From positions 1-36,353 of the forward strand of contig JARLGZ010000019.1 in assembly GCA_031292515.1 (NCBI GenBank): 36,353 nt of DNA. Reading direction: 5' to 3'. The stretch is from Puia sp. (GTDB lineage Bacteria; Bacteroidota; Bacteroidia; Chitinophagales; Chitinophagaceae). The notes below the pieces were generated by a model. That model did not search any database and had not been told where the DNA came from. It saw only the letters and a list, made by a program, of their open reading frames with translations. Both the position numbers and the translations under genes were made by a program. This document shows positions 1 through 36,353 of the stretch, piece after piece. Numbering within the stretch: position 1 is the first letter of the stretch; each line of letters opens with the position of its first letter.

Positions 1-209
1 ATCAAAGCACTTATTTGCGTATTGCCCGGGATCAAATTGAAGGTCCGTTTTGTATAGGTTATAATATGCGCAAACTACCTTCACACTGCCGAACTGTACG
101 CAAACGATTTGTTAATGGTTGCCTTTTCCGGATAAATAGGCGGAATATTCCGGTCAATGCCAGCCGGAGAGGGGCCGGTCCGGTTTTGAGAAGACGTTTT
201 GTGGTGCAT

Positions 210-1736
210 TTACCGGTTGAGCGTTCCCAGGCTTGTCACCGACAAATTCCCCGTAACATGTAACTGGATCTGCAGCCCCTGCTCCTGGCTTAACAGGCCT
301 ATGAGCTTGATATCCTTTATTTTGCCGCTTGTCCACGCGCCTGCGGAGAGAGGTCTGTTCAGTTGGGCGTCCAGCATAGGCTGGTTGGTTTTTATGAGTG
401 CGGCCAGGTCGAGATAGGAATTCCCTTCCAGCGACTTCCGGATCTTGTTTTTGAAGAGGCTCCGGGCGATTTTGAGCATGAGGTCCCCGCTTTCGAGGGA
501 ATAGCTGATATCGGGTATGGTAAGGCTCTGTTTGTCCGCGTCCAGCACAGGTGTGCCGCGCAGGAATATCCGCCCTGAATTGCTGCCGGCAAATTCGATC
601 ATGACTTCTATGCGATGTGCGGGGATGCCTCTGATGACGACATCTCTGATGACGATGGTGCGGCCTTTGATCGTGAAGACTTTGTCCCTGAGCGAGTCGT
701 CCATGAGCTTTGTAATAAAGCGATAATCGTAAAAGGCGTTCAGGTAGAGGGAAAGGCCATCCCGGTTGTCCACTGTCTGCAGCGGCGGCAGCTGCGTGGA
801 TATTTTGCCGTTGGTGCTGTCGGATGTCAGCAGGGGCCGGCAGGAGAGACCGATCGAAAGCGCGAAGGTGTCCCGGGTGTAGTTCAGCCTGCCAAGCCGG
901 ATGGCGGTGGGGTTTATCGTCAGGTATCCGTATTGGGACAAGGGTGTCTTGCTGTATGACACCGCGGTCATCTGCCGGACGAATGGCTGGAAGTCCATGC
1001 CGTTCATGTTCTGATCCATTGCCGAGCAGAAGAGCATCGCCGAGGAACGGATGCTGTCCAGTATCTGCTGGGTTACGTCCGATGAGAAGAGCGAGACCGT
1101 GCATTTATCCAGGGCCTGCAGCTGCTCGAGCCGGGTCAGGGTGCGGATCCGGTAGCCAGGCAGGGCATACAATTGCGAGCTCATGCTGATGTTCACTCTT
1201 CGCATAGGTTCCTGTCCGAATCCGCAGTTTCCGGATATCCAGGGGGATACGGGTTTGCCGAGCGCACAAAGACAACGGCTTCCTGCGATCTGGTAGCTGC
1301 CGGTCAGTTGCACTCCGAATTTGTTGTTGACACAGGTGATCTGGAGACCCGAGCGGACAAAGCGGTATTTATAGCGAAAATCGCAGGAGGGCTGCAGGTA
1401 GTTGGGCCAGCCGTCCGACGTGAATTGGCGGGGGATGGTAGAGTCGATCCGCGCCAGCAGGGCGTGGCCGACGACCTTCAGAGGGATATCGATCTCTGAT
1501 ACCGGCAGCGCGGGCAGGGTATCCGGCAGTACGGGAACGGTTGAAGAAGGGCTTGGGCGTTGTGAAGAAGCGGCCGGCGACGAGGGGGCGGAAGTGGACG
1601 AAGAACCCGGGCCAGCCAAGGACGCGGCGGAGGAAGCGGCCCTCCCGTTTTTGCCAAGCTTATGAGAGGGGGAGCAGGATTCTATTAAAAAAAGAAGCGA
1701 TAAGCAGGCGGAGACGCCCACTATGAGTCTCGTCAT
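210..1736 (-). CDS. DUF4403 family lipoprotein
   Basis: This is a predicted outer-membrane or periplasmic lipoprotein of about 508 residues, matching the DUF4403 family of Bacteroidetes, whose function is unknown. I chose the ATG at 1736 because translation from it begins with a short basic start, a hydrophobic stretch and a lipobox-like IESC with the acceptor Cys at residue 21. An in-frame TTG at 1799 would only add 21 polar residues before the signal peptide. Residues about 30-70 are a low-complexity Ser/Ala/Pro linker. The rest is the conserved body with alternating beta-rich segments and repeated 'G/A-hydrophobic' strands, as expected for this family. It ends near the left edge and has no recognisable gene downstream: positions 1-209 show no convincing coding region. 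A terminator lies between it and the upstream chitinase gene, so it is probably transcribed separately. The family assignment rests on remembered sequence style, not on a search. Confidence 0.75.
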   Translation of the reverse strand: MTRLIVGVSACLSLLFLIESCSPSHKLGKNGRAASSAASLAGPGSSSTSAPSSPAASSQRPSPSSTVPVLPDTLPALPVSEIDIPLKVVGHALLARIDSTIPRQFTSDGWPNYLQPSCDFRYKYRFVRSGLQITCVNNKFGVQLTGSYQIAGSRCLCALGKPVSPWISGNCGFGQEPMRRVNISMSSQLYALPGYRIRTLTRLEQLQALDKCTVSLFSSDVTQQILDSIRSSAMLFCSAMDQNMNGMDFQPFVRQMTAVSYSKTPLSQYGYLTINPTAIRLGRLNYTRDTFALSIGLSCRPLLTSDSTNGKISTQLPPLQTVDNRDGLSLYLNAFYDYRFITKLMDDSLRDKVFTIKGRTIVIRDVVIRGIPAHRIEVMIEFAGSNSGRIFLRGTPVLDADKQSLTIPDISYSLESGDLMLKIARSLFKNKIRKSLEGNSYLDLAALIKTNQPMLDAQLNRPLSAGAWTSGKIKDIKLIGLLSQEQGLQIQLHVTGNLSVTSLGTLNR

Positions 1737-1800
1737 TGCGAAATGGGTATAACGAGTGTGCTGGGGAGCGTGCTGAGGCGGGGGTGTCTTTTGGGTCAAG

Positions 1801-1838
1801 ATAAAAATTTTAAGGGCCCTTGCGGGGCCCTGTAAAAT
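1801..1838 (-). terminator. Intrinsic terminator after the GH18 gene
   Basis: An inverted repeat pairs AGGGCCC (1813-1819) with GGGCCCT (1825-1831). It is extended by ATTTTA (1807-1812) against TAAAAT (1833-1838) with one bulged G. Read on the minus strand it is followed by a T-rich tail. It lies 39 nt after the chitinase stop codon and before the DUF4403 gene. Confidence 0.7.
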
Positions 1839-1876
1839 TAACGGTGTGTCTGAAAAGGCGAAATTATTTTTTGGTT

Positions 1877-3007
1877 CTATTTCCCCGGTCCTTTTCCTGT
1901 TTCCTTTAGCGTCTCGTCGATGATATCCAGCAGCCCGTCATGGAATTTGTCTTCACCCAGTTGCCAGAACATGACGCCATTCAATTGCTTGTCGACGGCG
2001 TACTTTGTTTTGAGGCGTATCGACACGGAGTCGTCATAGGTGACGAAGAGCTTCTTAGCCGCATTGTACATAAAAGGCGCCTGCGCCACCGGATCCCAAT
2101 GGCGGACAAAACCGCTGTCGGCCGGCAGGGCTTTTTCAAAGTTCCTGTAAGAGACGCCATTTTTGAATTTTGTCGGGCGGTAGAGCCCGTTATTAATGCT
2201 GTCGGCATTTTCGAATATACGGCCATAGAAGGCTGTTCCGATGGCCATTTTGCTCCGGGGAACTCCGATCGAATCCAGGTAGTTCACGGCGTGGTCGGTC
2301 GATTCCAACTGGGAGGGTGTGCTGTATAGAGGCGTATGATGCCCGGTGACGGTAGAATATCCGTTCGTCAGGTCGTAGGTCATGAGATTCACACGATCGA
2401 CGAGCGGCATGACTTTGCTCCATTCGATGGATGTCTTCAGGTAGTCGGTATAACCGCCGGCGGCAAAGCTGATTTCGGGTGTTTTGCCCAGTTTTTTGCG
2501 GAGTATCCTGATGAGGGCCGTAAAATGAGGTTTGTCGGAGGGATAGAAGGGATAGCCCGGGACGTTTACCAGGGCGGGGTATTCCCAGTCCAGGTCGATG
2601 CCGTCGGTGTGGAAATAGTCTGTGAGGTCTTTTACGGAGGCGGCAAACTGTCTGCGTCCTTTACGGGTGGCAAATACATCCGCACAGGTCTTGCACCCGC
2701 CCCATCCGCCGAGGGAGAGCATGACTTTCAGGCGGGGGTTCCTGCTTTTCAGCGATACCAGCTTTTGTATAAGGGCGGTATCCGCTGCGCGATCGACATG
2801 CATGATGTTCCCCTGCAGGTGGCAAAAGCTGAAAATGACATGGGTGAGTTTTTCGATGGAAAAACTATCGATCTCGTTGATTCTGCCGGCATAGTAGCCT
2901 ATTACAGCCGTTTGTTGGGGTGCGGATTGCGCCCGGGCGCTGCCGCCCACGAGGGTCAGCAGAACAGCCAGGAGGAAAGGACTGATACGATTCATAACAA
3001 AGTTCAT
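1877..3007 (-). CDS. Secreted GH18 chitinase-like glycoside hydrolase
   Basis: This is a family 18 glycoside hydrolase, predicted to cleave beta-1,4-linked GlcNAc polymers such as chitin by substrate-assisted catalysis. Its 376 residues begin with a signal peptide ending near SARAQ (residue 27). The barrel follows, with YYAG on strand 1 (38-41), SLGGWGG on strand 3 (98-104) and the catalytic signature DGIDLDWEYP (135-144), in which Glu142 is the proton donor and Asp140 its partner. LMTYDL is on a later strand, and the C-terminal strand contains GVMFWQLGEDK. All key catalytic residues are present. There is no carbohydrate-binding module, so it is a single-domain enzyme. An alternative ATG lies four codons in, at 2995. 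The neighbouring DUF4403 gene runs in the same direction but is separated by a terminator. Substrate could be chitin, peptidoglycan-derived GlcNAc or another GlcNAc glycan; sequence alone does not decide. Confidence 0.93.
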   Translation of the reverse strand: MNFVMNRISPFLLAVLLTLVGGSARAQSAPQQTAVIGYYAGRINEIDSFSIEKLTHVIFSFCHLQGNIMHVDRAADTALIQKLVSLKSRNPRLKVMLSLGGWGGCKTCADVFATRKGRRQFAASVKDLTDYFHTDGIDLDWEYPALVNVPGYPFYPSDKPHFTALIRILRKKLGKTPEISFAAGGYTDYLKTSIEWSKVMPLVDRVNLMTYDLTNGYSTVTGHHTPLYSTPSQLESTDHAVNYLDSIGVPRSKMAIGTAFYGRIFENADSINNGLYRPTKFKNGVSYRNFEKALPADSGFVRHWDPVAQAPFMYNAAKKLFVTYDDSVSIRLKTKYAVDKQLNGVMFWQLGEDKFHDGLLDIIDETLKETGKGPGK

Positions 3008-3232
3008 AATGATTCAAAATTAAGAAAGCGAAAGGGTTAAATGTAGAAACAAAAGAGAAAAACCGCCTAACCGATCAAGACGTCATTTTTACCGGTGAAA
3101 AAATTTTTAACAGACAACTCTCCTAAAATTCCGCACGTATCCTTTGTAAGCGTGTACTGACCATCGCGGAGTGATCACTGCGTACTTGCCATTGTGTGCG
3201 AAACCATTGTTTTAAACTGCAAAACGACGATC

Positions 3233-3814
3233 ATGAAAGTGAACCTGTTTTTATTGGCGTCCCTGGGATTTTACCTGATGACGGGTCTTTTATTATCCTG
3301 CCGAAAAGACGGCGTCAGGAGTAACCCGGTGACCACTGTCTCTGACAGTTCTGCCTCGTTTTCCGCTACGATCGGAGGCGTCAACTGGCAGACGGATTCT
3401 GTAACGGCGGTAATGGGTCATGAGTTCCCGGGGTATGCTAAAATTATTACGATAAACGGCTATACCTCGGGAAGGGTGATTTCTATCAGCCTGAGGGACA
3501 CTTCTTTTTATACATCGAATGACAGCACGCTGCTTACCGGTCAATATATTGTGAATAATCATGGGATGGATGCGGCCTTTGTCTATCTATCCGAGAAAGC
3601 GCTGGTGGGGCGGGATTCAGTATGGAGGATACAGGGCGCGGCTGAGAGCGGGACGGCAACGGTCACCGCCAGCGACGGCATCGGGAAGCTGATCTCCGGC
3701 ACATTCAATTTTACCGCGCGGGTTGTGACCCTCGATTCGATCAACCTGGGTATCGACACCTTAGCCGTGAGTAATGGGGTATTTAAAAATATCCCCTATG
3801 TTTATCTGCGTTGA
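3233..3814 (+). CDS. DUF6252-like small lipoprotein
   Basis: This is a predicted surface or periplasmic lipoprotein of 193 residues. I place the start at the ATG at 3233, where the product opens with a classic lipoprotein signal and lipobox LLSC (Cys23). An upstream in-frame ATG at 3194 would put 13 polar residues in front of it. After a short Ser/Thr spacer the mature part contains 'FSATIGGVNW', a run of beta strands, and near the end 'ISGTFNFTAR' followed by 'SNGVFKNIPY'. That order (an 'xxNGxxW' opening, then G-T-F-x-F and a final N-G-x-F) is typical of DUF6252 lipoproteins of Bacteroidetes. No function is known for that family. A degenerate repeat array begins at its stop codon. It probably stands alone: the gene to the left is divergent. 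Confidence 0.75.
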   Translation: MKVNLFLLASLGFYLMTGLLLSCRKDGVRSNPVTTVSDSSASFSATIGGVNWQTDSVTAVMGHEFPGYAKIITINGYTSGRVISISLRDTSFYTSNDSTLLTGQYIVNNHGMDAAFVYLSEKALVGRDSVWRIQGAAESGTATVTASDGIGKLISGTFNFTARVVTLDSINLGIDTLAVSNGVFKNIPYVYLR

Positions 3815-3939
3815 GGTTGAGGTGCATTGAGGTTGAGCTGAGGTATGTTGAAGTTTGGGTAGGTTGAGGGGGCGGTTTGTTAAGGTTGAGGGGTGTTGCA
3901 GCTGGGATATGTTGCGGTTGAAGTATGTTGCAGTTGGAG
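3812..3939 (+). repeat. 16-nt degenerate tandem repeat, about 8 units
   Basis: Units begin at 3812, 3828, 3849, 3865, 3881, 3897, 3913 and 3929. All are 16 nt except the second (21 nt). A rough consensus is TGMGGTTGAGGTATGT. The first TGA is the stop codon of the lipoprotein gene. Confidence 0.8.
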
Positions 3940-3956
3940 ATTATTTTCTACTTTCG
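3928..3956 (+). promoter_or_regulatory. Probable promoter of the large secreted barrel protein
   Basis: TACTTTCG at 3949-3956 matches the Bacteroidetes -7 element TAnnTTTG at all but one position. A TTG at 3928-3930 lies 18 nt upstream as a possible -33 element. The predicted start site is about 3962, roughly 22 nt before the ATG. The upstream part overlaps the last repeat units. Confidence 0.5.
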
Positions 3957-3984
3957 TCCCTACTCTTTTAAAAGACTGGACGAT

Positions 3985-6411
3985 ATGAAAAGGTTAAAAT
4001 GGCTGGCTCTGTTACCCGCATTCTTTGCGGGGTATGTTCTTCGGGCGCAAAAGGTTTCTTCGGCAAAGACGCTCTCAAAGGTGTTTTCGACAAAAGATTT
4101 CTCCCTGACAATCGACACAAGGGGATGGATCATGGGTATTCGTTCCCTGCCGGGGGGCGAAGACTATGTTCCGAAAGACCATCCCGGCAGTCTGCTGCAG
4201 TTAGTAAAGGGAGACCGGCGAATTGTTTCCGATTCGGCGGGTTTCGGCAAGGATTTCATCCTGTTGTTTTATCCGGATCACTATACGGCAAAGGTGAAGG
4301 TGAGCGGCAGAACCGATTATCTGCGTTTCGAGCTGGTGGGCCTGGCCCGGAGGACGGGGGTGGTGGGTCCCGGGGGGACTGCCGCAGGGACAGATGATCC
4401 GGGGGTCGACGCCGTTCTATGGGGGCCTTTCAACACTTCTCTTTCCGATACGATCGGGAATACCGTTGGGATTGTGCGTTCCGCGGTCTTTGCCATTGGT
4501 CTGCAGACTTTAAATGTAAAGACGACGGGTGGGGTGCTGCAAAATGAGGAGGGCGCTGTTTTCGAGCGGGGATCGACCGCGACCAAAGAGGTATTCGGGT
4601 CTTCATTGCAGGCTTTCACGGTGAACCGCTCTCATCCCCGTGTGATTACCGTATCGGGCTGGAAGAACGTACCGGTGGAAGGCATCGCCGGCGGAAATAT
4701 GGAAGGCTCCGCCCTGGCCGTTTTCGGATGCAGGAATGCGGACGTGCTTCCCACGATCTCGTCCATCGAGAAATCGGAGGGACTGCCGCATCCGATCTGG
4801 AGAAACGAGTGGATCAAGCAATCGGAATTCCCGGGACATCCTTATATGATTAGTTCTTTTTCAGAGGAGAATATCGACACACTGCTGAGTTATGCGAAGA
4901 GTATGGGTCTCGACGGTCTCTATCATGAGGGGCCCTTCAGCACCTGGGGGAGTTTTGAGCTGGATAAAAATTTATTCCCGCATGGAAGGGCGGGTTTTAA
5001 GGCTTGTGTCGACAAGGCGCATGCCCTCGGGCTTCGCCTGGGCTTTCACACGCTCACCGATTTTATCACCACCAACGATGCTTATGTGACGCCGAAACCG
5101 AATCCACACCTGGCGATGGCGGGCAGTAGCGTCCTTGCGGGCGATATCGGTCCCGCCGACACGGAGATACCCGTACAGTCACCCGATTGTTTTACGAGAA
5201 GGAGCGATCTTAACGGCGTACGTATCGGCGATGAGATCGTGCGTTTCCGCGAAGTTTCTCCGGCTGCGCCTTACAGGCTGCTGGGTTGTGTTCGAGGCGC
5301 GTTTGGGACTTCGGCGGCTGCCCACAAAAAAGGTGATCTTGCCGGGCGGCTGATCGATCATCCTTATAAAGTTTTTTTTCCTGACTGGACGTTGCAAAAG
5401 GAGATCGCCTCCAACATCGCCCGCTTCCTCAACGAGACGGGCGCGGACCAGATGGATTTTGACGGTCACGAAGGGATGTATATGACGGGGATGGGGAATC
5501 TGGCTTTGGAAGCATTTGCGGAAGACGTATATAAATTGCTGAAGCACCCGGTGGTATTCGGGTCGAGCCGCAGCGCCCATTATTTCTGGCACATGAACGA
5601 TTATCTCAACTGGGGAGAGCCCTGGTATGGCGGCTTTCGGGAGAGCCAGTCCGACTATCGCATCGACAATCAAAAATTTTACGAGGCCAATTACCTGCCC
5701 AATATGCTGGGCTGGTTCCTGATAACCCCGCAGACGAAGCCGGAAGATGTGGATTGGATGCTGGCGAGAGCCGCGGGTTATAACGCGGGGTATGCGCTGG
5801 TGGTTCCACCCGATGATGCCCGGAACAACCCTCGTATGCGTGAAGTGATTGAGTCTATCCATAGCTGGACGGAGGCGCAGCAAAAGCATGCTTTCAGTTC
5901 CTCTCAAAGAGTGTGGCTGAAGGACACTTCTTATGACGCCCACCTGGAGAGGGCGGGCGCTGCCTCTTCCTCCGCCTGGAAAATATATAAGTACAAGAGC
6001 GTCGTATTCGAGCATGCGATGAAGGTCCTCCAGCCCGGTCAGCCGACGTCTTCGGAATGGTCCTTTGAGAACAAGTCGGCCAATCAATCTGTACAAATGG
6101 TATTGCTTGCCGCGGGGAAGAATGGCAGGATCGATCATCCGGTGATCGAACTGGACAATTCATTCCGTGTCGAAATCCCGGTTCCGATAGAAGCGGGGCA
6201 GAGCCTGGTCATCGATGGTTCGTCGACGGCAGTCCTGTATGACAATAAGGGCAGGTTTGTGAAGAATATCGTCCTGGAGAAGGGGCTGCCTTTGCTGGCA
6301 AAGGGTGCGCATCCCCTTCTTTTCGATTGTCAGTTTAGCGCGGATGCGGATATCTCCGTCCGTATAAAGGTTAAGTTGCTGGAGACGACCGAGGAAGTAG
6401 GGGCTCGTTAA
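3985..6411 (+). CDS. Large secreted protein, glycoside-hydrolase-like barrel, family not identified
   Basis: This 808-residue exported protein is one I cannot assign to a named family. The start at 3985 gives a clean signal peptide (basic MKRLKW, hydrophobic core, RAQ cleavage near residue 22); an open frame extends 20 codons further up but into repeat DNA. Residues about 25-270 look like a beta-sandwich domain. About 290-640 look like a (beta/alpha)8 barrel with aromatic-rich strand ends. The standout motif is MDFDGHEGMY (490-499), where Asp491, Asp493 and Glu496 are acidic residues at a strand end, as in retaining or inverting glycosidases of the GH31/36/101/129-like type. 'GLDGLYHEGPFSTWG' is another. 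About 650-808 form a C-terminal beta domain. Together with the FAD oxidoreductase 177 nt downstream it suggests carbohydrate or glycoside processing outside the cytoplasm. Function is inferred only. Confidence 0.6.
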   Translation: MKRLKWLALLPAFFAGYVLRAQKVSSAKTLSKVFSTKDFSLTIDTRGWIMGIRSLPGGEDYVPKDHPGSLLQLVKGDRRIVSDSAGFGKDFILLFYPDHYTAKVKVSGRTDYLRFELVGLARRTGVVGPGGTAAGTDDPGVDAVLWGPFNTSLSDTIGNTVGIVRSAVFAIGLQTLNVKTTGGVLQNEEGAVFERGSTATKEVFGSSLQAFTVNRSHPRVITVSGWKNVPVEGIAGGNMEGSALAVFGCRNADVLPTISSIEKSEGLPHPIWRNEWIKQSEFPGHPYMISSFSEENIDTLLSYAKSMGLDGLYHEGPFSTWGSFELDKNLFPHGRAGFKACVDKAHALGLRLGFHTLTDFITTNDAYVTPKPNPHLAMAGSSVLAGDIGPADTEIPVQSPDCFTRRSDLNGVRIGDEIVRFREVSPAAPYRLLGCVRGAFGTSAAAHKKGDLAGRLIDHPYKVFFPDWTLQKEIASNIARFLNETGADQMDFDGHEGMYMTGMGNLALEAFAEDVYKLLKHPVVFGSSRSAHYFWHMNDYLNWGEPWYGGFRESQSDYRIDNQKFYEANYLPNMLGWFLITPQTKPEDVDWMLARAAGYNAGYALVVPPDDARNNPRMREVIESIHSWTEAQQKHAFSSSQRVWLKDTSYDAHLERAGAASSSAWKIYKYKSVVFEHAMKVLQPGQPTSSEWSFENKSANQSVQMVLLAAGKNGRIDHPVIELDNSFRVEIPVPIEAGQSLVIDGSSTAVLYDNKGRFVKNIVLEKGLPLLAKGAHPLLFDCQFSADADISVRIKVKLLETTEEVGAR

Positions 6412-6445
6412 TGAAGGCCTGAGACCGGAGATGATTGATTGAGGG

Positions 6446-6580
6446 GCGGATGACTGATCGATAAGAGTTGATTGGTGGAAGTGCGGATGACTAATCGGTG
6501 CGTGTTGATTGGTTGAAGCGAATGACTGATCGAGGAGAGCCGGTTGATCGAAGCGTGGATGACCGGGCGATGACAGATAC
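6446..6580 (+). repeat. 35-37-nt degenerate repeat, about 3.5 units
   Basis: Units start with GCGGATGACT or close variants at 6446, 6483, 6518 and 6553; the last is partial. The array fills the spacer between the barrel protein and the FAD oxidoreductase gene. Confidence 0.75.
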
Positions 6581-6588
6581 TCACTAAT

Positions 6589-8592
6589 ATGTATATACGT
6601 ATACTCTTGTTTTTGGGTTTGCTGACCGGTGCTTTGGCCGCCGGAGGGAGGGATCGCGCCCGGGATAAGGGGTGGTTCCAGGATGGGAGGCAGCTTCGTA
6701 CCGGGGATAAGGGATCGATCGGGGATCAGGAAGGGAGCCAGGATAAGAAGCGGATCCGGGACCGGGGACAGACCGTCTATACCGATGTGCTGGTGATTGG
6801 CGGAGGGGCCAGTGGTGTGACGACCGGTATCCAGGCGGCCCGGATGAAGGTCCGGGTGCTGATCGTAGAGGAGACGGAGTGGCTGGGAGGCATGCTGACG
6901 GCCGCGGGGGTGTCGGCGATCGATGGAGATCATCAGCTCCCGGCCGGTCTGTGGGGAGAGTTCCGTCAGCGACTGTACGATCATTACGGAGGTGCGGCGG
7001 CCGTGCAGACGGGCTGGGTGAGCAATACGCTGTTCGAGCCTTCGGTTGGCGACAGGATCTTAAAAAATATGGTGGCGGCGGAGCCTCTCCTGGAGGTTTG
7101 GTACCGGTGCAGGTGGAAGGGGCTTTTTCATGAAGACAGGCGCTGGCGGGTGACAGTGGAAAGAGATGGGCGTATCGATACCGTCGTCGCCGCGATCCTG
7201 GTCGATGCGACGGAATTGGGCGATGTATTGGCGAGGGCCGGCGCCCGGTATCGGATTGGAATGGACAGCAGGGATTCGACGGGTGAGAAGCAGGCTCCCG
7301 AGCGGGCCAACGGGATCATACAGGACCTGACTTATGTGGCGACGCTAAAGGACTATGGGGCCGGTTCCGATAAGACGATTCCCCGGCCGGCGGGCTATGA
7401 TTCTTCGGAATTCAGCTGCTGCTGCCAGTTTGCCGACCCTGCCTCCGACAAGAAACCGGTCCATGACTGTGCGCAGATGATAGAATATGGGCGACTGCCC
7501 AATAAGAAGTTTATGATCAACTGGCCGTTTTGCGGGAATGATCTCTATATGGACCTGATCGAAAAGACGGGGCAGCAGCGGGATTCGCTCCTGCGGGAAG
7601 CGCGGCTTCATACGCTTCGTTTCGTCTATTATATCCAGACGGCTTTGGGTTTTAAGCGGCTGGGTCTTGCCGATGACGAATACCCTACGCCCGACCGGTT
7701 ACCGATGATCGCCTACTACCGGGAGGCACGCCGGTGTGAGGGAGTGGTGCGGCTCTCGCTGCCTTATATAAAGGATCCGTTTTCACAGCCGTTGGCGTTA
7801 TACAGAACGGGGATAGCCGTCGGCGATTATCCCATCGATCATCACCACGGAAAAAATCCTGCGGCTCCGAAGATCGGGTTTGTGAAGATCAAAGTGCCCT
7901 CTTATAATATTCCCATGGGGTGCCTGGTGCCTGCAGGAGTAAAAGACCTGCTCGTTGCGGAGAAAAGTATCAGCGTCACCAACCTCGTCAATGGAGCTAC
8001 GCGGTTACAGCCCGTGGTCCTTCAATTGGGGCAGGCTGCGGGCGCTATGGCGGCCTTGTGTGTCAGACAGCACCGGGAACCTTCGGCGCTCGACGTCCGG
8101 TCCGTGCAGGGGGTGTTGCTGAAGGCCGGCGGGTACCTGATGCCTTATCTCGACGTAAAGGCAGACGACCCGCAATTTATAGCGATCCAGCGGATCGGGG
8201 CGACGGGCATCCTGAAGGGGGTGGGGGTGGCGCACAACTGGGCAAACGAAACCTGGTTCTACCCGGAGAAGCCGGCAGCATGGGCGGAGCTGATGGAGGG
8301 GTTGGCTTCCTATTATCCCGGCTTGAAAGAGGCGGGGCTGAAAGATATGATGGTGGGAGATGCCATGGAGCATGAATCGGTCACTCCCGATTTGCTCAGG
8401 AGGATATTCCTGGCGGCGGGCAGGCCGGTGAGCAAGGGAGACATGCAGATGTCTTTGAGCAGGATAAAAGGCTATTCACCAGACACCGTATTGAGCAGAC
8501 GGGCGGTGGCTGTGCTAATCGATCATTATCTAAAACCTTTTGAAAGAAGCATCGATATCGATGGGGCTCTTCGTCAGTCGACGGGGAGGTAA
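6589..8592 (+). CDS. Exported FAD-dependent oxidoreductase (FAD_oxidored type)
   Basis: This 667-residue flavoprotein resembles the FAD_oxidored group (PF12831), common in Bacteroidetes carbohydrate loci and often labelled 'xanthan lyase' in databases without evidence. A short hydrophobic N-terminus (residues 1-18) looks like a signal peptide. A charged repeat linker follows (about 20-61), made of six-residue units such as 'GDKGSI' and 'QDKKRI'. The Rossmann dinucleotide-binding motif is VIGGGASG (69-76), with 'LIVEETEWLGGMLTAAG' downstream as the second FAD-contact strand. 'DATELGDVLARAGARY' is the usual mid-domain motif, and the C-terminal FAD motif lies around 'NGATRLQPVVLQLGQAAG'. The substrate is unknown; oxidation of a sugar or glycoside is plausible from the neighbour upstream. 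The family core is complete. The repeat linker between signal peptide and FAD domain is the odd feature. Confidence 0.8.
   Translation: MYIRILLFLGLLTGALAAGGRDRARDKGWFQDGRQLRTGDKGSIGDQEGSQDKKRIRDRGQTVYTDVLVIGGGASGVTTGIQAARMKVRVLIVEETEWLGGMLTAAGVSAIDGDHQLPAGLWGEFRQRLYDHYGGAAAVQTGWVSNTLFEPSVGDRILKNMVAAEPLLEVWYRCRWKGLFHEDRRWRVTVERDGRIDTVVAAILVDATELGDVLARAGARYRIGMDSRDSTGEKQAPERANGIIQDLTYVATLKDYGAGSDKTIPRPAGYDSSEFSCCCQFADPASDKKPVHDCAQMIEYGRLPNKKFMINWPFCGNDLYMDLIEKTGQQRDSLLREARLHTLRFVYYIQTALGFKRLGLADDEYPTPDRLPMIAYYREARRCEGVVRLSLPYIKDPFSQPLALYRTGIAVGDYPIDHHHGKNPAAPKIGFVKIKVPSYNIPMGCLVPAGVKDLLVAEKSISVTNLVNGATRLQPVVLQLGQAAGAMAALCVRQHREPSALDVRSVQGVLLKAGGYLMPYLDVKADDPQFIAIQRIGATGILKGVGVAHNWANETWFYPEKPAAWAELMEGLASYYPGLKEAGLKDMMVGDAMEHESVTPDLLRRIFLAAGRPVSKGDMQMSLSRIKGYSPDTVLSRRAVAVLIDHYLKPFERSIDIDGALRQSTGR
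6661..6774 (+). repeat. 18-nt in-frame repeat in the oxidoreductase N-terminus
   Basis: Units lie at 6661-6678, 6679-6702 (24 nt), 6703-6720, 6721-6738, 6739-6756 and 6757-6774. They share the shape GGGATAAG followed by variable bases, and encode six-residue 'xDKxxx' units between the signal peptide and the FAD domain. Confidence 0.75.
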
Positions 8593-9440
8593 CCCAGCTC
8601 TGCAAGATCGTCCATCTTTTTGGCCAGGCGGGTCTTGCCATTTGAGAGAACGTATAGCCTGTCGGCACAACTCACGATAGGGCGGTAGAGATGGTCTGTG
8701 ATGAGGATCCCCTTGTGTTTTTTTTCTTCGGCCAGTATTTCAATCATGGTATCCACATGCAGGGGCATGAGATGGGAGAAGGGTTCGTCGAGCATCGCGA
8801 ACCGGGAGGGGGACCTGGCGATCAGGTAGACTTCGGTGAGGCGTCTCTGCCCGCCTGACAACTGCCTGATGCGGGATCGGTATAGCCGGCTGAATTCGGG
8901 GAATCTTTTTTCAAAGTCTCCGAAGTCGAGACCGAAGTCGGGAAACAACCTTTTCAGGGTCAGGGATCCGGGGATGAAATGAAATTGCGGAAGGTAGACG
9001 AGCAGGTCCGGGCGTTTAAAGGCTTTTGGATAGGATTGGTGGTCTATACGGATAGATTTCGTTTCGACGGGCAGGCTGCCGTAAATAATATTCATGAGGC
9101 AGGTCTTGCCTTGCCCATTTCTGCCGAGCAACCCGGTGATCCTTCCGGTCTCGCAAAGCAAATAGATGTCTTGAAGGATTTTCCGCTCTCCGAATTGCAG
9201 TTGGATACCATCGGCTTCGAGCTTATGGGAGGCGACAGGCGGCGGAGGGGGGCCTGCCGGAGGAACCTCCGGAGGGACGGTCGGGGGAATTGTTGGAGGA
9301 GCTGCCGGAGGGACGGTTGGAGGGGTGGCAGGAGGGGCGTCCGGGGGAATTGTCGGAGGAATGCCCGGAGCCGTTGTCGGAAGGATGGTTGGAAGAGTTG
9401 TCAACGGGGTTGGCGAGATCGGCGGGGTCGGCGAGATCAT
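8574..9440 (-). CDS. ABC transporter ATP-binding protein with proline-rich N-terminal extension
   Basis: This 288-residue protein is an ABC ATPase that should power transport, or a related membrane process, with the small membrane protein encoded just upstream. The nucleotide-binding domain runs from about residue 72 to the end. Walker A is GRNGQGKT (106-113), the signature is LSGGQ (194-198), Walker B is FAMLDE (214-219) and the H-loop His is 250. All motifs are intact. The first ~70 residues are abnormal for the family: nine successive PPxx tetrapeptides (28-63) followed by a run of prolines. They are encoded by a 12-nt repeat, and the ATG at 9440 is the only ATG ahead of the domain. The gene starts 9 nt after the preceding stop codon, so the two are co-transcribed. 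Its last codons overlap the convergent FAD oxidoreductase gene by 19 nt. The transported substrate cannot be inferred. Confidence 0.85.
   Translation of the reverse strand: MISPTPPISPTPLTTLPTILPTTAPGIPPTIPPDAPPATPPTVPPAAPPTIPPTVPPEVPPAGPPPPPVASHKLEADGIQLQFGERKILQDIYLLCETGRITGLLGRNGQGKTCLMNIIYGSLPVETKSIRIDHQSYPKAFKRPDLLVYLPQFHFIPGSLTLKRLFPDFGLDFGDFEKRFPEFSRLYRSRIRQLSGGQRRLTEVYLIARSPSRFAMLDEPFSHLMPLHVDTMIEILAEEKKHKGILITDHLYRPIVSCADRLYVLSNGKTRLAKKMDDLAELGYLPVD
9250..9360 (-). repeat. 12-nt in-frame repeat encoding PPxx units
   Basis: About nine degenerate 12-nt units (GGAGGnnnnnCC-like on the plus strand) encode nine consecutive Pro-Pro-x-x tetrapeptides in the ABC ATPase N-terminus. Flanking sequence on both sides is similarly GGx-rich. 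Confidence 0.7.
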
Positions 9441-9449
9441 GGGGGACGG

Positions 9450-9713
9450 TTAAATGGGTTTGAAAAATTTGTGGACCTGGATTAACCCGAAAAGAAAAAG
9501 AGACAGATCGAACCCGAGGGTCGTGGTCCACAAAAACGTCTTTGAGACCCCGAGGTTCAGGTAATAATAGAATTCCTCCTTTTTATATTGCTCCGTGAAA
9601 TACCAGACGAGCGCCAGGGTGGCGATCTTAAACCAGAAGAGGACCGCAAAAATGCGATTGCCATACTCCCCGAAAAGAAAGGCGCACGCGAGCGTGACGA
9701 GAAGGTTGAGCAA
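9450..9713 (-). CDS. Small integral membrane protein, putative ABC partner
   Basis: This is a small hydrophobic protein with about two to three membrane segments, 87 residues from a TTG at 9713. The frame stays open without an ATG or GTG up to 9776, and the upstream residues (…RKTIRLLLTFYGNFFL) look like a natural basic-plus-hydrophobic membrane-protein N-terminus. The true start is therefore probably a rarer codon (CTG at 9767 or ATT at 9776), giving about 105-109 residues; the TTG start would cut into a membrane helix. It lies directly ahead of the ABC ATPase with a 9-nt gap, so it is likely the membrane half, or part of it, of that system. An inverted repeat (9770-9802) overlaps the possible start region. 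I do not recognise a named family. Confidence 0.6.
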   Translation of the reverse strand: MLNLLVTLACAFLFGEYGNRIFAVLFWFKIATLALVWYFTEQYKKEEFYYYLNLGVSKTFLWTTTLGFDLSLFLFGLIQVHKFFKPI

Positions 9714-9769
9714 GAAGAAGTTGCCATAGAAGGTAAGCAGGAGTCGTATGGTTTTGCGCAGCTTCAGGT

Positions 9770-9802
9770 TTGCAATCTATTGATTCCGTTCATGGATTGC
9801 AA
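9770..9802. promoter_or_regulatory. Inverted repeat TTGCAATC-N17-GATTGCAA, possible operator
   Basis: Two perfect 8-bp arms (9770-9777 and 9795-9802) are separated by 17 nt. They lie just upstream of, or over, the presumed start of the small membrane protein and the ABC ATPase. The layout fits a dimeric repressor site or a hairpin in the 5' leader. No regulator gene is adjacent. Confidence 0.4.
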
Positions 9803-9870
9803 GCTCCTTTCCGTCAATTAGCGTCGATTTAAGTAATTTTTAAGGTTTATATTTAAGATCTGTTCAAATG

Positions 9871-9976
9871 TCCTGAGACAAAATATCCTGAGACAATAAA
9901 AAAGCAAACTATGCCAAAGATGACTCTGCACAAGATCACTCAACACAAAATGACTCAACACAAGAAGACTCTACAT
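9871..9976 (+). repeat. 15-nt repeats across the leader and first codons of the Nif3-like gene
   Basis: TCCTGAGACAAWAWA occurs at 9871-9885 and again at 9886-9900. In the coding region four 15-nt units (9917-9931, 9932-9946, 9947-9961, 9962-9976) encode K-x-T-x-H pentapeptides. The stretch around the ATG between them is weakly similar to the coding units. Confidence 0.8.
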
Positions 9977-10969
9977 AAATTGGGGAGGAGGGATTTTGTA
10001 GGCGGTGTGCTGGCGGCGCTGGGAGCTGCTGCTTTTTCGCCCCTACAGGGATTGGCTGCAGGCGAGTCCCTGTTGTCTCCGGGAGGGGCTGAGGGAACTC
10101 AGGGGGCTGTTGGGACTGGTGGGTTTGGCTTTGCCGGGGCGCGGGAGAGCGGGATTCCCAAAGGGCCCGGAGGGCCGGAGGCGCTTACCATCCGGCAGGT
10201 GATTGACCTGATCCTGGCAAAAATACCCGGGGCGCCATTTCCGCAGACCGTCGATACGATCAAGGCGGGCAACCCCGATCAGCCGGTGAAGGGGATCGTC
10301 ACCACGATGTTTGCCACCGATGCGGTGATTGCCGATGCGATCCGGCTGAATGCCAATTTCATCATCGCGCATGAGCCGACGTATTATAACCACCTGGACC
10401 AGACGGAGTGGCTGGCGGGTGATCCGGTATACCAGTATAAAAAGGATCTGCTGGAAAAACATGGAATCGTCGTCTGGCGCTTTCACGATTCCTGGCATTC
10501 GCACCGGCCCGATGGTATCCTGATGGGGGTGCTGGTAGCTATGGGATGGGATAAATATTACGATGCTTCAAAGCCTCATATAGTCAGTATTCCGCCGGCT
10601 TCTTTGGAGAATATTATTAGAACGGCCAAACAGGGGTTAGGCATCGAAAAGGTAAAGGTCATCGGAGACCTGTCGCAGGTCTGTAAGCGCATCCTGATGA
10701 TGCCGGGGGCCGCGGGCGGGACAGCGCAGATAAAGGCCATCCGGGCTGAGGAGCCGGACCTGCTGTTGTGCGGGGAACTCAACGAGTGGGAGACGAGCGA
10801 ATATATCAGGGATTTTCGTTATCAAGGCGGTAAGACGGCCCTGGTCGATCTGGGGCATTCTGTGAGCGAGGAGCCGGGGATGGAATGGCTGGTATCCTGG
10901 CTGGAGCCAAAGGTGCCCGGTGTAAGGGTGACGCATGTGCCTTCCGGCGAAGCGTTCCGCTTTCTCTGA
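9911..10969 (+). CDS. Tat-exported Nif3-like dinuclear-metal protein
   Basis: This 352-residue protein belongs to the Nif3/GTP cyclohydrolase I type 2-like family, in which a hexamer carries a two-metal site of unclear biochemical role. The fold covers residues about 90-352. Metal-site signatures are IIAHEPTYY (151-159, His154 and Glu155), 'FHDSWHSHRPD' (191-201), 'LLLCGELNEWE' and 'DLGHSVSEEPGMEWL' near the C-terminus. Unlike typical cytoplasmic Nif3 proteins, it has a twin-arginine signal, GRRDFVGG (25-32), followed by an Ala-rich hydrophobic core ending near residue 50, so export by the Tat pathway is predicted. Ahead of the Tat motif are four pentapeptide repeats (K-x-T-x-H, residues 3-22) encoded by 15-nt repeats, and a Gly-rich linker (55-88) follows the signal. 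The ATG at 9911 is the only start that keeps the repeats; the TTG at 9980 lies just before the twin arginines and is a possible alternative. Confidence 0.85.
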   Translation: MPKMTLHKITQHKMTQHKKTLHKLGRRDFVGGVLAALGAAAFSPLQGLAAGESLLSPGGAEGTQGAVGTGGFGFAGARESGIPKGPGGPEALTIRQVIDLILAKIPGAPFPQTVDTIKAGNPDQPVKGIVTTMFATDAVIADAIRLNANFIIAHEPTYYNHLDQTEWLAGDPVYQYKKDLLEKHGIVVWRFHDSWHSHRPDGILMGVLVAMGWDKYYDASKPHIVSIPPASLENIIRTAKQGLGIEKVKVIGDLSQVCKRILMMPGAAGGTAQIKAIRAEEPDLLLCGELNEWETSEYIRDFRYQGGKTALVDLGHSVSEEPGMEWLVSWLEPKVPGVRVTHVPSGEAFRFL

Positions 10970-11068
10970 GGCGGGATATACTGAGAGGCGGGATGTACAG
11001 TGATGCGAGATGTACTGTGAAGCGCGAGTCTGTCTGAGGCGGGAGTTTCTCTGAAGTGGTGGGTATAA
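10967..11068 (+). repeat. 17-nt degenerate tandem repeat, about 6 units
   Basis: Units start at 10967, 10982, 11001, 11018, 11035 and 11052 with lengths 15, 19, 17, 17, 17 and about 17 nt. All begin TGA followed by a GCGGGA-like core. The first TGA is the stop codon of the Nif3-like gene. Confidence 0.8.
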
Positions 11069-11113
11069 GAGATTGGTGTCTGAAGCAAATCGTGAAACTC
11101 CAAAAAACTGGTG

Positions 11114-11153
11114 AAAAAAAGAGGGTGTCTTCCTGTCAGGAGACACCCTCTTT
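11114..11153 (-). terminator. Intrinsic terminator of the aconitase gene
   Basis: A perfect 13-bp stem pairs 11118-11130 with 11141-11153 around a 10-nt loop. On the minus strand it is followed by a run of seven Ts (complement of 11114-11120). It lies 17 nt beyond the aconitase stop codon. Confidence 0.92.
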
Positions 11154-11170
11154 CTGCTTCGGGGCCTTTA

Positions 11171-13441
11171 TTATTTTGCGTTGGCGAACTCAGAGCGGAT
11201 CACGTTCAGTGCTCCGCCGGCCTTGAACCAGGCGATCTGGGGTTCGTTATAGGTATGGTTCAGCGTTATGGAGTCTTTGCTGCCGTCCTTATGATTCAGG
11301 ACAACCGTGATCGGTTTGCCGGGAGCAAATTGGGCCAGACCGGTGATATCGATGCTGTCGTCTTCCTGCACCTTGTCATAGTCTTCCTTATTGGCGAAAG
11401 TGAGAGCCAGCATCCCTTGCTTTTTCAGGTTGGTCTCGTGTATGCGGGCAAAACTCCTTACGATGATGGCGCGTACGCCGAGATGGCGTGGTTCCATTGC
11501 CGCGTGTTCGCGGGAGGAGCCTTCCCCGTAGTTTTCGTCGCCAACGACGACGGAGCCGATGCCGGCGGCTTTGTAGGCCCGGGCCGTTGCGGGCACGGGA
11601 CCGTACTGACCTGTCAGCTCATTTTTTACGGAGTCGGTCTTTTCGTTGAAGTAGTTTACGGCGCCGATCAGCATATTGTTGGAGATATTGTCCAGGTGGC
11701 CGCGGAATTTCAGCCAGGGACCCGCCATCGAGATATGATCGGTGGTACACTTGCCTTTGGCTTTGATCAGGAGCTTTAGTCCTTTCAGATCGGTGCCTTC
11801 CCAGGCGGCAAAAGGCTCCAGCAATTGCAGGCGTTGAGAGTCTTCTTTAACGACTACCTGGACGCTTTTGCCGTCTTTTGCGGGCGCCTGGTAGCCGGCG
11901 TCGTCGACGGAGAAGCCTTTGGGGGGTAATTCGACCCCGGTCGGCTCGTCCAGCATGACTTCCTGGCCTTTTTCGTTTTTCAGCTTGTCTTTGAGGGGGT
12001 TAAAGGTCAGGCTGCCGGCGATGGCGAAGGCCGTCACTATTTCCGGGGAGGCGACGAAGGCGTGGGTGCTTGCCAGCCCGTCGTTGCGTTTGGCGAAATT
12101 CCTGTTGAACGAGGTGATGATCGAGTTTTTGCGATTAGGGTCGTCGATATGACGGGCCCATTGCCCGATGCAGGGGCCGCAGGCGTTGGCCAGGACTACC
12201 CCGCCGATCTGGTCGAAGGTCTTCAGGAAACCGTCTTTTTCGATGGTGAAGCGAACCTGTTCGGAACCTGGGGTTATTGTAAATTCCGCCTTGGTTTTCA
12301 AGTTTTTATCGATAGCCTGCTGCGCGAGGGAAGCGGAGCGGCTGATGTCCTCGTAGGAGGAGTTGGTACAGGACCCGATCAGGGCTACTTCCAGGCGTTC
12401 AGGCCAGTTATTGGTCTTTACGGCCTCTGCAAATTTGCTGATAGGCCAGGCCAGATCCGGCGTAAAGGGGCCGTTGACATAGGGCTCGAGGGTCGACAGG
12501 TCGAGTTCGAGCACCTGGTCGTAGTATTTCTTTGGATCCTCGTATATTTCTTTGTCGGGGCGGAGATAGTCCCTGATGCCGTCTGCCAGCACGGCCACTT
12601 CCTCACGGCCTGTTGCCTTGAGATAAGCGGACATTTTGCCGTCATAACCGAAGAGGGAGCAGGTTGCGCCGATTTCGGCGCCCATGTTGCAGATGGTGCC
12701 TTTCCCGGTGGCGCTGAGGCTGTCGGCGCCTTCCCCAAAATATTCGACAATGGCGCCGGTGCCGCCTTTGACCGTCAGCTGGCCGGCTACCCACAGGATG
12801 ATATCCTTGGAAGAGGTCCAGCCGCTCAGCCGGCCTGTCAGTTTCACGCCGATCAATTTTGGCATTTTCAGTTCCCAGGGAAGACCTGCCATCACATCGA
12901 CGGCATCCGCTCCGCCTACACCGATGGCGATCATCCCGAGACCGCCCGCATTGGGGGTGTGGGAATCCGTTCCGATCATCATACCCCCGGGGAAAGCGTA
13001 GTTTTCCAGCACTACCTGGTGGATGATGCCGGCTCCGGGTTTCCAGAACCCGATTCCGTATTTATTGGAGATGGAGGCCAGGAAATCATAGACTTCTTTA
13101 TTGGTATCCAGGGCGGCATTCAGATCGGCGACGGCACCGGTCCTGGCCTGGATAAGATGGTCGCAATGGACCGTGGAGGGAACGGCTACGGTAGCGCGTC
13201 CGCAGGTCATGAATTGCAATAACGCCATCTGGGCGGTGGCGTCCTGCATGGCAACGCGGTCCGGTGCAAAATCCACGTAGTCTTTTCCACGCTCATAAGC
13301 CTTCGCTGCGGGAGCGTAAAGGTGGGCATACAATATTTTTTCTGCTAATGTGAGGGGCTTGCCCACCAGCTTGCGGGCCGAATCTACCCTGGCAGGCATC
13401 TCTGCGTATAGTTTTTTAATAAGATCCAGATCGAAAACCAT
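11171..13441 (-). CDS. acn: Aconitate hydratase
   Basis: This is a TCA-cycle enzyme interconverting citrate and isocitrate through cis-aconitate, in the cytoplasm. The 756-residue length and sequence match the mitochondrial-type aconitases of Bacteroidetes. The three [4Fe-4S] ligands are visible as Cys358 in IGSCTNSS and Cys421 and Cys424 in [10 protein letters not shown], at the same numbers as in the classical mitochondrial enzyme. Substrate-binding motifs include '[16 protein letters not shown]' in domain 1 and '[16 protein letters not shown]' in the C-terminal swivel domain. The ATG at 13441 is preceded by an AT-rich 99-nt region shared with the divergent PspC-like gene, and a strong terminator follows the stop. 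It appears to be a single-gene transcript. No abnormality was seen, and no other TCA gene is adjacent. Confidence 0.97.
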
Positions 13442-13528
13442 GATATATTATTTTATTGGAGACGCGAAATTACCTAAAAAATACGTTAATGTGAGAATAT
13501 TAACCGGGATGGTTTTGTTGATTTTTTT

Positions 13529-13536
13529 TAAATTAG
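13529..13536 (+). promoter_or_regulatory. -7-like element immediately before the PspC-like gene
   Basis: TAAATTAG differs from TAnnTTTG at one position and ends 4 nt before the ATG at 13541. This is the same spacing as at kdsA, thyA and the redoxin gene, and predicts a leaderless transcript. Confidence 0.45.
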
Positions 13537-13540
13537 CAGT

Positions 13541-13762
13541 ATGAAAAGACTGAAGCAATTCATCGAATGGCAGGCATTTGGTGTGTGCAGAGCGATCGGG
13601 GAGAGAATGGGCATTGCCACTTCCAGGATCCGCACCTGGTTCGTCTATATTTCCTTTTTGACGATGGGCTCTCCGCTCATTATCTATTTTGTGCTGGCTT
13701 TCTGGATGAATATAAAACGGTATATCCTTTCGGCGCGTCGCAATCCAGTGAAATATCTTTGA
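13541..13762 (+). CDS. PspC-domain small membrane protein
   Basis: This 73-residue protein matches the short PspC-like proteins of Bacteroidetes. It has an N-terminal amphipathic part with FGVCRAIGERMGI (18-30), typical of the PspC domain opening (FGVCxxLxxxxG). One strong membrane helix follows, made up of FVYISFLTMGSPLIIYFVLAFWM (about 34-56), and a basic tail. In enterobacteria PspC is a membrane partner of the phage-shock response. Here there is no pspA/pspB neighbour, so a specific role in envelope stress is only a guess. The gene is divergent from aconitase. A degenerate repeat begins at its stop codon. The start is fixed by the ATG directly after the promoter-like element. Confidence 0.85.
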   Translation: MKRLKQFIEWQAFGVCRAIGERMGIATSRIRTWFVYISFLTMGSPLIIYFVLAFWMNIKRYILSARRNPVKYL

Positions 13763-13901
13763 TTCCGGATATGTCGGTCTGCCGTTACCTCTGATCCCGG
13801 ATGATTGTTGTGCTGTTGCCTTTTGTTCCGGCTATTTATTCCAGCTATGCCGTTGTACCGTTATCTCTGATTCCAGCTGCGCCGTTGCATCACTGGTCCG
13901 G
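13760..13901 (+). repeat. Degenerate repeat, TGATTCCGG-type units
   Basis: Units start at 13760, 13792, 13824, 13868 and 13894. The first two are 32 nt; later ones are longer or shorter. Each starts TGATTCC, TGATCCC, TGTTCC or TGGTCC and contains GCCGTT. The first TGA is the stop codon of the PspC-like gene. Confidence 0.65.
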
Positions 13902-13940
13902 GGTCTATCCGAATTTAGCGATACCGTATTGCTTTTTTTG

Positions 13941-13948
13941 TAACTTAC
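13941..13948 (+). promoter_or_regulatory. -7-like element before the AraC-type gene
   Basis: TAACTTAC matches TAnnTTTG except for the last two bases and follows a T/G-rich stretch. The predicted start site is near 13954, about 11 nt before the TTG start codon. Confidence 0.35.
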
Positions 13949-13964
13949 AGGAAATGTCCCGTCC

Positions 13965-14957
13965 TTGTTCCAGTTTGATTATTCTTATACGGACTACGAG
14001 CAGTTCATCAATGATCTGGCTCTAAGGCTCCATACGCCGGTGAAGAAAAATCGTATTGTTTTTCCTGAATCGGTGGCCAGCGGGGACTTCATCTTTGTGA
14101 AATTGTCCAACGGGATACATGTCAACCTCGTCAATCTTACCTTCAACCAGGACTGGCTGGTTCACAGGCGGAAATCGGGCAAGGAGTTTTATACGCTTCG
14201 GTTTCATGAACTTTCGATCCGCGGAGAACTGGAGATCCGGATCGGCAAGGAAAGGATGCATGAATCCGATACCATCAAGGCGGTAGGCTATCTCACCAGT
14301 ACTTTGTCCGATTGGTCTTATCTGGGTACGACCGGTGTGACCTTCAAGGGAATCGATATCCTGCTCAATTCTTCCTGGCTCGCGGGATATCTGGGGATCA
14401 CCAACCTGGATGATGTCTTATCGGCTTACCTCTCGCTGGAGGTGGAAAATGTGAATACGGAACCGCTGGATAACGAATATAAACGACTGATCCAGGAGGT
14501 GATGGATGCAGCCGTTACGGAAGGGCCGATGCGGCTGGCGATCGTGCAGAACCGCATCATGTTGCTGATCGAGCGTTTCTTCCTGCGTCTGTATGAGAGG
14601 AAGAAAAATTCTTTCTTCGATGTCCCCTTGTCAAAAACGGATATCAACCGGATGATGCAAGTGGAGGCGGCGCTGACACGTGATATTTTCGAGCCTGCCC
14701 CGACGATCAGCCAACTGGCGAAGATGGTAAGCGTCAGCGAATCGAAGTTAAAAAAGGATTTTAAGATCGTCTATGGGTCTCCCGTCTATGAATATTTTCA
14801 GAAAGCCCGTATGCAAATAGCGAAGGACAAGCTGCTATCCGGTGATCACTCCGTCAAGGAAGTGGCGATGCAGTTGGGCTACTCCAATCTCAGTAATTTC
14901 ACGATCGCATTTAAAAAAGAATTCGGGCTGTTGCCCAGCAAACTCGTGCATGGCTGA
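13965..14957 (+). CDS. AraC-family transcriptional regulator
   Basis: This 330-residue DNA-binding regulator has an unassigned ~230-residue N-terminal half, probably ligand-sensing, and a C-terminal AraC/XylS double helix-turn-helix (about residues 235-328). The latter includes 'SQLAKMVSVSESKLKKDFK' for the first HTH and 'VKEVAMQLGYSNLSNFTIAF' for the second. The characteristic A-x-x-L-G-Y-S-N-x-S-x-F-x-x-A-F-K-x-x-F-G pattern and the final P-S-K are present. No ATG lies near the N-terminus in this frame: translation appears to begin at TTG 13965 (FQFDYSYTDYEQF…), since the frame is closed upstream at 13941. An out-of-frame ATG at 13954 starts a short 23-codon frame that would compete for initiation. 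The target is unknown; neighbours are a PspC-like gene and convergent kdsA. Confidence 0.88.
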   Translation: MFQFDYSYTDYEQFINDLALRLHTPVKKNRIVFPESVASGDFIFVKLSNGIHVNLVNLTFNQDWLVHRRKSGKEFYTLRFHELSIRGELEIRIGKERMHESDTIKAVGYLTSTLSDWSYLGTTGVTFKGIDILLNSSWLAGYLGITNLDDVLSAYLSLEVENVNTEPLDNEYKRLIQEVMDAAVTEGPMRLAIVQNRIMLLIERFFLRLYERKKNSFFDVPLSKTDINRMMQVEAALTRDIFEPAPTISQLAKMVSVSESKLKKDFKIVYGSPVYEYFQKARMQIAKDKLLSGDHSVKEVAMQLGYSNLSNFTIAFKKEFGLLPSKLVHG

Positions 14958-15114
14958 TGCGGGCAAATTCCCGGTTTGATGGATGGTGATGGGCGCGGAT
15001 GAGTGGCGGGTATCTTTTGGGCGGGTAGCGAATCCGGGCTGAAGAAGCAGGATAAAGGGTTTTTTGCGGCTAACTTTATCTCTTTTGCAGGTATAGAAAT
15101 CTTTCAAACAGCAT

Positions 15115-15122
15115 TATCTTTG
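15115..15122 (+). promoter_or_regulatory. Orphan TATCTTTG promoter-like element
   Basis: This is a perfect match to the Bacteroidetes -7 element TAnnTTTG, pointing into the gene-free region ahead of the convergent kdsA gene. No clear -33 TTG lies at the usual distance, and no protein gene follows in that direction. Confidence 0.4.
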
Positions 15123-15194
15123 CATGGTATTTGTACCGTAACCGTATCTGCCAGCATCCCGTTTTTAATTCCTTTTTTTCCAAGAAAAACCTTT

Positions 15195-15292
15195 GGATCA
15201 CTACCCTGACGAAAATAGCGGATCACTATCCTGACGAAAATTGTGGACTACAAGCCCGTAAAATCTACGATCGCAAACCCTGAGGAAAACAT
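15195..15292 (+). repeat. 25-nt degenerate tandem repeat, 4 units
   Basis: Units lie at 15195-15219, 15220-15244, 15245-15268 and 15269-15292. The first two are nearly identical (GGATCACTAYCCTGACGAAAA…); the last two are increasingly diverged but keep the CCTGA/CCCGT and AAAA core. Confidence 0.7.
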
Positions 15293-15361
15293 AAAGAAAA
15301 CAGAAGAAGACAACCGATTCGTTTTTCCCCTTGCATACTTCCGGGGAACAACCGCCCCCTC

Positions 15362-16180
15362 CTAAACGACTGCCTTCCGGATTTTGACTAATTGCTGCAG
15401 CAATGGCTCCAGCAAATCCAATCTCAGCATATTGGCTCCGTCACTTTTGGCCGAAGCCGGATCGGGATGGGTCTCTATGAACAGGCCGTTCGCACCCGTC
15501 GCGATAGCCGCTTTGGCGATGGTGCCGATCAGTTGCGGATTGCCGCCGGTCACGCCGGATGTCTGGTTTGGCTGTTGCAGGGAATGGGTGCAATCCATAA
15601 CGACGGGTGTCTTGTGTTCCTGCATCCAGGGTATATTCCGGTAATCGACTACCAGGTCCTGGTAACCAAAGGTGGTGCCTCTTTCCGTGAGCAGGATCTT
15701 ATCGTTGCCTGCATTCCGGATCTTTTCCACCGCAAATTTCATCGATAGTCCGCTGAGGAATTGGCCTTTTTTTACGTTTACGACTTTGCCTGTCGCAGCG
15801 GCTGCCAGGAGCAGGTCTGTCTGGCGGCAGAGGAACGCGGGTATCTGCAGGATGTCCACGTACTGAGCGGCAGGGGCCGCTTCGTCGTGTGCATGGATAT
15901 CGGAAGTCGTGGGCAGTTTGTATTTTTCGCCTACCTTTTTTACGAGGGCCAGCCCGTTTTCGTCTCCGATCCCCGTAAAGGAAGATGCGCTGGTGCGGTT
16001 CGCCTTACGGTAGGATGCTTTAAAGACATAGGGGATCCCCAGGTTGCTGCAGATCTTCGAGACTTTGTCCGCCACCTCCATGACGAGGCCTTCGCTTTCC
16101 ACCACGCAGGGACCGGCGATCAGGAAGAAATTGTTTTTGTCGTATGATTGGTGTTTGAAGAGATGGTCTAGAAATTCCAT
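15362..16180 (-). CDS. kdsA: 3-deoxy-8-phosphooctulonate synthase (KDO8P synthase)
   Basis: This enzyme condenses phosphoenolpyruvate with arabinose 5-phosphate to KDO 8-phosphate, the committed step to the KDO of lipopolysaccharide inner core. The 272-residue product shows the family motifs IAGPCVVES (21-29), FKASYRKANRTS (53-64), VDILQIPAFLCRQTDLL (108-124), VKKGQF (136-141) and MDCTHSLQQPN (195-205). It has the metal ligands of the metal-dependent class: Cys25, His199, Glu236 and Asp247. These keep a constant offset of 14 from the Aquifex enzyme residues (Cys11, His185, Glu222, Asp233), whereas the metal-free class has Asn at the first position. The ATG at 16180 lies 4 nt after a perfect TAGCTTTG promoter element, so the mRNA is probably leaderless. 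No other KDO gene is adjacent. Confidence 0.96.
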   Translation of the reverse strand: MEFLDHLFKHQSYDKNNFFLIAGPCVVESEGLVMEVADKVSKICSNLGIPYVFKASYRKANRTSASSFTGIGDENGLALVKKVGEKYKLPTTSDIHAHDEAAPAAQYVDILQIPAFLCRQTDLLLAAAATGKVVNVKKGQFLSGLSMKFAVEKIRNAGNDKILLTERGTTFGYQDLVVDYRNIPWMQEHKTPVVMDCTHSLQQPNQTSGVTGGNPQLIGTIAKAAIATGANGLFIETHPDPASAKSDGANMLRLDLLEPLLQQLVKIRKAVV

Positions 16181-16184
16181 CCGG

Positions 16185-16192
16185 CAAAGCTA
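16185..16192 (-). promoter_or_regulatory. kdsA -7 promoter element, leaderless spacing
   Basis: On the minus strand TAGCTTTG is a perfect TAnnTTTG match ending 4 nt before the kdsA ATG, which places transcription start at or next to the A of the ATG. A TTTG lies 12 nt upstream, closer than the usual -33 distance. Confidence 0.65.
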
Positions 16193-16369
16193 AGGAAATA
16201 GCGACAAACCGTTTAGCGGACCGGTCTCTTCTGAAGAAATAGACGCAAACCTTTTTTGTTTGCTGTTTTGTCCATTTGTCTATAGTCGGCGCCTGTCTGT
16301 CAACGGGGCAGGGGAGGCGTATGGCGGCCCCGGTTTTTCGATTATATTTATAGTCTTTAAACGATTGTT

Positions 16370-17332
16370 ATGGCAAAGGAAAAAGTATTGGTGATCGGGG
16401 CGAGCGGGCAGATCGGCGTGGAACTGACCCAGGCTTTGCGCAAAATATACGGCAATGCCAATGTAGTGGCTTCGGACCTGCGGGAGCAAAATGAGTTACT
16501 GAAGGGTACGGGACCGTATGTCTCGCTGGATGTGATGAATAAGGAGATGCTGCATGTGCAGGTCATCCGGCAGAATATCACGCAGATCTACCTGCTGGCG
16601 GCGATCCTTTCGGCTACCGGTGAAAAGAACCCGCACCTGGCCTGGCACCTGAATATGCAGGGGCTGTTGAATGTGCTGGACATCGCCCGCGAGGAGAAGC
16701 TCCAGAAGGTTTATTGGCCCAGCAGTATCGCTGTTTTCGGGCCGACGTCTCCCCGGAAACTTTGTCCTCAACGAACGATTATAGAACCCAGCACGGTCTA
16801 TGGCATCAGTAAGTATGCGGGAGAGTTCTGGTGTAACTATTTCTACGGGCGATATGGTGTCGATGTGAGGAGTATCCGCTATCCGGGTCTGATCAGCTAT
16901 AAATCCTCTCCTGGCGGCGGGACGACCGACTATGCCGTGGAGATTTTCACAGAGGCGATCGAGAACGGCAGCTATACCTGTTTCCTGCGGGAAGACACCT
17001 TCCTGCCGATGATGTATATGCCCGATGCGATCCGGGCGACCATCGAGCTGATGGAGGCGCCGGCTTCGAAGATTTCGGTCCGTACTTCCTATAATGTGAG
17101 CGGGCTGAGCTTTTCGCCCCGGGAGATCAGCGAAGAGATCAAAAAGCATATTCCTTCCTTTTCGACCGTTTATGCTCCTGACTACCGGCAGGCTATCGCT
17201 GACAGCTGGCCTCAAAGCATCGATGACTCCGTAGCCCGGCAGGACTGGGGGTGGCAGCACGAATACGATCTTCCCCGTATGACGGCTGAGATGCTGAGTA
17301 ACCTGGGGAAAACAGATAGCCTACTCGTTTGA
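16370..17332 (+). CDS. Short-chain L-threonine 3-dehydrogenase
   Basis: This NAD-dependent SDR enzyme of 320 residues resembles UDP-galactose epimerases. It matches the short-chain L-threonine 3-dehydrogenase type known from psychrophilic Flavobacterium and from animals, converting threonine to 2-amino-3-ketobutyrate. The Rossmann motif is GASGQIG (10-16). The catalytic residues are Tyr144 and Lys148 in YGISK, with Ser118 or Ser119 in WPSSIAVFG. Characteristic of this group are 'IRYPGLIS', 'DYAVEIF' and 'MMYMPDAIRATIELMEAP', the last being the substrate-side motif. The start at 16370 is the first ATG. A TATATTTA element at 16343-16350, one mismatch from the -7 consensus, may be its promoter. 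No 2-amino-3-ketobutyrate CoA ligase gene is adjacent. A different sugar-nucleotide epimerase is the less likely alternative. Confidence 0.85.
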   Translation: MAKEKVLVIGASGQIGVELTQALRKIYGNANVVASDLREQNELLKGTGPYVSLDVMNKEMLHVQVIRQNITQIYLLAAILSATGEKNPHLAWHLNMQGLLNVLDIAREEKLQKVYWPSSIAVFGPTSPRKLCPQRTIIEPSTVYGISKYAGEFWCNYFYGRYGVDVRSIRYPGLISYKSSPGGGTTDYAVEIFTEAIENGSYTCFLREDTFLPMMYMPDAIRATIELMEAPASKISVRTSYNVSGLSFSPREISEEIKKHIPSFSTVYAPDYRQAIADSWPQSIDDSVARQDWGWQHEYDLPRMTAEMLSNLGKTDSLLV

Positions 17333-17343
17333 TAGACTTTTTG

Positions 17344-17351
17344 TAACTTTG
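17344..17351 (+). promoter_or_regulatory. -7 promoter element of the TlpA-like gene
   Basis: TAACTTTG is a perfect TAnnTTTG match that ends 6 nt before the ATG at 17358. This implies a start site at or within a base or two of the start codon. An in-frame TTG inside the element is an unlikely start. Confidence 0.6.
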
Positions 17352-17357
17352 CCGGCT

Positions 17358-18653
17358 ATGTCGAAATCATCTCTCTTTAAGCATGCACCGATGCGGTTGT
17401 TTCAGCGGGTCGTCGTATTCGCCTTTTTATATACGCAGCTATCGCCCCTGTCTGTCCGGGGGGCGTCGCGGTTTCATCCGCCGGCCTTTCGGAACGGTTG
17501 GTGGCAGGCGCAGCTGCATAGAAAAGACGGGCACGATATCGTCTTCAATTTCGAGGTGAAGGACAGCGCGGGGAAGAAGGTGCTCTATATCCGGAATGCG
17601 GGAGAGCGTTTGCTTGTTGACGATATCACGATAGAGGGTGATTCGATTCTCATCCGGTTACCTTTCTTCGAATCCCAGCTACGGGCCGTACTCACGGATA
17701 AGGGTGACCTGGAAGGGGTGTGGTTGAAGCGGGGTGCCGACACCTATCAATCGGTTCCGTTCAGCGCTTTTTACGGGGTGCGGAAACGGTTTGCGACTTC
17801 GCGGAGGCCCGGGGGGCCAGCTATTTCGGGTCGCTGGCAGGCGGTGTTCCGGTCGGCGGGCGGGAAGGATTCTTCGCTGCGGGTGGGGGAATTCGAAGAG
17901 ACGGGCGGTGTGGTGAAGGGGACTTTCCTGGATCCTACGGGCGATCTGCGTTTCCTGGAGGGTGTGATGGACGGCGACTCGCTGAGGCTATCCTGTTTCG
18001 ACGGCGGGCATGCCTTTCTGTTCACCGCGAGGGTTGAGGGTGGCGCCATCACCGGAGGGCAACTCTTTTCGGGAGCTGCCGGTTATGAGACCTGGACGGC
18101 CAACAGGGATGAGGCGGCGGCCTTGCCTGACGAGTTCACCCTGACTAAAATCAGGGCGGGGGCGGGTCCGCTCGACTTCTCCTTCCGCGATATCGACGGA
18201 CATACCGTATCGATCCGGGACGCGCGGTTCAGGGGGAAGGTAGTGCTTATACAGATCATGGGTTCCTGGTGCCCGAACTGTATGGACGAGACGGGCTTCC
18301 TCAGCACCTTTTATGATCAATACCACGACAAGGGGATGGAGATCATCGGCCTGGCTTATGAGCGGACGACCGATTTTGCCCGTTCTCAGAATAGCTTGCG
18401 CAGTTTCCAGCAACGATTCCACGTAAAGTACCCGATGCTGATCACCGGCGTGACGGTGGGGGATCCGCTACGTGCCGAAAAGACCCTGCCGCAGCTGGAG
18501 GCGATCGTGGGCTTTCCGACGACCCTCTTTGTCGGGAAGACGGGGAATATCGAGAAGGTCCACACAGGCTTTAGCGGACCGGGGACGGGCGTGCATTACG
18601 AGGAGACGAAACAGGAGTTTTATAAGATCGTGGACGGGTTGTTGGGGAACTGA
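17358..18653 (+). CDS. TlpA-like thiol-disulfide oxidoreductase, exported
   Basis: This 431-residue envelope protein has a C-terminal TlpA/ResA-type thioredoxin domain. Residues about 10-36 are hydrophobic and act as signal peptide or anchor. About 40-255 form a beta-rich N-terminal domain with repeated 'GxWxAxxxRxDG'-like strands, seen ahead of the redoxin domain in many Bacteroidetes TlpA proteins. About 268-430 are the thioredoxin fold with active site WCPNC (Cys305, Cys308), preceded by the strand 'GKVVLIQIMGSW' and followed by a cis-Pro region 'GFPTTLF'. It probably reduces or isomerises disulfides of exported proteins or helps cytochrome c maturation; the specific substrate is unknown. 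I use the ATG at 17358 because the upstream TTG falls inside the promoter element. It lies in the same direction as the thyA-folA group, which has its own promoter. Confidence 0.88.
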   Translation: MSKSSLFKHAPMRLFQRVVVFAFLYTQLSPLSVRGASRFHPPAFRNGWWQAQLHRKDGHDIVFNFEVKDSAGKKVLYIRNAGERLLVDDITIEGDSILIRLPFFESQLRAVLTDKGDLEGVWLKRGADTYQSVPFSAFYGVRKRFATSRRPGGPAISGRWQAVFRSAGGKDSSLRVGEFEETGGVVKGTFLDPTGDLRFLEGVMDGDSLRLSCFDGGHAFLFTARVEGGAITGGQLFSGAAGYETWTANRDEAAALPDEFTLTKIRAGAGPLDFSFRDIDGHTVSIRDARFRGKVVLIQIMGSWCPNCMDETGFLSTFYDQYHDKGMEIIGLAYERTTDFARSQNSLRSFQQRFHVKYPMLITGVTVGDPLRAEKTLPQLEAIVGFPTTLFVGKTGNIEKVHTGFSGPGTGVHYEETKQEFYKIVDGLLGN

Positions 18654-18736
18654 CGGTTGGTAGAAAATGAGGGATCTTGCAAATTCACCATTTTCCCACA
18701 ATTCATTTTCCGGGGAGCGTCCGGGCGGACTTTTCG

Positions 18737-18744
18737 TAACTTTG
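18737..18744 (+). promoter_or_regulatory. thyA -7 promoter element, leaderless spacing
   Basis: TAACTTTG is a perfect match to TAnnTTTG. It ends 4 nt before the thyA ATG, so transcription should start at the start codon. The -33 region is weak. Confidence 0.6.
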
Positions 18745-18748
18745 GGGC

Positions 18749-19543
18749 ATGGAACAATACCATACGCTACTTCGGCATATTCTCGACACCGGGGTGTCCA
18801 AGACCGACCGGACGGGCACGGGGACGATCAGCTGTTTCGGCTACCAGATGCGGTTCGACCTCGCCAAAGGGTTTCCGATGGTGACGACGAAAAAGCTGCA
18901 CCTAAAGAGTATCATCTACGAATTGCTGTGGTTTCTGCAGGGAGACACCAATGTCAAATACCTGAACGAGCATGGCGTCAGCATCTGGGATGAGTGGGCC
19001 GATGCAAACGGAGAGCTGGGGCCGGTCTATGGCAAACAATGGCGCAGCTGGGAAGGGGCCGATGGTCAGACGGTGGACCAGATCTCGCAGCTGATACAGC
19101 AGATCCACAAGACTCCCGACAGTCGCCGGCTGATCGTCAGTGCGTGGAATGTCGCGGATCTTCCGAAGATGGCGCTGATGCCCTGTCACACCATGTTTCA
19201 ATTCTATGTCGCCGGGGGGAAATTGAGCTGCCAGCTTTACCAGCGCAGCGCCGACTCGTTCCTGGGGGTTCCATTCAATATCGCGTCTTATGCGTTGCTG
19301 ACCCTGATGATTGCGCAGGTTTGCGGCCTGCAGCCCGGCGAGTTCGTCCATACCTTCGGCGATGTTCATCTCTATAATAATCATATCGAACAGGCCCGTC
19401 TGCAACTGACCCGGGCGCCGTATCCCTTGCCGGTGATGCGGCTGAACCCCGCCGTGAAAGATATTTTCGGTTTCCGTTTTGAGGATTTCACCCTGGAAAA
19501 CTACCAGCACCATCCGGCCATCAAGGCATCTGTTGCGGTATAG
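18749..19543 (+). CDS. thyA: Thymidylate synthase
   Basis: This enzyme methylates dUMP to dTMP with 5,10-methylenetetrahydrofolate, giving dihydrofolate. The product is 264 residues, exactly the length of the E. coli enzyme. The nucleophile is Cys146 in MPCHTMFQF, with [11 protein letters not shown] (21-31) at the N-terminus, the dUMP-binding '[20 protein letters not shown]' and '[12 protein letters not shown]' in the C-terminal half. All conserved residues are intact. It heads a compact same-strand group with folA (73 nt on), a methyltransferase and an esterase. The link to folA is functional, since FolA regenerates the tetrahydrofolate that ThyA consumes. The start is fixed by family length and by the promoter element just upstream. 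Confidence 0.98.
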
Positions 19544-19616
19544 CGGCCAGGGTGGGATTGGTGCGGCCGCCGGAGGAGAGTGGCTGTTTTCAATGTAACA
19601 AACAAAGGATCGGTTT

Positions 19617-20120
19617 ATGATTGTCAGTCTTATCGTAGCGGCCAGCACCAATAATGTGATCGGAAAGCAAGGCCAGTTGCTCTGGAACCTGCCCAACGAT
19701 ATGAAGTTCTTTAAGAACACCACCTGGGGGATGCCCGTGGTGATGGGGCGGAAGACCTATGAATCCCTGGCCGGCGGCCCGCTGCCTGGCCGGTTCAATT
19801 TCATCGTCACCCGTCAAGCCGGATGGGATCCCCATCACGAGAAGGCTAAGGTCGTCCCAGACCTGGAACAGGCGTTGGAGGCGGCCCGGGAAACCGACTG
19901 CAAGGAGGTCTTCGTGATTGGCGGGGGTGAGATCTATGCGGAGTCGATCGCCATCGCCGATAGGATCTACATGACCCGTGTGCACGCCGTTGTCGAAGGT
20001 GACACCTGGTTTCCCGTGATCGATGAAAAGCAGTGGGATCTCCGGTCGGACAGGGGGTTTCCCGCCGATGAAAAACATGCATACTCCTACAGCTTCCAGG
20101 TCTGGGAGCGAAAAAAATAA
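19617..20120 (+). CDS. folA: Dihydrofolate reductase
   Basis: This enzyme reduces dihydrofolate to tetrahydrofolate with NADPH and is the target of trimethoprim-type antifolates. At 167 residues it has normal length. Motifs include 'IVAASTNNVIGKQGQLLWNL' (6-25), catalytic Asp28 in NDMKFFK, MGRKTYES (43-50) for cofactor binding, and VFVIGGGEIYAES (98-110) with the conserved double glycine. Trp23 and Asp28 are present, so it looks fully active. The gene follows thyA by 73 nt and precedes the methyltransferase by 4 nt, so it is probably in the same operon. Confidence 0.97.
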   Translation: MIVSLIVAASTNNVIGKQGQLLWNLPNDMKFFKNTTWGMPVVMGRKTYESLAGGPLPGRFNFIVTRQAGWDPHHEKAKVVPDLEQALEAARETDCKEVFVIGGGEIYAESIAIADRIYMTRVHAVVEGDTWFPVIDEKQWDLRSDRGFPADEKHAYSYSFQVWERKK

Positions 20121-20124
20121 CCTG

Positions 20125-21219
20125 ATGTATTCCCGTGCACGGCTGGCCCGAAAGTATCTGCATTATTATCTCACTGCTTCCAATGGGAAGGGGCATGGGA
20201 TTCATTCTCCTTTTGTATATGCGTTTGTGAAAAATGTGTTGAATGATGACGGTGTTTATCCGGCCTATGATGCTGTTGAAAAAATGAGGGCCCGCTTGTC
20301 GGCGGATCGACGGATGCTGGAGATCGAGGATTGGGGGGCCGGGTCGGTATTGGACGGGGAGGCGACGGTGGAAGACGAAACGGTGCGGGAAGAGAGGACG
20401 GTCCATGATGAGAGGGCTGTCCGGGAGGATAAGACGGTCCGGGGTTTGCCGGGTGTTCGTGAGGATGAGCTGATCCGGGGTGTGGGGGGTATTCGGGAGG
20501 ATGGGTGGGTCGCAAAAGGGGAGACCCGCGGGGACGTGGGGAGGGCTGTGGCGGAGGTATCCGACCGGGATGAGGAGGGGATCGCAGCCGGAGCGGTTAA
20601 CGCAAAGAAGGAAAAGAACGAAAAGAACGAAGGGAAGGCGGCGGTTCAGGCCAGGACACGGTTTCGGAGCGTCTCCCAACTCGCCGTGCACGCCGCCAAA
20701 TCGCGCAAGCTGGGTCAGTTGCTGTTCCGTATCGCGCACTACTATCAGCCCCGGACGATCCTGGAGCTGGGCACCTGTCTGGGGATATCGACGGCTTATC
20801 TGTCTTATGGGGCGCCTAAGGCTAAGTTGCTGACGATCGAGGGTGCGCCTGCCATCGCCGACGAAGCAGAAAAAAATTTCCGCGATCTCGGTCTGCATAA
20901 TATAGAAGTGGTCACCGGGAATTTTGAGGATTGGCTGCCACTGGTGCTCGACAGGCTGGGGGGTATCGAGCTGGCTTTTATAGACGGGAACCATCGCAAG
21001 GAGCCGACCTTGCGTTATTTCCATTTGTTAATGGGCAGGGTCGTTTTGCCGGCGGTGCTGATATTTGACGATATTCACTGGAGCGCTGGCATGGAAGAGG
21101 CCTGGGAGACGATCAGGCGGGATCCGCGCGTGTTGCTGACAGTCGATCTGTTCTTTGTCGGCCTGGTGTTTTTGCGGGAGGAGTTCAAGAGGAAGCAGGA
21201 TTTTGTGATCCGGTTTTGA
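20125..21219 (+). CDS. Class I SAM-dependent methyltransferase with a large repeat insertion
   Basis: This is a predicted O-methyltransferase-like enzyme of 364 residues. The ATG at 20125 is 4 nt after folA, and homologous Bacteroidetes proteins, as I recall them, open with similar 'YLHYYLxASNxxGHGIHSPFVYxFV'. The SAM-binding core starts at LELGTCLGIS (213-222), followed by the acidic loop 'LLTIEG' (235-240), 'VVTGNFED' and 'ELAFIDGNH' as motifs II-III, and a C-terminal beta hairpin. What is unusual is residues about 75-177, between 'EDWGAGS' and 'RSVSQLAVHA'. In relatives these segments are joined by only a short loop. Here about 100 residues of charged repeats (TVREER, TVHDER, AVREDK…) and a Lys/Glu-rich tail intervene. 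The frame is open throughout. The substrate is unknown. Confidence 0.8.
   Translation: MYSRARLARKYLHYYLTASNGKGHGIHSPFVYAFVKNVLNDDGVYPAYDAVEKMRARLSADRRMLEIEDWGAGSVLDGEATVEDETVREERTVHDERAVREDKTVRGLPGVREDELIRGVGGIREDGWVAKGETRGDVGRAVAEVSDRDEEGIAAGAVNAKKEKNEKNEGKAAVQARTRFRSVSQLAVHAAKSRKLGQLLFRIAHYYQPRTILELGTCLGISTAYLSYGAPKAKLLTIEGAPAIADEAEKNFRDLGLHNIEVVTGNFEDWLPLVLDRLGGIELAFIDGNHRKEPTLRYFHLLMGRVVLPAVLIFDDIHWSAGMEEAWETIRRDPRVLLTVDLFFVGLVFLREEFKRKQDFVIRF
20365..20520 (+). repeat. 18-nt in-frame repeat inside the methyltransferase gene
   Basis: Units lie at 20365-20379 (15 nt), 20380-20397, 20398-20415, 20416-20433 and then more loosely to about 20520, with the core ACGGTCCGGGAGGA. They encode (T/A)V-x-(E/D)-(E/D)-(R/K) hexapeptides. 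Confidence 0.75.
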
Positions 21220-21253
21220 GAGATTTTTTTCGGGAATTATCAATCACAGGCAT

Positions 21254-22036
21254 ATGAAATCCATCATTTTTTTTCTTTGTTTGTCCGGGCTGGCGGCAAA
21301 AGCCCAGGATTATAGCCAGTATGCGAAAAGGGAGTTTGTCAGGGACGGGAATACCTTGTTATACCGGGTCTTGTTTCCGCTGAACTATGACGCCCGTCGT
21401 AAATATCCGCTGGTGATGTTCCTGCATGGATCGGGGGAGCGGGGAAGCGATAATGAGGCGCAATTGCTGCATGGGGGAAGTCTCTTCCTGCAGGACAGCC
21501 TGCGGAGCAACTATCCCGCGATCGTGATTTTTCCGCAATGTCCGAAGGACAGCAGCTGGGCCTTTGTCGAACATCATTATGATTCGGCAGCTAAGAAGAT
21601 GTCGTTCGGTTTCCCTTTCCGGTCGGAGCCGACGGTTCCCGCCGGTCTGGTAAAGGCATTGATGGACAGCCTGATACGCGCAAAAGCGGTTGATAAAAAG
21701 CGGGTCTATATCGGGGGGCTGTCGATGGGCGGCTTTGGCACCTTCAATATGCTGGAGCGGTACCCCCACTTCTTTGCGGCCGCCATCCCCATCTGCGGGG
21801 GCGGGGACACGTTGATGGCTAACCGATTTAGCAGGATACCCGGGATCTGGATCTTCCACGGGGACAAGGATCCTGCCGTCAACGTGGAAAATTCCCGGGC
21901 GTATTTTCGCGCCTTGCAGCGATTGCATGCGCGGGTGAAATATACCGAGTACCCGGGTGTGGGCCACAACAGTTGGGACAATGCCTTTGCCGAAAAGGAT
22001 CTGCTGCACTGGTTGTTCTCCAATGAAAAGAAATGA
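21254..22036 (+). CDS. Secreted alpha/beta-hydrolase esterase (CE1/PHB-depolymerase-like)
   Basis: This is a serine hydrolase of 260 residues with a signal peptide ending at AKAQ (residue 18). The alpha/beta fold shows FLHGSGERG (56-64) as the oxyanion-hole strand, nucleophile Ser157 in GLSMGG (155-160), Asp206 in HGDKD and His238 in GVGHNSW, giving a complete catalytic triad. Its closest style is the predicted peptidase/esterase group related to carbohydrate esterase family 1 and PHB depolymerases. The natural ester, whether a feruloyl or acetyl group on a polysaccharide or something else, cannot be told. It lies 34 nt after the methyltransferase gene and is probably the last gene of the thyA group. 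Downstream sequence repeats its final AAATGA codons. Confidence 0.9.
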   Translation: MKSIIFFLCLSGLAAKAQDYSQYAKREFVRDGNTLLYRVLFPLNYDARRKYPLVMFLHGSGERGSDNEAQLLHGGSLFLQDSLRSNYPAIVIFPQCPKDSSWAFVEHHYDSAAKKMSFGFPFRSEPTVPAGLVKALMDSLIRAKAVDKKRVYIGGLSMGGFGTFNMLERYPHFFAAAIPICGGGDTLMANRFSRIPGIWIFHGDKDPAVNVENSRAYFRALQRLHARVKYTEYPGVGHNSWDNAFAEKDLLHWLFSNEKK

Positions 22037-22077
22037 TTGAAGTGGTGAAAGGAAGGCAAATGATTGGACGTGGAAAT
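22031..22077 (+). repeat. AAATGA-initiated degenerate repeat, 3 units
   Basis: Units begin at 22031 (AAATGATTGAAGTGG), 22058 (AAATGATTGGACGTGG) and 22074 (AAATGACTG). The first includes the last codon and stop of the esterase gene. Confidence 0.5.
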
Positions 22078-22126
22078 GACTGCGCACAGGTAGATCTCCT
22101 TCGCCGGATTAATTTTTCTTTATTTT

Positions 22127-22161
22127 TTTGCGGGTACATGCAAACTATTTTGGTATTTTTG
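22127..22161 (+). promoter_or_regulatory. Promoter of the ECF sigma factor gene
   Basis: TATTTTTG at 22154-22161 is a perfect -7 element, with TTTG (22127-22130) 23 nt upstream as a -33 element at the wide end of the usual range. The leader to the ATG at 22258 is about 90 nt. Confidence 0.5.
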
Positions 22162-22257
22162 TAAAATATAGAGCGGGGAATAAATTTTCTATAACTTATT
22201 AAGGTGTTGAGCGGGTGGTGGATTTTTTATATCTTGCTATCAGTTGGGGCTTAAGAG

Positions 22258-22818
22258 ATGGATTACCAGAACTACGCTGCATATAATGACGAAGGGCTTC
22301 TAACCTTTATGCGACAAGGTGATGTGGCTGCGTTTACCGAACTTTACAATCGGCATTTCAAATCTTTATATACCGTTGCAGAAAACATTCTTCGCTCGCC
22401 GGACGTTTCAAAAGACATTGTGCAGGAGGTATTTACGGCTGTCTGGCAGAACAGGGAGCGCCTTCAGATTATGTACCCGAAGGCCTATTTGCAACAGGCT
22501 GTCCGTTTCCAGGTATTAAAGGCGATCCGTGCGGACAAAACAGACTCCGAATTCTATAAACGGCTTGCTCAGGTCTCCCAGGACATGGTGGTAGAAAACA
22601 CTTTTTCTTATAAAGAGTTACAAAGGACTGTCGATGAACTTGTTCAGTCCCTCCCCGATGATTGCAGGCAGGCGTTTCGTCTGAGCCGGGAGCAGAACCT
22701 TACTTATCACCAGATCGCCGACAAATTGAATATTTCGGTAAAGACCGTCGAAAAAAAGATGTCGCAGTCCTTGCGATATCTCCGCGTGGCTTTGCACAAG
22801 TCAGAAATCTCCCATTGA
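22258..22818 (+). CDS. ECF-type RNA polymerase sigma factor (FecI-like)
   Basis: This 186-residue sigma factor of the extracytoplasmic-function group is of the kind that in Bacteroidetes controls SusC/SusD loci. Region 2 spans about residues 20-90, with 'AFTELYNRHFKSLYTVAENIL' and 'DIVQEVFTAVWQNRERL', the RNA-polymerase- and -10-binding helices. Region 4 spans about 125-180, with 'LPDDCRQAFRLSREQNLTYHQIADKLNISVKTVEKKMSQSL' in pieces matching the -35-binding helix-turn-helix. The ATG at 22258 gives normal length. It is followed 119 nt later by its presumed anti-sigma factor, then SusC with an STN domain and SusD. This supports cell-surface signalling: a ligand-loaded SusC releases the sigma factor through FecR. 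Confidence 0.95.
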   Translation: MDYQNYAAYNDEGLLTFMRQGDVAAFTELYNRHFKSLYTVAENILRSPDVSKDIVQEVFTAVWQNRERLQIMYPKAYLQQAVRFQVLKAIRADKTDSEFYKRLAQVSQDMVVENTFSYKELQRTVDELVQSLPDDCRQAFRLSREQNLTYHQIADKLNISVKTVEKKMSQSLRYLRVALHKSEISH

Positions 22819-22937
22819 GGTCAAAATTTCTCCGTTTGAATCCTATTTTAAAAACAGGGCAGGTGCCGGTTTTAAAAAAAAGTTAATTTTCCCGTAGGGT
22901 AATCCTTTGCTTTTGGTACTTACATTAAGATAACTGC

Positions 22938-24095
22938 ATGAGAAAAGAAGATTTTACACAACTCATCGATAGATACTTAAACGGAACGGCCACTCCAACG
23001 GAGCGGTCGTTGGTGGAAGAGTACTATTCTCGTCTGACTGAGTTGGAACCTGTTTCCCGCGAAGGGAACGAAGACCCTGAATCCGCCAGAAAGGAGGTCC
23101 TGGTCAGGATTGTTGAATCGGGTCTGGGGCCTTCCGTGCGACGCGGAAGGGTATTTGACCGCACTTGGTTCCGGGTGGCTGCTGCAGTATTGCTGCTCGG
23201 GGCCGGGATCGCTATCTATTTCAGGATGACCCGGCACGAGAACAAAGATGTTGTTAAGGTAACGACCATTCCCGCTCTTCAGAATGACATTGCTCCCGGT
23301 GGGAACAAAGCAGTACTCACCCTTTCCAATGGCAAAAAGATAATCTTGGATACTGCTCAGAACGGTGCCATTTCGGAGCAGGGCAATAGCCGGGTCTTAA
23401 AACTGGCTGACGGCCAGTTGGCGTATAATAAGAATGACTCTGCTCCGGCCGATGTCGAAATCTCCTATAACACGCTCACTACGCCGCGCGGCGGCCAATA
23501 TACGCTCATGCTGCCCGATGGAACGAGAGTGTGGCTTAATGCTTCCTCCAGCCTGACTTATCCCACCAATTTCACGCCGGAGGAGCGAAAGGTAGAGATC
23601 ACTGGCGAGGCCTATTTCGAAGTGGCAAAGAATTCTGCTAGTCCTTTTGTCGTCAAGGTGAAGAATGCGGAGGTACAGGTATTGGGAACCAGCTTTAATA
23701 TCATGGCCTATTCCGACGAGGCTGCGGTTCGCACGACGCTGGTGGAAGGCGCCGTAAAAATGAGTCAGGGAAACAGTTCGCTGCTGCTCAAGCCGGGTGA
23801 GGAAGGTCGTCTGAGCCCGGATGGGGGAATAAAGCTGATCAGGGATGCCGATACCGAAGAGGCCGTGGCCTGGAAAAACAATCTGTTCTCTTTTAACGAT
23901 GATGACATCCATACCGTCATGCGGCAGATCGCTCGCTGGTATGATGTAGATATTGTTTATGAAGGCAAGGTTCCGGATCATTTTAACGGGAATATTTCCC
24001 GGGCGGTCAATGTATCGGAGGTTTTCAAGATGCTACAACTTACAGGCAGGGTTCATTTTCATATTGAGGGTAAACAGATCGTGGTAAATCCCTGA
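22938..24095 (+). CDS. FecR-family anti-sigma factor
   Basis: This 385-residue inner-membrane protein is expected to hold the adjacent sigma factor inactive and release it on a signal from the STN domain of the TonB-dependent transporter. The cytoplasmic N-terminus (1-77) begins with the helix 'FTQLIDRYLNGTATPTE'. One membrane segment lies at about 78-95. The periplasmic FecR domain covers about 182-275, with TPRGGQYTLMLPDGT… as its hallmark and 'ITGEAYFEVAKN' following. A C-terminal DUF4974-like domain lies at about 317-384, with FSFNDDDIHTVMRQIARWYD. Length and order are standard for Bacteroidetes FecR. It sits between the sigma factor and susC genes in the usual order. Confidence 0.95.
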   Translation: MRKEDFTQLIDRYLNGTATPTERSLVEEYYSRLTELEPVSREGNEDPESARKEVLVRIVESGLGPSVRRGRVFDRTWFRVAAAVLLLGAGIAIYFRMTRHENKDVVKVTTIPALQNDIAPGGNKAVLTLSNGKKIILDTAQNGAISEQGNSRVLKLADGQLAYNKNDSAPADVEISYNTLTTPRGGQYTLMLPDGTRVWLNASSSLTYPTNFTPEERKVEITGEAYFEVAKNSASPFVVKVKNAEVQVLGTSFNIMAYSDEAAVRTTLVEGAVKMSQGNSSLLLKPGEEGRLSPDGGIKLIRDADTEEAVAWKNNLFSFNDDDIHTVMRQIARWYDVDIVYEGKVPDHFNGNISRAVNVSEVFKMLQLTGRVHFHIEGKQIVVNP

Positions 24096-24212
24096 AGTTG
24101 ATCCGCCACGGGCCATGGGAATGGGAGCGTGAAGAGCCCGACCGGAACCCGCAAAGAATAGATAGCCTCATCATGGGGAGTATGATGAGAATAAATAAAA
24201 TAGTGGTTGAAT

Positions 24213-24270
24213 AAAAAAAAGCCGCCCCGAGTACCAGTCGGAGCGGCGGAAGTCCCGGTCAAGACCGGAA
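24213..24270 (+). promoter_or_regulatory. Two-hairpin leader upstream of susC
   Basis: An A-run (24213-24220) is followed by hairpin 1: 24221-24230 pairs with 24238-24247 (nine pairs, one C-A mismatch, loop GTACCAG). Hairpin 2 follows, with CCGG at 24255-24258 pairing with CCGG at 24265-24268. No T-run follows on the plus strand, so this is not a terminator for fecR. It lies 68 nt ahead of the susC ATG and is likely part of the mRNA leader. I cannot tell from one copy whether it regulates. Confidence 0.5.
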
Positions 24271-24337
24271 CCTGTTTTAGGTCAACCCATAATGCGAGTT
24301 GTAACTGCTTATTGTTTAACCCAAACTTTACAAAAGT

Positions 24338-27300
24338 ATGAAATTGACTTTTTGTAAGCCCCGGAATTTTTTGGGGCTGTCCACCAAAACCCTGCTGGTT
24401 ATGAAATTAACCATTTTCTTCTCACTTGCGGTCTGTCTGCAAGTGTCTGCCAAGGGAGGGTATGCGCAGAAAATCACCCTCTCCGAAAAAAATGCTTCCC
24501 TTGAAAGCGTGTTCAAACAAATTAAGAAACAGTCGAATTACCTGTTTCTCTACACAAGGGAAGTGGTTCAAAATGCAAAAAAAGTGAGTTTCGATGCGAA
24601 GGATGCATCCGTAGAAGAAGTGCTGGCACAGTGTTTCAAAGACCAGCCCCTCGTGTATACGATCGTCGAGAAGACGGTGATCATCAAGCCGTTAGAGGCT
24701 TCCACCATCGAAAACCCGGTTCCTCCCATCGTGGTGACCGGGGTGGTGACCGATTCAGCCGGCAAGCCGCTCCCGGGAGTGACCGTTCTTTTAAAGGGCG
24801 GCAAGACCCAGGCGCTTACCGATGCGGAAGGAAAATTTAAGATCAATGTTCCTTCCACGGGCTCTGTGCTGGTATTTTCCAGCATCGGGTATGCTGCGCG
24901 TGAAATGACGGTCGGTCAGGCCGGTTTCCTGAGTGTCTCTTTAAAGACCAGCCACCAGGAAATGAACGAAGTGGTTGTTACCGGTTTCGGCGAAAGCCGT
25001 GCCAGGAGGACACTGGGATATTCCGTTACGCAAGTTAGCGGGGAAACTATCCGTTCGACCGCACAGATCAACCCTATCAATGCCCTCCAGGGTATGGTAG
25101 CCGGGTTGCAGGTACAGCCGGGCGTTGCAGGACAAGCTTCTTCGCCAAAAATACTGCTCAGAGGAGCTAACTCCCTGCTCACTTACGAGAATACACCCCT
25201 GGTAGTCGTGGACGGTGTGATCCTGGACGATCAGTCCGTTACGCCTGCCGGTGGCGGCGGGACGGACTTCGGGAATATCCTGAAGGACCTGAACCCCGAC
25301 GACATCGAATCGCTCAGCGTATTGAAAGGTGGCGCCGTAACCGCATTGTATGGCAGCCGCGCCGGTAATGGAGTACTGCTCATCAAGACCAAGAAAGGAA
25401 TGGCCATGAAGGGACTCGGTATCTCGTTGTCGCAGACCCTGACTTTCGACAAGGCTTATAAAACGACGGATTTCCAGAATGTATACGGAAACGGCGCCTA
25501 TCTCGATGACTGGGTCACGGGCCCCGGCGGGATAAACCAGGTCGACCAAGGCTACTACGGATATAGCTTTGGACCGAAAATGACCGGACAGCCTTTCCAG
25601 GATCTCACGGGCTGGATGAGGAACAACAATCCGAATCCGCATGGTTTGCTGGATCTTTTCCAGACCGGCCAATTGTCCAATACAAATCTTTCGCTGTCGG
25701 GTGGCAATGAGACCAGCACGATCCGCATGTCTTATTCCAGGCTCAGTTCCAATACCGTATTGCCGATTAATAAATTTGACCGGAATAGCTTTACCGTCCG
25801 GGCTACCCACAAAATCGGTTCCTTTGTCACATTGGACGGGAACGCGAGCTATGTCCACTCGTATAACAGGAATCCCCCCGGACAGGGAGGAGCCAGCCCG
25901 ATGTATCAATTGGCGTATGATGCACCCCGCAACTATGACACCAAATACTGGTCGACGCATTACGCCGATTCAGCGGTTGGCGGTATCAATAACCGGGATA
26001 TCAGCGGCGTCGTCTCCAATTCCTTATGGCCTCTGTATGAAAACAAGCAGTTCCAGAATGAGGATAATCTGCGGGCCGGTATCGACCTGGTCGCGAATAT
26101 CCAGCCCTGGCTTGTCTTCAACGGGAATGCCAGCATGAACCTGTATAACAGGAATTACGAGGCCGATCATCCCGGTCAGAACCCCGGATTTAACAATCCC
26201 TATTATAATGCATCCGTCACGGACCTGTTACAGGCCCGGTACCGTGGTGATTTCACCTTTTCGAAGAGGATCGAGGACTTCAGCGCGTCTCTCCGATTGG
26301 GCGGTGAAGTATTCACCTCCGGTCAGACGGGGGCGAGCTGGAACACGAACGGCGGCGTGCTGCCCGGTGTATACCGTTTGTCCAATTCGTCAAGTCCTCC
26401 CAGCATTACGGAAAACAAGCCGAACAAATCCCAGTTGAGTTCAACCTATGCACAGGCTACGTTAGGTTACCACGATTATCTTTCCCTCAACCTTTACGGC
26501 CGGGAAGACTGGAACTCTTCACTGGTGTATAACGACGGCCACGGTAAATATGCCTATTTTTATGGAGGCGCCGATGCGGCCTTCGTATTCACCGATCTGA
26601 TAAGGGACCTGCCAAAGTTTATCACTTTTGGTAAGTTGAGGATGTCCTATGCTACTACCGGTAATGGTACCGACAATTATACGACGAATACCGGCAGCTA
26701 TACCGCGGGCGGCGCTTACAACGGCGGGGCTACTTCCGTCAACCAGTACTCTTATGGATCAACCTCTCTCGCCAACCAGGCGCTGATCCCCGAAAAGGGT
26801 TCCAAGATCGAAGCGGGTCTTGAATTCCGGTTATTCCATAACCGCCTGGGAGCCGATGTAACGGTTTACCAGCAGGATACGAAAGATCAGATCATCAATT
26901 TCTCCGTGCCCTCTACTTCCGGCGTGACTGCCGCCTTGTTGAACGGTGGGTTGGTGCGTAACAGGGGGATTGAGTTGAGCCTGAGCGGTACCCCGATTCA
27001 AAACAAAGATTTCAGGTGGGATGCCCGGTTTGTTTTCAGTCATAACTCCAATACGGTGTTATCGCTGCCCTTCGGTGTTAACTACATCGGTTTGAATGGC
27101 GAGGATGGCATCTCGACGGTGGCCGTGAAAAACGGTCAGTATGGAGAAATGGTCGCTTCTTATGGATATGCCCGTTACCAGGCCAAGGATAATAGTGGAA
27201 ATAATACGGCCAGCGCGCTTAACGGCCAGCACGTACTCGGTATGACCGGCAGCGGCACGCAGACTTATTATATCAGGGCTGTCAACTACGGCACTACTCC

Positions 27301-28015
27301 CCTTACACAACAACCTGCGCTGGGTTCCATCAATCCGTGGTTCCTGGGTAGCTTGCAGAATACCTTCACTTACAAGGGTTTCTCTCTGGGTATATTCCTG
27401 GATGCCCGCTTTGGCGGTATCGAGTGGTCCACTACCTATTTCTATGGCAGCCAGACCGGGGCTATCAAGGGTACGCTGTTCGGCAGGGATGCCGCGCATG
27501 GCGGGGTGACCTATACTCCTACCAATGCTACTTCGCAATACCTGGGTTTCCCGTTAGGTACTGCGCCGAGGAACGACGGTATGGTTTTCAAAGGCATATT
27601 CGCCGCGGGTTCTACCAGCGTGGGTACGGACCTTGTTCAGCATGACGTATCAGGTATGACCTGGGATCAGGCGTATAAGCTGGGGTATGTTACTCCCGTG
27701 AATGCGGCAGACTATTATGTCAAGAAATTTAGCTGGAGCGCGGGTATCCGTGAGGCAGGCATCTTCGAAAACTCATGGGTCTCCCTGAGACAGGTGAGTC
27801 TTGGATATGATCTGCCGTCTTCTTTTGCCCATAAGATCAAGCTGAACAACCTGAAGGTGTCTTTGGTCGGCAGAAACCTTGTATACCTGTATAACAGCGC
27901 ACCCAACCATATCAATCCTGAAAACTCGGGTGATACCGGAGCCGGCAGCGCCTTTGAAGATGGTGGGGTTCCCTATGTGAGGACCTATGGTTTCATGTTG
28001 AACACAAACCTCTAA
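24338..28015 (+). CDS. SusC/RagA-type TonB-dependent transporter with STN signalling domain
   Basis: This 1225-residue outer-membrane barrel imports a bulky nutrient, usually an oligosaccharide or peptide, with the SusD-like protein as its lid and TonB as energy source. A long signal region (about 1-43, ending GGYAQ) is followed by an STN domain (about 66-117, 'LYTREVVQNAKKVSFDAKDA'), which in FecA-type systems contacts FecR. A carboxypeptidase-regulatory-like domain (about 132-204, GVVTDSAGKPLPGVTV) and the conserved segment EVVVTGFGES (211-220) follow. Next come the plug (about 225-345, 'LLRGANSLLTYENTPLVVVDGVILDD') and the barrel to the C-terminal GFMLNTNL. The STN domain and upstream sigma/FecR pair fit regulated transport. 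The cargo cannot be inferred because no degradative enzyme lies inside the unit. Confidence 0.97.
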   Translation: MKLTFCKPRNFLGLSTKTLLVMKLTIFFSLAVCLQVSAKGGYAQKITLSEKNASLESVFKQIKKQSNYLFLYTREVVQNAKKVSFDAKDASVEEVLAQCFKDQPLVYTIVEKTVIIKPLEASTIENPVPPIVVTGVVTDSAGKPLPGVTVLLKGGKTQALTDAEGKFKINVPSTGSVLVFSSIGYAAREMTVGQAGFLSVSLKTSHQEMNEVVVTGFGESRARRTLGYSVTQVSGETIRSTAQINPINALQGMVAGLQVQPGVAGQASSPKILLRGANSLLTYENTPLVVVDGVILDDQSVTPAGGGGTDFGNILKDLNPDDIESLSVLKGGAVTALYGSRAGNGVLLIKTKKGMAMKGLGISLSQTLTFDKAYKTTDFQNVYGNGAYLDDWVTGPGGINQVDQGYYGYSFGPKMTGQPFQDLTGWMRNNNPNPHGLLDLFQTGQLSNTNLSLSGGNETSTIRMSYSRLSSNTVLPINKFDRNSFTVRATHKIGSFVTLDGNASYVHSYNRNPPGQGGASPMYQLAYDAPRNYDTKYWSTHYADSAVGGINNRDISGVVSNSLWPLYENKQFQNEDNLRAGIDLVANIQPWLVFNGNASMNLYNRNYEADHPGQNPGFNNPYYNASVTDLLQARYRGDFTFSKRIEDFSASLRLGGEVFTSGQTGASWNTNGGVLPGVYRLSNSSSPPSITENKPNKSQLSSTYAQATLGYHDYLSLNLYGREDWNSSLVYNDGHGKYAYFYGGADAAFVFTDLIRDLPKFITFGKLRMSYATTGNGTDNYTTNTGSYTAGGAYNGGATSVNQYSYGSTSLANQALIPEKGSKIEAGLEFRLFHNRLGADVTVYQQDTKDQIINFSVPSTSGVTAALLNGGLVRNRGIELSLSGTPIQNKDFRWDARFVFSHNSNTVLSLPFGVNYIGLNGEDGISTVAVKNGQYGEMVASYGYARYQAKDNSGNNTASALNGQHVLGMTGSGTQTYYIRAVNYGTTPLTQQPALGSINPWFLGSLQNTFTYKGFSLGIFLDARFGGIEWSTTYFYGSQTGAIKGTLFGRDAAHGGVTYTPTNATSQYLGFPLGTAPRNDGMVFKGIFAAGSTSVGTDLVQHDVSGMTWDQAYKLGYVTPVNAADYYVKKFSWSAGIREAGIFENSWVSLRQVSLGYDLPSSFAHKIKLNNLKVSLVGRNLVYLYNSAPNHINPENSGDTGAGSAFEDGGVPYVRTYGFMLNTNL

Positions 28016-28052
28016 ATCGATCCTAACCAATTTTAACATTAAAAAACAGATT

Positions 28053-29768
28053 ATGTATACGGTACTAAATTTCAAATACAGGTATGCTTTCTTTGGGTTT
28101 TTGCTGATCGCATTCTTCTCGTGTAGCCGGTCGAAATTCGCGCAACTGAATACCGACCCCGATGCGGTCCTTACCATCGATCCGTCAACGGAACTCACGC
28201 CCGGAGAACTGTCCATCCATAGCAGTGATTTTGAAGTGTTCTATGATTTTGTGAGGGATATCAAACCCTGGACCCAGACCTATGTGAGAACGGTGGGCAA
28301 CCTCGCTACTTTCACGACGTCCGGTGGTAATATCAATAACCGTTGGGGGATTTTCTACGGGGGTGTAGGGTATAACCTCGCGGATGTGTTGCACATCATC
28401 GACAATATGCCCGCTGCAAAAAATGCGCAGTATCAGTACATGAGGGCCATCGCGACGATCCCGATGATTTACTATGCTTTCTATGTATCCGATGCCAACG
28501 GAAGCATTCCTTATACCGAGGCTTTCAAGGCCAGGTATACCGTTCCGCCTTTGTTCACTCCACACTACCAGGCCCAGGAAATCCTTTACGACACGCTGGA
28601 TGCCCAATTGAAAGCAGCGGTAGCCGTTTTGGAGTCTTCACCGAGCGTCACCCAGATTTCTCCCGGTGCACAGGATATCTATTTCGGCGGAGATCCTACC
28701 CATTGGATCAAGGCTGCCAATAGTCTTCGGTTGAAGATCGCGATGAGGTTGATGAAACAGAATCCTGCGAAGACGACCGCCATTGCGAACGAAGTGATCA
28801 ACGAACAGGTGGGCCTGATCGGTTCCATCGCGGATGACTGGATTTTATATTCGAGCACACTTGGGAATGGCGGCAACTCCAACCCAATCAACCAGGGTAA
28901 CTATTCGGGAGAATACAATCACGTGAATTTCATGTGGAAGACACAGGATCCCCGGATCCGGGTCTTTTACCAGCAGAGCGGTATCAACACCCAGGATATA
29001 TTCGACTCGGCCAAGGCCCAGGGGGCGTTACCTGATACCCTTTTATGGGACGGACAGCCCTACCGCGGACAGTTTGCCAGCCCGGCCGTCAATGAAGATC
29101 CTACCAGGGCCTATTATTTCCAGACCATCACGTTCAGTTATAAGGGAGTGAAACAACAGCTGTCCTATCCTTCCATCATTCAGGCCGGCCTCACCTCCTA
29201 TGTCCTGAATCTTCCTTCGGGGACAGGCGGAAAGAATATGTTTCCGGTGATCACTTATGCGGATGTCTGCCTGATGCGCGCGGAACTGGCGGCAAGGAAC
29301 CTGACCAGCGACCCTATTCCTGCGGCTACCCTGTATGACAGCGGTGTCGTGGCTTCCCTCAAGAACTACGATACCTGGGCCAGCAATACCGGTGAGTTGA
29401 ATTATACGCCTTTACTGGCCAGCGAAATCTCGAATTACCTGGCGCAGCCCGGTGTGGCTTACGATCCGGTCAATGCGATCGAGCAGATCTGCGACCAGGA
29501 GTACCTGAATTATTATGTCAATGCCAATGAGGGCTGGGCGCTTATCAAGCGGACCGGTTACCCCAGCTCAACGGGTGTGATCATGCCAAGCGAGGATGTG
29601 AGCGCTTATCCCGCGATGCCCAGGAGGTATGCGGCGACTTTCCCGTCCCTCGGCGATTTGAACTATACCAACGAGGTGAATGCAATCGACTCGATGGCGT
29701 TGGATAAGAATTACGGAGCTCCGACCGATATGACCGGCAGGGTCTGGTGGGATTCACCGAATCCTTAG
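28053..29768 (+). CDS. SusD-like outer-membrane lipoprotein (SusD-like_2 group)
   Basis: This 571-residue surface lipoprotein forms the lid over the SusC transporter encoded 37 nt upstream. The N-terminus has a hydrophobic signal with a lipoprotein-type Cys at 24 (FFSC). 'QLNTDPDAV' just after it is typical of the SusD-like_2 (PF12771) group. The helical repeats that follow contain 'AQYQYMRAIATIPMIYY' and 'WIKAANSLRLKIAMRLMKQNP', the hallmark of the TPR-like SusD core (…NSLxLRxAMR…). The C-terminus has 'EQICDQEYLNYYVNANEGWALIKRTGYPS', also family-typical. The length is slightly above average. A strong terminator follows, so it closes the sigma/FecR/SusC/SusD unit. Confidence 0.95.
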   Translation: MYTVLNFKYRYAFFGFLLIAFFSCSRSKFAQLNTDPDAVLTIDPSTELTPGELSIHSSDFEVFYDFVRDIKPWTQTYVRTVGNLATFTTSGGNINNRWGIFYGGVGYNLADVLHIIDNMPAAKNAQYQYMRAIATIPMIYYAFYVSDANGSIPYTEAFKARYTVPPLFTPHYQAQEILYDTLDAQLKAAVAVLESSPSVTQISPGAQDIYFGGDPTHWIKAANSLRLKIAMRLMKQNPAKTTAIANEVINEQVGLIGSIADDWILYSSTLGNGGNSNPINQGNYSGEYNHVNFMWKTQDPRIRVFYQQSGINTQDIFDSAKAQGALPDTLLWDGQPYRGQFASPAVNEDPTRAYYFQTITFSYKGVKQQLSYPSIIQAGLTSYVLNLPSGTGGKNMFPVITYADVCLMRAELAARNLTSDPIPAATLYDSGVVASLKNYDTWASNTGELNYTPLLASEISNYLAQPGVAYDPVNAIEQICDQEYLNYYVNANEGWALIKRTGYPSSTGVIMPSEDVSAYPAMPRRYAATFPSLGDLNYTNEVNAIDSMALDKNYGAPTDMTGRVWWDSPNP

Positions 29769-29824
29769 TAATTCGTTTGCAAGTCGTTGAAATAACTAAA
29801 CGAATAATTGTCTTTAATTGCCTT

Positions 29825-29876
29825 TTTGGGGTCGTGTAAAAACCTGATTTTTTACACGACCCCAAATTGTTTTTAT
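29825..29876 (+). terminator. Intrinsic terminator after the SusD-like gene
   Basis: An 18-bp perfect stem pairs 29825-29842 with 29849-29866 (loop 29843-29848) and is followed by TTGTTTTTATT. It ends right before the promoter element of the next gene, so the two transcription units are tightly packed. Confidence 0.93.
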
Positions 29877-29884
29877 TAAATTTG
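29877..29884 (+). promoter_or_regulatory. Redoxin gene -7 element, leaderless spacing
   Basis: TAAATTTG is a perfect TAnnTTTG match ending 4 nt before the ATG at 29889. Its -33 region would fall inside the terminator hairpin of the preceding gene. Confidence 0.55.
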
Positions 29885-29888
29885 GAGA

Positions 29889-30470
29889 ATGGGTAAATGG
29901 CGACATATCGGGCTTGTGTGCCTGGGGATCCTGGCGGTGTCTTTTACCGGTCGGTTTGCAAACGGGCGTGGGTGGGACCGGATCCGGCTGCGCACGCTGG
30001 ATGGAAAGGTCTATGGTCTCCCGAACCTTCACAAAAAACTTGCGGCGATCGTGTTCTTGTCGCCGGAATGCCCGCTGTGTCAGAATTATTCGCTGGTACT
30101 GAATAAACTTCAGGCCCGGTTCGGTAAAGACCTGGATATCGCCGGTGTTTTTCCGGGCAAGGCCAATACGCCGGCAGCCTGCCTGGCCTTTCAGGATAAA
30201 TACCATATACAGTTCCTGCTGCTGACGGACGAACGAATGGAACTGGTAAAGACGCTGGGAGGAAGGATCACACCGGAAGTATTCCTGCTTGACAAAGACA
30301 GGAATGTCCTGTATCAGGGGGCTATCGATAATTGGGTTGCCGCCCTGGGTAAACAAAGAAACAAGGCCACGGAAAACTACCTGGAAGATGGGATTGCCAG
30401 CTATCTGAGCGGGGAAACCGTACGGGTAAAAGAAGTGAAGGCTATTGGCTGTTTTATAAACGACCGTTGA
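29889..30470 (+). CDS. Exported redoxin-domain protein (CxxC)
   Basis: This 193-residue thioredoxin-fold protein has an N-terminal signal segment (about 6-24). The redox motif is CPLC (61-64) in FLSPECPLCQNY, followed by the strand 'DIAGVFPGKANTPAACLAF' and the cis-Pro region 'ITPEVFLLDKDRNVLYQG'. This is the 'redoxin' type seen next to cytochrome-domain copper monooxygenase genes in Bacteroidetes and other bacteria. It could deliver copper, keep cysteines reduced or supply electrons to the neighbouring enzyme; none of these is shown here. The next gene starts 95 nt later on the same strand. The spacer between them carries a perfect 16-bp duplication. Confidence 0.85.
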   Translation: MGKWRHIGLVCLGILAVSFTGRFANGRGWDRIRLRTLDGKVYGLPNLHKKLAAIVFLSPECPLCQNYSLVLNKLQARFGKDLDIAGVFPGKANTPAACLAFQDKYHIQFLLLTDERMELVKTLGGRITPEVFLLDKDRNVLYQGAIDNWVAALGKQRNKATENYLEDGIASYLSGETVRVKEVKAIGCFINDR

Positions 30471-30490
30471 ACGATCGTCGAAAGAAAAGC

Positions 30491-30522
30491 AATACCGGCT
30501 CTGAATAATACCGGCTCTGAAT
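30491..30522 (+). repeat. Perfect 16-bp tandem duplication
   Basis: AATACCGGCTCTGAAT occurs at 30491-30506 and, without any change, at 30507-30522, in the spacer before the copper-monooxygenase gene. Confidence 0.95.
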
Positions 30523-30565
30523 ATTATATTGTTATTCTATTGTCATTCTGATACGAATCCTGCAT

Positions 30566-31897
30566 ATGCGAATCTTGCAAAGAACTTTTCAAAAATACCT
30601 TCTCGTCAGTTTCCTGTCAGTTTCCTGTTCTAAGGTCTTATATAGCCAGACCATTACTTACCAGACGGTACAGCCGATCTTTCTCAACAAGTGTGTAGCC
30701 TGTCACCGGCCGGGTGATGCGGGGCCTTTCCCTTTGACGAGCTACGAAGAGGTCACGAAACGGCTGTCTTTTATCAAAGAGGTCATCACCAAGTCTTATA
30801 TGCCGCCCTGGAGGGCGGATACTCACTACAGGGATTTTGCCAATACCCGTATCCTTTCCGAGGAGGAGAAAAAGACGATCCTGCAATGGATAGACAATAA
30901 GGCGCCGAAGGGAGATTACAAAGCGGTGACGGGCAACAAGGAGGCGTTGTTAAAACTTACTGCTTATAACCGCAAGCCGGACCTCGTGCTAAAGATCGAT
31001 TCGTCTTTTACGGTTAAGGGCGATAATGTCGAAAAGTTTATCGATTTTAAAGTGCCTTTCGAGTTTGTGCAGGTGCACAATATAGAAGCGATCGAGTTTT
31101 ATACCAATAACAAGAAGATTGTCCATCATGTGAATTATGGATTTTATGAGGTGCCGGATAGCGCCACTTCCATTTTTGGCGGTCGCAGCATCGTCAACTC
31201 CGAGGATCTCGATCGAAGCAAGCCGGACCCCTTCAGTCCCATGAAAAAGAAGATGATCTATTATACGGGCTGGATTCCGGGATCTTCTTATGAAGACTAT
31301 CCGAAGGGATTTGGCTGGACCTTGCCAAAGCGGGGCGTTCTGATCTTCACGGCACACTATACGGCTACTGCCGCTGACGAAGAGTCGATCGTAGGGGTCA
31401 ACCTGTTTTTCCGGAAGGATCCTATCGCGCGGCCCGTCCAGATCATTAGCCTGGGCTCGGGCGGTGTCGCGGAGAACGATATCACCCCGCCTTTGTTCAT
31501 ACCGGCGAACCGGGTAAGCACTTTTCATTTGAGTGTCAGGACCCAGGAAGATCAGTCTATCCTGTATGTATGGCCGCATATGCATCTGCTGGGCAAGGAA
31601 TTCTATGCCTATGCCGTCACGCCCGAGAATGACACGATCCGGCTGGTGCATATACCCAACTGGGATTTCAGATGGCAGGAGCTGTATAAGATGAAGACGC
31701 TGGTCAAGATCCCGAAGGGGTCCGTAATCAATATGGACTGCACCTACGACAATACGACGAATAACCCGGCTAATCCCAATACGCCGCCTAAGGGGGTCTT
31801 CTCGCTTGGAGATATGAGCTCTACCAACGAGATGATGACCTTGTTGCTGATTTATGCGCCTTATAAAGAGGGGGATGAGAAGATCCCGCTGGAATAA
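30566..31897 (+). CDS. Cytochrome c / PHM-like copper monooxygenase fusion
   Basis: This 443-residue exported protein has a signal peptide (about 1-28, ending LYSQ, with a possible lipobox Cys21). A short heme domain follows with CVACH (43-47) and a likely axial Met79 in SYMPPW. The C-terminal half resembles the type II, ascorbate-dependent copper monooxygenases (PHM/DBM family). Candidate CuH ligands are His187-His188 in IVHHVN and His264 in FTAHYT. Candidate CuM ligands are His338 and His340 in WPHMHLLGKE and Met423 or Met424 in TNEMM. All positions of the two-copper site are thus represented. It probably hydroxylates a substrate outside the cytoplasm, with the heme domain passing electrons in place of ascorbate. 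The substrate is unknown. The redoxin gene just upstream is the likely partner. Confidence 0.82.
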   Translation: MRILQRTFQKYLLVSFLSVSCSKVLYSQTITYQTVQPIFLNKCVACHRPGDAGPFPLTSYEEVTKRLSFIKEVITKSYMPPWRADTHYRDFANTRILSEEEKKTILQWIDNKAPKGDYKAVTGNKEALLKLTAYNRKPDLVLKIDSSFTVKGDNVEKFIDFKVPFEFVQVHNIEAIEFYTNNKKIVHHVNYGFYEVPDSATSIFGGRSIVNSEDLDRSKPDPFSPMKKKMIYYTGWIPGSSYEDYPKGFGWTLPKRGVLIFTAHYTATAADEESIVGVNLFFRKDPIARPVQIISLGSGGVAENDITPPLFIPANRVSTFHLSVRTQEDQSILYVWPHMHLLGKEFYAYAVTPENDTIRLVHIPNWDFRWQELYKMKTLVKIPKGSVINMDCTYDNTTNNPANPNTPPKGVFSLGDMSSTNEMMTLLLIYAPYKEGDEKIPLE

Positions 31898-31978
31898 TGA
31901 AGCTGAAATTTGAATGGAGCAGCATTTTTGTTGGCCGGAGCGCAGAGGCCGCAGTAGTGAAGTGGCAGACCGGATAAA

Positions 31979-31997
31979 TATTTTTGGCTTATTTTTG
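31979..31997 (+). promoter_or_regulatory. Two overlapping-region -7 elements before the rRNA methyltransferase gene
   Basis: TATTTTTG occurs at 31979-31986 and again at 31990-31997, both perfect TAnnTTTG matches. They lie inside the frame that would be used from the ATG at 31914, and support the shorter start at 32025. Confidence 0.45.
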
Positions 31998-32024
31998 ACG
32001 CTCATCATCAAACGGGATCCCGAA

Positions 32025-33515
32025 TTGGACTTTGTATTACCGCAGGAATTGTTGAACTCCCTGGAAGGGGTTGCCGGCTTCGATGCCGCTGCTTTTAAGA
32101 AAGTGCATGAAGATCCCGGACAGGGGGTCTCTATCCGCTTCAACCCTGCAAAATATCCGACCGGCGCGCCGCTGCTCCGGGAAGACGTCACCCGGCCCGT
32201 CCCCTGGTCATCTTTTGGCTACTACCTGGCCAGGCGGCCGTCTTTTACGATGGACCCTCTCTTTCATGCCGGTGCGTATTATGTGCAGGAGGCCTCCAGT
32301 ATGTTTCTCGAGCAGGCGCTGAGACAGACCGTGGATCTTTCGCGGCCGCTGAGGGTGCTCGATCTCTGTGCGGCGCCGGGGGGCAAGTCTACGCTGATAC
32401 AGTCACTGATCTCCGCCGAAAGCCTGCTCGTGAGCAACGAGGTCATCCGTTCCCGGGCGGGCATCCTGCAGGAAAATATGATAAAGTGGGGCGCCGTCAA
32501 TACGATCGTGACCCAGAACGATCCCCGCGATTTTGGCGCCCTCGAACATTTCTTCGATGTGATCGTGGTAGATGCTCCCTGCAGTGGCAGCGGTCTGTTC
32601 CGGCGCGATCCGGCGGCGATCGGTGAATGGAGCCTGTCGAACGTACAGCTTTGCGGCGAACGTCAGCAACGGATATTGGCGGATTGCTGGCCGGCTTTGA
32701 AACCCGGCGGCATCCTGGTTTATTCGACCTGTTCCTATTCGCGGCAGGAGGATGAGGAGATCCTGGAATGGATGATGGCGCAACTGGATCCAGCTGCTGC
32801 TGGTATGCGGCTCACGGTAGAGCGGGACTGGAATATCGTCGAATCTGAAGTGAAGGGGGGTGGTTGCGGATATCGCTTCTACCCTGACAAACTGGATGGG
32901 GAGGGGTTGTTTATAGCCTGTGTGCAGAAGCCGGGGGAATCTGCGGCTAGTGGTTCCAGAGATAATGGTTCTCCGCATACTGGTTTCCGGGATAGCGGGA
33001 AACGTTCAGGGGACAAGTATTCCGGGGAAAAACATTTCGGGAACAAGCATTCCGGCGGTAAGCGGACGGCTCCGGATAAACTGAATGGCGCAGAGCTGGA
33101 CACGGCTTCGGCGTGGCTAAAACCGGAGGCCGTAAAGTCTGCTTATTTCTTCCGGCACGCCGACCTGATTCACCTGTTGCCCGGCGAACATGCGGAAGAC
33201 CTGTCGCTATTGCGTTCGAAGCTCTATCTCAGAAAGGCCGGCCTGGCGCTTGGGCAAGCGGGTCAGAAGGAATTCATCCCCGAACATGAGCTGGCGATGA
33301 GCCCGCTGGCAAGCCCGCAGATAGCGGTAGTCACCCTGTCGTTGGAAGAGGCGATCCGCTACCTTCGAAAGGAGGAGATCGGACCGCTGCCCGGCCAGCC
33401 CCGGAAGGGTTGGGCGCTGGTTCAATATGAGGGGTATTCGTTGGGCTGGATAAAGGTCTTGCCCAACCGTATCAATAACTACTATCCCAAAGACTGGCGG
33501 ATCCTAAAAAGATGA
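32025..33515 (+). CDS. rRNA (cytosine-C5) methyltransferase, RsmF/NSUN type
   Basis: This SAM-dependent m5C methyltransferase probably modifies 16S rRNA. I favour the TTG at 32025 (496 residues, opening DFVLPQELLNSLEG as the family does). An ATG at 31914 adds 37 residues with no family resemblance, and two promoter elements lie between the two starts. Motif I is LDLCAAPGGKST. The catalytic pair are Cys186 in DAPCSGSG (motif IV) and Cys236 in YSTCSYS (motif VI), numbered from TTG. The C-terminal part (from about 360) is the RsmF-type PUA-like domain, ending with 'YSLGWIKVLPNRINNYYPKDWRI'. Between them is an odd low-complexity segment (nt about 32935-33075) with GDKYS/GEKHF/GNKHS units encoded by 15-nt repeats. 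Confidence 0.9.
   Translation: MDFVLPQELLNSLEGVAGFDAAAFKKVHEDPGQGVSIRFNPAKYPTGAPLLREDVTRPVPWSSFGYYLARRPSFTMDPLFHAGAYYVQEASSMFLEQALRQTVDLSRPLRVLDLCAAPGGKSTLIQSLISAESLLVSNEVIRSRAGILQENMIKWGAVNTIVTQNDPRDFGALEHFFDVIVVDAPCSGSGLFRRDPAAIGEWSLSNVQLCGERQQRILADCWPALKPGGILVYSTCSYSRQEDEEILEWMMAQLDPAAAGMRLTVERDWNIVESEVKGGGCGYRFYPDKLDGEGLFIACVQKPGESAASGSRDNGSPHTGFRDSGKRSGDKYSGEKHFGNKHSGGKRTAPDKLNGAELDTASAWLKPEAVKSAYFFRHADLIHLLPGEHAEDLSLLRSKLYLRKAGLALGQAGQKEFIPEHELAMSPLASPQIAVVTLSLEEAIRYLRKEEIGPLPGQPRKGWALVQYEGYSLGWIKVLPNRINNYYPKDWRILKR
33009..33053 (+). repeat. 15-nt in-frame repeat in the rRNA methyltransferase linker
   Basis: Three units (33009-33023, 33024-33038, 33039-33053) encode GDKYS, GEKHF and GNKHS. 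Looser Ser/Gly/Arg-rich copies precede them from about 32935. Confidence 0.75.
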
Positions 33516-33518
33516 CAA

Positions 33519-33534
33519 TAATTTTGCATCTTTG
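33519..33534 (+). promoter_or_regulatory. Promoter elements of the LysM protein gene
   Basis: TAATTTTG (33519-33526) is a perfect -7 match, followed directly by CATCTTTG (33527-33534), one mismatch. The predicted start sites are 33532-33540, leaving about a 20-nt leader to the ATG at 33560. Confidence 0.5.
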
Positions 33535-33559
33535 CCCTGAATTTGGTTAAAATTGTACT

Positions 33560-34744
33560 ATGCGAAAACCAGCAGCCCTATTTCTACTGATCGGATTTCT
33601 GTTTATCAATCATTCCTATGGCCAATCCTCCGAGTTATTAGTGCAGGGGGAGACCGGCAAATTGTACCTGCTTCATACGGTGGCTCCCAAAGAGAATTGG
33701 TATAGTGTGGGAAGGCTTTTCAACCTGAGCCCCAAAGAAATAGCTCCCTTTAATCATCTCACGATGGATAAGCCCCTGGACATCGGGGAGTCTCTTCAGA
33801 TCCCCCTGACCTCCGCTAATTTCTCACAGAGCGGGCCGAAGGCCGCGGCGGGGGAGACCCTGGTTCCTGTATACCATATCGTCCAGGAGAAGGAATGGAT
33901 GTACCGGATCAGCGTGAACCACAATAAAGTCCCTGTCGAGAACCTGGAGAAGTGGAACAGCATCAGCAAGGATAATGTGAAAGCGGGCATGCACCTGGTT
34001 ATCGGGTACCTGAAAGTGAAGACGGCGCTGTCGGCCCTGGCTTCCGGGGGTGCCAGTCCCGTAGCGGTGGTCCGCAATGCCGCCGACAGCCAGGCTAAAG
34101 CCAGGCAGGTGGTCGCTTCCACGGGTGTTTCTGCAGGCACTTCCACCGGCACGGGGGTGGTTAGCGGCCCTGCTAAGAGCAAACCGGCGAATATGCATGC
34201 GGATAGTGTATCGGGGGGCAGGGTTGGCGGTGGTACCGGATCCAATACAGGTGTTGGATCGGCTTCCGGCGACACGGGATCGACGACGGGCAGTACAGGG
34301 ACGACAACAGGAGCCGGCTCGGGTAATAAGAGCCCGGGTGCTACGGGAACGGCTGGCACAGGATCAGGGGGAACGGGATCCGCTGGCACAGGAACGGGCG
34401 GTACAGGACCGGGAACCGCCGGCGGCGGGGCCGCTCATTTTAACGGAGGATATTTCAAGACGGACTATAATGACGAAAACCTCTCGGCCAGCGGGGTGGC
34501 GGGTGTGTTCAAGAGCACCAGCGGCTGGCAGGATGGCAAATATTATGCGTTGATGAATAATGTGGCCGTGGGGACCATCATCAGGGTCACGGCTTCGGCT
34601 AACAATAAGACGATTTATGCGAAAGTACTCGGGCAGCTGCCGGATATGAAAGAGAGTGCCGGCATGACGATCCGGATCAGCAATGCGGCCGCCAGCGAAC
34701 TTGCGCAGACTGACCCCAAATTCAATGTCGATGTGAGGTATTAA
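33560..34744 (+). CDS. LysM and RlpA-like (double-psi barrel) secreted protein
   Basis: This 394-residue exported protein probably binds peptidoglycan. The signal peptide ends near NHSYGQ (22). Two LysM-like modules follow at about 36-83 ('LHTVAPKENWYSVGRLFNLSP') and 103-150 ('YHIVQEKEWMYRISVNHNKVP'). Residues about 185-290 are an extended Gly/Thr/Ser-rich linker with GTGSGGTGSAG-like units. The C-terminal ~100 residues (about 295-394) resemble the double-psi beta-barrel of RlpA/expansin-like proteins ('YYALMNNVAVGTIIRVTA', 'KTIYAKVLGQLPDM'). RlpA proteins are lytic transglycosylases or septal-ring factors; activity here is not established. The ATG at 33560 is 44 nt after the rRNA methyltransferase stop and has its own promoter elements. 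The fmt gene is convergent, with its stop codon overlapping this gene's end. Confidence 0.85.
   Translation: MRKPAALFLLIGFLFINHSYGQSSELLVQGETGKLYLLHTVAPKENWYSVGRLFNLSPKEIAPFNHLTMDKPLDIGESLQIPLTSANFSQSGPKAAAGETLVPVYHIVQEKEWMYRISVNHNKVPVENLEKWNSISKDNVKAGMHLVIGYLKVKTALSALASGGASPVAVVRNAADSQAKARQVVASTGVSAGTSTGTGVVSGPAKSKPANMHADSVSGGRVGGGTGSNTGVGSASGDTGSTTGSTGTTTGAGSGNKSPGATGTAGTGSGGTGSAGTGTGGTGPGTAGGGAAHFNGGYFKTDYNDENLSASGVAGVFKSTSGWQDGKYYALMNNVAVGTIIRVTASANNKTIYAKVLGQLPDMKESAGMTIRISNAAASELAQTDPKFNVDVRY
34112..34430 (+). repeat. Low-complexity Gly/Thr/Ser linker repeats in the LysM protein
   Basis: The nucleotide sequence is built of irregular GGNACNGGN-type units encoding about 100 residues of Gly/Thr/Ser/Ala between the second LysM and the barrel domain. 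Confidence 0.75.
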
Positions 34745-35832
34745 AAATTTTTATACCCGCGCAGGAAGTCTTCTGTTTTCATTTTCTTTTTTCCTTCCAG
34801 TTGGATCTCCTCTGCGTAGATATATCCATCCTTTGCGGCGAAACGCAGGAAGCTCTTCTTGTCGGTCTCGTACTGGCCCGGTGAGACGGCGGGGGTTGTG
34901 ATCTCTTTGCGGGAGCGATAGATCTTTAGCAACTTTCCGTCCAGCCAGGTGTAGGCCCCGGGGAAAGGAGACAAGCCCCTGATGAGATTGTGGATGGTTT
35001 GGGTATCCTTGCCCCAATCGATCTTGCCGGTTTCGGTGAAGATTTTCGGGGCGTGGTTGAGAGGGGGAGTGAGTGGTGAGTGGTGAGTAGTGAGTAGTGA
35101 GTGGCCAGTGGGGAGTGGGGTGGCTTCGGGAGTATTTGAGGAGTTGGGGACGTTTGGTGGGACGATAAGGTTTTGGGGGATGTCTTTCAGAGTGCCGGCG
35201 GCGAGGCCTTCGACTGTCCGGATCAGCAACCGCGCGCCGATCTCTTTCATCCGGTCGTGCACTTCTCCGGCCGTCTCGTCTTCTCCGATGGGGAAGCTGT
35301 CCTGCAACAGGATGTTTCCGGTGTCGATCTCCTGCTGCAATTTGAAGGTGGTGACACCCGTGACCTTTTCTCCGTTTATCACAGCCCAGTTGATGGGGGC
35401 GGCTCCGCGGTATTGGGGCAACAGGGACCCATGCAGGTTGAGGGTACCCATGGGGGGCATGTTCCAGACCCGTTCCGGCAGCATGCGGAAGGCTACGACG
35501 ATTTGCAGGTCCGCGCGTAGAGCCCTCAGTTCCTCCAGGAAAGCGGGGTTCTTCAATTTTTCGGGCTGCAGGATGAGCAGGCCTTTCTCAAGAGCATATT
35601 TTTTCACCGCACTCGCGGTCATCTGCATGCCCCTGCCGGCCGGTTTGTCCGGTGCGGTGATGACGGCGACGATATTACAGCCTTTTTGGACGAGGGCATC
35701 CAGGGACGCGACGGCGAATTCAGGTGTTCCCATGAAGACGATACGCAGATCGGTGAGTGGTGAGTGGTGAGTGGTGAGTGGGGATGAGGACGGTGATGAC
35801 GAGGAGGATGATGAAGATGATTGAGCGTTCAT
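34741..35832 (-). CDS. fmt: Methionyl-tRNA formyltransferase with two repeat-derived insertions
   Basis: This enzyme transfers a formyl group from 10-formyl-tetrahydrofolate to the initiator Met-tRNA. At 363 residues it is about 50 longer than the E. coli enzyme (315). The catalytic residues are Asn132, His134 and Asp170, at a constant offset of 26 from the E. coli Asn106/His108/Asp144. They lie in TLNLHGSLLPQYRGAAPINW and the downstream QQEIDTGNI. The conserved start 'RIVFMGTPEFAV' appears only at residue 30. The first 28 residues are Ser-rich plus PLTTHHSPLT. A second segment with LLTTHHSPLT interrupts the protein just before HAPKIFTE. Both come from the same GGTGAGT heptanucleotide repeat. 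An alternative start (CTG coding for Leu29) would bypass the first. The fold should still be active. Confidence 0.92.
   Translation of the reverse strand: MNAQSSSSSSSSSPSSSPLTTHHSPLTDLRIVFMGTPEFAVASLDALVQKGCNIVAVITAPDKPAGRGMQMTASAVKKYALEKGLLILQPEKLKNPAFLEELRALRADLQIVVAFRMLPERVWNMPPMGTLNLHGSLLPQYRGAAPINWAVINGEKVTGVTTFKLQQEIDTGNILLQDSFPIGEDETAGEVHDRMKEIGARLLIRTVEGLAAGTLKDIPQNLIVPPNVPNSSNTPEATPLPTGHSLLTTHHSPLTPPLNHAPKIFTETGKIDWGKDTQTIHNLIRGLSPFPGAYTWLDGKLLKIYRSRKEITTPAVSPGQYETDKKSFLRFAAKDGYIYAEEIQLEGKKKMKTEDFLRGYKNF
35068..35102 (-). repeat. Heptanucleotide repeat, 5 units, inside fmt
   Basis: The plus-strand units are AGTGAGT, GGTGAGT, GGTGAGT, AGTGAGT and AGTGAGT at 35068-35102. The repeat encodes the central LLTTHHSPLT segment. 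Its 35-nt length is not a multiple of three. Confidence 0.9.
35752..35779 (-). repeat. Heptanucleotide repeat, 4 perfect units, at the fmt 5' end
   Basis: Four exact GGTGAGT copies occupy 35752-35779, followed by a GAT/GAG-rich tract to 35821. Together they encode the Ser-rich, PLTTHHSPLT N-terminus. Its 28-nt length is not a multiple of three. Confidence 0.95.
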
Positions 35833-35894
35833 GGCTGGGCGTTATTCTGTGTTTACACTGTGTGATTCTCTATTTATCTGGTGTCGTTCCGGTT

Positions 35895-36353
35895 TTAGAA
35901 ATCGGTATACAGCAGGTATTTTTTCCGGATCCTTTTGAAGGCGGAGAGGGCGGGCTCCCAGCTCTCTCGGATCTCTTTTTCGCTCTTGCCGGCAATGAGT
36001 TGCGCCATCAGGGCGTCTCCGCCCGCCAGCTTGTTGAAGAAAGAGCCTTTGTTCAGGAAGAATTCATTTTTGGACGGGAAGAGCCGGTAGGCCAGCAGCA
36101 GCCATTTCAGGGTGAAGGAATGACCCGTCTCTTTCAGCGGGTCGCTTTTGCTAAGGTCGTATCCATAACAAGTCTGGTCCATCAGGGGCGGGTGTTTGGC
36201 GCCTTCCACGCTTCGCGGGATAAAGCTGTAGAGGTTTTTTGGGAACGAGGGGTGTCCGAACTGGCGAAAGGGCTTGTCGGTGCCTCTTCCCAGGCTGACG
36301 GCGGTTCCTTCAAAAAAGCAAAGGGAGGGGTACAGGTAGATGGATTGCATGTC
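35895..36353 (-). CDS. NamZ-type exo-beta-N-acetylmuramidase (DUF1343/GH171), C-terminal part
   Basis: This is the C-terminal ~153 residues of a protein continuing beyond the right edge of the window. The visible part shows 'LYPSLCFFEGTAVSLGRGTDKPF', the central signature of the DUF1343 family, here as SIYLYPSLCFFEGT then GRGTDKPFRQFGHP, followed by a conserved Tyr-rich segment (TCYGYDLS) and the C-terminal 'FKRIRKKYLLY'. NamZ enzymes (GH171) remove terminal MurNAc from peptidoglycan fragments and support cell-wall recycling. The ATG inside the window at 36350 is an internal Met, not the start. The gene runs in the same direction as fmt, with 62 nt between its stop and the fmt ATG. Confidence 0.88.
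   Translation of the reverse strand, partial: DMQSIYLYPSLCFFEGTAVSLGRGTDKPFRQFGHPSFPKNLYSFIPRSVEGAKHPPLMDQTCYGYDLSKSDPLKETGHSFTLKWLLLAYRLFPSKNEFFLNKGSFFNKLAGGDALMAQLIAGKSEKEIRESWEPALSAFKRIRKKYLLYTDF

What the first reader, a model, noticed from the sequence alone, without database searches (positions are those of the whole stretch)
1..36353. Window-wide degenerate short-period repeats, each locus with its own unit, in spacers and in frame inside genes
At least a dozen loci carry degenerate tandem repeats with different unit lengths (7, 12, 15, 16, 17, 18, 25, about 32 and about 36 nt). They occur in intergenic spacers and also at protein N-termini and linkers (FAD oxidoreductase, ABC ATPase, Nif3-like, methyltransferase, rRNA methyltransferase, LysM protein, fmt). 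Units are not shared between loci, so this is not one transposed element. It looks like a local process that generates and then lets drift tandem repeats wherever sequence constraint is low, similar in style to the short tandemly repeated sequences of some cyanobacteria. The mechanism and any function are unknown.
Basis: partly seen in the sequence, partly recalled or inferred. Interest (0 to 1): 0.8.

Follow-up and report, generated by a model that had tools for sequence, protein, structure and literature searches.

The report
Home-grown tandem repeats filling unconstrained DNA
In this Bacteroidota genome the loose DNA between genes and between protein domains carries many decayed short tandem repeats, most of them made separately at each site and one seven-letter kind shared across the genome, which looks like a frequent copying error that is tolerated where sequence matters little.

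Summary
In detail: 13 tandem-repeat loci (TRF score 50 or more) in the window against 0.12 in local shuffles. The genome behaves likewise: 245 arrays in 1.23 Mb sampled, about 20 per 100 kb, against 6.5 in 80 named, mostly Bacteroidota, loci and 1 in E. coli; some relatives match it, others have none. Two classes: 206 of 245 arrays have locus-private units; 39 form one dispersed heptamer family, GGTGAGT, which includes both fmt arrays, so 'units are not shared' is only mostly right. Seven array-bearing gaps compared with the syntenic sister genome are all longer here (median +96 nt). In reading frames periods divisible by 3 prevail (73 of 98; outside 39 of 108). The methyltransferase linker is 113 residues; 56 of the 120 listed homologues have 14. 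Best explanation: local tandem duplication (slippage or template switching) plus drift, filtered by frame and constraint; the molecular step is inferred. Here the G-rich strand follows GC skew; six other family genomes do not clearly show this. A known kind; density, frame filter and polarity make a variant.

The parts
3797..3947 (.). Degenerate 16/32-nt arrays in the spacer before and at the start of ORF 3925-6411; TRF loci 3807-3837 and 3894-3938. They stand at one edge of a gene that the sister genome lacks here
   Evidence: (loose score 118)
6428..6576 (.). 37-nt degenerate array, about 3-4 copies, in the spacer after ORF 3925-6411 (other edge of the same gene)
   Evidence: score 117; loose 167
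6643..6768 (+). In-frame degenerate repeats between signal peptide and domain of the FAD oxidoreductase (ORF 6589-8592); stretch shorter in G019 and absent in G001 and G015
   Evidence: loose scoring only, 150; protein alignment
9256..9449 (-). 12/24/36-nt and 18-nt arrays coding a proline-rich N-terminal extension of the ABC ATPase (ORF 8574-9440); gap 129 nt longer than in the sister genome
   Evidence: protein comparison void: the G019 ORF is cut at Ns
9866..9896 (.). 15-nt array in the spacer before the Nif3-like gene
   Evidence: score 55
9917..9975 (+). 15-nt in-frame array at the N-terminus of the Nif3-like protein; with 9866-9896 the gap is 64 nt longer than in the sister genome
   Evidence: score 76
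10961..11054 (.). 17-nt array, about 5 copies, between the Nif3-like and aconitase genes; gap 173 nt longer than in the sister genome
15195..15289 (.). 25-nt degenerate array beside the gene of ORF 15362-16180 (KDO-8-phosphate synthase-like, named by eye); gap 92 nt longer than in the sister genome
   Evidence: loose scoring only, 93
20370..20639 (+). 18/36-nt and 9-nt in-frame arrays in the linker of the O-methyltransferase (ORF 20023-21219): 113 residues between two motifs against a mode of 14 in listed homologues
30491..30549 (.). 16-nt and 11-nt arrays in a spacer; gap 70 nt longer than in the sister genome
32995..33063 (+). 15/30-nt in-frame array in a linker of the RsmF-like rRNA methyltransferase (ORF 31914-33515); about 32 residues absent in G015 and G001
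34335..34423 (+). 15-nt in-frame Gly/Thr-rich array in the LysM protein (ORF 33560-34744); stretch absent in G015, the only relative aligned
   Evidence: loose scoring only, 83
35069..35118 (-). Heptamer GTGAGTG x7.1 coding TTHHSPLT-type sequence in the linker between the two fmt domains; linker 25 or more residues longer than in G015 and G001
35752..35814 (-). Heptamer GGTGAGT x4.3 plus a 15-nt array at the N-terminus of fmt; gap 96 nt longer than in the sister genome

Best explanation
The arrays are products of a genome-wide mutational process: repeated short tandem duplication (replication slippage or template switching) that starts from whatever sequence lies at a site, is followed by point-mutation drift and re-duplication of neighbouring copies, and persists mainly where sequence is free, that is in spacers, N-terminal extensions and interdomain linkers, in genes mostly as multiples of three. 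One heptamer, GGTGAGT and its variants, is a special case that recurs at many sites and in many genera. Shown by comparison: locus-private units, length gains relative to relatives, placement between conserved blocks, frame filter, neighbouring copies more alike, G-rich polarity along GC skew in this genome. Inferred: slippage or template switching as the molecular step, a raised rate in this lineage, and replication (not transcription) as the cause of the polarity. No function of the arrays is needed.
For: Excess over shuffles and over E. coli and the average of 80 named loci. Units private: 2 similar pairs among 206 arrays, shuffles 1-5. Gain: the 7 array-bearing gaps (loose TRF score 60 or more) are all longer than in G019, median +96 nt, against median +30 in 11 gaps without arrays (p 0.004; 2 of 20 gaps, with whole genes gained or lost, were left out, one of them array-bearing). 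In-frame array segments are absent or shorter in the relatives aligned for the methyltransferase, FAD oxidoreductase, Nif3, RsmF, LysM and fmt-linker segments (1 to 3 relatives each). At the methyltransferase linker 56 of the 120 listed homologues (of 7,087 found; the window's own protein is one of the 120) have 14 residues, 62 have 15-56, one 10, the window 113; the longer ones differ from each other by eye. Frame: 73 of 98 non-heptamer arrays in ORF calls have 3n periods, 39 of 108 outside, p 3e-8. 32 of 104 in-ORF arrays lie in the first tenth of the ORF. Adjacent copies are more alike than distant ones in 28 of 38 arrays with four or more copies (0.789 against 0.717). Polarity: 169 of 229 arrays with unequal G and C follow local GC skew; non-heptamer arrays are about twice as skewed as matched DNA nearby (0.133 against 0.059 outside ORFs); in genes lying against the skew, 32 of 43 arrays follow the skew, not the gene.
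Against: No strain closer than about 72-85% DNA identity was found among the 33 genus genomes searched, own included, so no copy-number change was caught, and no ancestral single-copy seed could be shown. The polarity does not generalise clearly: in six other family genomes 29 of 41 heptamer sites and 36 of 70 other arrays followed skew, and at skew 0.03 or more 12 of 19 and 13 of 28. The recurrence of one exact heptamer in 41 of 244 family genomes, this one included (control heptamer 9 of 244), is not predicted by unbiased slippage. mutS is present and unbroken, so loss of mismatch repair is not the cause. Five of the 11 gaps without arrays are also 55 nt or more longer in this genome, and G019 has arrays of its own in 4 of the 20 gaps, so spacer growth is neither one-sided nor only by visible arrays.
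Confidence: 0.72

Rival explanations
1. Dispersed repeat element: the heptamer arrays (not the rest) spread by copying a seed from site to site, like short tandemly repeated repetitive sequences, perhaps also between species.
For: One unit at many sites: 39 of 245 arrays, 642 similar pairs; 33 + 24 exact two-unit matches genome-wide; 41 of 244 family genomes in 29 of 101 genera, patchy within genera, against 9 of 244 for a composition-matched control heptamer with one match each (that control read backwards reached 3 + 2 in one genome); three-unit arrays in 41 stretches of viral contigs.
Against: No shared body: among 78 flanks of 150 nt only one true shared stretch of 33 nt (a second hit is the overlapping flank of two neighbouring arrays). 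Explains at most 39 of 245 arrays. No enzyme or terminal structure was looked for.
Confidence: 0.12
2. Functional polar signal: GGTGAGT arrays are read by a fork- or recombination-related protein (as Chi or KOPS sites are), which is why they point along the leading strand.
For: 26 of 27 heptamer arrays follow local skew where its size is 0.03 or more, 19 of 19 at 0.06 or more; same-contig sites agree in orientation in 33 of 40 pairs, permutation p 0.001.
Against: 6 of 12 where skew is weaker. Single copies outside arrays are not over-represented (67th of 105 permutations of the same letters) and have a strand ratio of 51:25 against a mean of 69:43; no exact two-unit match in the four other genus genomes; polarity weak elsewhere (29 of 41).
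Confidence: 0.05
3. Protein-level selection for flexible linkers and N-terminal tails makes low-complexity insertions useful, and repeats are the way to make them.
For: In-frame periods dominate in ORFs; insertions sit at signal peptides and domain borders.
Against: The same process fills spacers with non-3n periods (69 of 108 non-heptamer arrays outside ORF calls); the commonest methyltransferase linker is 14 residues (56 of 120).
Confidence: 0.07
4. Chance, assembly error or annotation artefact.
For: Draft genome of 285 contigs with a 3.2% contamination estimate; ORF calls here are crude.
Against: Shuffle controls; arrays are short and degenerate, and synteny with G019 is kept around most of them; the frame filter is not expected from artefact.
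Confidence: 0.02

Closest known systems
Heptameric simple sequence repeats / short tandemly repeated repetitive sequences (GGGNATC in Xanthomonas and Nostoc, PMC4692102; heptanucleotides of Calothrix as cited there)
   Same: Seven-nucleotide unit, dispersed over the genome, mostly outside ORFs, variable copy number; that paper cites polymerase slippage as a hypothesis
   Different: Here the unit is GGTGAGT without runs of three G; it makes up only 39 of 245 arrays; in this genome it points along GC skew, while the Xanthomonas repeats are reported to show no leading or lagging strand preference (abstract and passages seen)
TAACTGA direct repeats of Beggiatoaceae, Cyanobacteria and some Bacteroidetes (PMC4679880)
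   Same: Patchy across distant taxa; for three long Bacteroidetes repeat sets relatives with the same neighbours have shorter spacers without obvious repeats (abstract and section 10 read)
   Different: In the Beggiatoaceae genome mostly just upstream of start codons and thought regulatory; here in spacers and inside genes, and most arrays are not heptameric
Bacterial minisatellite / VNTR loci in proteins (recalled)
   Same: In-frame tandem repeats in linkers
   Different: Here strongly decayed and found in housekeeping genes as well as spacers

Membership tests
Dispersed heptameric repeats (STRR-like) | Same 7-nt unit in tandem at many loci | tested here: met
   39 of 245 arrays; 642 similar pairs against 18-36 shuffled; 2 of the window's 13 loci
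Dispersed heptameric repeats (STRR-like) | Mostly outside genes | tested here: met
   33 of 39 outside ORF calls; the two window arrays are inside fmt
Dispersed heptameric repeats (STRR-like) | All or most arrays of the finding carry the shared unit | tested here: not met
   206 of 245 arrays are not of this unit and are private: the finding as a whole is not filed under this family
Locally generated tandem repeats (slippage/minisatellite kind) | Units private to the locus, adjacent copies most alike | tested here: met
   2 similar pairs among 206; adjacent more alike in 28 of 38 arrays, both classes together
Locally generated tandem repeats (slippage/minisatellite kind) | Copy-number variation between strains of the species | not testable with these tools
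   No strain of the species was found; nearest is G019
Mobile repeat element | Shared body or ends beyond the unit | tested here: not met
   Heptamer class: 1 true shared stretch among 78 flanks of 150 nt
Chi/KOPS-like oriented motif | Single motif over-represented and strand-biased through the genome | tested here: not met
   Singletons rank 67 of 105 permutations with a near-average strand ratio

The most novel reading that the evidence does not exclude
This lineage carries a replication-fork-linked tandem-duplication mutator, strongest for G-rich units on the leading strand, that continually writes private repeats into unconstrained DNA and thereby invents new linkers and N-terminal tails in housekeeping proteins; the recurrent GGTGAGT heptamer is its favoured sequence, explaining why unrelated genera of the family evolve the same heptamer.
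Probability: 0.25. Interest if true: 0.7.

Novelty: new variant of a known kind. Interest (0 to 1): 0.48.

Why it matters
It gives a bacterium in which the birth, drift and frame-filtering of tandem repeats can be read across many sites, and shows repeat text adding tens of residues to enzymes such as fmt and methyltransferases. If the polarity is real and fork-driven, it ties an old puzzle (why heptamers recur in bacterial genomes) to a testable replication step. It also warns annotators that N-termini and linkers in such genomes can be recent repeat text.

Tried and rejected
Loss of MutS as cause: rejected, an unbroken mutS1 is present (C183); other repair genes were not looked at. Chi/KOPS-like motif: rejected by singleton counts. 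Mobile element: no shared flanks. RNA families: no Rfam match in the window at gathering scores. tRNA-anchored repeats: no tRNA in the window. Polarity as a rule of the family: not upheld in G097 (11 of 31 arrays) and G133 (7 of 16), nor clearly with four more genomes added. The 'pattern read backwards' control is void, because the heptamer read backwards is a rotation of itself; a composition-matched heptamer was used instead. Literature: searches listed no paper that I recognised as describing GGTGAGT arrays or strand-oriented private repeats in Chitinophagaceae; the library holds open-licence papers only. Of papers I saw listings, three outlines with abstracts, one section and passages.

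Limits of the counts: ORF calls are greedy longest ORFs of at least 100 aa, not a gene finder. The 60 own stretches plus the window (1,226,353 bases) were spaced on five large contigs known, not drawn at random. Stretches of G097, G133, G264, G197, G251 and G120 were chosen around heptamer hits. Relatives were sampled by 20-60 kb each, around hits of earlier searches. The 80 named loci all lie around aconitase, and a few bear labels outside Bacteroidota. For same-contig orientation the 57 exact matches were typed as 42 sites, leaving out overlapping registers and one close neighbour, and merged to 40.
Full report
What the window is. The window is a whole 36,353-base contig (C81) of a 7.34-Mb draft genome with 285 contigs. 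Gene content, SusC/SusD-like proteins among it (named by eye from the translation), and nearest named hits (aconitase 82% to Flavisolibacter longurius; methyltransferase homologues named Puia sp. and Flavitalea flava) place it in or near Chitinophagaceae, Bacteroidota. Its nearest relative among those searched is G019, syntenic in four contigs at about 72-85% DNA identity.

The repeats are real. TRF gives 13 loci at score 50 or more against 0.12 in 100 local dinucleotide shuffles, none of which passed 1. Twenty 20-kb stretches of the same genome give 77 loci against 2.0 shuffled, and 60 stretches plus the window give 245 non-overlapping arrays in 1.23 Mb. The window at 35.8 per 100 kb is denser than the genome average of about 20, within the range of the stretches (0-9 per 20 kb). 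Other genomes vary: G015 37.5, G019 16.6, G014 15, G022 and G021 10, G002 5, G007 3.3, G008 2.9, G001 and G017 0 per 100 kb in samples of 20-60 kb; 80 named loci around aconitase average 6.5 with 36 of 80 having none (shuffled 0.7); E. coli K-12 has 1 in 100 kb (shuffled 0.4). So high density is a patchy property that this genome shares with some relatives.

Two classes. Comparing arrays with each other, 206 of 245 are private: 2 similar pairs between loci against 1-5 in five shuffles. The other 39 form one family around GGTGAGT/AGTGAGT with longer units such as 14, 21, 28 and 42 nt: 642 similar pairs against 18-36. Exact tandem heptamer runs number 172 against 73 shuffled, 60 of them in the two leading classes. 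Both fmt arrays of the window belong here. The same heptamer in two-unit form occurs in 41 of 244 genomes of the family, this one included, in 29 of 101 genera, up to 58 matches in one genome; a control heptamer of the same letters occurs in 9 of 244, once each, and read backwards reached 3 + 2 matches in one genome. The three-unit form occurs in 3 of 296 genomes drawn across the phylum, this one included.

Where they sit. 141 of 245 arrays lie outside ORF calls, in 10.7% of the sequence. Inside ORFs, 73 of 98 non-heptamer arrays have periods divisible by three, against 39 of 108 outside (p 3e-8), with 15 and 18 nt commonest; 32 of 104 in-ORF arrays lie in the first tenth of the ORF. Of the window's 13 strong loci, 11 lie in gaps between blocks aligned with G019 (one overlaps a block end by a few bases), none lies wholly inside a block, and 2 (33005-33055 and 35069-35118) lie where G019 has no contig.

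They are mostly private gains. Of 20 gaps between neighbouring aligned blocks, two hold whole-gene differences and were set aside, one of them with arrays at both edges; of the remaining 18, the 7 with arrays (loose score 60 or more) are all longer in this genome (+64 to +225 nt, median +96), the 11 without have a median of +30 (range -81 to +92; p 0.004). Five of these 11 are also 55 nt or more longer here, and G019 has arrays of its own in 4 of the 20 gaps. In protein alignments the array-coded segments are absent from the methyltransferase, RsmF linker and fmt linker of G001 and G015, from the FAD oxidoreductase N-terminus of both, and from the LysM protein of G015; G019 has shorter and different text in the methyltransferase, FAD and Nif3 proteins. 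For the ABC protein only the DNA gap speaks, because the G019 ORF is cut at Ns. In the 120 listed methyltransferase homologues (of 7,087 found; the window's own protein is one of them) the linker is 14 residues in 56, 15-56 in 62, 10 in one, and 113 in the window, the longest; the longer ones carry low-complexity text that differs between many of them by eye. The site is permissive, and the text seems to be invented anew.

Polarity. In this genome the G-rich strand of arrays follows local GC skew computed with arrays masked: 169 of 229 arrays with unequal G and C. The heptamer arrays do so in 26 of 27 cases where the skew is 0.03 or more and 6 of 12 where it is weaker. At skew 0.03 or more, non-heptamer arrays outside ORFs have signed skew 0.133 against 0.059 in matched control DNA, in ORFs 0.093 against 0.038 (p 1e-5 and 0.005). 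By sign alone the difference from controls is modest: 47 of 55 against 494 of 691 outside ORFs at skew 0.06 or more (p 0.03). In ORFs, 65 of 93 arrays follow the skew and 44 of 93 have the G-rich strand as coding strand; in genes that run against the skew, 32 of 43 follow the skew. Among 22 intergenic heptamer arrays at skew 0.03 or more, 16 have both neighbours co-oriented with the skew, so transcription is not fully separated from replication. In six other genomes the effect is weak: 29 of 41 heptamer sites and 36 of 70 other arrays, at skew 0.03 or more 12 of 19 and 13 of 28. That GC skew marks the leading strand is established knowledge, not tested here, since the genome is not closed.

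Mechanism. Adjacent copies are more alike than distant ones (28 of 38 arrays with four or more copies, 0.789 against 0.717), as expected if arrays grow by duplicating neighbours. I infer slippage or template switching. MutS is intact, and loops of this size are in any case beyond its usual range (recalled). What raises the rate here is unknown. Single GGTGAGT copies are not enriched and heptamer arrays share no flanking body, which speaks against a Chi-like signal and against a mobile element; why this heptamer recurs remains open. MacGregor (PMC4679880, abstract and section 10) noted for some Bacteroidetes TAACTGA sets that relatives with the same neighbours have shorter spacers without obvious repeats, as here; Rehm et al. 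(PMC4692102, abstract and passages) cite polymerase slippage as a hypothesis for heptamers and report no strand preference.

Verdict. It is a new variant of a known kind: decayed local tandem repeats at high density, filtered by frame, with a strand polarity in this genome that deserves a test on a closed assembly.

Noticed in passing
window 3812-6758: A whole gene (ORF 3925-6411, glycosidase-like by eye) is present here and absent at this place in sister G019 (2945 nt against 164 nt), with degenerate arrays at both edges; G019 has its own 17-nt array at the empty junction (L140 7394-7440). Arrays may mark rearrangement points.
   Followed up: partly
window 8325-8603; L140 about 2771-5730: The sister genome has about 2.7 kb more than the window between the FAD oxidoreductase and ABC ATPase genes, with no strong array in the window gap.
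   Followed up: no
genomes G002 and G007: 29 and 33 matches to the MutS family profile (some from one protein) against 5 in the window's genome: many MutS-like paralogues in two relatives that have few repeats in the small samples taken.
   Followed up: no
viral contigs L307-L347: 41 stretches of viral contigs hold three tandem GGTGAGT units; 2 of them (L328, L342) have them on both strands.
   Followed up: no
stretches of G097, G133 and G015: A second heptamer class (AATCGAG, 14 runs) stands out in the pooled G097 and G133 stretches, and G015 has GTACAAG-type heptamers (3 runs): lineages may have their own favoured sets.
   Followed up: no
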